DNA from: a virus
Direction: 5' to 3' (one strand)
Virus record (IMG/VR): IMGVR_UViG_3300049215_000121
Location: 1 to 40,699 of that record
DNA length: 40,699 nt
In this document: one piece after another, positions 1 through 40,699 of the stretch
Position numbering within the stretch: the first letter of the stretch is position 1
Layout of the letters: each line of letters begins with the position of its first letter
The notes under the pieces: generated by a model
What the model was told of the DNA's origin: nothing
What the model saw: the letters and a program-made list of their open reading frames with translations, nothing else
Databases searched by the model: none
Program-made: the position numbers and the translations under genes

Positions 1-14
1 CGGCTGGACGCACC
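1..14. repeat. Terminal direct repeat (copy 1 of 2)
   Basis: Bases 1-14 (CGGCTGGACGCACC) are identical to bases 40686-40699. A short exact overlap of this kind is what an assembler leaves at the ends of a circular or circularly permuted molecule. The late leftward operon also runs continuously across the junction, so I read the window as a whole phage genome cut open between the small terminase gene and the gene at 67-603. A true short terminal redundancy is the alternative. Confidence 0.8.
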
Positions 15-30
15 TCTGAAACTCCAGAGG
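13..30. other. Small hairpin in the presumed packaging/leader gap
   Basis: CCTCTG (13-18) and CAGAGG (25-30) are perfect inverted repeats with a 6-base loop. The hairpin lies between the HTH gene and the small terminase gene once the genome is circularised. No T-run follows on either strand, so it does not look like an intrinsic terminator. It could be part of a packaging site or a leader structure. Confidence 0.4.
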
Positions 31-66
31 CAAAAGAGATTCCTTCCCCGGGGTGTGGTGGGCGGG

Positions 67-603
67 TCATAGGTCCTCCAGGCGTTCGATGAACTGGGCC
101 AGCGGCTCGAACTCGCGACGCATGCGCTGCTTTGCCTCCGGTGTGTCGGGCAGGGCGTGGGCTTCCTCCATCAACGCGACCCACTCTACGAACATGTTGA
201 TCAGCCAAAGGTATTGCGTGGGCTGGCTGCTCGCTTTCGCGTGGGGGTGGGCCCGCCTCCATGCTGCGCGATACCGGGCCGAGGCCAGGGCGGATGCCTT
301 GTCGTTCAGCCCCTTCACCCCGAACGTCCGCGTGAACTTGCGGGCGAGGTTGGCTGCCTGCGACCGGCCGTAGCGGTGGCGCCTGGCTATCTGCGCGAGG
401 GTGGCGCCGTGGATGGTGTCGGGCCTGAGCTTGTAGGCCGTGATGATCACCCGCTGCCCGATGCGTGTCAGCTTCCCACCGTCGAGCATCCACACGAGCA
501 GGCGTCCCAAAGCGAAGGCGAGTTCTTCGTGGCTGGGTTCTGGGATTCGTTCAGCTGCCTCGAGGTAGTCGCGAGGCGTTTCCGTCGTCACTGGTTCCGG
601 CAT
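67..603 (-). CDS. Helix-turn-helix protein at the head of the late operon
   Basis: 178 residues. The central part (about residues 63-100) has the pattern of a helix-turn-helix: a short helix carrying TLAQIARRHRYGR followed by a second helix with SQAANLARKF, resembling sigma region 4-like or recombinase-type DNA-binding modules seen in small phage proteins. The C-terminal half is rich in Trp, Arg and Glu helices. The ATG at 603 follows a non-coding region with a GGCATGCATGCC palindrome at 656-667. On the circular map this is the first gene of the leftward late operon, directly upstream of the small terminase (about 112 bases away). That position suggests a late-gene regulator or a DNA-recognition partner of the terminase. 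I do not recognise a named family. Confidence 0.75.
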   Translation of the reverse strand: MPEPVTTETPRDYLEAAERIPEPSHEELAFALGRLLVWMLDGGKLTRIGQRVIITAYKLRPDTIHGATLAQIARRHRYGRSQAANLARKFTRTFGVKGLNDKASALASARYRAAWRRAHPHAKASSQPTQYLWLINMFVEWVALMEEAHALPDTPEAKQRMRREFEPLAQFIERLEDL

Positions 604-655
604 CGTGCTCGCGGGTAGCGATATGACCGGCCGTTTTTAAATGCGAGCCTTCTTT

Positions 656-667
656 GGCATGCATGCC
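656..667. repeat. GGCATGCATGCC palindrome, copy 1
   Basis: Perfect 12-base palindrome, 53 bases upstream of the ATG of the late-operon HTH gene (603). A TTTAAA stretch at 636-641 lies about 17 bases downstream of it in the leftward direction, so the palindrome would cover the -35 region of a leftward promoter placed there. It is likely an operator; the binding protein is unknown. Confidence 0.6.
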
Positions 668-746
668 TTACGGCACGGCAGACTGTGGTCGGGTAGTCGT
701 TTGGGCTCAGGAGTGGGCGACACCTCACCCCTTGCGGGGATGAGGG

Positions 747-989
747 TCAGAGTCGAGGGTCGCTCGGGACGATCGGGTATGACTTTTGCAGCAGCTCAAC
801 CCCGCCGGCATTGTCCAGATTCGCGGGGAGAGCGACCGCACCGGCCGATAAGGTTCCGTTGGTTGAAAGAACGGGACGACCGGCGCGATCGCTCAAAGCT
901 ACGGCCTCAGGGCGTGAGCCCACAGGAATTAAGCGCGGTTGGATTCGGGCGAGGGCAGCGTGAAAAGGACGGACAGTGCTTTCTCTCAA
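747..989 (-). CDS. Doubtful small ORF, 80 residues
   Basis: A minus-strand frame from a TTG at 989 to TGA at 747. The translation has an ordinary globular composition (Ala, Leu, Pro, Gly, Val) with no low-complexity Arg/Ser bias, unlike the shadow frames here, and it sits in line with the late operon. Against it: no ATG or GTG start, no clear ribosome-binding site, an upstream in-frame stop only about 5 codons before the TTG, mixed third-base usage unlike the GC-rich neighbours, and no family that I recognise. It may be a decayed gene or chance. Confidence 0.25.
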   Translation of the reverse strand: MRESTVRPFHAALARIQPRLIPVGSRPEAVALSDRAGRPVLSTNGTLSAGAVALPANLDNAGGVELLQKSYPIVPSDPRL

Positions 990-1234
990 CTTCCCGATAC
1001 GTCAGCCTTCCGGGTCTTGCTTTCGCTCACCGGGGACCAGCAGCACCCTTGGGACTAGCGGGGTGATCCATCCTCTTCACGCTGCGCTCGCCTTCCTGTT
1101 CGACAGGCCGCGCACCGTATTTCCTCAGGCGTTCCCACCGCAGAGCGGCTTCGAGGTTCGGCCTGTTTTCCCGGGATGTTATCAGCGTTCCTGGTCGACG
1201 CTCTGGCAGTATTCGTGAATACCCAGCGGAGCGA

Positions 1235-1264
1235 CGGATAGGACTGGCATGCTTGCCTTGTCAA
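1235..1264 (-). promoter_or_regulatory. Candidate leftward promoter with a palindrome in the spacer
   Basis: Read on the minus strand: a perfect -35 hexamer TTGACA (1264-1259), an 18-base spacer and a weak -10 TATCCG (1240-1235). The spacer contains GGCAAGCATGCC (1257-1246), one base off the palindrome repeated elsewhere in the genome. A protein bound there would block the promoter. It would drive leftward transcription towards the late operon. The -35 match is strong and the -10 is poor, so this stays tentative. Confidence 0.4.
1246..1257. repeat. Imperfect copy of the GGCATGCATGCC palindrome
   Basis: GGCATGCTTGCC on the plus strand differs from the exact repeat at one position. It sits between the -35 and -10 of the candidate leftward promoter. 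Confidence 0.45.
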
Positions 1265-1272
1265 GCTGAACG

Positions 1273-1305
1273 AAAAACGCCCCCGGATTCACCGAGGGCG
1301 TTTTG
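1273..1305. terminator. Bidirectional intrinsic terminator
   Basis: A-run, CGCCC(C)CGG, five-base loop, CCG(A)GGGCG and a TTTT run. Because it has an A-run on one side and a T-run on the other, it can work in both directions. It lies about 80 bases downstream of the last gene of the leftward early operon (stop at 1382), where it would stop those transcripts before the late region. Confidence 0.8.
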
Positions 1306-1351
1306 CTGAGTTTTCGCCCTGCCAGAGCGACTTACTTTGCGAGGGAAACGA

Positions 1352-1368
1352 TGTGGCATGATGCCACA
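1352..1368. repeat. Related 17-base palindrome (TGTGGCAT-G-ATGCCACA)
   Basis: Eight-base perfect arms around a single central G. The core GGCATGATGCC is the repeated GGCATGCATGCC with one base deleted. On the minus strand it is preceded by TTGCAG and four bases, exactly the arrangement at the copy at 21674-21685. It lies between the wHTH gene stop and the terminator. Confidence 0.55.
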
Positions 1369-1381
1369 CCTGCAAGGACAA

Positions 1382-1714
1382 TTATTTGACGATCACATAG
1401 GCAGCCTTCGTGCCTTCCCCGATGCGGCGAATCAGCTTTTCGTCCCGCAACGCCATCAGCTGCTTCGTCATGTGCAGCGGCGACAGGCTGAACTCATAGC
1501 CGGCCTTCCTGATGGTCGAGCGCAGGTCGCCGTTCTTCAGCGGACGGTCGGCAGAGCGCAGCACCTTCAGGATCCGCTCCCGCAGCATGCCCTTCGGCGC
1601 CTTCACCGTCTTCTCGATGGCGTTGCGGATGGCCTTCGCCTTGGCCAGCTCGGTCTCCAGCCGGCGGACCTCCTGGTTCATCTTGGCGAGGGCCTGTTTG
1701 ATTGCGGGATTCAT
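1382..1714 (-). CDS. Winged-helix protein with N-terminal coiled coil
   Basis: 110 residues from the ATG at 1714. Residues about 1-40 form a charged heptad-like helix (probable dimerising coiled coil). Residues about 45-110 have the pattern of a winged helix: an ILKVLRSADRPL start, a recognition-helix region, then a wing around RRIGEGTKAAYVIVK. The start is fixed by a 4-base ATGA overlap with the stop of the upstream gene (1711-1714). An ATG at 1966 opens the same frame earlier, but that extension would run antisense-like through the preceding gene and has shadow composition. Last gene of the four-gene leftward early operon; probably a transcriptional regulator. The target is unknown. Confidence 0.75.
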   Translation of the reverse strand: MNPAIKQALAKMNQEVRRLETELAKAKAIRNAIEKTVKAPKGMLRERILKVLRSADRPLKNGDLRSTIRKAGYEFSLSPLHMTKQLMALRDEKLIRRIGEGTKAAYVIVK

Positions 1715-1953
1715 GGTTGGGCGGGTTGCTGGATGCCGACGAGGCGACAGAAGCGTTCGAAGGTCAGGAGCACGGTGCGAGGAGTGATCATGAAGTAGGC
1801 TCGGGCAATCGCCTGACTGACCCCGCGGCCCTTGTAGTGGGCGTAGAGCATGGTCAGGTTGCGATGCGTCAGAAGAGACCCCACCGTCAACAGGGAAAGC
1901 GCTGATGCCTGCACCATTTTTGCACCAGTTATCCCGCTGGGACGGGGTTGCAT
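1711..1953 (-). CDS. Small HTH-like protein, 80 residues
   Basis: Starts at the ATG at 1953, nine bases after the stop of the preceding gene, with a weak AAAAG upstream. It ends in an ATGA overlap with the winged-helix gene, which is the main evidence that this frame is translated. Residues about 38-70 (YKGRGVSQAIARAYFMITPRT) look like a helix-turn-helix of the kind seen in small phage regulators. An internal ATG at codon 13 is a possible alternative start but has no ribosome-binding site. Function unknown; DNA binding is inferred. Confidence 0.6.
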   Translation of the reverse strand: MQPRPSGITGAKMVQASALSLLTVGSLLTHRNLTMLYAHYKGRGVSQAIARAYFMITPRTVLLTFERFCRLVGIQQPAQP

Positions 1954-1962
1954 CTTTTGAAT

Positions 1963-2190
1963 TCATTTGGCCTTGGCCGCTCTAGCCACCTTCCACCCTT
2001 TCTCTTTGGCCTCGGCGGGATCCACGGTCCACTTGGGCGGGATCATACCTTGGTCCCTAACCCACTGTTTCAAGCGCTCCATCTCGCTGACGATGTCCAG
2101 GCCAAGGGCTCTCAACTCCTCGACCGTCTTGGCCTGACGGATTCTGCGCCGCAGGTAGAAAGCGCTCGGCTTGTAAGCGGTCTCGCTCAT
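1963..2190 (-). CDS. Small basic hypothetical protein, 75 residues
   Basis: Starts at the ATG at 2190, which overlaps the stop of the ribbon-helix-helix gene by ATGA (2187-2190). The protein is helical and charged, with a basic N-terminal half (RRRIRQAK) and a Lys/Ala-rich tail. No motif that I recognise. Second gene in the leftward early operon. An ATGA also occurs at its own stop, but the downstream gene there is better read from 1953. Probably a small regulatory or host-takeover protein, by position only. Confidence 0.6.
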   Translation of the reverse strand: MSETAYKPSAFYLRRRIRQAKTVEELRALGLDIVSEMERLKQWVRDQGMIPPKWTVDPAEAKEKGWKVARAAKAK

Positions 2191-2477
2191 GCACGTTTGG
2201 CCTTTCCTGAAGATTTGTGTTCGGCGGATTTGTCCAATGCCACCAGTGTAGCGGGTGCCCTTTCATCATAGGTCGTAAGCGCCTCGAGCTTCGCCAGTCG
2301 AAATCCGTTGCCGTCAAATACGACGCTTGCCCCGGCGTCCAACTGGTCCAGCAGATGGGTCACAGCGAGGTTCAATACGGTCGGAAAAGCGACCGGGTTC
2401 CCGCTGGTCTCCATGTTTTCCATAAACTTCACCAGCCGATCCTCGGTCTTGTCATTAAATCGGACTGATCGTGGCAG
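2187..2477 (-). CDS. Ribbon-helix-helix regulator with a non-standard start
   Basis: The first conventional start is a GTG at 2432 (81 residues), but the open frame continues upstream. The extra residues LPRSVRFNDKTEDRL are a textbook Arc/CopG beta-strand followed by the start of helix 1. The true N-terminus is therefore probably at CTG 2477 or ATA 2489; I give 2477. Helix 2 lies around residues 34-46 (FPTVLNLAVTHLL). With the CTG start it is 96 residues. A leftward promoter (-35 TTGCGC, -10 TGTAAC, 2524-2497) would begin transcription at about 2490, so the mRNA may be nearly leaderless. First gene of the leftward operon, facing a second RHH gene across the control region. Confidence 0.65.
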   Translation of the reverse strand: MPRSVRFNDKTEDRLVKFMENMETSGNPVAFPTVLNLAVTHLLDQLDAGASVVFDGNGFRLAKLEALTTYDERAPATLVALDKSAEHKSSGKAKRA

Positions 2478-2496
2478 TTTCGATTTTATGACGTGA

Positions 2497-2524
2497 GTTA
2501 CACGCTACTACATTTGTAGCGCAA
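2497..2524 (-). promoter_or_regulatory. Leftward promoter with inverted-repeat operator
   Basis: On the minus strand: TTGCGC (2524-2519), 16-base spacer, TGTAAC (2502-2497). The inverted repeat CGCTAC / GTAGCG (2503-2508 and 2516-2521, 7-base gap) fills the spacer, so a bound dimer would occlude the promoter. Its neighbours encode two ribbon-helix-helix proteins, a family that binds such repeats, so autoregulation is likely. Confidence 0.5.
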
Positions 2525-2532
2525 GTCCTTTA

Positions 2533-2561
2533 TTGGGCGTTTGTGTGACAATGCGTAGTAT
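2533..2561 (+). promoter_or_regulatory. Rightward early promoter candidate
   Basis: TTGGGC (2533-2538), 17-base spacer, TAGTAT (2556-2561). The surrounding 120 bases are markedly more AT-rich than the rest of the genome. It would start the long rightward operon at about 2568, 46 bases before the first ATG. TTGTAG-containing repeats at about 2514 and 2563 may be additional regulator sites. Confidence 0.5.
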
Positions 2562-2613
2562 TTTGTAGAGTTTGTATTTGACGACAAAGTGAGCGCCCCT
2601 AGTTGTCTGGGGC

Positions 2614-2814
2614 ATGGAAACCCCCCTGTCCGTTCGCCTCGGTGACCAAGGTGAAAATTTGCACAAGGTCGCCTCCCGCACCGGCCTCAAGAAGCCCGAT
2701 GTCATCAAGCTGGCTATCGAGGAACTGTTTTGTCGCTACCCGAAGGACAAGGATCTGGCTGCTGCTGTCATCCAGTTCCGCATCACCGAGAGCAAGAGGA
2801 CCGCCAAACCCTGA
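2614..2814 (+). CDS. Ribbon-helix-helix DNA-binding protein, 66 residues
   Basis: Residues 4-9 (PLSVRL) form the beta-strand and residues about 14-37 (ENLHKVASRTGLKKPDVIKLAIEE, two helices with a turn at TG) form the helix-turn-helix of the Arc/CopG/MetJ fold. The C-terminal 25 residues are charged. The ATG lies about 50 bases downstream of the candidate promoter. First gene of the rightward operon, divergent from another RHH gene, so it probably regulates one or both promoters. A canonical Shine-Dalgarno site is not evident. Confidence 0.8.
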   Translation: METPLSVRLGDQGENLHKVASRTGLKKPDVIKLAIEELFCRYPKDKDLAAAVIQFRITESKRTAKP

Positions 2815-2818
2815 TGTC

Positions 2819-3046
2819 ATGTCCGGCGAGCTGGCACAGTTAAGCGCGAAGATGGACATGGTCATAACCATGCTCGGCGCGTTGGTCGACCAGCAGAAGG
2901 CCAGCATGAAGCCGATGACGCAGGTCGCGTTTGCCAAGCGCGTCGGCCTCTCCCGGTGGACCATCAAAGCCCGCATCGACCGGGGCGAGATCATCACGAA
3001 GGGCGGGAAGATTCCCCCCACGGAATTACGCAAATTCGGCCTGTGA
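2819..3046 (+). CDS. Small HTH protein, excisionase/MerR-like
   Basis: 75 residues from the ATG at 2819, four bases after the preceding stop. Residues about 1-30 form a helix (LSAKMDMVITMLGALVDQQ). Residues about 34-70 have a helix-turn-helix of the excisionase or Cox type: TQVAFAKRVGLSRWTIKAR, then a wing-like RGEIITKGGKIPP. Such proteins bind DNA as architectural factors or regulators. No integrase is present, so a regulatory role is more likely than excision. A longer upstream frame exists but has shadow composition. Confidence 0.7.
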   Translation: MSGELAQLSAKMDMVITMLGALVDQQKASMKPMTQVAFAKRVGLSRWTIKARIDRGEIITKGGKIPPTELRKFGL

Positions 3047-3142
3047 ATCCTTCCACCCACCACACGAGCCCACACGACCACTGACCGCTCTCTCCGCTGA
3101 TGCCGGGTCGCTGTCCCGCAAAAGCCTCAACTTTCCCCTGCC

Positions 3143-3370
3143 ATGGAATACACTCACTCCCGCCCGGTTGACCCCGGTGAAGCCCTAGCGCTTAGCGCCG
3201 GTGCCTTCGACATGTGCCAGTGTGCTGACTGCCATCGTCACTTTCCGGGCGGTCAGCTGCGGTGCTATCCGCACGGCAACGTCTGCGAGGAGTGCCACGA
3301 GGACCGGCAGGACGCCGGCATCACCCGGGAGGCTTTTGGCTCCTCCCCGCGCGAACAGGAGAACCCGTGA
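3143..3370 (+). CDS. Small zinc-binding-type protein, 75 residues
   Basis: Contains CQCADC, a further Cys, then CEECH, spaced like a treble-clef or zinc-ribbon site (Cys at about residues 25, 27, 30, 41, 48, 51). Similar tiny zinc proteins are common in phage early regions, but their roles are mostly unknown. The ATG at 3143 has no clear ribosome-binding site. Its stop overlaps the next gene's GTG (GTGA at 3367-3370), which supports translation of both. There is a 96-base gap upstream with nothing notable. Confidence 0.6.
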   Translation: MEYTHSRPVDPGEALALSAGAFDMCQCADCHRHFPGGQLRCYPHGNVCEECHEDRQDAGITREAFGSSPREQENP

Positions 3371-3681
3371 GCACGTTTAACTCACACTGCCAGCTGGTGA
3401 AGGCCGGGCTCGCCCTGTCGGCTCCGACTCAGTTCGAAATCTTTGCCTTGGCGATCGCCTTCCCGCCGTCCGAGGGATTCCACGGCGCCTGCACCACCAT
3501 CCGGGACTTGAACGTGCACGGCATTTTCGCCGGGCACCTCGGCCTGACCCCGTCGAAGCAAGCTGCGGTCCGCCTGATCATTCGCACGCGGATGCAGGAA
3601 TCCGAAAGCCATGGCCACGGCAACGAGGCCATCCGGCGCGCTCAGGCTCTCGACGCCAAGCGGCAGCACCAGGTCGCCTGA
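3367..3681 (+). CDS. Hypothetical protein, 104 residues
   Basis: GTG start at 3367 coupled by a GTGA overlap to the zinc-protein gene. The sequence is globular, with a hydrophobic core segment (FEIFALAIAFPPSEGF) and an Arg-rich C-terminal helix. No family recognised. It lies directly upstream of the recombination nuclease gene (gap of 13 bases), so a recombination accessory is possible, by position only. Confidence 0.55.
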   Translation: MSTFNSHCQLVKAGLALSAPTQFEIFALAIAFPPSEGFHGACTTIRDLNVHGIFAGHLGLTPSKQAAVRLIIRTRMQESESHGHGNEAIRRAQALDAKRQHQVA

Positions 3682-3694
3682 TCACTTTCCCACC

Positions 3695-4642
3695 ATGCCC
3701 ACTGCAAACGCCCGCCCTGCCCATCAAATCCAACCCTTCAGCGCCTGGAAGGAGGGCGAGCGCGGCATCTACGCCGGCCTGCCGATGGACGTCTACCGCA
3801 AGGCTCGCGGCGTGTCCCGCACCGAGCTGGCGAGGCTCATGGAACGCCCCAGCCATCGGAACAAGGAGACGCCGTCCACCGAGGCGCAAGTCTGGGGGAC
3901 GCTCTTCAACGACCTTCTCCTTTTCGGCGACCGGAACTTCCACGTTCGGCCCGACTTCTACCCCGCGAAGGATGGGAAGACCAAGGATGCGCCGACGGTC
4001 GATAAGCCGTGGAACGGCAACGCCACCTTCTGCAGCGACTGGATGGCCGCGCACTCGGACAAGCCGATCCTGAAGTCGAGCGGTCCTCACTCGGCCGGCT
4101 GGCTCAACCGGGCATTGAAGGTCGCCTCCGAGAATCCGGCCGTCCAGCAGCTCATGCAGGGCGCCTCCTTCGAGGTGTCGCTGTTCGGCGCCGGTCCCGA
4201 GGAGCACGGCTGGCCGCTGGCCAAGGGCCGGCCCGACATCCTGAAGCTCACCGATGACGGCGGGGCGATCATCGGCGACGTGAAGACGACGGTCGACGCC
4301 AACACCCGCGCCTTCAGCCGGGACATCCTCGCCTACGGCTACCACAAGCAGTTCGCCCACTACCGGGCGATCCTGCAGAGCCTGCGCATCGCGCCTGTTC
4401 GGGCGTTCTTCATCATCGTCGAGAAGGGTGACGAGCCGCGCGTGCAGGTCCGTCAGCTGGCGGAGCGTGCCATGGATAAAGGCGACTTCGACCTCGATGA
4501 CGAGTGGGCGTTGCACCGCAGCTTCACCCTGACCGGCAGATGGCCGGATTTCCCGGACCAACAGGAGGCCGACCAGATCGGGCAGATCGACCTGCCCGAC
4601 TACATCTACCCGAAGGACGACGACATCACCCCCAGCAGCTGA
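3695..4642 (+). CDS. RecE-like PD-(D/E)XK exonuclease
   Basis: 315 residues from the ATG at 3695. The nuclease signature is clear: GRPD (178-181) and GDVKTT (194-199) supply the metal-binding D...DXK, followed by the QFAHYRA helix (about 219-225) characteristic of the RecE C-terminal/DUF3799 family. These enzymes degrade the 5' strand of dsDNA ends to give 3' ssDNA for annealing-type recombination. The N-terminal domain (about 20-90) carries the SRTELARLM helix typical of the family. The following gene is often its partner in phages. An upstream extension in the same frame is rejected because it overlaps the preceding gene in another frame. Confidence 0.85.
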   Translation: MPTANARPAHQIQPFSAWKEGERGIYAGLPMDVYRKARGVSRTELARLMERPSHRNKETPSTEAQVWGTLFNDLLLFGDRNFHVRPDFYPAKDGKTKDAPTVDKPWNGNATFCSDWMAAHSDKPILKSSGPHSAGWLNRALKVASENPAVQQLMQGASFEVSLFGAGPEEHGWPLAKGRPDILKLTDDGGAIIGDVKTTVDANTRAFSRDILAYGYHKQFAHYRAILQSLRIAPVRAFFIIVEKGDEPRVQVRQLAERAMDKGDFDLDDEWALHRSFTLTGRWPDFPDQQEADQIGQIDLPDYIYPKDDDITPSS

Positions 4643-4647
4643 ACACC

Positions 4648-5217
4648 ATGGACCTCACTCCCACCATCGTTCCGAAGTCGGACCAACTCAACGCCGACGA
4701 CCTGATCACCGGGCCGCTCACCATCCGCATCACCGCGGTCAAATCCGGGGACAAGGAGCAGCCCGTCATCATCAACTACGAGGGCGACAACGGTCACCCC
4801 TACAAGCCCGGGAAGAGCATGCGGCGCGTCCTGGTCATGCTCTGGGGCAAGGATGGGGCTGCCTACGTCGGGCAGTCGCTGACGCTCTACCGCGACCCGA
4901 CCATCCGCTTCGGCAAGGATGCGGTCGGGGGCATCAGGATCTCGCACGCGACCGGTATCACCGAGCCCATGGAGGTCGCGCTGACGGTCACGCGCGGCCA
5001 GCGGAAGCCGTTCGTGGTCGAGCCGCTGACCGTGAAGCCGGCAGACGAGTCCTTCGACCTCGCCACTTTGACCGACGTCGGGGCGAGCAAGGCCCGGGAA
5101 GGCGTCGATGCGCTTGCTGCCTGGTGGAAGACCATCCCGAAGGCCGCGCAGAAGGCGCTGAAGCCCACGCTGGACGCCGAGTGGAAGCCGACCGCCGAGA
5201 GCGTCGCCAAGAATTAA
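4648..5217 (+). CDS. Recombination-associated conserved phage protein
   Basis: 189 residues; ATG at 4648, five bases after the nuclease stop. The family is recognisable by DLITGPLTIRIT, EGDNGHPYKPGKSMRR, YVGQSLTLYRDP and GGIRISHATGI. It recurs next to phage recombination nucleases. The beta-rich N-terminal two thirds could be an OB-like ssDNA-binding fold, which would complement the exonuclease, but no experiment known to me fixes the function. The C-terminal 60 residues (AREGVDALAAWWKTIPK...) are helical and resemble tails that contact partner proteins. Confidence 0.6.
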   Translation: MDLTPTIVPKSDQLNADDLITGPLTIRITAVKSGDKEQPVIINYEGDNGHPYKPGKSMRRVLVMLWGKDGAAYVGQSLTLYRDPTIRFGKDAVGGIRISHATGITEPMEVALTVTRGQRKPFVVEPLTVKPADESFDLATLTDVGASKAREGVDALAAWWKTIPKAAQKALKPTLDAEWKPTAESVAKN

Positions 5218-5261
5218 CGGCCACAGGGCCTCAACCGAAACCCGTCACGCAAAGGAGAAAC

Positions 5262-5564
5262 ATGGCTAAGAAACCCAGCACAGAATTGCCGCTCGGAGCT
5301 GCCCCCGGGGTCGCTCCCCTCAAAATCCCGCTGATCGCGAAGGCGGTCGAGGAGTATGAGACGGCCAAACGGGAGCGCTGCAACGCATCCCCCGGCGAGA
5401 TCGCCGCCAAGCAGAAGTTGAAGGGCCTGCTCGTGGCCAACCGGGACAAGCTCCCGCTGAACGAGCTCGGGCTGCGCTACTACCGGCACGAGGGCGTGGA
5501 TTACGTCCTCGAGGAAGTCCTGAAGCGCCACACCGCCGAGGCCAGCGGCGGGGACGACGAGTAA
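5262..5564 (+). CDS. Hypothetical protein, 100 residues
   Basis: ATG at 5262 preceded by AAAGGAGAAAC, the best Shine-Dalgarno site in the rightward operon, so it may be made in large amounts. Helical and charged (residues about 25-70), ending in an acidic GGDDE tail. No family recognised. It lies between the recombination pair and the replication-type gene. Confidence 0.65.
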   Translation: MAKKPSTELPLGAAPGVAPLKIPLIAKAVEEYETAKRERCNASPGEIAAKQKLKGLLVANRDKLPLNELGLRYYRHEGVDYVLEEVLKRHTAEASGGDDE

Positions 5565-5623
5565 CGCGAGCCCTGGAGGTCACCCACCGCGGCCGGCGGT
5601 ATATCCGGCCCACCCTTTTCCAC

Positions 5624-6040
5624 ATGCTCACACCGAAAGAAATCGCCGCCGAGGCTGTCGCGCTCCTGAAGGCTGCCAAGACCAAGGCCGTCGCCGACGG
5701 CAAGACCCTGACCTGGACGGAGGTCGGCGCCATCATCGAAGGAGCCTGCACGCCGAAGACCCCGGACGCCTCGTCGAAGGCCTCCGACTTCGGAGACCGC
5801 AAGAAGGTCCCGCCGACGCCTGAGCAGGTCACGGCCTACAGCGCCTTCATCGGCTACCCGATGGACGGTCAGGCGTGGTGCGATGCCTACGCCGCCAAGG
5901 GCTGGAAGGTCGGCGACCACCGCATGAAGGACTGGCAGGCCGCGGTGCGCAACTGGAAGACGAACGGCTACGGCTCTGACGGCGTGGCGCTGGCCGGCAC
6001 AAAGAAGCCCACCGCGAGCAAGACCTACGACCGGATCTGA
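5624..6040 (+). CDS. DnaT/primosome-type replication protein
   Basis: 138 residues. The segment from about 68 to 118 (EQVTAYSAFIGYPMDGQAWCDAYAAKGW, then MKDWQAAVRNWKTNGYG) matches the C-terminal primosome-assembly domain of DnaT and of phage replication initiators, where a conserved 'KGW.. W..A..NW' helix pair binds ssDNA or helicase-loading factors. The N-terminal part is helical and lacks the initiator winged helix of complete O-type proteins. With the DnaC-like ATPase at 7650 it could load the host replicative helicase. Assignment by motif only. Confidence 0.55.
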   Translation: MLTPKEIAAEAVALLKAAKTKAVADGKTLTWTEVGAIIEGACTPKTPDASSKASDFGDRKKVPPTPEQVTAYSAFIGYPMDGQAWCDAYAAKGWKVGDHRMKDWQAAVRNWKTNGYGSDGVALAGTKKPTASKTYDRI

Positions 6041-6042
6041 CC

Positions 6043-7653
6043 ATGCTTCGTCTGAACATTGCCGACCTTTTTTGCGGTGCTGGCGGGACATCTGCCGGCG
6101 CCGTCGAGGCAGCCGAGTTGATGGGCTTCCGCGTGAAGCTGACCGCGATCAACCACTGGGACGTCGCGATCGCCACCCACACCGCGAACCACCCCGGGGC
6201 TCGTCACCTGTGCACGTCTCTGGACAACGTCGACCCTCGCAAGCTTTTCAAGGATGGCGAACTCGACCTTCTGTGGGCGTCTCCTGAGTGCACCCATCAC
6301 AGCACGGCGCGCGGAGGGAAGCCGATCAACGACCAGAGCCGCGCAACGGCCTGGTGCGTGGTCCGCTGGGCTGAGGCGCTCCGTCCGAACGTCATTCTGG
6401 TCGAGAACGTCCCGGAGTTCGAAACGTGGGGCGGCATCGGCAGCAACGGTCGGCCGCTGAAGTCGAAGCGCGGCGAGACCTTCATCGCCTGGGTCAGCGC
6501 GCTGGAAAGCCTTGGCTATTCCGTGGACTGGCGAGTCCTGTGCGCTGCGGATTACGGTGACCCGACTACGCGCCGCCGGCTGTTCGTTCAGGCTGTGCGG
6601 GGCAAGCGGAAGATTGTCTGGCCGGATCCTACGCACGCACCAGCCGAGGACACGGACCTTCTGGGCACGCGCCGGGCATGGGCGACAGCCGAGAATGACG
6701 TCATCGACTGGACGCTCCACGGCCAGAGCATCTTCGAACGCAAGCGTCCGCTCAGCGACAAGACGCTGAACCGCATCTGGGCAGGACTGGAGAAGTTTGG
6801 CCTCGGTCCATTCATGGTCCCGGGACAGGGCGACCGCAGAGGCCAGGTTCCGCGCACCCACAGCACGAAGCATCCGGCGCCAACGGTCACAGCTCAGGGG
6901 CACCTTCACCTTGCAGAACCGTTCCTGATCACCATGGAGCACAAGGGCAGCGTTCGGAGCCTGAAGCGGCCAGTCCCAACTATCACGACCGCTAAAGGCG
7001 GGGCTTTTTCTCTGGTTCAGCCGTGCCTTGTCCGCGTGTCGGGCAAAGAAGACCGTCCTGCAAGATCAGTAAAAGAACCCCTTCACACAGTCACCGCGGG
7101 AGGCGTGTCCCATGGTCTCGTTCAGCCCTTCCTGCTGCCCCAGCACAGCAGCAACAAGGCCCGGTCTGTGAAGAAGCCCGCCCCGACGGTCACGACCACG
7201 ACGCGGGGCCTGGCACTGATTGAACCGTCTCTCCTTCCCCAGCACGCGGGCGGGGTCCTGCGGCCGGTCAGCAAGCCGGCTCCGACCGTGGCGACGGACG
7301 GTGCGATCGCCCTCGTCGAGCCCTTCCTCGTGGAATACTACGGGACGGGCAAGGCCCAGAGCGTGAAGCTCCCGCTGGGGACCGCCACCTGCAAGGCTCG
7401 CTTCGGGTTGGTCCGGCCTGTCGTGATCGTCGACGGCAAGCGCTACCTTTTGGACGTTCGCTTCCGGATGCTGCAGCCGCACGAGCTGGCAGCGGCGCAG
7501 GGTTTCCGCCGGGACTACAAGTTCACCGGCACAAAGACCGAGCAGGTGAAGCAGATCGGCAACGCTGTTCCTCGCCGGCTCGCCCGGGCGCTCGTCTTGG
7601 CTGTTCAGTCACAGCGCAGCGACATCGCCCATCTTCTGGAGGACGCGGCTTGA
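6043..7653 (+). CDS. C5-cytosine DNA methyltransferase with internal repeats
   Basis: 536 residues. Motif I ADLFCGAGGTSAG (7-19), motif IV SPEC with the catalytic Cys83, motif VI ENV (121-123), motif VIII TTRRRLF (about 183), and motif X QIGNAVP near the C-terminus. The enzyme transfers methyl from SAM to C5 of cytosine. Motif IV is PEC rather than the usual PCQ. Between motifs VIII and IX the target-recognition region carries about six repeats of roughly 30 residues with a 'KxPxPTVT...LVEPFLL' pattern. Likely role: protecting phage DNA from host restriction. The ATG follows a TGACC junction. Confidence 0.9.
   Translation: MLRLNIADLFCGAGGTSAGAVEAAELMGFRVKLTAINHWDVAIATHTANHPGARHLCTSLDNVDPRKLFKDGELDLLWASPECTHHSTARGGKPINDQSRATAWCVVRWAEALRPNVILVENVPEFETWGGIGSNGRPLKSKRGETFIAWVSALESLGYSVDWRVLCAADYGDPTTRRRLFVQAVRGKRKIVWPDPTHAPAEDTDLLGTRRAWATAENDVIDWTLHGQSIFERKRPLSDKTLNRIWAGLEKFGLGPFMVPGQGDRRGQVPRTHSTKHPAPTVTAQGHLHLAEPFLITMEHKGSVRSLKRPVPTITTAKGGAFSLVQPCLVRVSGKEDRPARSVKEPLHTVTAGGVSHGLVQPFLLPQHSSNKARSVKKPAPTVTTTTRGLALIEPSLLPQHAGGVLRPVSKPAPTVATDGAIALVEPFLVEYYGTGKAQSVKLPLGTATCKARFGLVRPVVIVDGKRYLLDVRFRMLQPHELAAAQGFRRDYKFTGTKTEQVKQIGNAVPRRLARALVLAVQSQRSDIAHLLEDAA
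6868..7425 (+). repeat. Protein-level tandem repeats in the methyltransferase
   Basis: Six imperfect units, each with K(K/R/E)P.PT(V/I)T followed 15-20 residues later by L(V/I/A)(Q/E)PFL. The DNA repeats are diverged; the pattern is clearest in protein. Units start at the motifs KHPAPTVTA, KRPVPTITT, KEPLHTVTA, KKPAPTVTT, SKPAPTVAT and KLPLGTATC. Confidence 0.75.
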
Positions 7654-8540
7654 GCACGGAAGCCACAGTCGAAGAACGTCCTGTCGAGACGCTGGAGCAG
7701 ACCATCGCGCGTCTTGCTGACGTCATCGGCCACCTAAACCCGAAGCGATGGGGCAAGCACGACGAGATTGATCGGGTGGCCTTCGAACTGCCCAGCCTGC
7801 CGAGGATGAACGTGCACACGCTGGCAGCGCTGACGAAGCATCCGCTGGCGAACGAGATGGTCCGCGTGAAGTGCAACCACTGCCCGACCACCTTCGAGTG
7901 CCGGCGCATCGTTGCTCCATTCGTGGCCTGCGACGCCTGCATCGAGAAGGCCACCCACGACGAGAAGATGAAGCTGCACCAGCGCTACTGGGAGCACGTC
8001 TGCCCCGAGCGCTTCCGGAAGACTGACCCGAAGCACAAGGACTTCCCGCTGGCAGTCTTCAAGGACCTGCGGAAGGAGGATCCGAAGAAGAGCCTGTTCC
8101 TCTACGGGCCGACGGGCACCTGCAAGACGCGGGTCGGCATGCTGCTCCTTCAGCACCACTTGGTGCGCGACCAGCGCGTGGGCGTCCTGTGGCCGGAGAA
8201 ACTGCGCTCGCTGGTTCAGGGCTTCGACAACTCCACCTTCGACCAGTATGCGAACTACGACGTCCTCCTGATGGACGACGTTCTGCTGAGCGCCTGCCGG
8301 GAGAGCAAGCTGGTTGATGTGGTGAAGCAGCTGATCGACGTTCGCATGCGCCACGAGCGGCCGTTCATCATCACCAGCCAGATCGGCCAGGAGGACGAGC
8401 TGAAGGAGGGCAAGGAGTTCGGGGAGGCGAAGAGCGCGGACCTCGAGCGCATCAAGGCCGTGCTCCGTCGCCTGCGCGAGGAGTGCAAGGTGGTCAGCTT
8501 TGCCACGGCGAAACCGGCGGAAGGGGAGACCGCGTTCTGA
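7650..8540 (+). CDS. DnaC-like AAA+ ATPase with zinc-finger module
   Basis: 296 residues; TTG start overlapping the upstream stop (TTGA, 7650-7653). Cys75, 78, 84, 94 and 97 form a probable zinc site, followed by an AAA+ domain: Walker A GPTGTCKT (153-160) and Walker B LLMDD (206-210). Layout and the RPFIITSQ segment match the DnaC/DnaI/IstB helicase-loader class. The Walker A residue before the Lys is Cys158 instead of Gly. Probably loads the replicative helicase of the host, with the DnaT-like protein at 5624 as a partner. Stop overlaps the next ATG (TGATG). Confidence 0.75.
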   Translation: MSTEATVEERPVETLEQTIARLADVIGHLNPKRWGKHDEIDRVAFELPSLPRMNVHTLAALTKHPLANEMVRVKCNHCPTTFECRRIVAPFVACDACIEKATHDEKMKLHQRYWEHVCPERFRKTDPKHKDFPLAVFKDLRKEDPKKSLFLYGPTGTCKTRVGMLLLQHHLVRDQRVGVLWPEKLRSLVQGFDNSTFDQYANYDVLLMDDVLLSACRESKLVDVVKQLIDVRMRHERPFIITSQIGQEDELKEGKEFGEAKSADLERIKAVLRRLREECKVVSFATAKPAEGETAF

Positions 8541-11113
8541 TGAAGCCCATCGACAAAGACTATGATTCTTTCCTCCGCTCCAAGGTGAAGCTCGCGGAGA
8601 CATGGGGTTTCGATGTTGCCGAGTCTCAGCTCAACCCAGGGCTAAAGCCGCACGCGCGGGCAATTGTGCGCTGGCTTGTCACCGGGGGCCGTCGGGCATG
8701 CTTCGCCGCGTTCGGCCTGCACAAGACTGTCATCCAGTTGGAGACCGTCCGCCTGGTCCTCGAGCGTGTTGGCGGTCGCGGACTCATCGTCATCCCGCTT
8801 GGCGTGCGTCAGGAGTTCCGCCGCGATGCAAAGCAGATCCTCGGCTGGTCCGAGGCTCCGAAGTTCATCCGCTCAATCGCGGAGGCCGGCGATACCGGCA
8901 TCTACCTCACCAACTACGAGACCGTGCGCGACGGCAAGCTCGACCCTGCTGGCTTCACCGTCGCGAGCCTGGACGAGGCCTCGGTGCTGCGCGGCTTCGG
9001 TGGCACCAAGACTTTCCGCGAGTTCATGCGCCTGTTCACCGGCGATGGTGGCCCGACCGGCAACCACCGGAAGGATGGGAAAAGCGTCAGCTACCGCTTT
9101 GTGGCCACGGCCACGCCGTCGCCCAACGAGTATATCGAGCTGCTGGCCTACGCCGACTTCCTCGGCATCATGGATGTCAGCCAGGCGAAGACCCGGTTTT
9201 TCAAGCGCGATTCGACCAAGGCCGACCAACTCACCATCCATCCGCACAAGGAGCGCGAGTTCTGGCTCTGGGTCGCCTCGTGGGCCATCTTCCTGCAGCG
9301 GCCGTCCGACCTCGGGTTTTCCGACGAGGGCTACGTGCTGCCACCGATCGAGGTGCGCTGGCACGAGGTGCCCACGGACCACAGCGAGGCCGGCCACGAG
9401 CGCTCGGGTCAGTCCAAGCTGTTCCGCGATGCCGCCATTGGCGTGCAGGACGCGGCTGCGGAGAAGCGCATCAGCCTCGACACCCGCATCGCCAAGCTGC
9501 TCGAAATCCGCGCCGAGGACCCGGGTGCGCACCGCATCATCTGGCATGACCTCGAGGCCGAGCGCGCCGCGATCGAGGCCTCGCTGCCCGGCGTGGTGAG
9601 CGTCTACGGCTCCCAAGACCTCGAGGAGCGCGAGCAGGCGATCGTGGATTTCTCCGACGGCAAGTTTCAGGAGCTCGCGGCCAAGCCCGTCATCGCCGGC
9701 AGCGGCTGCAATTTCCAGCGGCACTGCGCGTGGGCCGTGTTCCTCGGAATCGGTTTCAAGTTCAACGACTTCATCCAGGCCATCCACCGCATCCAGCGGT
9801 TTGGCCAGCAGCGGCCGGTGCGGATCGACCTGATATTCACCGAGGCCGAGCGCGAGGTGCGCAAGCAGCTCGAGAGGAAATGGACCCAACACAACCACAT
9901 GGTGGCAAAAATGACTGAAATCATCCGCGAATACGGCCTCGGCCACGCCGCAATGGCGCACACCCTCACCCGCAAGCTCGGCGTCGAGCGCGTGGAAATC
10001 ACCGGGCCCGGCTACCGCCTGGTCAACAACGACTGCGTGCAGGAGATCCGCCGCACCGCGGCCAACAGCGTGGGGCTTCTCCTGACCTCGATCCCGTTCT
10101 CCACCCAGTATGAGTATTCGCCCAACTACGCCGACTTCGGCCACAGCGAGGGAAACGCCGAGTTTTTCGAGCAGATGGATTTTCTCACGCCCGAGATGCT
10201 GCGGGTGCTGCAGCCCGGCCGCATCGCCGCGATCCACGTGAAGGATCGCATCGTGCCCGGCGGGCTCACGGGCATGGGTTTCCAGACGGTCTATCCGTTC
10301 CACGTCGAGTGCATCCGGCACTACGTGCGCCACGGCTTCGCCTACATGGGGATGAAAACGATCGTCACTGACGTGGTGCGCGAGAACAACCAGACCTACC
10401 GCCTCGGCTGGACGGAGCAATGCAAGGACGGGACGAAGATGGGCGTGGGCATGCCGGAATACCTGCTGCTATTCCGCAAGCCGCCGTCGCAGTCGGTGAA
10501 CAGCTACGCCGACCAGCCCGTGGTGAAGTCCAAGGAGCGCTATACGCGCTCGCGCTGGCAGATCGACGCCCACGGCTTCACCAGGTCCTCGGGCAACCGG
10601 CTGCTGCGCCCGGAGGAGCTGCGCGACCTGCCGCATGACGCCATCTTCCAGATCTTCCGCGACTACTCGCTCAACCGGGTCTACGATTTCGAGCACCACG
10701 TGAAGCTCGGCGAGGCCTTGGAGCAGGATGGCCGGCTGCCCGTCACCTTCATGCTCCTGCAGCCCCAGAGCTGGCATGATGACGTGTGGACCGACATCAC
10801 GCGCATGCTCACGCTCAACGGCGCGCAGGCCGCCAAGGGCAAGGAAATGCACCTTTGCCCCATGCAGTTCGACCTGGCGGATCGCGTCATTGAGCAATTC
10901 AGCATGCCCGGCGAGACCGTGCTCGACCCATTCGGCGGCCTGATGACGGTGCCCTATCGCGCCATCCTGAAAAAGCGGGTGGGCGTGGGCTTCGAGCTCA
11001 ACCCCGCCTACTTCATCGACGGCGCCAACTACTGCCGCGCGGCCGCGGAGGAGATGGCCATGCCCTCGCTGTTCGATGTGCAGCAATTCGAAGCACCAGC
11101 CTCGAGGACCTGA
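8540..11113 (+). CDS. SNF2-type helicase fused to a DNA methylase
   Basis: 857 residues from the ATG at 8540. The N-terminal half is a SF2/SNF2-like motor: Walker A-like FGLHKT (58-63), motif II LDEAS (144-148), motif III TATPSPN (190-196), motif VI HRIQRFGQ (416-423). The C-terminal half is a beta-class amino-methyltransferase with permuted motif order: a catalytic-loop equivalent TSIPF (516-520), where DPPY or SPPY is usual, and SAM-binding VLDPFGG (794-800) with GFELNPAYF. Such fusions are widespread in phages and are thought to be adenine or N4-cytosine methylases acting while translocating. His61 in Walker A is unusual. Overlaps the upstream gene (TGATG). Confidence 0.8.
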   Translation: MKPIDKDYDSFLRSKVKLAETWGFDVAESQLNPGLKPHARAIVRWLVTGGRRACFAAFGLHKTVIQLETVRLVLERVGGRGLIVIPLGVRQEFRRDAKQILGWSEAPKFIRSIAEAGDTGIYLTNYETVRDGKLDPAGFTVASLDEASVLRGFGGTKTFREFMRLFTGDGGPTGNHRKDGKSVSYRFVATATPSPNEYIELLAYADFLGIMDVSQAKTRFFKRDSTKADQLTIHPHKEREFWLWVASWAIFLQRPSDLGFSDEGYVLPPIEVRWHEVPTDHSEAGHERSGQSKLFRDAAIGVQDAAAEKRISLDTRIAKLLEIRAEDPGAHRIIWHDLEAERAAIEASLPGVVSVYGSQDLEEREQAIVDFSDGKFQELAAKPVIAGSGCNFQRHCAWAVFLGIGFKFNDFIQAIHRIQRFGQQRPVRIDLIFTEAEREVRKQLERKWTQHNHMVAKMTEIIREYGLGHAAMAHTLTRKLGVERVEITGPGYRLVNNDCVQEIRRTAANSVGLLLTSIPFSTQYEYSPNYADFGHSEGNAEFFEQMDFLTPEMLRVLQPGRIAAIHVKDRIVPGGLTGMGFQTVYPFHVECIRHYVRHGFAYMGMKTIVTDVVRENNQTYRLGWTEQCKDGTKMGVGMPEYLLLFRKPPSQSVNSYADQPVVKSKERYTRSRWQIDAHGFTRSSGNRLLRPEELRDLPHDAIFQIFRDYSLNRVYDFEHHVKLGEALEQDGRLPVTFMLLQPQSWHDDVWTDITRMLTLNGAQAAKGKEMHLCPMQFDLADRVIEQFSMPGETVLDPFGGLMTVPYRAILKKRVGVGFELNPAYFIDGANYCRAAAEEMAMPSLFDVQQFEAPASRT

Positions 11114-11115
11114 CC

Positions 11116-11658
11116 ATGCCCCGCGTCCTCGACATAACCGGCGAATACCCGGCCGACTGGAAGGAAATCAGCGACCGCGTCTGGGCTGAAGCTGGTCACC
11201 GCTGCATCCGCTGCGGTCATCCCTACCGCAAGGGCGAGCACGGAAAGGGACAGTGGACGCCCTGCGACAGTCTTTGCCGTCATGGTGGACCACTTGCTGT
11301 CCTACGGGACGGCGATGTTGAACCGACCCGCCTCGCACCGAGGACCGCGATCGCTGCGATGGCCGAGTTCGACCGCGTGGGAATCGTCGTTGCCGAGTGG
11401 CGCGTCGCCACCGTCCACCACTTCGACGGCAACAAGTCGAACTGCGTCTGGTGGAACCTCCTCGCGCTCTGCCAGCGCTGCCACCTGAAGACGCAAGCCC
11501 GGGTCGACCCACAGGTCCCCTACATCCTCGAGCACTCCGACTGGCTGAAGCCCTACGTGGCCGGCTTCTACGCCCATAAATACGAAGGCCGCACCATCAC
11601 CCGGGAGGAGGCCGTCGCGCAGATGGACCGGCTCTTGGCCTACGAACGACTCGCATGA
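11116..11658 (+). CDS. HNH endonuclease
   Basis: 180 residues. C30xxC33 and C119xxC122-H123 form a zinc knuckle. Between them lies the HNH core VHHFDGNKSNCVWWNLLALC (about 100-119), with the catalytic His pair at 101-102, and the central Asn at 106 or 114. C50 and C54 suggest a second zinc site. HNH enzymes nick or cut DNA. It could be a homing enzyme, but it sits in register in the operon (TGACCATG junction upstream, ATGA overlap downstream), which argues for a phage-core role rather than an intruding element. Confidence 0.8.
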   Translation: MPRVLDITGEYPADWKEISDRVWAEAGHRCIRCGHPYRKGEHGKGQWTPCDSLCRHGGPLAVLRDGDVEPTRLAPRTAIAAMAEFDRVGIVVAEWRVATVHHFDGNKSNCVWWNLLALCQRCHLKTQARVDPQVPYILEHSDWLKPYVAGFYAHKYEGRTITREEAVAQMDRLLAYERLA

Positions 11659-13391
11659 ACCTTGAACTCGGAACCACCCAGCGCGGCACAGCCTTCCGGC
11701 TCCCGCTTGAACTCGCGACGCAATCGACCGCCATCCTGGCGAAGCGAGGCGTCGGCAAGACCTACACCGCCGCGGTCATCATGGAGGAGCTCCTTGCCGC
11801 CGGTCAGGTGCCCGTCGTCATCGACCCCACGGGCGCCCATTGGGGCATAAAGGCCAGCGCTGACGGCAAGGGGAAGGGCTTCCCCGTGGTCATCTTCGGC
11901 GGCGAGCACGCCGACCTCCCGCTCGAGGAAGGCTCCGGTGAAGCCATCGTCCGCGCCATCGTCGAGCAGCGCTTCCCGGCGATCATCGACGTCTCCATGC
12001 TCCGCAAGGGTGCGGTGCGGCGGTTCATGGTCGCCTTCCTCGAGACGCTCTACCGCCTGAACCGCCTGCCGCTGACCCTCGTGGTCGACGAGTCGGACGA
12101 CATCTGCCCGCAGAAGCCTTTCGGGGACGAAGCCCAGATGGTGGGGGCGATGGAGGACGTCGTGAAGCGAGGCCGGAAGAAGGGCCTCGGCGTCATCCTG
12201 ATCACCCAGCGGCCGGCGGACCTCGCGAAGCAGGTGCTGACACAGTGCGAGGTGCTGGTGGCAATGCGCCTCGTTCACCCGCTCGACATCAAGGCAGTCA
12301 TGGAGTGGGTCCACGTTCACGCGGACACCGAGCGGGCCCGCCAGATGGTCGAGAGCCTGCCTAGCCTGCCGATCGGCACGGCCTGGTTCTGGTCGCCCGG
12401 CTTCGGGGATATCTTCGAGAAGGTCGTCGTGCGGCGCCGGACCACCTTCGACAGCAGCGCCACCCCGAAGCCCGGCGAGAAGGTCATCACGCCGAAGCAG
12501 CTCGCCCAGGCCGACCTGACGAAGCTGGGAGCCGACATCGCCGCATCCTTGGAGCGGGCGAAGGAGAACGACCCGGCCGCGCTGAAGACGAAGCTGGCGG
12601 CGTTGCAGAAGGAACACGCGAAACTGACCGCTGACCTCGCCAAGCCTCAGCCGTCCAAAGTCGAGACTGTCCAGCTCCCGGTCCTCTCGGATGCCGACCG
12701 GGCTGTCCTGGATGGCATCAGCCACCGGCTCGCCGAGATGGCCGAAGATTTCGCGGACGTCATTGGCGGCGTCACGAAGCGAATCGAGGTGTGCGAAAAA
12801 GCGCAGGCGTCGGCCGTTCCTCGCACGCCGCCGGCCCGCCCCCAGCGGACGGACGGCATTCTCCCCCGTGCTACTGCTACCCTTCGCGTTCAGGGCGTCT
12901 CCCATGTTCAGGCGCCTGCCCCGGAGGTCGGCACCGGCGGAAAGCGCCGGATCCTGATCGCCCTCGCGCAATACCCGGACGGCATGGCTGCCCGGAAGCT
13001 CTCCCTGCTGACCGGCATCTCGGCCAGCGGTGGCACGTGGCGGACCTATTTGGGCGAGCTGCGGGGTGCTGGATGGGTGGAAGGTGGCAGCGACCACATG
13101 CGCATCACCGAGGCCGGCGTGGCTGCGCTGGGCTCCTACACCCCGCTCCCGACCGGCGAGGCTCTGCGCGAATACTGGCGCCAGCGTCTCGGCGACAGTG
13201 GCAAGCGCCGCATCTTCGACGTCGTGGTCGAGGCCTACCCGCGCGCCCTGTCCTACGAAGAGGTCTCGCAGGCGACCGGCATCGACACCGCCGGCGGGAC
13301 TTGGCGGACCTACCTCGGGGAATTGCGGGGCCTCGAGTTGCTGGTCGGCCGCGGTGACCTGAAGGCCAGCGCTGAACTCTTCGAGGACTGA
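11655..13391 (+). CDS. HerA/FtsK-like ATPase with two C-terminal winged helices
   Basis: 578 residues; ATG coupled by ATGA to the HNH gene. Walker A GVGKT (32-36), IDPTG (56-60), Walker B VVDES (143-147), and the TQRPADL segment after it are typical of the HerA-FtsK superfamily, DUF87-like branch. A coiled-coil linker follows (about 290-345). The C-terminus has two tandem winged-helix repeats, each starting GKRRI and sharing GGTWRTYLGELRG exactly. HerA-type ATPases pump DNA and usually work with a nuclease. The adjacent HNH gene is a candidate partner, by position. It is not the packaging ATPase, which is encoded at 38313. Confidence 0.75.
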   Translation: MNLELGTTQRGTAFRLPLELATQSTAILAKRGVGKTYTAAVIMEELLAAGQVPVVIDPTGAHWGIKASADGKGKGFPVVIFGGEHADLPLEEGSGEAIVRAIVEQRFPAIIDVSMLRKGAVRRFMVAFLETLYRLNRLPLTLVVDESDDICPQKPFGDEAQMVGAMEDVVKRGRKKGLGVILITQRPADLAKQVLTQCEVLVAMRLVHPLDIKAVMEWVHVHADTERARQMVESLPSLPIGTAWFWSPGFGDIFEKVVVRRRTTFDSSATPKPGEKVITPKQLAQADLTKLGADIAASLERAKENDPAALKTKLAALQKEHAKLTADLAKPQPSKVETVQLPVLSDADRAVLDGISHRLAEMAEDFADVIGGVTKRIEVCEKAQASAVPRTPPARPQRTDGILPRATATLRVQGVSHVQAPAPEVGTGGKRRILIALAQYPDGMAARKLSLLTGISASGGTWRTYLGELRGAGWVEGGSDHMRITEAGVAALGSYTPLPTGEALREYWRQRLGDSGKRRIFDVVVEAYPRALSYEEVSQATGIDTAGGTWRTYLGELRGLELLVGRGDLKASAELFED

Positions 13392-13394
13392 GCC

Positions 13395-13811
13395 ATGAAC
13401 CTCGAAGCCGAAGCCGCCAACCAGCGCCAGCGCGAACGCCGCGCTGACACCTGCGTCCATTTCAACGGGTGCCAGAACGACAAGTGCAAGGCCGGGCTGG
13501 AATACCCGCGCGGGGGTCTCCCGTGCATCCCGCCCTTCCGGGAAGGCCAGGTGCGCCCCGTGTGCCCCAAGTTCAAGCCGACGGGCATGGAGGCTGTCCT
13601 GGCCGAGGACGTCGAGGACGAGAAGTTCATCCGGAAGATCAATACCGCGCGCAAAGCCATCATCGACCACGCCCAGGGCAAGCGGGATGTCCGCGGGTTC
13701 CTCGACTGCCCGATCTGCCTCACCGGCCGGCTTCATTACTCCATCGCCGGCAGCAACGGGCACGTGCACGCGGAGTGCACGACGAGGAGTTGCGTCCGCT
13801 GGATGGAGTGA
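13395..13811 (+). CDS. Cysteine-rich zinc-binding-type protein
   Basis: 138 residues. The N-terminal cluster TCVHFNGCQNDKCKAG plus two later Cys suggests one zinc site. The C-terminal CPICLTGRLHYSIAGSNGHVHAEC..C is a second zinc-finger-like module. Proteins like this occur in phage nucleic-acid clusters without a known role. Starts three bases after the HerA-like gene. Function unknown; nucleic-acid binding is inferred. Confidence 0.65.
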   Translation: MNLEAEAANQRQRERRADTCVHFNGCQNDKCKAGLEYPRGGLPCIPPFREGQVRPVCPKFKPTGMEAVLAEDVEDEKFIRKINTARKAIIDHAQGKRDVRGFLDCPICLTGRLHYSIAGSNGHVHAECTTRSCVRWME

Positions 13812-13818
13812 CCTGACC

Positions 13819-14394
13819 ATGCGCAACATCTCCTTCAGTCTCACGACCCCGCAGTTCCTCGCGCAGAGCAAGGACGTCACCCGCCGGCTGGAATGGTTGA
13901 ATCTGAAGGTAGGCGAACGCCTGATGGGCTGCGAAAAGTGCATGGGGCGCAAGGCCGGCGAGCCGCTGGTCAGGCTCGGGCCGATCGAGGCCGTCAACGT
14001 CAGGCGCGAACCGCTGATGCGCATGACGCAGGATCCCTTCTACGGCGCCAGCGAGTGCAGGCGTGAAGGCTTCCCGGAGATGAAGCCGTGGCAGTTCGTC
14101 CAGTTCTTCTGCGACTCCCACCTCGGCTGTTCACCAGCGACCACCATCACCCGGATCGAGTTCATCTACCTCCCCTTTATGCCAGGCATCAATCCCACCG
14201 ACCTAATCGGCCTGAAGGCCACCTTCGACGGCCCCAACGGCAAACGCCTGACCGGCATCATCACCGCCGCCAAGGACAACGGCCTGACGAAGCGCGGCGC
14301 CATCCCTGACTTTCTCGTGACCGTGCGCGGCGAGTCCGGGGCGACGCTCGAGGTCTCTCTCGTCGAGTCCCACATGAGCCTACCCGACCGATGA
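13819..14394 (+). CDS. ASCH/PUA-like domain protein
   Basis: 191 residues from the ATG at 13819 (TGACCATG junction). The opening ISFSLTTPQFLAQSKDVTRRLEW, then LKVGERLMGCEK, RLGPIEAVNVRREPL and REGFP..KPWQFVQFFC, match the phage branch of ASCH-domain proteins, a PUA-like beta-barrel thought to bind RNA or modified nucleic acid. The C-terminal 60 residues form a separate beta-rich segment. An upstream in-frame extension has shadow composition and is rejected. ATGA overlap with the next gene indicates coupling. Confidence 0.65.
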   Translation: MRNISFSLTTPQFLAQSKDVTRRLEWLNLKVGERLMGCEKCMGRKAGEPLVRLGPIEAVNVRREPLMRMTQDPFYGASECRREGFPEMKPWQFVQFFCDSHLGCSPATTITRIEFIYLPFMPGINPTDLIGLKATFDGPNGKRLTGIITAAKDNGLTKRGAIPDFLVTVRGESGATLEVSLVESHMSLPDR

Positions 14395-14960
14395 AAGCCA
14401 GCGTCCTCGAATATCGCCTCCTCTACAGCATGGTTGTCGCCGGAAAGAGCGCGACCTTCGCTGAGAACGCTCTGGGCCGCTTTTTCGAAGGCGTCACGGT
14501 CAGTCCATTTGCCCACATCCGTCATCTGGTGAAGGTGGGGCAACTGGAGAACCGTCTCCGGCAGGCCAGGACTGGCAACTACGGAAAGCTCGCCATCGGG
14601 TTTTCCGACGTCGCCCACCTTTCGCCCAACTTGGCGACCGTCAGCGCCGAGGCCTTGGAGATGATCCACGGCATCGGCCCGAAGACCTCGCGCTTCTTCA
14701 TCATCTGGACTCGCCCTGATGCTGCGCACGCCGCGCTGGATACTCACGTTCTGAAGTGGCTGCGGTTCATCGGGCACGAGGCGCCTCTGTCGACTCCCTC
14801 AGGCCGGAAGTATGCCTTGCTCGAGGTCATCATGCTGGAGGAGGCGAAGAAGCGAGGCATGACTGCCCGCCAGCTGGACTCCGCGATCTGGGACTGGTGC
14901 GCCAGCGGACAGCACATCGACGGCACTTGGCCGGCCAACCTTCAGCCCGTTGCAAAATGA
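14391..14960 (+). CDS. HhH-GPD DNA glycosylase-like protein
   Basis: 189 residues. HGIGPKTSRFF (93-103) is a helix-hairpin-helix, followed by AALDTHVLKWLRF with Asp117 at the position of the catalytic Asp of endonuclease III/MutY-type glycosylases. The N-terminal helices fit the rest of the HhH-GPD fold, but the usual [4Fe-4S] cysteine cluster at the C-terminus is absent. No Lys precedes the Asp in the way that marks bifunctional OGG1/Nth enzymes, so a monofunctional glycosylase or a degenerate DNA-binding version is likely. Substrate unknown. Coupled by ATGA at both ends. Confidence 0.65.
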   Translation: MKASVLEYRLLYSMVVAGKSATFAENALGRFFEGVTVSPFAHIRHLVKVGQLENRLRQARTGNYGKLAIGFSDVAHLSPNLATVSAEALEMIHGIGPKTSRFFIIWTRPDAAHAALDTHVLKWLRFIGHEAPLSTPSGRKYALLEVIMLEEAKKRGMTARQLDSAIWDWCASGQHIDGTWPANLQPVAK

Positions 14961-15211
14961 AAGCCCCACCCTCAGTCCGTGCCCCCCGTCTCGTCACTTC
15001 GGACATCCTCGAGGCCCGCAAGGTCCTCGGCCGGGAGCCGAAGTGGCCGGTCGGCGTGGTCCTCAGCGTGAACAGCTTCAACGAGCTCGTGGCTTACCGC
15101 TGCAAGTTCCCGTGCCCGGTCGCTGTCGACCCGATGGCACCGCGCGACACCTGCGCCTGGTTCTATCTGCCCCAAAACTTCGCCCCGTTCACCCAACTAA
15201 TCCGCGCATGA
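14957..15211 (+). CDS. Small hypothetical protein, 84 residues
   Basis: ATG at 14957 overlapping the preceding stop (ATGA). Beta-rich with several Pro residues, including segments VGVVLSVNSFNELVAYR and DTCAWFYLP. No family recognised. The overlaps at both ends are the best evidence that it is expressed. Confidence 0.55.
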   Translation: MKAPPSVRAPRLVTSDILEARKVLGREPKWPVGVVLSVNSFNELVAYRCKFPCPVAVDPMAPRDTCAWFYLPQNFAPFTQLIRA

Positions 15212-15417
15212 ATACCCTCCGCCGCCTGTTCTTCAAGATCGTGCCGTGCTACCGCCGGCTCGAGCACCGTTTCGTCAGCTACAAGGACGCCGACATGCTG
15301 ATCCGCAACAGCGCCGGCAAGTCGGAGTCGCTGCAGTGGCGCATCGCTCCCGAGGAAGACCACAACCCGCTCCGCAGCTGGGTGCACATCGAACGCCGGG
15401 AACGCATCACGCAATGA
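15208..15417 (+). CDS. Small basic hypothetical protein, 69 residues
   Basis: ATG at 15208 in an ATGA overlap with the upstream stop. Basic N-terminus with an amphipathic stretch (LRRLFFKIVPCYRRLEHRF). No motif recognised. Its own stop overlaps the next ATG at 15414. Confidence 0.55.
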   Translation: MNTLRRLFFKIVPCYRRLEHRFVSYKDADMLIRNSAGKSESLQWRIAPEEDHNPLRSWVHIERRERITQ

Positions 15418-15983
15418 AGATCGGCACCCGCAGCGTCCTCTTTGGCGCCCACCAGTTCCTCCTTCACCCGCTCTGCCTGGCTGTCGCCTGGACGCGCCTC
15501 TACGGCTTCCCCCGCCAGTGGCAACTCTGGCTCTGCTTCTTCGTTCACGACTTCGGCTACTGGCAGAAGCCCGACATCGACGGCAAGGAAGGCCAGCGTC
15601 ACCCGGAGATGGGGGCCCGGATCGTTCTCTGGGTCACCGGCAGCATGCACTGGCACAACTTCTGCCTCTTCCACTCGCGCCACTACGCGAAGGCCATGGC
15701 AAAGACCGCCAGCCGGCTATGCGTAGCCGACAAGCTGGCGTTCGCCGTCACCCCGAAGTGGCTCTATCTCCTGACCACCGGCTGGACCGGCGAGCTCGAG
15801 GAATACATGGCAAACGGGGCCCACGCGAAGAACCCGCCGTGCACCGACCACGAGGTCTGGTGCCTGAAATCAGGTATCCCTGGCTTCTGGCACGACGGTC
15901 TCCGGAGCTACATGATCAGGTGGACCGCGAAGCATCACCACGACCAGGACGACGCCTGGACCAAGCTGGAGACCAGCCGTTGA
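15414..15983 (+). CDS. HD-domain-like phosphohydrolase (tentative)
   Basis: 189 residues; ATG at 15414 in an ATGA overlap. FFVHDFGYW (42-50) supplies an HD dyad (H45-D46). H63, H87/H90 and a later CVADKLA with D106 fit the H...HD...D pattern of metal-dependent phosphohydrolases. The hydrophobic N-terminal half (residues about 8-45) could be core helices or membrane-associated. HD enzymes in phages often act on nucleotides (dNTP or (p)ppGpp hydrolysis), but the substrate cannot be told from sequence. Confidence 0.5.
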   Translation: MKIGTRSVLFGAHQFLLHPLCLAVAWTRLYGFPRQWQLWLCFFVHDFGYWQKPDIDGKEGQRHPEMGARIVLWVTGSMHWHNFCLFHSRHYAKAMAKTASRLCVADKLAFAVTPKWLYLLTTGWTGELEEYMANGAHAKNPPCTDHEVWCLKSGIPGFWHDGLRSYMIRWTAKHHHDQDDAWTKLETSR

Positions 15984-16003
15984 CCAGCAAAGGCATGCAT
16001 GCC
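15980..16003 (+). promoter_or_regulatory. Possible internal promoter/operator before the resolvase gene
   Basis: TTGACC (15980-15985), five of six matches to a -35, overlaps the stop of the HD-like gene. It is followed six bases later by the GGCATGCATGCC palindrome (15992-16003). No good -10 follows. The only break of more than 20 bases in this stretch of the coupled operon is here, which suggests a second control point for resolvase and deformylase. Confidence 0.35.
15992..16003. repeat. GGCATGCATGCC palindrome, copy 2
   Basis: Exact 12-base copy, 24 bases upstream of the chosen ATG of the resolvase gene. An alternative ATG (15995) lies inside the palindrome in the resolvase frame. Confidence 0.6.
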
Positions 16004-16027
16004 ACTGCTCCACGTGGAACAATTCCC

Positions 16028-16537
16028 ATGACCTACCCCAACGGCCCGAAAATCCTCGCCCTCGACCTCGCGACAAACGTCGGCTGGGCCTGCCTCTCGA
16101 ACGGCATCATCACCCACGGCGAGGAGTCCATGAAGCGGATCCACGGCCTGAAGCGCCAGCCCGACGAGCATCTGGGGGCTGCCTTCTTCAAGTTCCGCAA
16201 CTTCCTGACCGACTCCATCCACCTGCACAAGCCCGAGCAGCTCGTCACGGAATACACCGGCTTCTTCAAGAGCGCCCCGGCCCGGGACATCTGCTGCGGG
16301 TTCCGCGGCATCCTCCTCGAGGTCGCTGCCCGCAATGACCTGCCGGTGTTCAGCTACGCCCCCGGGACGATTAAGAAGTTCTGGCACGGGTCTGGGAACG
16401 CCGACAAGGACGCGATGATCGACCAGGCCGAGATGCGCGGCTGGGGACGGCTCGGGCCCGACGAGTGCGACGCGATCGCGATGCTTCATCTCCACATCGA
16501 CAAAACCTCAACTCCCGACGCCCATGCCGCTCCTTAA
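16028..16537 (+). CDS. RuvC-like Holliday-junction resolvase
   Basis: 169 residues from the ATG at 16028. An RNase H-fold nuclease: ILALDLATNVGWA gives the first Asp, VTEY the Glu, and GPDECDAIAMLHLH the final acidic pair, in the order and spacing of phage RuvC-like resolvases. It would cut branched DNA during recombination or before packaging. An in-frame ATG at 15995 would add 11 residues, but it lies inside the GGCATGCATGCC palindrome, so I prefer 16028. Overlaps the deformylase gene by 14 bases. Confidence 0.8.
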   Translation: MTYPNGPKILALDLATNVGWACLSNGIITHGEESMKRIHGLKRQPDEHLGAAFFKFRNFLTDSIHLHKPEQLVTEYTGFFKSAPARDICCGFRGILLEVAARNDLPVFSYAPGTIKKFWHGSGNADKDAMIDQAEMRGWGRLGPDECDAIAMLHLHIDKTSTPDAHAAP

Positions 16538-16985
16538 ACCCACCGACGACCGCCTCTACCAGGTCTGCGAGCCCGTCGCCGACATCAACGCCCAGGTTTG
16601 GCCGGTCATGCCCGACATGCTCCACCAGATGAACCGCGCGAAGTGGGCGGTCGGACTCTCGGCGCCGCAGCTCGGGATCATGCTCCGGTTTTTCTGCTAC
16701 CGGAACCCGGCGATCAGCTACGTCATCAACCCGATCATCCTGGAGCGCTCGAAGGAGGTCGTGCTCGGCCGCGAGAGCTGCCTGTCGTGGCCCGGCCGCT
16801 GGGGTGTCGTGCCGCGCCACAAGACCATCCGCTGCCGCTGGACCGACGAGCGGGGCACGCTGATCGAGCGCGAGGTCGTGGGACTCTACGCGAAGGTCTT
16901 CCAGCACGAGATCGACCACCTCGACGGGAAGACGATCTTCCCGCGGCCGGAGGTCAGGCAGCCGAAGCCGGAGGAGCAGAAGTGA
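16524..16985 (+). CDS. def: Peptide deformylase
   Basis: 153 residues. All three metalloenzyme motifs are present: GLSAPQLG (44-51, for GxGxAAxQ), ESCLS (84-88, for EGCLS) and HEIDH (128-132). The metal ligands Cys86, His128 and His132 and the catalytic Glu129 are retained. The enzyme removes the formyl group from nascent proteins. Phage versions are known mainly from marine cyanophages. Motif I has Ser in place of the first Ala and motif II has Ser for Gly. It overlaps the resolvase by 14 bases and is coupled by GTGA to the next gene, so it is a fixed operon member. Confidence 0.85.
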   Translation: MPLLKPTDDRLYQVCEPVADINAQVWPVMPDMLHQMNRAKWAVGLSAPQLGIMLRFFCYRNPAISYVINPIILERSKEVVLGRESCLSWPGRWGVVPRHKTIRCRWTDERGTLIEREVVGLYAKVFQHEIDHLDGKTIFPRPEVRQPKPEEQK

Positions 16986-17359
16986 GGCAGGACTGGTCAC
17001 ACCTCGAGAACGCCCGCAAGCGGACCGGACCCTACGCCAGCGCCGAAGGGGAACAGCACGGCGCGTTCTACCTGAAGCGCGGCCGGACCGAGTTCATCGT
17101 TATCGCCTCGCAGGGCATGACGGAGATCCCGTGGGAGCACGTGTCCGCCCGGGCCTTCGACTACAAGGGCGAGCGCGTGCCCAGCTGGGACGAGATGTGC
17201 TGGCTGAAGGACCAGTTCTGGGACCCCGAGGAGTGCGTGGTGCAGTTCCACCCGCCCCGGTCCGACTACGTGAACAACCACCCGAACGTGCTGCACCTGT
17301 GGAAACCGTGGGGCGAGATGCCGCGGCCTCCATCGATCGCAGTCGGCATCAAAACGTGA
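16982..17359 (+). CDS. DUF7694-type small phage protein
   Basis: 125 residues, GTG start in a GTGA overlap with the deformylase stop. The pattern EFIVIASQGMTEIPWEHVSAR, VPSWDEMCWLKDQFW, VVQFHPP..DYVNNHPN and LHLWKPW is that of a conserved phage family (DUF7694 as I recall it) with no established function. The fold looks compact and Trp-rich. A longer upstream frame is antisense-like and rejected. Confidence 0.65.
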   Translation: MRQDWSHLENARKRTGPYASAEGEQHGAFYLKRGRTEFIVIASQGMTEIPWEHVSARAFDYKGERVPSWDEMCWLKDQFWDPEECVVQFHPPRSDYVNNHPNVLHLWKPWGEMPRPPSIAVGIKT

Positions 17360-17478
17360 AGACCGCCTTCGCCTACCTATTCCGCCGTGTGCGGCGCCTG
17401 GTCGAGATTCCGCCCGAGTTCATCGGCGGGGACCCTCGCTGCACCATCACCGTCAACCTGCGCCCGTTCTCTCCATGA
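17356..17478 (+). CDS. Tiny coupled ORF, 40 residues
   Basis: GTG start at 17356 in a GTGA overlap with the preceding stop; ends in an ATGA overlap with the next ATG (17475). Basic first half (YLFRRVRRLVEIPPEF), beta-like second half. Its placement exactly between two overlap junctions is the evidence that it is translated, since without it there would be a 115-base gap. No function known. Confidence 0.5.
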   Translation: MKTAFAYLFRRVRRLVEIPPEFIGGDPRCTITVNLRPFSP

Positions 17479-17900
17479 AGCTCTACCACTTCACCTCCGG
17501 CCAGCACATGGCCATGATCCACATCGCCGGCATCACGAAGGGCGTCATCCCGTGGTCCATGAATTCCGACGGGCAGGTCGGCATGGTCGCCGGCTGGCAG
17601 TGGCTGACCGAGAATCCGGACTGGCAGCAGGAGTGGGCCCGGCCGAGCCCGTTCTCGAAGCTGACCTTTCGGCGCGACGAGTGGCGCATCACCGTCGAGA
17701 TCCCGTCCGCTCAGGTCCGCCGGCTCGTCTCGTGGAAGGAGGTGGACCGCACCCGCCGTCCCGCCTCGGCCGACTTCATCAACACCTTCGCCGACGCCCA
17801 TCTATGGCACCTCTTCAAGGGGCCCATCCCGCCGGACTGGTTCGCCGCCGTGGACCGCAACCCGACCCGGCACGACCTGGTCATCACGGACCAGAACTGA
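17475..17900 (+). CDS. Hypothetical protein with YHFT start, 141 residues
   Basis: ATG coupled by ATGA. Begins LYHFTSGQHMAMIHIAGITKG, followed by GWQWLTENP and a beta-rich section (KLTFRRDEWRITVEIP). The opening resembles the first strand and helix of ADP-ribosyltransferase-fold proteins such as DarT-like or KptA-like families, which begin with a similar H/Y-HxT motif. The catalytic Glu of those families is not obvious, so the link is weak. Function unknown. Confidence 0.55.
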   Translation: MKLYHFTSGQHMAMIHIAGITKGVIPWSMNSDGQVGMVAGWQWLTENPDWQQEWARPSPFSKLTFRRDEWRITVEIPSAQVRRLVSWKEVDRTRRPASADFINTFADAHLWHLFKGPIPPDWFAAVDRNPTRHDLVITDQN

Positions 17901-17902
17901 CC

Positions 17903-18163
17903 ATGGCCTACACCGACGGCCTCATTGCCTATGGCGTCTCCGCAGTGCTCCCGCGGGTGCTCGACGATCCGAACGCCGGCAAGCTGGTCCGGCTCAGGAT
18001 GCGGAACGACGAGATCATCACCGGCTACTTCCGGAAGGAGGACGGCAGCTTCAGCCGGTGGTCGATGCGCTGGACGGACGACAGCCAGACCTGCCTGATG
18101 CCGCTCTACCCCATGGGAGCGAACGTCCGGCCTACTGGCGGAAGAACAGCCAGCCGCCGATGA
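17903..18163 (+). CDS. Hypothetical protein, 86 residues, last of the rightward operon
   Basis: ATG at 17903 in a TGACCATG junction. Beta-rich core (LVRLRMRNDEIITGYFRK, then FSRWSMRWTDDSQTCLMPLYPM). No family recognised. Its 3' end overlaps the 3' end of the opposite-strand zinc-ribbon gene by 32 bases (18132-18163). Confidence 0.55.
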   Translation: MAYTDGLIAYGVSAVLPRVLDDPNAGKLVRLRMRNDEIITGYFRKEDGSFSRWSMRWTDDSQTCLMPLYPMGANVRPTGGRTASRR

Positions 18164-18287
18164 TCAAGCCGAGGATGACGGCAACAAGGATGCCGCCGGC
18201 GCTGGTGTAGGTCTTCCCGCAGTGCGGGCAGGTGCGGGCATCGCTGGCGATCTGCTTGCCGCAGGATTTGCATTTGATCAGGGCCAT
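18132..18287 (-). CDS. Zinc-ribbon membrane protein, 51 residues
   Basis: Minus-strand gene inside the rightward cluster. CKSCG...CPHCG (residues 6-24) is a zinc ribbon of the kind found in zinc_ribbon_2-type proteins, followed by one transmembrane helix (GGILVAVILGLIIGGWLFF). The ATG at 18287 has a good GAGGA ribosome-binding site 6 bases upstream, better than most genes here. The ribbon would lie in the cytoplasm with the C-terminus in or across the membrane. Probably a separately transcribed moron; role unknown. Confidence 0.7.
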   Translation of the reverse strand: MALIKCKSCGKQIASDARTCPHCGKTYTSAGGILVAVILGLIIGGWLFFRQ

Positions 18288-18370
18288 GGTGGGTTCCTCG
18301 CAGGTGGTTTCGGACGTTCCCGACCTTATCGCCAGCCCGGAACCGCGTGGCAAGCCCATCCCCGGGAGCT

Positions 18371-18394
18371 ACTGGCTTGTAAGAGCCAGTTTTT
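18371..18394 (+). terminator. Intrinsic terminator ending the rightward operon
   Basis: ACTGGCT (18371-18377), six-base loop, AGCCAGT (18384-18390), then a run of T to 18394. It separates the long operon from the methyltransferase gene at 18405, whose ATG follows only 11 bases later. Confidence 0.75.
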
Positions 18395-18404
18395 CAGCCA
18401 TGGA

Positions 18405-19214
18405 ATGACCCTGATGCGCGTCGGTGATCTCATTCCACAACTCGTGAAGGACCGAATCCGACTTCTTCGAGCGTCACGTTCCTTTTCAACATACGCCGAA
18501 GCAGCGGCCTCCATCGCCGAGGGCTATGATTCTGACGAGGTGGCTTTAGTGGTGTCACGAAAGACCGCCGCTGCGCGCGAACAGATGCCGACCACCGTTA
18601 TAGCGAAGCCGGAAGATGTCCGCGTGCTGGCGGCGCTTCGCCTTGTTGAATCATCGGACGTGATCCGCGTGCTGGACTTCGGGGGCGCTGCTGGGACGCA
18701 TTACCTCTTCGCCCGGCATGTGCTCCCTCGCAACGTCCGGCTGAACTGGTGCGTGGTCGAGACGCCGTCGATGGTGCGAGTGGCTTCTCCCTTGATGGCG
18801 AACGAGGAACTGACCTTTGCCAGTTCGATTGCCGAAGCAGTGCAGCGGATCGGGTTGCCTGATTTGGTCTTTTCCAGCGGAGCCGTGCAGTATGTTCCGG
18901 ACACCGTCGCCACGGTGAACGAATTGCTGGCTATCGGTGCCAAGGCTATCTTCCTGACCCGGTGGGGGCTGACGGATGGCGCTCAGTTCTCCATCGTGCA
19001 GACGAGCGCCCTTTCCTCGAACGGCCCGGGCCCGCTCCCTGCTGGGTTCTCCGACCGCCTAGTGCGCTATCCCGTAACTTTTGTTAATCGTCAGACTATC
19101 GAAACGGCCATCCGGGCACGCTATTCCTTGCCGCTGGTCCTGGCCGAGGCCCCGAAGGCCTATCCCACCCGCGCTGGTTGGGTGCCGATGTTCGGGTTTT
19201 TCGGGGTGTCCTGA
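18405..19214 (+). CDS. TIGR04325-type SAM methyltransferase
   Basis: 269 residues from the ATG at 18405. VLDFGGAAGTHYLF (89-102) is the SAM-binding loop, followed by CVVETPSMV (around 118) and LVFSSGAVQYVPD, the signature of the TIGR04325/LIC12133 family. These enzymes occur in surface-polysaccharide loci, so this one could modify host LPS or capsule, for example to exclude other phages. The gene is bracketed by terminators (18371-18394 and 19242-19265), and its third-base usage is visibly less GC-rich than the operon before it. Both fit a moron acquired by transfer. How it is transcribed past the upstream terminator is not clear; its promoter may lie within 18290-18400. Confidence 0.75.
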   Translation: MTLMRVGDLIPQLVKDRIRLLRASRSFSTYAEAAASIAEGYDSDEVALVVSRKTAAAREQMPTTVIAKPEDVRVLAALRLVESSDVIRVLDFGGAAGTHYLFARHVLPRNVRLNWCVVETPSMVRVASPLMANEELTFASSIAEAVQRIGLPDLVFSSGAVQYVPDTVATVNELLAIGAKAIFLTRWGLTDGAQFSIVQTSALSSNGPGPLPAGFSDRLVRYPVTFVNRQTIETAIRARYSLPLVLAEAPKAYPTRAGWVPMFGFFGVS

Positions 19215-19241
19215 ATCGCAGGATGCCACCGCCCGGCCAAT

Positions 19242-19265
19242 CCCTGCCACGTGGCGGGGTTTTTT
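19242..19265 (+). terminator. Intrinsic terminator after the methyltransferase gene
   Basis: Stem CCCTGCC / GGCGGGG (one U-G pair), ACGT loop, followed by TTTTTT (19260-19265), 28 bases after the stop. Confidence 0.85.
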
Positions 19266-19285
19266 ACACTCAGTCTGGGTCAAGA

Positions 19286-19297
19286 GGCATGCATGCC
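19286..19297. repeat. GGCATGCATGCC palindrome, copy 3
   Basis: Exact copy in the convergent zone between the rightward methyltransferase gene and the end of the leftward late operon. No gene starts nearby, which weakens a purely promoter-linked role for the repeat. Confidence 0.6.
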
Positions 19298-19398
19298 ACC
19301 CCGGGCTTGTAAACGAGGCGTATTTCTGCACCGTCTTTTCCGGAGAGAGGCAGACGGCCCGCGACGAGGGCATACAGGTCCGCGCAGACTACGCTTCA

Positions 19399-19430
19399 GA
19401 GGCCGGTGGGGGTGACACCCTGCCGGCCTC
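19399..19430. terminator. Long hairpin at the end of the late operon
   Basis: GAGGCCGG (19399-19406) and CCGGCCTC (19423-19430) pair perfectly, with further pairing of GGG with CCC inside. It lies 20 bases past the stop of the last late gene. There is no T-run, so it may be a Rho-assisted terminator or an RNA 3'-end stabiliser. Confidence 0.5.
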
Positions 19431-19450
19431 ACCGTTTACAGCCAGGGGTG

Positions 19451-19696
19451 TCAGGCGCGCTCCGGCTCGTGCCAGGTGCCCGGCAGCTTGTCGGCCGCGT
19501 CCTGGGGCACGCTGGTCCGCCAGATGACGTTCTCGAAGCCGTCGTTGCTGCCGTCGGTGAAGACCTGCAGCTGCACGACCGACTTCTCCGTCGGTTCCTT
19601 ATCCCAGACGCGGACGATGACCGCCGGCCGGTGTTCGCCCTTGCTGGGGCCTTCGTTGAGGACGTAGTGAACGGTTCTGCCGACGGACGGGATCAT
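19451..19696 (-). CDS. Hypothetical protein, 81 residues, last gene of the late operon
   Basis: Beta-rich small protein: GRTVHYVLNEG, HRPAVIVRVW, SVVQLQVFTDGS. The shape resembles small SH3-like barrels found at phage genome ends, but no family is certain. The leader CAACCC at -15 (19711-19706) matches that of the capsid genes. Downstream is the long hairpin. Confidence 0.6.
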   Translation of the reverse strand: MIPSVGRTVHYVLNEGPSKGEHRPAVIVRVWDKEPTEKSVVQLQVFTDGSNDGFENVIWRTSVPQDAADKLPGTWHEPERA

Positions 19697-19725
19697 GGGA
19701 TTCGAGGGTTGAGGTTGACGGAAAC

Positions 19726-20019
19726 TTAGGGGGAACCCGGCGTGGTCGGACGCCTGCGGTCCTCCCGGGCCTGCCGCTGCAGCTCCTGCTTGATCCAGCC
19801 GACATCGTTCACGAGCACGTCGATCTTGCGGAGGTCCTTCTCCACATCGTCGAGCCGGGCCTTGATGACGGGCACCTCGTCGACCTGCGACTTCAGGTTC
19901 GCCCAGCCGATGCCGATGGAGCCGGCAAGGATGACGACGGAGATCAGGAGTGCACCGGGGAGCGTGAAGAGCTTCTCGGCGGTGACCTTGACGGGCTTGT
20001 CTTCGGTGGCGTTGCTCAT
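19726..20019 (-). CDS. Membrane protein with coiled coil, XhlA-like
   Basis: 97 residues: a short polar N-terminus, one transmembrane helix (ALLISVVILAGSIGIGWANL, about 23-42), then a heptad-rich helix (DEVPVIKARLDDVEKDLRKIDVLVNDV). This reverses the order of XhlA, where the TM is C-terminal, and is closer to an inner-membrane spanin or holin accessory. It sits beside a DUF1353 protein and a lipoprotein in the expected lysis region, so a lysis role is likely. Confidence 0.55.
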   Translation of the reverse strand: MSNATEDKPVKVTAEKLFTLPGALLISVVILAGSIGIGWANLKSQVDEVPVIKARLDDVEKDLRKIDVLVNDVGWIKQELQRQAREDRRRPTTPGSP

Positions 20020-20032
20020 GGGAGGAGTGAGG

Positions 20033-20443
20033 TCAGTTCCAGCGCGAGCCCCCGCGGGCGCGGACGGCGAGGTAGACGACGAAGGCCTGCGCCTTGCGGG
20101 CCCCGCAGACTAGCATGGCCTCGCGGAGCACCTGGTCGGCCTGCTCCCGGCTGAAGGTCACGCGCGACCCGAGCCCGAGATCCCCGCGACGGGTGTAGAG
20201 GTAGTCGTGGATGACCGACGGGAACAGGATGCAGGGGTCGTCGTCATCGACATACCACAGGGCGGCGCGCGGGATGCTGGCGAAGTCGGTCACGAATCCG
20301 GCCGGCACGACGATCTCCCCGAAGGTGTCCGACAGGTAGCGGAACTCCTCGCGCAGCTGGAAAAGCGCTCGGGTGCTTTCGGCGTTGCGGACCTCCTCAG
20401 GCCCCAGCGCGCGAATGACGAGGGGTAGCGGGAAGGAGCTCAC
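20033..20443 (-). CDS. DUF1353 family protein
   Basis: 136 residues, GTG start in a GTGA overlap with the lipoprotein gene. VPAGFVTDFASIPRAAL (about 46-62) and VIHDYLYTR (about 77-85) are the defining motifs of DUF1353, a family common in phage lysis and tail-end regions. The conserved Asp and His residues suggest a metal or catalytic site, but no activity is established to my knowledge. As no endolysin is recognisable here, this is one of the candidates for cell-wall hydrolysis. Confidence 0.7.
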   Translation of the reverse strand: MSSFPLPLVIRALGPEEVRNAESTRALFQLREEFRYLSDTFGEIVVPAGFVTDFASIPRAALWYVDDDDPCILFPSVIHDYLYTRRGDLGLGSRVTFSREQADQVLREAMLVCGARKAQAFVVYLAVRARGGSRWN

Positions 20444-20745
20444 TTGTTCGCGGCGGGCGAGAGCGTGGTCGCGGCCTGCACGTCCACCTCGATCAGGGGG
20501 ACGTAGACGTTCGAGTGGCGGAAGTGCACGTGGCCGCCGACCATCTTGCCGTCCGGGGTGATGGTCACGTCCTCACCCGTGAAGGAGGTGGCGCTGAACT
20601 TGCCGGTCACGGTCGCGGTGATCGACTTGTATTCGCCCGGCGGGATGACCTTGGCGACGTCGGCTTGGACGGTGCTGCAGGCTGAGAGGGCGAGAGCAGC
20701 GGCCCCGAGGAGGGCGGCGATGACGAGTCGGAGGCGGTTATTCAT
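20440..20745 (-). CDS. Lipoprotein, possible outer-membrane spanin component
   Basis: 101 residues. Signal peptide with lipobox LSAC (acylated Cys23), then a beta-rich mature domain (EYKSITATVTGKFSATSFTGEDVTITPDG). ATGA overlap with the preceding gene. Larger than typical Rz1 and not proline-rich, so it could be a unimolecular-type or unrelated lipoprotein. It may act in outer-membrane disruption or in superinfection exclusion. Confidence 0.65.
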   Translation of the reverse strand: MNNRLRLVIAALLGAAALALSACSTVQADVAKVIPPGEYKSITATVTGKFSATSFTGEDVTITPDGKMVGGHVHFRHSNVYVPLIEVDVQAATTLSPAANK

Positions 20746-21116
20746 GGGACGGAGGGTTTCACCTCTGCCGGCTTGTCCACCTTGAACTTGTTCTGGGTCG
20801 CGTAGGCCAACACCGCCACGAAGAACGGGTTCAGCACCTTCACCCAGAGCGTCGCGTATTGATGCCAGGACATGGCGGCGAGGGAGGCGGCGTCGAGGTG
20901 CTGGAAGACGTCGATGAAAGCCGACGCGGAGGCGGTCAGGCCGAAGAGGATGGCGATCGCGTAGGCCGCGGCGTTGCTGCCGGCTTCCCGGGCTACACCA
21001 TCCCGGACGGCGACGAAGATCGGGCGGATGTCCTGTTGCACCCGCCAGAAGCAGATCAGGAAGATCAGGAGGACCGTCAGCGGCCAGACGATGGAGTCAG
21101 CGACGAAGGGGTTCAT
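20742..21116 (-). CDS. Holin-like membrane protein
   Basis: 124 residues from the ATG at 21116 (MNPF). Three hydrophobic segments: VWPLTVLLIFLICFW, AYAIAILFGLTASASAF and VLNPFFVAVLAYA, with a charged cytoplasmic tail. Size, topology and place before a lipoprotein and DUF1353 gene suggest a class I holin. A GTG at 21146, directly after the upstream stop, would add ten polar residues. I prefer 21116 because a GTGGACAT element lies 20 bases upstream, as before other late genes. Confidence 0.6.
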   Translation of the reverse strand: MNPFVADSIVWPLTVLLIFLICFWRVQQDIRPIFVAVRDGVAREAGSNAAAYAIAILFGLTASASAFIDVFQHLDAASLAAMSWHQYATLWVKVLNPFFVAVLAYATQNKFKVDKPAEVKPSVP

Positions 21117-21146
21117 GCATCTTGCCTGATGTCCACCCTCAGTCAC

Positions 21147-21659
21147 TCACGGCTTCTTCAAAATAGGTGATAGCCAGGTCAGCACCGTGCCGGGGATGTT
21201 CGAGTTCGCATCGAGGTTCAGGTCCTCGCGGGTGAGCAGCTTCAGGTCTAGCGTCTGCTCCAGGTCCTGCAGCTTGCGGACCTCGTCGGAGAACTTCGCC
21301 TTCAGGACGGGCGACTTGTCGATGGATTCCCCCGTGCCGTCAGGGCTGACAGCCTTCACCGTGGCGAGCACCGCGGCGTCGTAGGTGTCCTTCGCGCGCT
21401 TGACCGCAGCCAGGTCGTCGGCGATGGCCCACTTCGCGGCGGGCGGGAACTTGTAGCCCACCGGCATCACGAGCGAGGGACGCTCGGCGCCGTTCTGGTC
21501 ACGGCCCTGCGGGATTTCCTTCTGGTAGCCGTCCAGAGCGGTCAGGCCGGCATGCAGCTCAAGGATCGCGGACACCTTGAGCTTGACGGGTTCCGCAAAA
21601 GCGGAAGCGGCCGACAGGACGACCGCGAAGAGAAGAACGGGGAGGCGGTAAATATTCAT
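21147..21659 (-). CDS. Secreted protein with Sec signal peptide
   Basis: 170 residues. A clear signal peptide (RLPVLLFAVVLSAASAFA, cleavage after AFA near residue 22), then a helical, charged mature domain. No catalytic motif recognised. It directly precedes the holin-like gene and follows the palindrome at 21674-21685. It could be a periplasmic lysis factor, spanin-like or an unrecognised muralytic enzyme. Confidence 0.6.
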   Translation of the reverse strand: MNIYRLPVLLFAVVLSAASAFAEPVKLKVSAILELHAGLTALDGYQKEIPQGRDQNGAERPSLVMPVGYKFPPAAKWAIADDLAAVKRAKDTYDAAVLATVKAVSPDGTGESIDKSPVLKAKFSDEVRKLQDLEQTLDLKLLTREDLNLDANSNIPGTVLTWLSPILKKP

Positions 21660-21673
21660 CGGCCGCTTTGTGT

Positions 21674-21685
21674 GGCATGCATGCC
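21674..21685. repeat. GGCATGCATGCC palindrome, copy 4
   Basis: Exact copy 15 bases upstream of the ATG of the secreted-protein gene. On the minus strand TTGCAG (21695-21690) lies four bases before it, the same TTGCAG-N4-palindrome order as at 1375-1352. Confidence 0.65.
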
Positions 21686-21708
21686 TCTACTGCAAGCCTA
21701 CGCGAGGC

Positions 21709-23199
21709 TCAGAAGGCGGGGATGTAGCGAGTGGTCCCGTTGTCATTGATCCCGATCCACTTGGTCGGATTGCCGGCTGCCGGGGCATTGGTGAAGGTCG
21801 CGGTCGAAGCTCCAGCGCCGTCGGTCAGGGCGGACGAGGTCGTCAAGAATGTCGCTCCACCCAGGACGGTGATGGTCGACGCTGTGATGATTTTCTTCGC
21901 GGCGTATATGCCGCCGTCCGTAGCCAGAGCGCCAGCCCCGCCGGTCGTGGCATCCGTGGTTGAGAGAGCGCGAACCTGATAGGGATTTGTTGCGGCACCG
22001 TCAAAGATTCCGAGCACGTTTGTCGATCCAGTGCTGTCACGAAAGCCGACGCCGTGTGAGACGCCGGCTCCTGGTCCCCAAAGCCAAGTCCTTGCGAACC
22101 CCCCGGAGCGAGTGTCAGTGAAGGCGAAGAAGTCGACCGAGGAGGAATCCGCCGTGATGTTGAAAGCGCGGCTGGCATTGTAGCCGTTGATGCTGAAATT
22201 ACCGCCAACGTTGACGTTGCCCGAGAAACCAGCGCCACCGCTGATGATTAGGGAACCGGAGGTGGTCCCAGTGCTCGCAGTGCCTGAAGCGCTGATGATC
22301 TTCTTCGCGGCATAGATACCGCCGTCCGTCAGGATGGTGCCAGCGCCGCCGGTCGTCGCTTCCGTGGTGCCGAACGCCTTGAGTCCGCCACTGCCACCCG
22401 GATCCGTGGTGCCGCCGATCAGGAGGTTGCCGGCGCTCTTCAGCCGCATCTTCTCGGTGGCAGTGTCTGGGCTGCCTCCGGTCGTGAATACAAAGTCGTT
22501 TCGGGATGAGAGGGCGAGGTTGTTCAGCGTGCCTGAAGCCGTGTTGTAGCTGTAGATCGCGTGGATGTAGGTGCCGTCATCCGGCCGGGTGAAACGCCAG
22601 CCGACACCGCCTGCGGAGTAATCCGCGATGGCCGAAGCCGTCGGCGTGTAGGTTCCGGCGGACTTGTTGCTCGCTGTCGTGAACTGCGAAGAGTCAGATG
22701 AGATCGTGAACCCGCTGGGGGCAGTCAGGGTCGGAGTCGAGTAGCTGAGGTCGCTCGCGGCCTGAATGGGGCTCGTGCCGTTTCCGAGAAGCACCGCGTT
22801 TGCGGTCAAGCTCGAGAAGGCGTGCGGGCCAGTCAGGTCGAGGGTGACGGCACCCGTCGACGCGCTGGCGCTGATCCGGTTGGTCGTTCCAGTGATGCTG
22901 GAGACGTAGGAGCCGCCCGAGTAGAGCACGGTCCCGCCGGCGCCGAAGTTCACGCTGGACGAGTCGGTCCCGGTGAAGGTCAGGGTGTTCGAGACGGTGA
23001 GCGTCTTGCCGGTCGCCACAGACAGGCCGGTGACCGACGTGGCGCTGATGGTGCCCGTCCCGGTCGCGGAGATGCTGACGCCGCTCGGCACGGTGAACGA
23101 CTGCGTGAGGGCGCCGCCGTCCTTCTGGATGTTGACCGGGATGGCGAGGAGCGCGGCCGGAAGCAGCGCGCCGAGGATGAGGGCGAGGATCTTCTTCAT
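21709..23199 (-). CDS. Fibre-like protein with Sec signal peptide
   Basis: 496 residues from the ATG at 23199. Begins KKILALILGALLPAALLA, a signal peptide, followed by Ser/Thr/Gly-rich beta-repeat sequence. Two copies of a TT(E/D)ATTGGAG...TDGGIYAAKKII unit (about 30 residues) lie in the C-terminal half. The composition and repeats are those of tail-fibre or trimeric beta-helix proteins, yet virion proteins normally lack signal peptides. It may be a surface-displayed or exported adhesin. No chaperone domain is visible. An earlier in-frame start (23307) overlaps the upstream gene with shadow composition. Confidence 0.65.
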   Translation of the reverse strand: MKKILALILGALLPAALLAIPVNIQKDGGALTQSFTVPSGVSISATGTGTISATSVTGLSVATGKTLTVSNTLTFTGTDSSSVNFGAGGTVLYSGGSYVSSITGTTNRISASASTGAVTLDLTGPHAFSSLTANAVLLGNGTSPIQAASDLSYSTPTLTAPSGFTISSDSSQFTTASNKSAGTYTPTASAIADYSAGGVGWRFTRPDDGTYIHAIYSYNTASGTLNNLALSSRNDFVFTTGGSPDTATEKMRLKSAGNLLIGGTTDPGGSGGLKAFGTTEATTGGAGTILTDGGIYAAKKIISASGTASTGTTSGSLIISGGAGFSGNVNVGGNFSINGYNASRAFNITADSSSVDFFAFTDTRSGGFARTWLWGPGAGVSHGVGFRDSTGSTNVLGIFDGAATNPYQVRALSTTDATTGGAGALATDGGIYAAKKIITASTITVLGGATFLTTSSALTDGAGASTATFTNAPAAGNPTKWIGINDNGTTRYIPAF

Positions 23200-23212
23200 A
23201 AAGCGGGGGCGG

Positions 23213-25330
23213 TCAGACGACCGGGACGATGTTCGAGAGCGGCTGCCAGGCGGCACCGTCGAAGTAGAGCGACAGGAAGGCGTTGAAGGCGGATCCGCCG
23301 CCGTCATTCGAGTTGACGGAGTAGATCGCGGACCCGCCGGCCGAGTCCCAGACCTCGACGATGATGTCGGCGGTCGACGGCATCGCCAATCGCAGGTTGA
23401 CGATCCATCCGGCCTGCGCGGCGCCGAGGGCTGCCAGCGTGATCTTGCTGGTGCGCGCGGTGCCTCCGACCGTGTAGACGAGCGTCGTCAGCGGTGCGGT
23501 CGGGCTGGGGGTGACGTCGCCAGAGTTCAGGGCAGCCGCGGTGAAGCCGGCCAAGGTAAACCCCCCCATGCGCAGCTCCCAGACGACGGCGTTCGTGACG
23601 GCGTCGAAGTCGAAGGGGCGGACGATGGTCAGGCTCTCCGCGTCGGTTCCGACTCGAAGGACCCAGATGCCACCGCCACGTGCGGAGATGAAGAGCGCCG
23701 AGCCGACGGTGGTCGCGCCGGCTGCCGTGGCGATGCCGTCGAGGTCCGTCGCCGTCTCTCCCTGCAGGCCGGTGATGTCCTGCCGGTTCTCGACCGTCTC
23801 GACCAGGAGCGGGGGTTCGACGGAGGGGTCGTAGGCGAAGACAGTCGTCCAGGAAGAGCCGTCACTCTGGATGACAACGGTCTCGCCGGCGTCGACCAGG
23901 GTGCGCGTCGCGGGGGACGTCGTGACATTCTGCGCTGCGGCATCGTATTTCTGAATCGCGATCAGAAAGCCGGGGTCTACGTCCCCGGGAGCCGGCAGGG
24001 TGATCGCCACCGGACCGCCCGCCGTGCTGACCCGGAAGAGGGTGCCCTCGTCGGCCGACGTGACGGTGAAGTCCGCCGTCTTGTCCGAGATGTTCGCGAA
24101 GAGGGCCTTCAGGTTGGCCTTCGCGGTGACCGTGTTGGCCAGTCCGGCGAGGTTGCCGCTCTTCGAGAGGAAGATTGAGTCGTCGAGGTCCAGCTCCCAC
24201 GCCGAACCGTTCCACGAGAAAAGCAGGAAGTAGGGCTGCGAGTCGGCCGCGGTCGTGAAGTCCGCCAGGAGCGTTCCGCCGGTGGTCGCGTTGTAGACCT
24301 TGACCTCGTTCCCGGCCGTCGCGTCCGGCAGAACGGCCAGCAGGATGACGTCGCCCGGATTCGGCGAGTTCGTGGTCAGGAGCGAAATCGTCCGGATGCC
24401 GGCGGCTCCCGTCAGGGAAACGCGCGCCAGGTGATGCCGGCTGGAGGAAGCCGGCCGGGTGACGTTCGTATTCCCGGCGCCAGACGAGCTCAGGGCCTCC
24501 CGGGTGAAGTTGTTCAGACCGAGCACGGCCGCGTTGAGGGCAGCCTGCGTCGCCAGCAGGGGCTTGTCCGCGCCGGCGAAGCTCTCCGGGTTGATGACCG
24601 TGCACTGGATCGACGCCGCAACCTTGGCGTAGGTGGTCCGCACCCCGTCGGCGTTGGCCACCGTGGCCTGAAACGTGCGCGAGAGGGTGCCACCGGCCGC
24701 GGCGAAGGCCTCAATGACCTCGACGGTCCGGCTGGAGAGGCTTCCCGTCCAGCCGTTCGTGATGGGCGTCCAGTCGTCCGCGAAGGTCAGCGGGTTCTCG
24801 GCCAGGAAGGCCAGCTGGACGGCGTTTGTCGCCGGGGATGCGGAACCGGCGGTGATCGTGGTGATGTCGACCGTCGAGGCCGGGGTCAGGCCGGCAAAAT
24901 TGACCGTAACCTCGGGCTGCGGCGCGTTACCGAGCGCACCTTGGAAGGTGATCAGGTAGTATTTGCCGGCCACTCCTGCCACAGAGACGTTCCCGGCGCC
25001 GATGCTGCTCAGTGCCTCGAGGGCTGCCTGCAGCGCCGCCGGGCTGATGTTGTAGGCCAGGGCGGAGGTCGATTGGCCGTTGAAGGTCCAGATCGCCGTC
25101 CCGCCCGACGGGAACCCGCACTCGCCGATTGCGACGTAGGGGATGTAGCTGCCGTCGCCGCTGAACGGGGCGTAGCCGCCCTTCCCGTCCACGAAGTAGA
25201 GCTCGTAGGCCCGGCCGTCGCCGATGACCAGCTCCGGGAACGGGACCGGCGTCATGTCGGTCAGGGAGCGGACGAGGGAGGAGGCGATTGAATTCGCCGC
25301 GACGTTGATGAAAAGCTGGGTAGCGGCCAT
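23213..25330 (-). CDS. Large tail structural/fibre protein
   Basis: 705 residues, rich in Ala, Thr, Ser, Gly and short beta strands. The N-terminal 150 residues include a domain with GECGFPSGGTAIWTFNGQ. The C-terminal part (VEVWDSAGGSAIYSVNS... YFDGAAWQ) resembles receptor-binding jelly-roll ends. Position after the tail-tip genes and just before the second fibre gene supports tail fibre or tip. A GTGGACAA element lies 17 bases upstream of the ATG. Confidence 0.65.
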   Translation of the reverse strand: MAATQLFINVAANSIASSLVRSLTDMTPVPFPELVIGDGRAYELYFVDGKGGYAPFSGDGSYIPYVAIGECGFPSGGTAIWTFNGQSTSALAYNISPAALQAALEALSSIGAGNVSVAGVAGKYYLITFQGALGNAPQPEVTVNFAGLTPASTVDITTITAGSASPATNAVQLAFLAENPLTFADDWTPITNGWTGSLSSRTVEVIEAFAAAGGTLSRTFQATVANADGVRTTYAKVAASIQCTVINPESFAGADKPLLATQAALNAAVLGLNNFTREALSSSGAGNTNVTRPASSSRHHLARVSLTGAAGIRTISLLTTNSPNPGDVILLAVLPDATAGNEVKVYNATTGGTLLADFTTAADSQPYFLLFSWNGSAWELDLDDSIFLSKSGNLAGLANTVTAKANLKALFANISDKTADFTVTSADEGTLFRVSTAGGPVAITLPAPGDVDPGFLIAIQKYDAAAQNVTTSPATRTLVDAGETVVIQSDGSSWTTVFAYDPSVEPPLLVETVENRQDITGLQGETATDLDGIATAAGATTVGSALFISARGGGIWVLRVGTDAESLTIVRPFDFDAVTNAVVWELRMGGFTLAGFTAAALNSGDVTPSPTAPLTTLVYTVGGTARTSKITLAALGAAQAGWIVNLRLAMPSTADIIVEVWDSAGGSAIYSVNSNDGGGSAFNAFLSLYFDGAAWQPLSNIVPVV

Positions 25331-25336
25331 GGCTAC

Positions 25337-25579
25337 TTAGCGCGCTTTGTCCACCGGACGCAGGGGGTGCTTCACGTCTGGAAAGGCAGCGTTCAGCGCG
25401 GCCTTACGTCTGGCACAGGGGCTTTCAGGTCGCAGTTGCCTCGTGGCGGGATCGACGCAGGGAAGGCCGAGGGCAGCGGCGATCGGCGTGGCGATCTTCC
25501 CGACGAGGTCCCCGAGTCCTGTCGGCTTCGCCGGGTCGGCGGCTTTGAACGTTCCTGTCCTGACGGTGACGTTTTTCAT
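25337..25579 (-). CDS. Small tail-region protein, 80 residues
   Basis: ATG in an ATGA overlap with the Cys-rich gene stop (25576-25579). Contains GDLVGKIATPIAAALGLPC followed by CARRKAALNAAFP, a pattern that I associate with short proteins near phage tail-tip genes. The two Cys may bind metal. Function unknown. Confidence 0.55.
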   Translation of the reverse strand: MKNVTVRTGTFKAADPAKPTGLGDLVGKIATPIAAALGLPCVDPATRQLRPESPCARRKAALNAAFPDVKHPLRPVDKAR

Positions 25580-26436
25580 GAGATCTTCTCAATCGCGCAG
25601 CCCTGTCCGTGGACCGGCTCCCAGAACGTGTGCGTGGCGTCAGGCGTCGGGCCCGCCTGCCAATCCGTGGTTTGATCCTGCGCCGTCGCGATGAAGTCTA
25701 CGCTCATAAGCTGCGTGACCCCGTCCTGGTCGACGAAGGTGTTTGAGACGCGGTAGGTCGCGCCGACCTGCAGCCCGGTGCAGTGCGCGCGCCAGCTCAG
25801 CAGGAGGATCGCCTCCGTAGTCGGGCACTCTACGCCCTCGCCGCACCCGTTCGGGTCAGGCGGATGATACTCCGCGGCGCAGATCGGGTCGTCCTCCACC
25901 GTGTCCATAACGCAGATCCGGTCGGGGTCTCCTGGCTCGCAGTGGTAGGTCGTCCCCGACCGCTTGCACTCGAAGGTGCAGGCAGCGCCGACGAGCGTGC
26001 AGCCGCTCGCGATCCAGCCGGGTTGGTCGGTCGCCGACGGGTTCGGGATGTCGACGTATGGTGTGAACTCCTCGGCCGCTGTCGCCGTGAACTCCCACGT
26101 CACGAACTGATATTCAGGCGGGAAGGTGAGCCGCTTCTGGAAGAAGAGCGTCGCGGTGTAGTTCCTGCCCGGCGTGAGCCCGGTCATGTGAAGTCGCGCC
26201 TGGGCCGTGACGACGCGCAGGGTGGGCGGCTCCTCGCAGGGGCACGGGATAAAGTTGTTCAGCGTCAAGCACGCCGTGCCGAGGATCGGGTATGTGATCG
26301 GCTCGCAGTCGAAGGCCTCGTCCTTCGGGCAGCCGGACGAGGTGACGGAGAGGCACTGGATCTCGCAGCCCGGCGTCACCGGGTTGCAGCAGCCGCACGG
26401 CCCGGGCGTCCTGCCGGTGATGGTGACGTCCGGCAT
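25576..26436 (-). CDS. Cysteine-rich tail protein, 20 Cys in 286 residues
   Basis: 286 residues with about 20 cysteines: ten in the first 70 residues (CGCCN, GCEIQC, CPCEEP), four around GAACTFEC.YHC, and the rest spread to the C-terminus. Two internal modules share the pattern 'L..(T/C)GL..G.(N/T)Y..(T/S)..F.', perhaps duplicated Ig-like or fibronectin-like domains. A phage protein folded in the cytoplasm rarely has so many Cys unless metals are bound. Lies between tail-tip candidates and the large fibre gene. No family recognised. Confidence 0.65.
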   Translation of the reverse strand: MPDVTITGRTPGPCGCCNPVTPGCEIQCLSVTSSGCPKDEAFDCEPITYPILGTACLTLNNFIPCPCEEPPTLRVVTAQARLHMTGLTPGRNYTATLFFQKRLTFPPEYQFVTWEFTATAAEEFTPYVDIPNPSATDQPGWIASGCTLVGAACTFECKRSGTTYHCEPGDPDRICVMDTVEDDPICAAEYHPPDPNGCGEGVECPTTEAILLLSWRAHCTGLQVGATYRVSNTFVDQDGVTQLMSVDFIATAQDQTTDWQAGPTPDATHTFWEPVHGQGCAIEKIS

Positions 26437-26439
26437 AGA

Positions 26440-26784
26440 TCAGGGCAGCTTCGGGATCGTGAGCGTTACCGTGATTGAGGAATCGCTCGGATTGCAGACC
26501 GCGGTGATCGTCGCGCCCTTCAGCGACCCGATTAGGCCGGCAACCTGACCCTGCAGCTGCGCGATCGCCTTGTTCATGTCCGCGATCTGCTGGGCCTGTG
26601 CTGCCGCCTGCATCGGCGTCAGGTCGAGGACGATACCGCCCTCCGTGACCACGAACTTGCCAGCGGCCGACGGCACGACCCGCGCTGCCATCAGGTTGTT
26701 CAGCATCTTCAGGACCTGATTCCCGAAGGCTGCATCGAGGAAGGTCGGCGCCTTCCCCTTCTCGAGGAGTTTGAACGGGCTCAC
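26440..26784 (-). CDS. Tail-region protein with coiled coil, 114 residues
   Basis: Start taken as the GTG at 26784, which overlaps the upstream stop (GTGA, 26781-26784). A longer frame to 26826 would overlap the previous gene further. Segment TPMQAAAQAQQIADMNKAIAQLQGQVAGL is a coiled coil, which suggests a trimer. The C-terminus is beta-rich (ITAVCNPSDSSITVTLTIP). Probably a small fibre or tip component. Confidence 0.55.
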   Translation of the reverse strand: MSPFKLLEKGKAPTFLDAAFGNQVLKMLNNLMAARVVPSAAGKFVVTEGGIVLDLTPMQAAAQAQQIADMNKAIAQLQGQVAGLIGSLKGATITAVCNPSDSSITVTLTIPKLP

Positions 26785-27497
26785 GGAAGAATGAAGTTCG
26801 GGACCTTGACGACCTCCATCTGCCACACGGGACCACGCCAGCGGGAGATGTTGACCGAGTAGATCCAGTCCTGACCCGAGACGAATCCGCCGACGGAGCC
26901 AGCCAACTGCCAGCGCGGCTCGACAACAGGCGGCTGACCGGAACCCTGAGGGATCGAGACGTTACCGACCGACACGTAGACCTGACCGGAGTAATCGACC
27001 GTCGCGCCGTTGAAGGTCAGCCGGGATTGCACAGGGACGTTGAAAAGTGTCCGCGGATCCTGCGAAAGAGAGGTGACCGCGGCATAGCTGAACTCCACGC
27101 GGGCGAGGACGGGCAGCGTCTGTGGAGCTGCTGCCCCGTATGGATTCCAGCCGATGGGCAAAGCGGTGATCTTCGAATACTCGACGGCGGACCGGCCGGG
27201 ATAAGGAAAAGAGATTTCCCGAGGCTCGACGCGCGACTCAGGGACCTCGTAGAAGGTGCGGTCGAAGAACAGGACCGGCCCGACAATCTGCCCGGGATTC
27301 TCCGGCCCCAGTCTCGCGCCGGTGATGAACGGGTCCGGGCTGGCATAGGCGAGCCGGTTCCAGAGGGTCTTCCGCTGCGCATAGGACCGCTTGATGATCC
27401 GGCTGCCGGTCACCTCGTCAGTCGAGATCGCGGGCGAACCCTCGACTTCCACGGGGGTGTCGATGTTCGCGTCGAAATATGCAGCGGGGACGGCCAT
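26781..27497 (-). CDS. Distal tail structural protein
   Basis: 238 residues, beta-rich with many aromatic residues (EFSYAAVTSL, YSGQVYVSVGN, WIYSVNISRWRGPVWQMEVV). Lies just after the tape-measure gene (gap of 3 bases), the usual place of distal tail or tip proteins. No domain is recognised with certainty. Coupled by GTGA to the next gene. Confidence 0.55.
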   Translation of the reverse strand: MAVPAAYFDANIDTPVEVEGSPAISTDEVTGSRIIKRSYAQRKTLWNRLAYASPDPFITGARLGPENPGQIVGPVLFFDRTFYEVPESRVEPREISFPYPGRSAVEYSKITALPIGWNPYGAAAPQTLPVLARVEFSYAAVTSLSQDPRTLFNVPVQSRLTFNGATVDYSGQVYVSVGNVSIPQGSGQPPVVEPRWQLAGSVGGFVSGQDWIYSVNISRWRGPVWQMEVVKVPNFILP

Positions 27498-27500
27498 GGG

Positions 27501-28838
27501 TCACTGATTGATGTATTTCCCTTTCTCGATCTGCTCGATGGAGGAGAGGGTCTTCTTGATCGCGTCGTTATCCTTTGCGATTTGTTCACGGAGGGCGGTC
27601 GCCGGGTCTCCCTCGGTCGACTTCGTGAAGCCGGACTTGACCAGGGCGTCGCGCATCTGGCCCACCTGGTCGAGGATGGAAGCGGCGCCGGCGGTGTCGC
27701 CGGACTTCCGTGCGCGCTCCGCCTTCCGCTCGAGGTCCTGAATCTCCTCGGCCTTGTCCCGGGCGGCTGCCTGCTCGGACGTCAGGTCCGAGTCGCGGCC
27801 GAACTCGAAGGCCCGGTTACGGTTCCTCTCCGAGTCCTGCGCGGCTTCGTCGATCGCGCTGCGCTTGTTCGTGTGCAGCACGGCCAACTCTCCCACCGTC
27901 AGCTTGCTCCGGTCCGTCAGTTTGGCCTCGTCCTTCGCCAGCTGGGTCTTCTCGTGGGCGAGCTCGGCCCGCTTCTGTTCGACAGCGAGGGTCTTCTGGG
28001 CGAGTTCGAGCTCGTGCTGCTTCTGCTCCTTGTGGATCGCGGCCAGCTCGTTCTCCTTCTGCACCAGCTCCAGCTGCTTTTTCTTCAGCTCGAGCTCGGT
28101 GTAGTTGCCGTTCACGTAGTCGAGTTCGAGCTTCTTGATATGCTCCTTCACGGAGGCTTCCTTCTCGGCGAGCGTGCCCTTCTTGTCCTGGGCGGACTCG
28201 ATGGCCTCGTCGAGTTGCAGGATCTGCTCGCGGGAGCGCTTGGCCTCCTCGTCGATGCGGGCCTGAATCCGGAGAATCTTGTTCTGCGCCTCCTGCTGCT
28301 TTTCAAGCTCCTCGGCCGAGAGTTCCCGGTTAACCGAGGCGGTCTTGACCAGCGTCGGGACACCGCCGGCAAAGCTCAGGCCGTAGCCGGTCTTGACCGA
28401 CTGCTCCTTCGCCAGGTCCTCGGCCTCCTTCACCGCGCGCTCGAGCTGCTTCTTCAGGTTATCCTCGAGGCCCTTCGGCGTCAGATTGGCCTCGATCCGT
28501 TCGCCGATCAGGCGGGAGTTCTCGTCCGCGATCTCGCCGGCCCGCTTCCAGCCCTCCTTCGAGCCGTTCTCGATGGCCTCGGCAATGTGCTCCGAGATCT
28601 TCTCGATGTTGAGCCCGAGGGCGGTCGCCAGCGCCCCGGACAGATGCCGCGCGCCGAGCAGCTTGTGCTCGAGGGCGCCCACCAGCTTGTCGCCAGCGCC
28701 GGCGCCGTGCTTCGCCGAGTCGTTCTGAATCTCCTCCGCGGCCTTGTTGAAGGCAGCGCGGGCCTTCGCCATGTCCTGCGGGACCTGCGTGGTGTCGACC
28801 CCGAGGGTCGCTTTGACCTCTGAACCGTAGGCGCCCAT
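27501..28838 (-). CDS. Tape-measure protein
   Basis: 445 residues, almost entirely alpha-helical. Residues about 110-440 are charged heptads (KKQLERAVKEAEDLAKEQ..., ELELKKKQLELVQKENELA) typical of a tape measure. The N-terminus begins with VKATLGVDTTQVPQDMAKARAAF, a common tape-measure opening. At about 0.15 nm per residue the tail would be about 67 nm. I see one weakly hydrophobic stretch (about 63-77) but no clear transmembrane or peptidase domain. Confidence 0.75.
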   Translation of the reverse strand: MGAYGSEVKATLGVDTTQVPQDMAKARAAFNKAAEEIQNDSAKHGAGAGDKLVGALEHKLLGARHLSGALATALGLNIEKISEHIAEAIENGSKEGWKRAGEIADENSRLIGERIEANLTPKGLEDNLKKQLERAVKEAEDLAKEQSVKTGYGLSFAGGVPTLVKTASVNRELSAEELEKQQEAQNKILRIQARIDEEAKRSREQILQLDEAIESAQDKKGTLAEKEASVKEHIKKLELDYVNGNYTELELKKKQLELVQKENELAAIHKEQKQHELELAQKTLAVEQKRAELAHEKTQLAKDEAKLTDRSKLTVGELAVLHTNKRSAIDEAAQDSERNRNRAFEFGRDSDLTSEQAAARDKAEEIQDLERKAERARKSGDTAGAASILDQVGQMRDALVKSGFTKSTEGDPATALREQIAKDNDAIKKTLSSIEQIEKGKYINQ

Positions 28839-28841
28839 GGC

Positions 28842-29465
28842 TCAGTTGAGCCCGGGCGTCGCCGGGGGTTGAGCGTTGATCTTCGTCAGGAACTCGGCCC
28901 GCAGCTTCAGCGCGGCCGGCGCCTGCTCCTTGTAGGCCGGGTCGGCGTCCTCGACGATGCGGTTCGCGTATTGCCACAGCCGGCGGAGCGGGAGGTCGAG
29001 GATGTAGTCCTCGGTCCAGCCGTATTCCTTGGCGAACATGTGGACGATGCGGCTCTGCCACTGGCCGACGCCCGGCGAGGCCCGCAGCTTGCCCTTCCAG
29101 AGCGGCATGCCTGCCAGGCTGCGACGGAGGTATTCGAAAATCTCGTCCCGGACGTCCTCGAACGGCAGCGGGACCAAGCTGGCCTGAAACAGCCGGCGGA
29201 GGTCCTCGTTGCCCCGCTGGTAGTAGGGTGAGCAGCGCCACAGGAAGACACCGATGTCGCGCTCGTCGACCGGGCGGTCCGACTTCGCCACGAAGGCGCA
29301 CTCCCCGCCCTCGAGGTCCATGAACATGCGCGCCGTCAGCGGCTGAATCTCGATGGCCCGGAAAATCTTGGGCTCGACGCCCGCAAACGCCTCGAACGCC
29401 TCGCTCCGGTATTGCTCCACGGCCTCGCGGAGGCCAGGGATCAGGTCCTGCAGGGAGCCGACCAT
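28842..29465 (-). CDS. Tail assembly chaperone-position protein
   Basis: 207 residues from the ATG at 29465. Mostly helical (LREAVEQYRSEAFEAF, DEIFEYLRRSLAG, WTEDYILDLPLRRLWQYANRI). It lies between the tail-tube gene and the tape measure, where siphoviruses encode tail assembly chaperones, usually with a frameshifted extension. I see no convincing slippery site, so chaperone function is inferred from position only. Confidence 0.5.
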   Translation of the reverse strand: MVGSLQDLIPGLREAVEQYRSEAFEAFAGVEPKIFRAIEIQPLTARMFMDLEGGECAFVAKSDRPVDERDIGVFLWRCSPYYQRGNEDLRRLFQASLVPLPFEDVRDEIFEYLRRSLAGMPLWKGKLRASPGVGQWQSRIVHMFAKEYGWTEDYILDLPLRRLWQYANRIVEDADPAYKEQAPAALKLRAEFLTKINAQPPATPGLN

Positions 29466-29479
29466 GGGGTAGTTCCCCC

Positions 29480-29827
29480 TCAGGTCAGCTTCTGGACGAA
29501 GGTGACGTTGACGTAGACGTAGTTGCCCTGGGTGTAGGCGGTGCCGACCGTCTCGACGATCCAGGTCTGGCCCTGCAGCGTGAAGGTCTGGTTGCGCGCC
29601 GGGACGACGGTGGTCGAGGTCGCCAGCTGCAGCTTCATCGAACCCGTGATGACCTGCGGGATCAGCACCTGACCGATGGGGACGCCGTTGCCGTCCTTGA
29701 TCTCCTGCCGCTGCTGGCCGTAGGACAGATTGATGTCCTCGGCGATGTAGGTCACCGAGTTGATCGAGACCGGTGAGTCCGGAATGCCGAAGGCCTGGGT
29801 GCCGTCCTGAAAGGGAGTGTATGCCAT
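29480..29827 (-). CDS. Probable tail tube protein
   Basis: 115 residues, beta-rich: DSPVSINSVTYIAEDINLSY, GVPIGQVLIPQVITGSMKLQLA, QTFTLQGQTWIVETVG. The size and the final beta-sandwich-like half fit a small tail-tube subunit. Position before the chaperone and tape measure agrees. The leader holds both a GTGGACAA element (29861-29854) and GAACCCTCGACCC directly before the ATG. It should be abundant. Confidence 0.55.
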   Translation of the reverse strand: MAYTPFQDGTQAFGIPDSPVSINSVTYIAEDINLSYGQQRQEIKDGNGVPIGQVLIPQVITGSMKLQLATSTTVVPARNQTFTLQGQTWIVETVGTAYTQGNYVYVNVTFVQKLT

Positions 29828-29875
29828 AGGGTCGAGGGTTCACCCATCGCCCTTTGTCCACGCTTCGGTCGGAAT

Positions 29876-30379
29876 TCAGGCCGTGCTCGGCCAGGCGTTG
29901 TTCGGGATGGCGAACCAGATGCGGTAGCCGAGAATCGACAGGTCCTGGCTCTTGCCGTCGTATACCCGCGGGGTCTGCTCCTCCGGCAGCATTTCGAGGA
30001 TCTGGATGCCCGGCAGGTTCGTCCCGTTGAACTTCTTGGCGCCGGCGGTCATCACGTAGCGCGCCAGCCCCCGGATCCGTCCGTGCTGGTCGGCGTTGCC
30101 TGCCACGCTCGGCCGGGTGGTCGACAAGGTGATCGCCACCGACCCCTCGAAGGAGTTCGGGACCTGCTTTGGCGTGGCCTGACCGGCCGCAGTGCGCTGG
30201 GCCATGGCCGAGTGCAGGGAGAAGGACACTTCGAGCCGTGGCGTGCCCTTCTTGCCCCCTTCCCGGCTCGTCCAGACCTCGCAGGTGATTGTCGCAGCCG
30301 TCAACTCGGCCACGAGCACGGCCTTGATGGCGTCCTCGATGCGGTCGTCGAAATCGTAGAGGTCGTAGATGTCGCTCAT
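29876..30379 (-). CDS. Tail terminator/completion-like protein
   Basis: 167 residues. A helix (DDRIEDAIKAVLVAELTAA), then alternating strands (TCEVWTSREG, RLEVSFSLHSA, GSVAITLSTTRP), in the order expected of tail-terminator proteins of the lambda gpU type. Third gene after the major capsid protein, directly before the tail tube, which is the usual place for this function. Sequence evidence alone is weak. Confidence 0.5.
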   Translation of the reverse strand: MSDIYDLYDFDDRIEDAIKAVLVAELTAATITCEVWTSREGGKKGTPRLEVSFSLHSAMAQRTAAGQATPKQVPNSFEGSVAITLSTTRPSVAGNADQHGRIRGLARYVMTAGAKKFNGTNLPGIQILEMLPEEQTPRVYDGKSQDLSILGYRIWFAIPNNAWPSTA

Positions 30380-30383
30380 AGGG

Positions 30384-31190
30384 TCAGGTCGCGGCCCGCT
30401 TCAGAGTCCAGCCGCGGAAGAGTTTCGTGGTCTGCTCCAGGCTGCCGTCGAAGCCCTTCTGGCAGGCCGTGGCGAGGAACTTGGCCCGCCCGGCGATCTT
30501 GACCGCCAGCAGCCGGCCGAAACTCAGTTTCGGGGCCTGCCCGCCGGGGTAGCGGTTGATCAGGGTCAGCCCGAAGCGCCCCTTCTCGTCCAGGGTGACG
30601 CTCGTGCCGTTGTTCACCTCCTGACCCTTGAAGGCCTTTGCCGCTCGCGCCTTGGCGATGGCAGCGGCCGAGATGCGCCCGCCGGGCACGTCCTCGAGGT
30701 TGATGCCCGCATGATCGGCGATGCGCACCCACGAGCCGCGCGCCAGCGCCATGCTGTCCGGGGCCCGGGCAAGCGCCCGTTCGGTCTTTTCCTCGGCTGC
30801 GTCGACGATGCCCTTCAGCATCTGCCAGTCGGCGTTCGAATAGTGCTGGTTGATGGGCTGGAAGCCGGTGTTGTGCGTCCGGCGGTAGCCCTGGCCGTCC
30901 TTCTTGCGCATGAATACCCGGCCTCGGGTGCCCTTCTCGCCGCGCACCCCGGCATTGACCGTCACCGGACCATGGCCGGTCAGCCTTGAGCCTTTCAGGG
31001 CCCTCAGGAAGGCGCCCTGCTCGACCTTTGCCTTGTCGGCGATCGGGGTCTCGGCCGCGCAGGCCTTCAGGACCGAACCCGCCTCAGCCATGATGATGCG
31101 TTTCGGGCTGAACCCGGTCAGCTTGGCGGCATAGTTGACGCCGGCCGCGAACGCAGCCTGCGCCTTCTGCATGGTGATTTTCGGGGTCAC
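30384..31190 (-). CDS. Tail/neck component, gp10-like position
   Basis: 268 residues; GTG start in a GTGA overlap (31187-31190). Basic, with Lys/Arg-rich segments (GRVFMRKKDGQGYRR) and two helical parts. The order of capsid, small connector, this gene and tail terminator-like gene mirrors the HK97 gp8-gp10 region, but at 268 residues it is longer than typical gp10-like proteins. No recognised motif. Confidence 0.5.
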   Translation of the reverse strand: MTPKITMQKAQAAFAAGVNYAAKLTGFSPKRIIMAEAGSVLKACAAETPIADKAKVEQGAFLRALKGSRLTGHGPVTVNAGVRGEKGTRGRVFMRKKDGQGYRRTHNTGFQPINQHYSNADWQMLKGIVDAAEEKTERALARAPDSMALARGSWVRIADHAGINLEDVPGGRISAAAIAKARAAKAFKGQEVNNGTSVTLDEKGRFGLTLINRYPGGQAPKLSFGRLLAVKIAGRAKFLATACQKGFDGSLEQTTKLFRGWTLKRAAT

Positions 31191-31528
31191 GGCGTGGCGG
31201 GGATGGTCGGGTCGATGTTCTTCAGCCCGAGCACGTAGCTGGAGGCGTCCTTCTTCAGCGTGCGGATCTCGTAGAGCTTCCCCTCGTATGTCAGCTGGTC
31301 GAGGGTCTCCGGCTCGTTGCCCCTGTCGAACTCGCCCACGTCGACCACGACGATCCGGTCGAGGTCCTCCAGCGTGCCGGTCAGCTCGAACGTCGTCTTC
31401 TGGTCCGCCGCCGTGAAGTAGCCGATGGGGCCGTTCGCCCCGGTCTGCGTGCCGAAGTCGAACTGGTCGCCCAGGATGGGCTGCACCTGCGGGGCAACCG
31501 CGTGGAGCATGGTGTGGAGGGCGTTCAT
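31187..31528 (-). CDS. Head-tail connector/stopper-like protein
   Basis: 113 residues. Strand-rich C-terminal half (RIVVVDVGEFDRG, TYEGKLYEIRTLKKDASSYVLGLKNI) resembles the small beta-barrel of head-closure/stopper proteins, where 'Y.IR.v' near the end is common. First gene after the major capsid protein and separated from it by the terminator at 31531-31570. Confidence 0.5.
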   Translation of the reverse strand: MNALHTMLHAVAPQVQPILGDQFDFGTQTGANGPIGYFTAADQKTTFELTGTLEDLDRIVVVDVGEFDRGNEPETLDQLTYEGKLYEIRTLKKDASSYVLGLKNIDPTIPATP

Positions 31529-31530
31529 CG

Positions 31531-31570
31531 GAAAAAGAAAACCCGCCTCGGCGCGAGGCCTGGGCGGGTC
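31531..31570 (-). terminator. Intrinsic terminator downstream of the major capsid gene
   Basis: Minus strand: ACCCGCC (31569-31563), internal GGCCTCG/CGAGG pairing, GGCGGGT (31547-31541), then TTTTCTTTTT (31540-31531). It would trim most late transcripts after the capsid gene and lower expression of the tail genes below it. Confidence 0.8.
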
Positions 31571-31592
31571 GAAATCAGGTCACGAAGACCGC

Positions 31593-32549
31593 TCAGGACC
31601 ACTGGGTGGTGATGAGCGTGCCGGCGCGCGTGTTGGTGATGTCGGACAGGGTCGTCTTGATCGCCCGGATGACGTTGCTCATCACCTTCTCGTCGCGGTA
31701 GCTGGTGACGTTCAGGAGCGGCCCGAGCTTCTCCCAGAAGAACGTCCGGCCGACGCCGCCCGCGTGCAGCTGCCCGGACTGGCAGTTGCCGACGAAAGCG
31801 TAGGTGTTGTTCCAGATCGCGTTGATCGAGTTGTTCTTCGTCGCCTGGCTCTCGTTCACGTAGGTGTCGCCCACGAGGACCTTCTTGATGCCCATGCTGG
31901 CGAAGGACTGCTGGATGGTCTCCTCGCTCACTCGGGCACCCGGGTTGATCGAGCCGGCGATCCAGCTGCGCATGTCGGCCGACTGGCGGACGATGTCGTA
32001 GATGGGGCCGGAGAAGACGATGGTGTTCGCGCGCTCGCCGCGGGACTTCACGAGGCGGATGGCCGCGGTGATGTCGGCGACCGGCTTCATGGTCGCCAGG
32101 TTGGCCACGGTCCACGCGACCGAGGTGTTGTTCGCGTCGAAGTTGCCGGTGTTCTGGATGGCGCCGGCGACGTCGAGCTCGAGGCCGCGGAGCAGGCGGT
32201 TGCCGGCCTCCATGGCGTAGACGGACTCGAAGGCGAAGTAGTCCTCGTAGATCAGCGTCTGCTCGTCGGGCAGCTCGACCTCCTCGGCGACCTGCAGGAG
32301 GGTGATCGTGTGGTCGTCGATCGCGGACTGCCAGCGGTCGAAGGCCGAGCCCGGGGTGCGGGCCTTGCGCGTGGCGCGCAGGGTGTCGCCCTTGGCGACG
32401 GTGATCTTCGGCACGTGGCCGGTCGGGAGCTTGAGGGGCACCTCACTGAGGACCTGGAGGCCGATGAAGTCCTGACGGTCGGTCAGGCCTTCCATGATGA
32501 CGTCGGTCAGTTCCTGACGGGGCTGGGCGGTGGCGTTCTGGTAGACCAT
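31593..32549 (-). CDS. Major capsid protein
   Basis: 318 residues from the ATG at 32549. The order decoration protein, this gene and connector, plus an HK97-like mix of a long helix and E-loop-type strands (LPTGHVPKITVAKGDTLRATRKA, then a spine-like helix ESVYAMEAGNRLLRGLELDVAGAI), indicates the capsid subunit. NTIVFSGPIYDIVRQSADMRSW and GIKKVLVGDTYVNES are typical of P- and A-domains. The leader CAACCCGCTCC is shared with the decoration gene. A longer upstream frame is Pro/Ser/Arg-rich shadow. Confidence 0.75.
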   Translation of the reverse strand: MVYQNATAQPRQELTDVIMEGLTDRQDFIGLQVLSEVPLKLPTGHVPKITVAKGDTLRATRKARTPGSAFDRWQSAIDDHTITLLQVAEEVELPDEQTLIYEDYFAFESVYAMEAGNRLLRGLELDVAGAIQNTGNFDANNTSVAWTVANLATMKPVADITAAIRLVKSRGERANTIVFSGPIYDIVRQSADMRSWIAGSINPGARVSEETIQQSFASMGIKKVLVGDTYVNESQATKNNSINAIWNNTYAFVGNCQSGQLHAGGVGRTFFWEKLGPLLNVTSYRDEKVMSNVIRAIKTTLSDITNTRAGTLITTQWS

Positions 32550-32610
32550 TGCGGGAGCGGGTTGAGGTTCCGGAGAGGGTTGAGGGTCAGAGGGTGTCGG
32601 GGCCGGCGGA

Positions 32611-33006
32611 TCAGGCGGCGGGGATCTTCGGGATCCAGGTGAACGGGCCGCCGTCATAGCCGGCGGTCGTGGCGCGACCCACGAGGAGCGCACCGCCGCC
32701 GGAGGCCGCGCTGAAGGCGCCGCTGGCCGCGGTGTAGACGTCACCGCCGAGAGCGATGGTGCCGCTGGCCTGGCCGAACTGCTCGCCCTGGGCGTTCAGG
32801 AAGCGGACCGTGCCGTAGGCGCCGCTCGCGATGGGCTGCATCGCGATGCAATCGCCACGCTCGCCGATGGCGGCGACCGCCAGGCTGGGCTTGCCGTCCG
32901 GGCTGGAGCCGGTGACGAACTTCAGGCGCTGGTAGAGCGTGATCGCCTCGCTGGCGAGGTAGGAGCCGTAGCCCCCTTCGTTGATGGTGGCGTTATCGTA
33001 GGCCAT
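32611..33006 (-). CDS. Head decoration-like protein
   Basis: 131 residues, Gly/Ala-rich and beta-rich: GDVYTAASGAFSAASGGGALLVGRATTAG resembles the DUF2190 or capsid-cement type of small decoration proteins. Lies between the protease-scaffold gene and the major capsid gene, as gpD does in lambda. Leader CAACCCGCTCC at -15 instead of a Shine-Dalgarno site. Confidence 0.65.
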   Translation of the reverse strand: MAYDNATINEGGYGSYLASEAITLYQRLKFVTGSSPDGKPSLAVAAIGERGDCIAMQPIASGAYGTVRFLNAQGEQFGQASGTIALGGDVYTAASGAFSAASGGGALLVGRATTAGYDGGPFTWIPKIPAA

Positions 33007-33095
33007 GGTCGGAGCGGGTTGGGTTGCGTTCTGTTCGGGGAGGTCCCTCGCGGGATTCTCCCCCTATTCGGGGGAATTTCGGTTGCGGATCAGGT

Positions 33096-34238
33096 TCAGC
33101 GGCTCGCCTTGGCGTTGCCAAGGGTGTTGTCCTTGCTGGCGTCGTAGACGCCGAGATTGCGCTGGTGCTCGGCGTATTTTTCCGGGTGGGAGGCCATCAC
33201 CTGGCGGTGGGCGTCCGAGCGCTTCAGCTTGCCGTTCGAGGCGGCGACCGTCTCGTCGACGATCTGGAGGTAGGACTTCTCGCCCTTCGCCTTCTCGGCG
33301 GCGAGGCGCTGGGCCTCGGTCTCCGCGGCGGCATCGGCGCCACCGGAACCGCCCTTCGCGTCGCCCTTCTTCAGGCCGAGCGCGGCGGCTTCCTTCTGCA
33401 GGGTCGCGAGACCCTCGGTCACCGCGGCGAGCTTCTCGGCCGTCTCTTTCTGCTGCGCGGCCATCTTGGCCATCGCATCACCGTCGCCGTCCGTTTTCTT
33501 CGGCGCGACAGCGGCCTGGAGGGCGGTCATCGCTTCGCCGAGCTTGTTGATCGCGGCCATGCAGTCGTCGATCGTGAGGGTTTTCTTGTCGTCGGAGGCC
33601 ATGTGTTGAAGGGATTCGGGTTTTGCGGTTTTCAACCTTGGCGTTTTGTCCACGCTTCGGTTGAGAAAAAGTCCGTCGTGCGTGATCGCGCCCTCGTCCA
33701 CGATGTCGACGCCGTAGAGCTCCGAGATGCGCATCAGCGCGCGGTCCTTGAAAATCTCGAACTCCGGCAGCATGTCGATCGACAGGCCGATCAGCTTCGG
33801 GGTTTTCGCGGCGGTCTCCAGGACGACGTCGCGGTCGCGGTAGGAATCGTTCAGGTGCAGGTCGCAGATGACGCGAGCCGGGACCACCTTGTCCGAGCCG
33901 ACCTCGGGACCGGCCGGGACCTTCTTGAAGTTGTCGGCGTAGCCCGCGCGCGCCTCGAGGGAATCGTCGTGATCCGAGCGGGCCTTCAGCACCCCGCCGG
34001 CCATGTCCGCCGCGGCCATGATGGTGTCGAGCGTCTGCTCGTCGGTGACGACCTTCAGCTTCCGTGCGGCCAGCTTCGGGTCGCGGGTCAGGTTGCCGTC
34101 CTTGTCCAGGAAGACGAACTTGCCGGTCGCCTCTACGCCGGCCTGGGCGACGGTGACGCCGCGAAGCACGCCGGCCTTCGAGTCCACGGCGCCGGCGTGG
34201 AGCTGCATCGTCAGTTCGTGTTCGGAGATGGTCGTCAT
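33096..34238 (-). CDS. Capsid maturation protease fused to scaffold
   Basis: 380 residues. Residues about 1-200 look like a prohead protease: HDDS (about 91-94), DLHLNDSYRDRDVV (about 128-141) and LIGLSIDML (about 151-159), with the Ser in the GLS motif as a plausible nucleophile. From about residue 213 the protein changes to Ala/Lys/Glu-rich coiled coil (MAKMAAQQKETAEKLAAVTEGL), typical of scaffold. An in-frame ATG at 33601 could make a scaffold-only product, as in lambda C/Nu3. Coupled by ATGA to the portal gene. Confidence 0.7.
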   Translation of the reverse strand: MTTISEHELTMQLHAGAVDSKAGVLRGVTVAQAGVEATGKFVFLDKDGNLTRDPKLAARKLKVVTDEQTLDTIMAAADMAGGVLKARSDHDDSLEARAGYADNFKKVPAGPEVGSDKVVPARVICDLHLNDSYRDRDVVLETAAKTPKLIGLSIDMLPEFEIFKDRALMRISELYGVDIVDEGAITHDGLFLNRSVDKTPRLKTAKPESLQHMASDDKKTLTIDDCMAAINKLGEAMTALQAAVAPKKTDGDGDAMAKMAAQQKETAEKLAAVTEGLATLQKEAAALGLKKGDAKGGSGGADAAAETEAQRLAAEKAKGEKSYLQIVDETVAASNGKLKRSDAHRQVMASHPEKYAEHQRNLGVYDASKDNTLGNAKASR

Positions 34239-35803
34239 TTTGCTACCTCGAGGCCCTTGTCCACGGCTTCCACTTCGGCGGGGGCCTTGATGCCGGCACC
34301 CGGGTTCGGGAATTTCTTCATCAGGTAGGGCAGCACCACCTCGAACGGCTGCTTCGTCTTCGTGGCGATGCGCTGCGCGGCCTGGAAGATCGCGAGGGTG
34401 TTCTGCTCGATCTGCAGGTTCACCTCCTCGATGGTCTTGTTGTTCTCGAGGGCGTATTCCTGCGGGGACATAACGCCCGCATCCATCAGCTTGACGTCGG
34501 CATCGACCTCGCGGCCGTAGTCGACGGAGATGGCCCGGCCCATCTGCCAGGTGCCCTTGAACCGTTCGAGCTTCCGGTCGAGGCCGTATTTCGCGAGGTC
34601 GAGGTAGCCGGTCTGGATGCCCTTCTGGATCAGCCGGTTTTTGTAGGGGTTGAGGAGCATCCGCTTCAGCCAGCGCTTCTCCTCGGCGAAGGTGGCCTCC
34701 GCCTTGTTCACGTAGAACCGCTGGACGACGCCGCCCGACTCCGAGCGGTAGCAGAATTCGAGCGGGAGCTTCGCGCCGATGGCGCAGTCGCGCTTCAGGT
34801 CCTCGATCAGCGGCCGGTATTGCTGGTTCGGGAAGTCGTTCGGGTATTCCATCACGCCCTCGTCGAGCTTCAGGTATTGCTGGGTCACGTCGCCGACGTT
34901 GACGCTCAGCGGCCGGGGCACGCCGGAGGGACTCGCGGCCTGCTCCTCGTAGCCGGTGCCGCGCGGGCGCCCCTGCTCGTTGACCACGTAGGGCAGCTGG
35001 CTCGCGCGCCACTTGATGTTCAGCTTCGTAAAGTCCGAGATTTGCTTGATGTCGAAGCCGTTCTCGATGGCGTTCATGAACACCGTGACGCCGTGATACT
35101 GCTCGAAGCGGAAGGGGTCGTAGTAGTGGATGAACTGGTTCGGCTCGACGCTCTGCTGGAAGACGTAGGCGTTCAGCTTCGGGAGCCGGCGGTAGATGTT
35201 GAACTTGACCGGGCGGCCTGAGATGGGATCGACCTCGATCCCGTTGTAGTCGTAGGCGCTGACGCCCGCCGCCATGGTCGGATTGCCGATGCGGTCGCCC
35301 GAGATGTAGGACAGCTTGATGGAGTCCGTCTCGTCGATGAGCATGAACCCGCACTCGCCGTCGCGCTTCTTCGTGCGCACCGCGAGCCGGGCGATCTTCG
35401 TCAGGTCCAGGCGCTGGGACCAGTCGCACTGGTCGAACTGCCACTCCAGAAAATCGTTGATCGCCTTGTCGGCTTCGGCGTTGCCCGTGCCGGCGCGGTA
35501 GCAGAGGTCGCCGACCACGAAGGTCTCGAAGTCGCCGAGGATGCCGTCGAAGAAGGGAAAGTCCTCCTCGAGCTGGCGCGCGGCGCGGATGAGCACGATC
35601 CGCTCGTAGGCCTGCTTGTAGTCGTCGGGCGTGGAGAGCTGGTTCGGGCTCGGCCGCTTGTTGCCCGGCTCGGCGCCGGCGTAGAGCAGCATCTTGCGCG
35701 CATCGGCGCCCCGCCGGTTGAGGTCGAGCATTTCCCGGGCCCGGGCGCGGTCGAGGCGCAGTTCCCCGGTGATGGCCTTGTGGATGAGGGTGGCGAAGTT
35801 CAC
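34235..35803 (-). CDS. Portal protein, lambda type
   Basis: 522 residues, GTG start in a GTGA overlap with the gpW-like gene. The family features include ERIVLIRAARQLEEDFPFFDGIL, KKRDGECGFML, HYYDPFRFEQYHGVTVF, LKLDEGVMEYPNDFP, and the C-terminal WQMGRAISVDYGREVDADVKLMDAGVMSPQEYA, equivalent to the 'vDP..e..A....i..G..t..e' ending of phage_portal_2 proteins. It forms the dodecameric DNA channel and binds the terminase. Length is normal for the family. Confidence 0.85.
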   Translation of the reverse strand: MNFATLIHKAITGELRLDRARAREMLDLNRRGADARKMLLYAGAEPGNKRPSPNQLSTPDDYKQAYERIVLIRAARQLEEDFPFFDGILGDFETFVVGDLCYRAGTGNAEADKAINDFLEWQFDQCDWSQRLDLTKIARLAVRTKKRDGECGFMLIDETDSIKLSYISGDRIGNPTMAAGVSAYDYNGIEVDPISGRPVKFNIYRRLPKLNAYVFQQSVEPNQFIHYYDPFRFEQYHGVTVFMNAIENGFDIKQISDFTKLNIKWRASQLPYVVNEQGRPRGTGYEEQAASPSGVPRPLSVNVGDVTQQYLKLDEGVMEYPNDFPNQQYRPLIEDLKRDCAIGAKLPLEFCYRSESGGVVQRFYVNKAEATFAEEKRWLKRMLLNPYKNRLIQKGIQTGYLDLAKYGLDRKLERFKGTWQMGRAISVDYGREVDADVKLMDAGVMSPQEYALENNKTIEEVNLQIEQNTLAIFQAAQRIATKTKQPFEVVLPYLMKKFPNPGAGIKAPAEVEAVDKGLEVAK

Positions 35804-36087
35804 AGGGTGACGGGGTAGCCCGGGATCGCGCAGCCGCGGTGGGTGTTGAAGTTCGGCTCGACCCGGGCGTTCACCGAGTCGAGGTTCAGCGCCGCGGCGA
35901 GGCCGTTGATCAGCCGGACGAGATCGTCGTTCGAGAGCACGGTCAGGCCGTAGCTTTGCGCGGCGCTCGAGCCGGTGTTGACCCGCCCGGTCTGAAGACG
36001 CAGGGAGTATTCCGTCTTCGCCGCGGTGAGCAGCGCCTGCTGTTCGGTGGGCGAATAGACGCCGATGTCGAGGACTGGGGAGGCCAT
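35800..36087 (-). CDS. gpW-like head-tail joining protein
   Basis: 95 residues from the ATG at 36087. Helical start (TEQQALLTAAKTEYSLRLQTG) and a final loop region. In lambda, gpW lies between the terminase and the portal genes, and this gene directly precedes the portal. Longer than gpW (68 residues), and it shares only the general pattern, so the name is by position and fold pattern. A GTGGACAA element lies 12 bases upstream of its ATG. Confidence 0.5.
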   Translation of the reverse strand: MASPVLDIGVYSPTEQQALLTAAKTEYSLRLQTGRVNTGSSAAQSYGLTVLSNDDLVRLINGLAAALNLDSVNARVEPNFNTHRGCAIPGYPVTL

Positions 36088-36116
36088 ACCTTGCGCGGGT
36101 TGTCCACCGTTTCCGG

Positions 36117-36758
36117 TCAGCTTTTGACCCGCTCGTAGACGGCGGTCACCTCGTATTGCCAGTGCATTTCGAGCCGCTTGAGGCGGAATTTGCCCGACTT
36201 CGTGAAGTGCCAGTCCAGCTCCTCGAACCGCCAGTAATGGAACCACGCCCCGTCCTGCCCGTCGACAGCCCGGTCGATGTTCCTCCAGTCCTTGACGATG
36301 CAGCGCCAGGCGATGCCGGCGGAGGCGACCCGCACCATCTCCGCGATCAGCGCCGCGCGCATGTCGTCCGGCAGGTGCGGCAGGACGTCGAAGGTGGCGA
36401 TCAGGTCCACGGAGTTGTCCGCCAGCGGGAGCGTCCGGCCGTCGTAGAGGAAGCAGTTCCCGCCCGCCTCCGGGATCTGGTTGTCGATGGCGTATTTCGA
36501 CACGTCGAACCCGAAGGCCCGCTTCAGCCGGGCCCGCCAGTAGGCGACCTCGAAGCCCAGCGCGCAGCCGATGAAGAGGGCGGACTCGTGGGCGACCTGC
36601 TGGCAGGCGCCCCACTTGATCGCCAGTTGCTGGGCCTGCTCCTGGCTGCCGTAGCGGTAGTCGCGGAAGCCCCCGCGGGCTCCGCCGCCGTAGTAGCCGG
36701 CGTCGTAGTAGGCGGGGTCGTAGTGCTTCTCGCCGGGCTGGGGTGCTGGTGTGTTCAT
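36117..36758 (-). CDS. Class I SAM-dependent methyltransferase
   Basis: 213 residues from the ATG at 36758, which overlaps the glycosyltransferase stop (ATGA). ALFIGCALGFEVAYW is a slightly degenerate SAM-binding loop, followed by FGFDVSKYAIDNQ, PLADNSVDLIATFDVLPHL and EMVRVASAGIAWRCIV, the order of Methyltransf_11/25-type enzymes. Such enzymes often methylate sugars or glycolipids. The pairing with a glycosyltransferase suggests that both modify a glycan on virion or host. Inserted between terminase and portal, which is unusual. Confidence 0.75.
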   Translation of the reverse strand: MNTPAPQPGEKHYDPAYYDAGYYGGGARGGFRDYRYGSQEQAQQLAIKWGACQQVAHESALFIGCALGFEVAYWRARLKRAFGFDVSKYAIDNQIPEAGGNCFLYDGRTLPLADNSVDLIATFDVLPHLPDDMRAALIAEMVRVASAGIAWRCIVKDWRNIDRAVDGQDGAWFHYWRFEELDWHFTKSGKFRLKRLEMHWQYEVTAVYERVKS

Positions 36759-38299
36759 CGTGTGGCGCGGTCGACCCGCTTCGTCCAGTGCTTGAAATCT
36801 TCGAACTTCAGCCCGTGCCGGTGATACCACTCGGCGGCGAGTTTCCGGTTCCAGATGTTGCCCGGGTTGGTCTTGAAATTCTCCTCGGCCTCCCAGAACG
36901 AGCGGTGCTTCTCGTGGTAGATTGCCGCCTCGATCTCGCACTCGACGCCGGCGGTCAGCTTGATCAGCGACCGGAACACCTCGTCGTTGTGCTCCCGTCC
37001 CATCAGCAGGTCCGGGCAGTCGTGGCCGTGGGCCTTCCACCAGCCGAGCGTGCAGAAGAAGGCGTCGCTCCCGGGATACCATTTGCCGCGGCGGACCATG
37101 GCCTCGGTGACGAATGGCTTCGACAGCGCGGGGAAGTCCCAGCGGTGCGTGAAGGCGGCGCCGTAGCGGGCGCACTTCTCCAGCACCTGGCCGGTCAGCC
37201 CGGGGGCAAAGGATACATCAGCGTTTGACCATGCGATGATGTCGGAGTCCTGCCGGCAGTAGGGCACGCCGTGGTTCATCAGGTCCGGCACGAACGGGAC
37301 CGGGTGCGTGTCGCCGACCTCGAGGGAGGTCCGCGCGCGGCCGGAGGGGAACTCCGCACGGTGCCAGCGGCCCGGGGCGAAGGTATACTCCTGATCCCAG
37401 GAGGCCCGGGCGTTGCGCATCCGCCGGAGGTTCTCGTGGTCGGGCTTCTCGTCCTTTCGGAAGTCGGCCCAGACGTGGATGATCCTCGGCAGGGTGCGGA
37501 CGTCCCGGGCGTTGACGATGCGCTCGACCAGCGTGCCGTCGATCAGGGCCTGCGGGACCTCGTTGTAGAACAGCCGCGCGACGTGCGACGGGCGCCAGGA
37601 GGAGGCGTGCCAGTCGGTCGGGTATGGGTTCACCAGCGAGACGACGGGCAGCTGCGGCGTCGCGTGCGCAAGGTGGAGCGTGCCCGTGTCGATGGTCACG
37701 AGGCAGTGCGCCAGGTCGTAGAGGGCGAGCAGGTCGTAGAGCCGGTTGACCCGGATTGGGGTCATGTCGAGCACCTGGAAGCCAGCCGGCAGGTCGCGCA
37801 CGAGGGCCTCGCGCAGCCCGCGCGCGTAGGGGAACGGCGACGAGATGCCGTCGAGGTTCAGGAGCACCAGCTTCCGGGCCGGGTCCAGCCCGCAGCGCCG
37901 GAGCAGCTCGGCCTCACGGTCCGCGTCGCGCCGGTCGATGGTCAGCGGGAGCGTGCCCCATGGCACCGAAGCGTTCGCGCTGCACCAGGACTCCCGGTCG
38001 AACGAGATGCAGCTCTGGGCGTTGGCCAGCCCCTTGCCGTAGATTTGCCCGACGGTGATGTTGTCGGTCAGCTTCCGGGCCTCGAACATGGCCGGGATGA
38101 ACTCCTCGAAGGGCCCGCGGTAGACCGCCGGCTCGACGTAGGACACCCCGTCGAGCAGCCCGACGAAGGCCTCGGCGACCATGTAGATCGGCCGCTCGCC
38201 GCTCTCGCGGAAGATGCGCTCCGCCAGCGGGAGGGAGTTGAAGATGTCCCCAGCTCGGCCGAGCTGCAGGAAGAGGGGTCTGCCTTTGGGTTCGATCAT
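36755..38299 (-). CDS. Two-domain glycosyltransferase, GT9-like N-terminus
   Basis: 514 residues. The N-terminal 265 residues resemble GT9/heptosyltransferase GT-B enzymes: FLQLGRAGDIFNSLPLAERI at the start and CLVTIDTGTLHLAHATPQLPVVSL at about 212-235. The C-terminal 240 residues (DIIAWSNADVSFAPGL, GAAFTHRWDF, MGREHNDEVFRSLI) look like a separate GT-A-type sugar-transfer domain with an Asn-Ala-Asp motif in place of DxD. The gene lies 14 bases after the large terminase and is coupled to the methyltransferase. A role in glycosylating capsid or tail proteins, or host LPS, is inferred. Confidence 0.7.
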   Translation of the reverse strand: MIEPKGRPLFLQLGRAGDIFNSLPLAERIFRESGERPIYMVAEAFVGLLDGVSYVEPAVYRGPFEEFIPAMFEARKLTDNITVGQIYGKGLANAQSCISFDRESWCSANASVPWGTLPLTIDRRDADREAELLRRCGLDPARKLVLLNLDGISSPFPYARGLREALVRDLPAGFQVLDMTPIRVNRLYDLLALYDLAHCLVTIDTGTLHLAHATPQLPVVSLVNPYPTDWHASSWRPSHVARLFYNEVPQALIDGTLVERIVNARDVRTLPRIIHVWADFRKDEKPDHENLRRMRNARASWDQEYTFAPGRWHRAEFPSGRARTSLEVGDTHPVPFVPDLMNHGVPYCRQDSDIIAWSNADVSFAPGLTGQVLEKCARYGAAFTHRWDFPALSKPFVTEAMVRRGKWYPGSDAFFCTLGWWKAHGHDCPDLLMGREHNDEVFRSLIKLTAGVECEIEAAIYHEKHRSFWEAEENFKTNPGNIWNRKLAAEWYHRHGLKFEDFKHWTKRVDRATR

Positions 38300-38312
38300 G
38301 GGTTTGTTTCCT

Positions 38313-40160
38313 TCATTCGGTTTTGAAAAGGCCCGCCATCAGGCCGAGGACCACGAGCTCGCACTCGCAGTCGTAGAGGTGATCCGGCCAGCCGCCGATG
38401 CGCGGCCAGGTGCGCTTCTCCTGCCCGCCCTTGTCCGGTTCCAGGACGCAGCGGTGGGAGTTGATGTGCTCCGCGTATTCGGGGCAGAAGTCCATGATGT
38501 CGGACGGAACCTCGAACTCCCCACCCTTGCCGGCGCGCAGCCGGGCGAGGATGTCCTGCACCTTGTTCGAGGACCAGAGGTGGTAGATCGCGCTCTGCCG
38601 TCCCTGCTCCACGGTGCCGTAGCCGATGTCGATCTTCCGGGGCTCGGTGAAGAGCATCAGCTTCCCCGTAAAGGGTGAGTCCCCGCCGTGCAGGAACTCG
38701 TCCCGGTCCGAGCCCATCAGGCCGAACCACTTGTATTTCGCGCAGACCTCGTCGACGGTGGTCGGGTCGTGCCGGCGGTCGACGACCGTCCACGGGCCCG
38801 GCCGCGTCATGCTCCAGTCGGGCACGCCGAGCTCGAGCTGCTTCTCCCGGCACTCGCTCCACTCGTTCAGCCGGCCACAGTCGACCAGCCGGCTCTGCAC
38901 CCGGCCCCCCGCGTCGGGCTTCGAGAACGCCCGGCACACGAACCAGCGGTGCGGGATGTCGCCCATCTTGCCGCGCTGATTGTCCATCGCCATCAGCCGG
39001 ATCCACTCGTCCTTCCAGGCCTTCGGCTTCAGCACCTCCTGTCGGGTGTAGCTGCCGAGCCGGATTTCCTTCGTCATGATGACCGGCTTCTCCTCCCAGA
39101 ACTCGGCGAGCTCCTCGGTGATGAACGTGCGCAGCGCCTCGGGGGCGAAGAGCCCTCCACGGATGCTCATGCGCACCCACGGCTCGAGGATGTCCGCCCA
39201 ATGGCGCGCGCCGATGGCGAAGGAGTTGACCTGGATCGAGACGATCTCCGGGTTCGCGTCCGGGTTCTGCGCGATCGCCACGCCGTTGCGGTTCAGCTTC
39301 GCGAGCAGGTCCTCGTCGTAGTCGATCCGGTGTCCGCAGTGCGACTGCGGGCAGACCGCGTGCACCGTCTTCGCGAACTCCCGCAGGTCGAGCCGGCCGT
39401 CCTTGTGGACGATGACCTTCGTCAGGTCGAAGCGGATGTTGCAGAGCGGGTGCTTGTTGTCGAAGACGTAGCGGAACGGCTGCCCGCAGGCCGGGCAGTG
39501 GTGGTGCCAGACCAGCTGGTTGCCGGCGAGGAACCGCTCCTCGAGCTCGCTGCCTTTGTCACCGCCGACCGAGATGTTCAGGATCTTCCGCGTCTGCTTG
39601 TAGGCCCGCAGGCGGGAGTGCATCTGCTTCAGCCACGGCCGCTGCCAGAGGTGCACCTCGTCGTTGACCTGATACTCGACCGAGTCCGACTGCCGGTTCG
39701 CGTCCTCCTCGGCGCCCTGGGCGATCAGCCAGGTCCCGTCCGCGAAGATGATCTTGCCCTTCTTCTTTTTGTTCGGGTTCGCGTGCAGCTTCGCGCGGAC
39801 GGCCGGCATCGAATCCAGCATCTGCTCCCAGCGGGTCTCCTGCCAGTGCTCGGCCTTCTTGTTCGTCTTGACGTTGAAGGCGATCTTCCCCGGCCGCGTC
39901 GCGATGGTGTGGCCGATGCAGACCTCGGCCGCGACCGTCTTGCCCGACTCCTGCGGGGGCATGATGACGGTGATCTCGCGGACGTAGGGGTTCTTCCAGG
40001 CGCGATAGATGTCCCGCGTCCATGGGTAGTTCGCCACGTCGAACCGGCCCTTCGCCGCGGCCCGGTTCCCGAAGTCGACGTTCTCCGCCGCCCAGTCGTG
40101 AATCTCCCGGCGATCCGGGAGGACGACCGTGTCGGTGTGGATGCGGGCGACGAGGTTCAA
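38313..40160 (-). CDS. Terminase large subunit, GpA family
   Basis: 615 residues from a TTG at 40160 that overlaps the small-terminase stop (TTGA); no ATG occurs in the first 110 codons. Walker A is MPPQESGKT (67-75) in the GpA style, Walker B around YQVNDEVHL (163-171). A zinc-type CPACG cluster with further CPQSHCG lies at about 225-290. The C-terminal nuclease region has acidic residues (WTVVDRRHDPTTVDEV..., KIDIGYGTVEQG). It cuts concatemers and pumps DNA through the portal. Lambda GpA makes cohesive ends, so a cos-type phage is likely. Confidence 0.9.
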   Translation of the reverse strand: MNLVARIHTDTVVLPDRREIHDWAAENVDFGNRAAAKGRFDVANYPWTRDIYRAWKNPYVREITVIMPPQESGKTVAAEVCIGHTIATRPGKIAFNVKTNKKAEHWQETRWEQMLDSMPAVRAKLHANPNKKKKGKIIFADGTWLIAQGAEEDANRQSDSVEYQVNDEVHLWQRPWLKQMHSRLRAYKQTRKILNISVGGDKGSELEERFLAGNQLVWHHHCPACGQPFRYVFDNKHPLCNIRFDLTKVIVHKDGRLDLREFAKTVHAVCPQSHCGHRIDYDEDLLAKLNRNGVAIAQNPDANPEIVSIQVNSFAIGARHWADILEPWVRMSIRGGLFAPEALRTFITEELAEFWEEKPVIMTKEIRLGSYTRQEVLKPKAWKDEWIRLMAMDNQRGKMGDIPHRWFVCRAFSKPDAGGRVQSRLVDCGRLNEWSECREKQLELGVPDWSMTRPGPWTVVDRRHDPTTVDEVCAKYKWFGLMGSDRDEFLHGGDSPFTGKLMLFTEPRKIDIGYGTVEQGRQSAIYHLWSSNKVQDILARLRAGKGGEFEVPSDIMDFCPEYAEHINSHRCVLEPDKGGQEKRTWPRIGGWPDHLYDCECELVVLGLMAGLFKTE

Positions 40161-40639
40161 CCGCCCTCCTTCAGGCCGAGGGCCCACTGGCCCTCCTTCA
40201 GCCTCTTCAGCACCCAGTCGATCGCCTCGGCGTTCATCTGCTGGCACTCGACCATCCCCCGGCCCTTGTATTTCCCGGGCAGCTCGATCTCGAACTTCTG
40301 CCGCAGGTCGGCCGTCAGCCCGGCGTTGTAGGCCGCGACCGCCGGCGCGATCTGGGACTTCTTCACGAGCTCACCCCGCCGCAGCAACCGGGCGTCCTCC
40401 ATCTCCTCGATCTCCAGCCGCTGCTTCTGGGCCCGCAGCTGGTTGACCTCGGACCCCTCGACATTCCCGCTGCCATGCTCGGCGATGTAGTTCCTCACCG
40501 CCGCCACGTCGTAGCCGGTCTTCGGATCGGGCTTCGGCGCACCATCCTGCAGCAGGTATTTCTGGACCGTGGTCCGCGAGAGCTTTAGCACCCGCACCAG
40601 GTCGGACTTCGTGACCTTTTTCGCGTCGGTTTTGCTCAT
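40157..40639 (-). CDS. Terminase small subunit, Nu1-like
   Basis: 160 residues. N-terminal HTH (SDLVRVLKLSRTTVQKYLLQDGAP), a short NYIAEHG segment, a coiled-coil helix (EVNQLRAQKQRLEIEEMEDARLLRRGELV) and a C-terminal helical region, in the order of Nu1-type small subunits. It binds the packaging site and recruits the large subunit, whose TTG overlaps its stop. ATG at 40639. The region upstream, through the joined ends, is the likely packaging-site zone. Confidence 0.85.
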   Translation of the reverse strand: MSKTDAKKVTKSDLVRVLKLSRTTVQKYLLQDGAPKPDPKTGYDVAAVRNYIAEHGSGNVEGSEVNQLRAQKQRLEIEEMEDARLLRRGELVKKSQIAPAVAAYNAGLTADLRQKFEIELPGKYKGRGMVECQQMNAEAIDWVLKRLKEGQWALGLKEGG

Positions 40640-40685
40640 TGTGGTAGCCAGTTGGTTTTTTCGGACCCCCCGCGAGAACGACGGG

Positions 40686-40699
40686 CGGCTGGACGCACC
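40686..40699. repeat. Terminal direct repeat (copy 2 of 2)
   Basis: Identical to bases 1-14. Joining the ends leaves about 112 non-coding bases between the stop of the minus-strand gene at 67-603 and the start of the small terminase at 40639. That gap beside the terminase genes is a natural place for a packaging (pac or cos) site, which is inference only. Confidence 0.8.

Follow-up and report, generated by a model that had tools for sequence, protein, structure and literature searches.

A directional 12-base palindrome at the noncoding gene boundaries of a tailed phage, a possible set of sites for a phage-specific regulator

The DNA analyzed here (the window) is a complete virus record of 40,699 bases (G+C 65%), which carries the same 14-base sequence at its two ends and, because of this repeat, may be circular or near-complete. 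The protein families recognized in its sequence (terminase, portal, RuvC, helicase-loader and DNA methyltransferase) mark the virus as a tailed phage. The only terminase from a sequenced phage that aligns over most of the length is that of Verrucomicrobia phage P8625 (22% identity), while full-length relatives of this terminase were found in many Verrucomicrobiota genomes; the host, therefore, probably belongs to that phylum. Six relatives with a terminase or portal 57-66% identical were found in IMG/VR (G001, G439, G440, G441, G442 and L085, of which G439, G441 and L085 are fragments), together with a remoter one (G006, 38%), and the phage family is mosaic. The genome is organized in two large operons: a plus-strand operon of nucleic-acid genes, from 2614 to 19214, and a minus-strand operon of virion genes, from the terminase (40,639) down to 19,451. 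Directly ahead of the latter, across the ends of the record, lies the gene of a 178-aa protein (67-603, minus strand), the first of the late operon, and four small minus-strand genes occupy the zone between the two operons (1382-2432). Here and below, units are called late by their gene content.

A 12-base palindrome, GGCATGCATGCC, occurs exactly four times in the window, as the earlier note had reported, and every copy lies in a gap between genes. Copy 1 (656-667) is located in the 778-bp gap at 604-1381, 52 bp before the first start codon of the terminase/structural operon, and copy 2 (15992-16003) in a 44-bp gap (15984-16027), 24 nt from the start codon of ruvC, which encodes a RuvC-type Holliday junction resolvase (16028-16537, plus strand). 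Copy 3 (19286-19297) lies in the gap where the two operons converge (19215-19450), with the intrinsic terminator of the plus-strand operon (19242-19259) on one side and a strongly folding stretch on the other. Copy 4 (21674-21685, in the gap at 21660-21708) is found 14 bp ahead of a start codon, that of the gene for an exported protein of 170 aa with a signal peptide (21147-21659, minus strand; ortholog in G001); this gene opens a presumed lysis cassette, which continues with a small membrane protein and a lipoprotein-like one. The two variants described before are also real: a one-mismatch copy (AGGCAAGCATGCCA on the minus strand, 1246-1257) and a dyad, TGTGGCATGATGCCACA (1352-1368), in which the half-sites GGCAT and ATGCC are kept and 8-bp arms flank a single central base. 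A second one-mismatch copy, at 29104, falls within coding DNA.

The suspicion that chance could not easily produce this arrangement was well founded. Markov models of order 1 to 5 predict 0.004-0.014 copies against the four observed, and these remain very unlikely by chance when all 4096 possible 12-base palindromes are allowed for. Composition is not the cause of the repeats, since GCATGC by itself is not clearly enriched (21 observed, 15-19 expected). Noncoding DNA makes up 5.5% of the window, so that the placement of all four copies within it has a chance probability of about 9e-6, and no other dyad in the gaps has unspaced arms of at least 6 bp. The palindrome is thus real and non-random, and it is probably functional.

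The conserved element is in fact slightly longer than the palindrome, and directional: the four exact copies share the 14-mer AGGCATGCATGCCA, whose asymmetric A/A flanks give it an orientation (minus strand at 656 and 21674, plus strand at 15992 and 19286). At 656, 15992 and 21674, and also at 1246, the element points the same way as the gene that follows, an agreement with a chance probability of about 1 in 8. Beyond the 14-mer, the four copies share no flanking sequence, which argues for a constrained site held by selection and not for a recent duplication. A sequence that merely marks module boundaries, or a site for a host factor without any phage regulator, would suit the position of the copies at boundaries and the mosaicism of the family; nevertheless, recombination seams would have left a longer shared flank, and a host-factor site is at odds with the host genomes described below, so that we consider this explanation improbable.

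The distribution of the motif outside this phage is very restricted. It is absent from all six relatives (three of them fragmentary), one of which (G442) holds a single one-mismatch place, so that the conserved placement for which the earlier note had suggested looking was not found. The equal density in hosts that the same note had named as contrary evidence was not found either: the phage has about 98 copies per Mb, against zero to two copies in most of 388 Verrucomicrobiota genomes (the presumed host phylum). The motif is present in 106 of these genomes, in most of them as one or two copies and in none as more than six, and in both loci with paired copies that were inspected the flanks differ from those of the phage. 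A host repeat of the REP type was discarded on these counts (zero to six per genome). The 14-mer was found in 69 viral contigs, as a single copy in each matching stretch; of the 43 contigs that were searched over their full length, a single one contained another 12-mer, and two copies was the most in any record that the 14-mer scan reached and that was searched in full. In cellular genome contigs, the 14-mer is spread over phyla among the matches listed, and in the literature the 12-mer was found in two papers only, both unrelated. Rare in Verrucomicrobiota and absent from the six relatives, the palindrome does not qualify as a family-wide element or, in the genomes sampled, as a host repeat. 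The set of repeats is therefore specific to this phage, and its function has no backing from conservation. Site sets specific to one phage are usual for phage operators.

Regarding transcription signals, a single good sigma-70-like promoter was recognized in the vicinity of the copies, TTGACA-N18-TATCCG (1264-1235, minus strand), whose spacer is filled by the 1246 copy, as had been noted earlier; it has 9 of 12 matches, a score reached by 3 of 400 random stretches, and directly upstream of it lies a hairpin that resembles a terminator and is flanked on each side by T/A runs (1274-1304). The promoter-like hexamer pairs around the exact copies score 7-8, the same as random stretches, and copies 1-4 have in common neither a downstream -10 nor a promoter at a fixed distance. 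The other hexamers pointed out before are present as well: TTGCAG-N4-GGCAT occurs at 1352 and 21674, in both cases on the minus strand, and TTGACC lies at 15980, though overlapping the TGA stop of the gene before copy 2. Several assignments to known signals were rejected. Hexamers spaced 15-19 bp apart, as in a sigma-70 promoter, were found at the 1246 copy only; a sigma-54 promoter (TGGCAC-N5-TTGCW) has GG-N10-GC where the element has GG-N7-GC; no exact copy is followed by a T run, nor are the copies among the terminator-like sites; and a restriction or methylation site and a MITE were both dropped. At copy 4, only 14 bp separate the element from the start codon, which leaves no room for an activator site with a full promoter after it.

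The early divergent promoter region (2433-2613) contains neither a copy of the palindrome nor a half-site. This bears on the proposal that the copies are operators of the early/late switch, of which one part stands, given the position of copies at the heads of late units, their density and the degenerate copy within a promoter, and another does not, given the lack of a copy in the early region. In particular, a lambda-type set of early/late operators is unlikely, because the placement is not conserved in relatives and region 2433-2613 is empty. The main rival to the interpretation favored below we regard as unlikely, if less so than the other alternatives: in a dormant phage, an immunity repressor bound to dispersed sites would stop elongation across the late units, in the manner of stoperators. 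The location of the sites in short intergenic gaps and their orientation along transcription agree with it, as do copies 2 and 4, in co-directional gaps of 44-49 bp that have no clear promoter. Against it stand the palindromic core, the number of sites (four exact and two variant copies versus 20-30), the empty early promoter region and the lack of an integrase or ParA-like gene among the larger proteins scanned.

Two of the copies border stretches with strong predicted folding. The first, at 19298-19453 on the plus strand (156 nt), begins at the very next base after copy 3 and ranks first of 812 windows taken from both strands (-83.7 kcal/mol, z -5.9); since its minus strand also folds well (z -4.3), it may be a bidirectional terminator. 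The second-best window (801, minus strand) belongs to the 778-bp gap, in the part bounded by the 656 and 1246 copies, where the candidate RNA spans 668-1240 (minus strand; z -3.45, against -1.19 for the plus strand). In both cases the favored strand coincides with the orientation of the palindrome. Neither stretch has a match at the gathering score of any Rfam covariance model (the weak matches are chance-like), and no homologs beyond matches of chance length were found in phages, relatives or Verrucomicrobiota genomes. Windows from the relatives, used as a control, also reach z -4.9 to -5.9, one of them within the portal gene, and thus folding alone is no proof of an RNA. We consider both stretches, based on the folding models, as candidate noncoding RNAs. 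For copy 3, the possible second role raised in the earlier note finds partial support in its position next to the best-folding stretch of the genome, and the RNA there stays at the level of a candidate. In another reading, the element itself would act in RNA, as a small GGCA-UGCA-UGCC hairpin recognized between genes by a nuclease or an RNA-binding protein. Every copy is close to a gene start or a stop codon, all of them face the same way along the transcript, and two adjoin the strongly folding stretches; however, the stem has only 4 bp and is not always within a predicted fold, and the distance to the start codon varies (52, 24 and 14 nt), so that we give this explanation little credence.

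Next to copy 2, 2 bp past it, there is a parS-like 16-mer, TGCTCCACGTGGAACA (16006-16021, plus strand), with one mismatch to the form of parS of the host phylum, TGTTCCACGTGGAACA, and also one mismatch to the palindrome TGTTNCACGTGNAACA. Of 39 Verrucomicrobiota genomes, 18 contain TGTTCCACGTGGAACA, with one to three occurrences that are confined to one contig in every case, and its reversed control had no match; judging by these occurrences, this is the pattern of a chromosomal parS. Within one mismatch of TGTTYCACGTGRAACA, 2.11 Mb of searched DNA yielded only this phage and G001; five of the six rows with two mismatches belong to the distant relatives L089 and L090, with two places common to both. 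The near-parS site of G001 and one of those of L090 lie inside predicted coding DNA. The 16-mer beside copy 2 thus resembles the Verrucomicrobiota parS except for one base, whereas GGCATGCATGCC itself is not parS and no parAB genes were recognized in the phage. We treat this site as a lead and not as a finding; if such sites were bound by ParB, this would suggest that phages borrow the chromosome-partition sites of their hosts.

This neighborhood also bears on a role of the repeats in replication or maintenance (as origin, terminus or partition sites) and not in transcription. Three of the six sites are in the 778-bp noncoding gap or border it, another is separated from them by roughly half a genome, in the convergent gap, and copy 2 adjoins the near-parS site, an arrangement for which the RNA-based origins adjoining parS in extrachromosomal mycobacteriophages offer a precedent (PMC7157519). 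The lack of any recognized parAB or initiator protein, the scattering of the sites (which are not iterons) and a G+C skew that tracks gene direction make such a role rather doubtful.

The interpretation that we favor, with confidence evenly balanced between its being right and wrong, is that the repeats are DNA binding sites of one phage-specific dimeric regulator which gates the late units. Such a regulator would be bound at the start of every unit that acts later (the terminase/structural operon behind copy 1, ruvC behind copy 2, the presumed lysis cassette behind copy 4 and any product of the convergent gap), where its binding would set the time at which the unit is transcribed, either by activating it or by blocking it until relieved. 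Blocking is slightly favored, because a sigma-70-like promoter has its spacer occupied by the 1246 copy, and no clear promoter accompanies any other copy. Counting against this regulator are that copy 3 heads no protein gene, that no relative carries the motif, that copies 1-4 have no common promoter distance and that the A/A flanks are asymmetric, a feature not required of a site for a simple symmetric dimer.

Four candidates for the regulator can be proposed from the sequence, and no link between any of them and the palindrome was found. The 178-aa protein has a weak HTH_28 match and homologs in G001, G440 and G442 (G001 was the sole match in a search of viral contigs), and its AlphaFold model is poor (pLDDT 45). 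The others are a winged-helix-like protein of 110 aa (1382-1714, minus strand) with a weak HTH_12 match, a protein of 80 aa (1711-1953, minus strand) that is HTH-like by eye only, and one of 66 aa (2614-2814, plus strand) that is ribbon-helix-helix-like by eye, whose model (pLDDT 69) gave no significant fold match. Searches for relatives returned none of the winged-helix-like and ribbon-helix-helix-like proteins among the viral contigs and none of the 80-aa and 178-aa proteins among phages.

A more far-reaching scheme, which we put forward as a long shot, would combine these elements: the 14-mer would control a program driving the late genes along with a pair of novel noncoding RNAs, one of about 570 nt ahead of the terminase operon and one of 156 nt in the convergent gap, and the near-parS site would recruit host ParB, possibly allowing an episomal state. 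If true, the phage could persist as an episome by means of the host partition machinery. To our knowledge, very little is known about how Verrucomicrobiota phages control their genes. The 14-mer found at the heads of late units, being directional and strictly conserved, is a bait with which to capture the regulator, and additionally a test of whether these phages use dispersed control sites.

The comparison with known systems indicates that the palindrome is most likely a known kind of control site with a new sequence. The large phage RNAs GOLLD and ROOL share with the 778-bp gap a well-folding noncoding region of about 600 bp, but differ from the RNA predicted here, which has no Rfam match, no homolog and no tRNAs nearby. 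The promoter-plus-operator repeats of G006 (CTTGACAACCTGCAC, four copies), from the same distant family, are likewise short elements dispersed on one strand, although they contain a -35 hexamer and their sequence is unrelated to GGCATGCATGCC. In cluster A mycobacteriophages (L5, TipsytheTRex), stoperators occupy short intergenic gaps and are oriented with transcription (PMC9283540, PMC6550527), and the likeness extends to dispersed short sites in a phage-specific set; both the short gaps and the orientation are found here, on a small number of copies. Nevertheless, stoperators are asymmetric 13-bp sites bound by a monomer, whereas here a perfect 12-bp palindrome has only its A/A flanks asymmetric; they number 20-30, including the early lytic promoter, against four to six copies here and none at 2433-2613; and they have a repressor that stops elongation, whereas here there is no known repressor and a roadblock would be an analogy. 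Operators of the CopG, Arc and KorA type, for their part, are short palindromes repeated at promoters and gene starts, as in this phage, where HTH-like and ribbon-helix-helix-like genes are found nearby; they differ in that most of the copies described here have no recognizable promoter and the regulator is a candidate only.

A parS-like site, TGCTCCACGTGGAACA, with a single mismatch to the Verrucomicrobiota parS, lies at 16006-16021 of the window, with ruvC directly downstream, and near-parS sites are again present in the relatives G001 and L090. At 3918-3959 of L090, the palindrome TGTTTCCCGGGAAACA, which looks like a parS/Noc-site hybrid, adjoins a further palindrome, TGTTCCGCGCGGAACA; the latter occurs a second time at 6038, inside a gene.

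Other repeated elements were found in the relatives. G001 (L080 and L081) carries five copies of AGAGAACTTGAA (contig positions 18556, 19505, 25822, 26109 and 30202), each immediately followed by a minus-strand start codon, and in the more distant G006 (L083 and L084) the promoter-like sequence CTTGACAACCTGCAC occurs four times (contig positions 6034, 15786, 20668 and 21223). In Verrucomicrobiota DNA, the repeat CGGGCGGCATGCATGCCGCCC, with the core GGCATGCATGCC (L226, 9026 and 9942), is a REP-like element whose flanks are different.

The 778-bp gap at 604-1381, devoid of plausible genes, folds more strongly on the minus strand than on the plus strand, with GNRA-type loops in the fold, and contains a 26-nt inverted repeat (948-973/1067-1092). 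The top-folding 156-nt window genome-wide (19298-19453) lies in the convergent gap, immediately past the third exact copy of the 12-base palindrome.

Both record ends (1-14 and 40686-40699) carry the 14-base direct repeat CGGCTGGACGCACC, which suggests that the genome is circular or almost complete. Finally, 17171-17303 is 84% identical, across 133 bp, to the Pseudomonas phages PaSz-4 and PSA39, suggesting that phages of distant hosts have swapped genes.

Follow-up and report, generated by a model that had tools for sequence, protein, structure and literature searches.

A predicted two-domain glycosyltransferase and a methyltransferase between the terminase and portal genes of an uncultured phage

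What purpose do a glycosyltransferase and a methyltransferase serve between the terminase and portal genes of a phage? The question is raised by the uncultured-virus record IMGVR_UViG_3300049215_000121, whose 40,699 nucleotides, analyzed over their full length, we refer to as the window. Its head-gene stretch is read on the minus strand (Table 1). The original prediction placed a glycosyltransferase (GT) and a methyltransferase (MT) in the order TerL-GT-MT-gpW-portal, and both the open reading frame (ORF) calls and the sequence agree with the coordinates, strand, and order that it gave. The presence of the two genes between TerL and a gpW-like/portal pair is confirmed. The TerL stop and the GT start lie 13 nucleotides apart with AAGGAA ahead of the GT, the GT stop overlaps the MT start as ATGA, and a GTGA overlap joins the gpW-like ORF to the portal gene. 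No promoter or terminator was seen on the minus strand within the stretch, and map position suggests that the GT and MT are expressed late. The proposed gpW between the MT and the portal gene holds by position and size, but the ORF matched no Pfam or PHROGs family. The Methyltransf_11 match of the MT, the GT counterparts found at the same site in relatives (46 to 54% identity), and third-position GC contents (GC3; GT, 0.93; MT, 0.94) like those of the head genes (0.89 to 0.95) argue that neither gene is a chance ORF.

Table 1. Features of the terminase-portal region of the window and motifs of the GT
Feature	Position	Strand	Basis
Terminase small subunit	40157-40639	-	First in gene order
Terminase large subunit (TerL), GpA type	38313..40247	-	GpA_ATPase 9.7e-25, phrog_15 7.6e-40; directly upstream of GT
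Two-domain glycosyltransferase (GT), 514 aa	36755..38299	-	ORF, predicted model, Foldseek/VIA matches, 27-sequence alignment
GT N-terminal half, residues 1-267, predicted GT-B fold	37499..38299	-	3tov, 1psw, and TibC matches
GRAGD, residues 14-18	38246..38260	-	G17 and D18 invariant, 27/27
DTGTLHL, residues 204-210, putative GT9 nucleotide-sugar-site motif	37670..37690	-	hhalign to WaaC
GT C-terminal half, residues 271-504, predicted GT-A fold	36788..37489	-	SpsA, AvpGT; Foldseek
NAD, residues 359-361, N-x-D replacing D-x-D	37217..37225	-	N359 and D361 invariant
IYHEKH, residues 460-465, candidate metal/acceptor histidines	36905..36922	-	H462 and H465 invariant
ATGA overlap, GT stop/MT start	36755..36758	-	Sequence
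Class I SAM-dependent methyltransferase (MT), 213 aa	36117..36758	-	Methyltransf_11 6e-10
gpW-like small ORF, 95 aa	35800..36087	-	Position and size; 49-67% identity in four relatives
Portal protein, lambda family	34235..35803	-	Phage_portal_2 6.4e-22, phrog_21 2.8e-25

The GT was modeled from an alignment of ten relatives (pLDDT 87.1, pTM 0.87), and in the model a GT-B half of heptosyltransferase (GT9) type and a GT-A half make up one chain. By VIA-align, the predicted N-terminal half matches 3tov (Z 16.1 over 255 residues, 3.8 A) and further heptosyltransferase-type structures (1psw, Z 16.0; WaaC, Z 14; TibC, 4rap, Z 14.4), consistent with a GT-B fold like that of WaaC and WaaF. NDH-PSI subunits and UDP-GlcNAc epimerases also appeared among its neighbors, which we attribute to general GT-B likeness, and phosphotriesterase matches in a search of PDB sequences (E 0.02) were set aside as chance since profile searches gave none. 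The window GT scores 12.1 bits against the Pfam GT9 family (PF01075), under the gathering cut-off of 22, and we therefore call its N-terminal half GT9-like rather than GT9; two relatives exceed the cut-off (L011, 32.9 bits; L015, 24.1 bits). Together with the structure matches, the score of L011 bears out the two-domain reading of the original prediction. DTGTLHL aligns by hhalign with vDTGlsHLtaA of Escherichia coli WaaC, and none of the 27 relatives departs from D204 or L210. The family keeps the D and the HL of the D[TS]xxxHL motif, but the H is replaced by Q in L013 and L021. From what is known of WaaC, we take GRAGD, which lies outside the hhalign alignment to WaaC, to be the counterpart of the N-terminal G-D that holds the catalytic Asp in heptosyltransferases. 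The N-terminal half accordingly resembles the GT9 heptosyltransferases (WaaC, WaaF, 3tov) and TibC in fold (Z 14 to 16), G-D, and D[TS]xxxHL. It differs from them in an identity of about 13%, the score under the Pfam cut-off, the fusion to a GT-A domain, and the lack of a surrounding lipopolysaccharide (LPS) operon.

The predicted C-terminal half (model residues 271 to 504) matches SpsA (1h7q; Z 10.9 over 190 residues, 4.1 A) and AvpGT (9jn3; Z 10.9), and Foldseek adds RmlT (probability 1.00) and GalNAc-T3, as expected of a Rossmann-like GT-A fold. No Pfam or PHROGs family covers it, the nearest approach being L011 against Glycos_transf_2 (E 0.11), and a profile search of PDB sequences with the GT returned no match. 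It shares with GT-A enzymes of the GT2/GT27 type (SpsA, RmlT, GalNAc-T) the fold, a conserved C-terminal His, and an acidic motif that follows the DxD-bearing strand. Unlike those enzymes, which carry D-x-D or D-x-H, it has an invariant N-x-D. The unusual "NAD" pointed out previously is indeed part of this family-wide motif: D-x-D is absent from the C-terminal half, and N359 and the retained second Asp, D361, are invariant in 27/27 aligned relatives. The motif directly follows strand 354-358 of the model and so appears to occupy the place of the GT-A DxD, with H462 as a candidate third metal ligand. Also invariant across the 27 relatives are R386, D388, G410, D412, E436, D439, and E463.

The two halves also occur apart. 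They are fused in most other phages, whereas adjacent ORFs encode the GT9-like and GT-A-like parts in L061-L064 and L067. L013 and L021 have a further copy of the GT-A half joined to a Stealth_CR2 domain, whose score in L021 stays under the Pfam cut-off. Being split, fused, and re-fused, each half behaves as a unit of its own, which supports two activities within one GT chain. Bifunctional chondroitin and heparosan polymerases (K4CP, PmHS2) likewise join two GT modules in one chain and add two sugars in turn, although their architecture is GT-A plus GT-A rather than the GT-B plus GT-A of the window. Several variants of the architecture were observed. The Stealth_CR2-fused copies (L013:9829-11298; L021:9778-11325) lie beside the two-domain GT as a duplicated, re-fused module. 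Where the two halves are split, a protein of ~500 residues (L061:4385-6001, L062:4511-6001, L064:4514-6001) ends in the GT9-like part, and its first ~245 to 290 residues matched no Pfam family in the search made for L062. The GT ORFs of L048-L054 carry an N-terminal extension of 80 to 90 residues ahead of the GT9-like half; this extension is similar to the beginning of the preceding gene, and both contain a 'PPG.W' segment.

How widely is this protein distributed? Scans of viral and genome contigs for peptide patterns taken from the window GT by itself gave no match. The viral family was first revealed by an alignment of two sequences, and alignment-based scans then recovered it in about 30 IMG/VR uncultured-virus contigs from very different phages. 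The GT matched no cultured phage among 50,697 phage records, no plasmid, and none of the genome contigs; the genome contigs were scanned with a small number of exact peptide patterns, and cellular homologs may exist. By sequence comparison, the family is undescribed in the libraries searched and has no PHROGs or Pfam family of its own.

The original prediction described the two genes as inserted, a description that must be split by gene, as the GT is found across the clade and the MT is specific to the window. When relatives were examined for this insertion, four phages (L008, L011, L012, and L045; TerL identity, 54 to 61%) showed the TerL-GT-gpW-portal order, and in all of them the GT is present at the site and the MT is not. 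In the GT tree, the window groups with L008, L011, and L012 (support 0.98), and the placement of L045 is not confident. The GT is thus a resident of the whole clade, and within it the MT alone is particular to the window phage. The more distant L006 (TerL identity, 38%) has TerL, a 297-bp gap, gpW, and portal without an insert. In L011, genes for a GT17 enzyme and an HNH protein share the gap with the GT. In other phages, the GT and a terminase gene overlap, as seen in L041 (phrog_2, 3.3e-10) and, by resemblance, in L036 and L039. It lies a few small genes beyond the portal gene in L017 and L020, and elsewhere, among DNA-metabolism-like genes, in L013 and L021. The terminase-portal gap is the home of the GT in one clade and a favored, not exclusive, location overall.

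If the MT is particular to the window within its clade, does it work with the GT? The MT scores 40.1 bits against Methyltransf_11 (PF08241; cut-off, 21.2), as befits its class. No counterpart was present in the nine phages first compared, and an MT-alignment scan of IMG/VR reached only L067/L073 (36% identity) and L072 (46%). In both of these MT-bearing phages the two-domain GT, encoded by two ORFs in L067, lies 1.2 to 1.4 kb away; L067 had first been reached through the GT, and L072, reached through the MT alone, is the independent case. Since both other phages with the MT family have the GT within 1.5 kb, sequence linkage supports a functional association of GT and MT, in line with the working link originally proposed. 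Other methyltransferases adjoin the GT as well: Methyltransf_24 in L017, L049, and L050; FkbM in L020, L062, L064, and L072; and a sugar-type C-methyltransferase in L013. In 29 records, 15 of the 18 Methyltransf_24/FkbM matches fall less than 3 kb from the GT, a region making up 16.5% of the DNA; this count is descriptive only, because the families were picked once their presence near the GT had been noticed and because the records are not independent, and the independent support comes from the reverse search with the MT. In L008, the closest relative, roughly 5 kb separate the GT from an FkbM gene. Given the linkage of MT and GT, and the grouping of other sugar-type methyltransferases around the GT of unrelated phages, methylated sugars appear well motivated as the product.

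Further neighbors of the GT in other phages include GT17, GT47-like, GT32-like, Stealth, pyruvyltransferase, and GDP-mannose-dehydratase-like SDR genes. A conserved gene of 271 to 283 residues directly follows the GT and overlaps its stop in L048, L050, L051, and L054, with an exostosin GT47-like C terminus (3.3e-11 in L048). Elsewhere in the window, a TIGR04325 methyltransferase gene (18405-19214, plus strand; 109 bits, cut-off 80) has a GC3 of about 0.70, compared with 0.87 to 0.95 in most other genes, and a terminator-like hairpin and T-run just behind it. The gene appears to have been acquired recently; its product could be one more sugar-related methyltransferase, and no counterpart turned up in 23 other records that carry the GT. 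Also on the plus strand are a gene for an 876-residue SNF2-like helicase/DNA methyltransferase fusion (8483-11113; phrog_16, phrog_67), a HerA-like ATPase gene among early genes (11655-13391; NF040819, 2.4e-12), and a dcm-like cytosine-5 methylase gene (6043-7653) whose second half has several 'PAPTVTT'-like near-repeats.

From these observations, the probable product is a small methylated sugar chain, attached either to the phage's own particle or to the host surface. We propose, with roughly even confidence, that GT and MT form a late glycan-building cassette. The GT would be a soluble, bifunctional enzyme that builds a short oligosaccharide: one sugar would be added by the GT9-like GT-B half and another by the metal-dependent GT-A half with its N-x-D. 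The coupled MT would then methylate a sugar of this product, and the acceptor would be a protein of the phage's own particle, resulting in decorated heads. A virion protein seems the likeliest acceptor, and the host surface the second, because the GT is kept in the head-gene operon throughout its clade and because virion glycosylation by phages has precedent in Che8 and other mycobacteriophages. TibC, a relative of GT9 fold, glycosylates protein. Favoring the cassette, the GT occupies the TerL-gpW site in five phages and lies beside a terminase gene in L041. The four clade relatives that lack the MT at this site count against the cassette, and the GT among DNA-metabolism-like genes in L013 and L021 counts against a virion acceptor, as the head-operon position is not universal.

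Virion glycosylation is described for the mycobacteriophage Che8 and its relatives (Freeman 2023, as cited in PMC11256854 and PMC12619734), and both capsid and tail tube are glycosylated in mycobacteriophages (cited in PMC12619734). Che8-type glycans are placed on capsid or tail proteins by phage-encoded GTs, as we envisage here. The F1 phage Maravista, related to Che8, has its GTs close to the end of the genome (PMC11256854), unlike the window phage with its GT in the terminase-portal gap, and that paper mentions no methyltransferase partner for Maravista. A tblastn search of the phage collection, the sole comparison made with Che8-type GTs, gave no match to the window GT.

The same genes could instead alter a host surface glycan, such as LPS core, O-antigen, capsule, or another envelope sugar, late in infection, with the methyl group capping the chain, so as to stop superinfection or the binding of progeny to debris. 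We regard this as a serious rival, if a tentative one, to which a substantial minority of our belief goes. The GT9-fold relatives of the N-terminal half are LPS heptosyltransferases, the window carries the TIGR04325 methyltransferase in addition, and the partners of the GT elsewhere include pyruvyltransferase, Stealth_CR2, the GDP-mannose-dehydratase-like SDR, and the sugar C-methyltransferase. Stealth, pyruvyl-, and FkbM-type enzymes are commonly encoded among capsule or envelope polysaccharide genes, so that a surface glycan fits these partners too. A head-operon position held across the clade is nevertheless odd for a surface modifier. Phage serotype-conversion (gtr) cassettes are likewise phage-borne systems of glycan modification; the interval in the window holds only GT and MT, without a flippase-type gene or membrane GT, and sits among head genes. 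No flippase and membrane GT beside an integrase or att site was found, the integrase search covering Phage_integrase. The record has no tyrosine integrase (Phage_integrase) and thus gives no sign of lysogenic conversion, which is disfavored.

DNA hypermodification is disfavored as well. Glycosylation of hypermodified DNA by phage GTs is documented (Pyle 2024, as cited in PMC12619734), and the cytosine-5 methylase-like and helicase/DNA-methylase genes of the window would suit a GT that glycosylates modified bases in phage DNA with the MT in the same pathway. However, the 30 GT-bearing records, some possibly incomplete, yielded no Tet_JBP above its cut-off and no thymidylate-synthase-type gene; the Tet_JBP model was also blank in control genomes, which weakens its negative, and we consider this reading very improbable. 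It also seems highly unlikely that GT and MT are cargo without a role in the window phage that settled after the terminase gene, in a gap where insertions are tolerated. The gap does accept insertions, as it takes HNH-type genes in L011 and, by sequence reading, in P8625. Yet the GT holds the same site in five phages with invariant motifs, the GC3 of both genes matches that of their neighbors, and the GT-MT linkage recurs in unrelated phages.

Glycan modification by phages is a known kind of system; what is new here is the architecture and the reproducible partnership of the GT with methyltransferases. To our knowledge, phage-encoded glycan enzymes are numerous and their acceptors seldom known. 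In its most specific form, which we consider possible but rather doubtful, many uncultured phages would have a virus-specific family of bifunctional GT-B/GT-A enzymes that, with a dedicated MT, attaches a methyl-capped oligosaccharide to the head proteins as the particle is assembled. The fusion of GT-B and GT-A halves without a Pfam or PHROGs family of its own is of interest to carbohydrate enzymology. The architecture of the GT is easy to recognize, its variant metal site is conserved, a methyltransferase recurs as its partner, and in one clade it keeps to a single position within the head operon. With these features, whether a given phage puts glycans on its own particle becomes a question that coexpression of a few genes can test.
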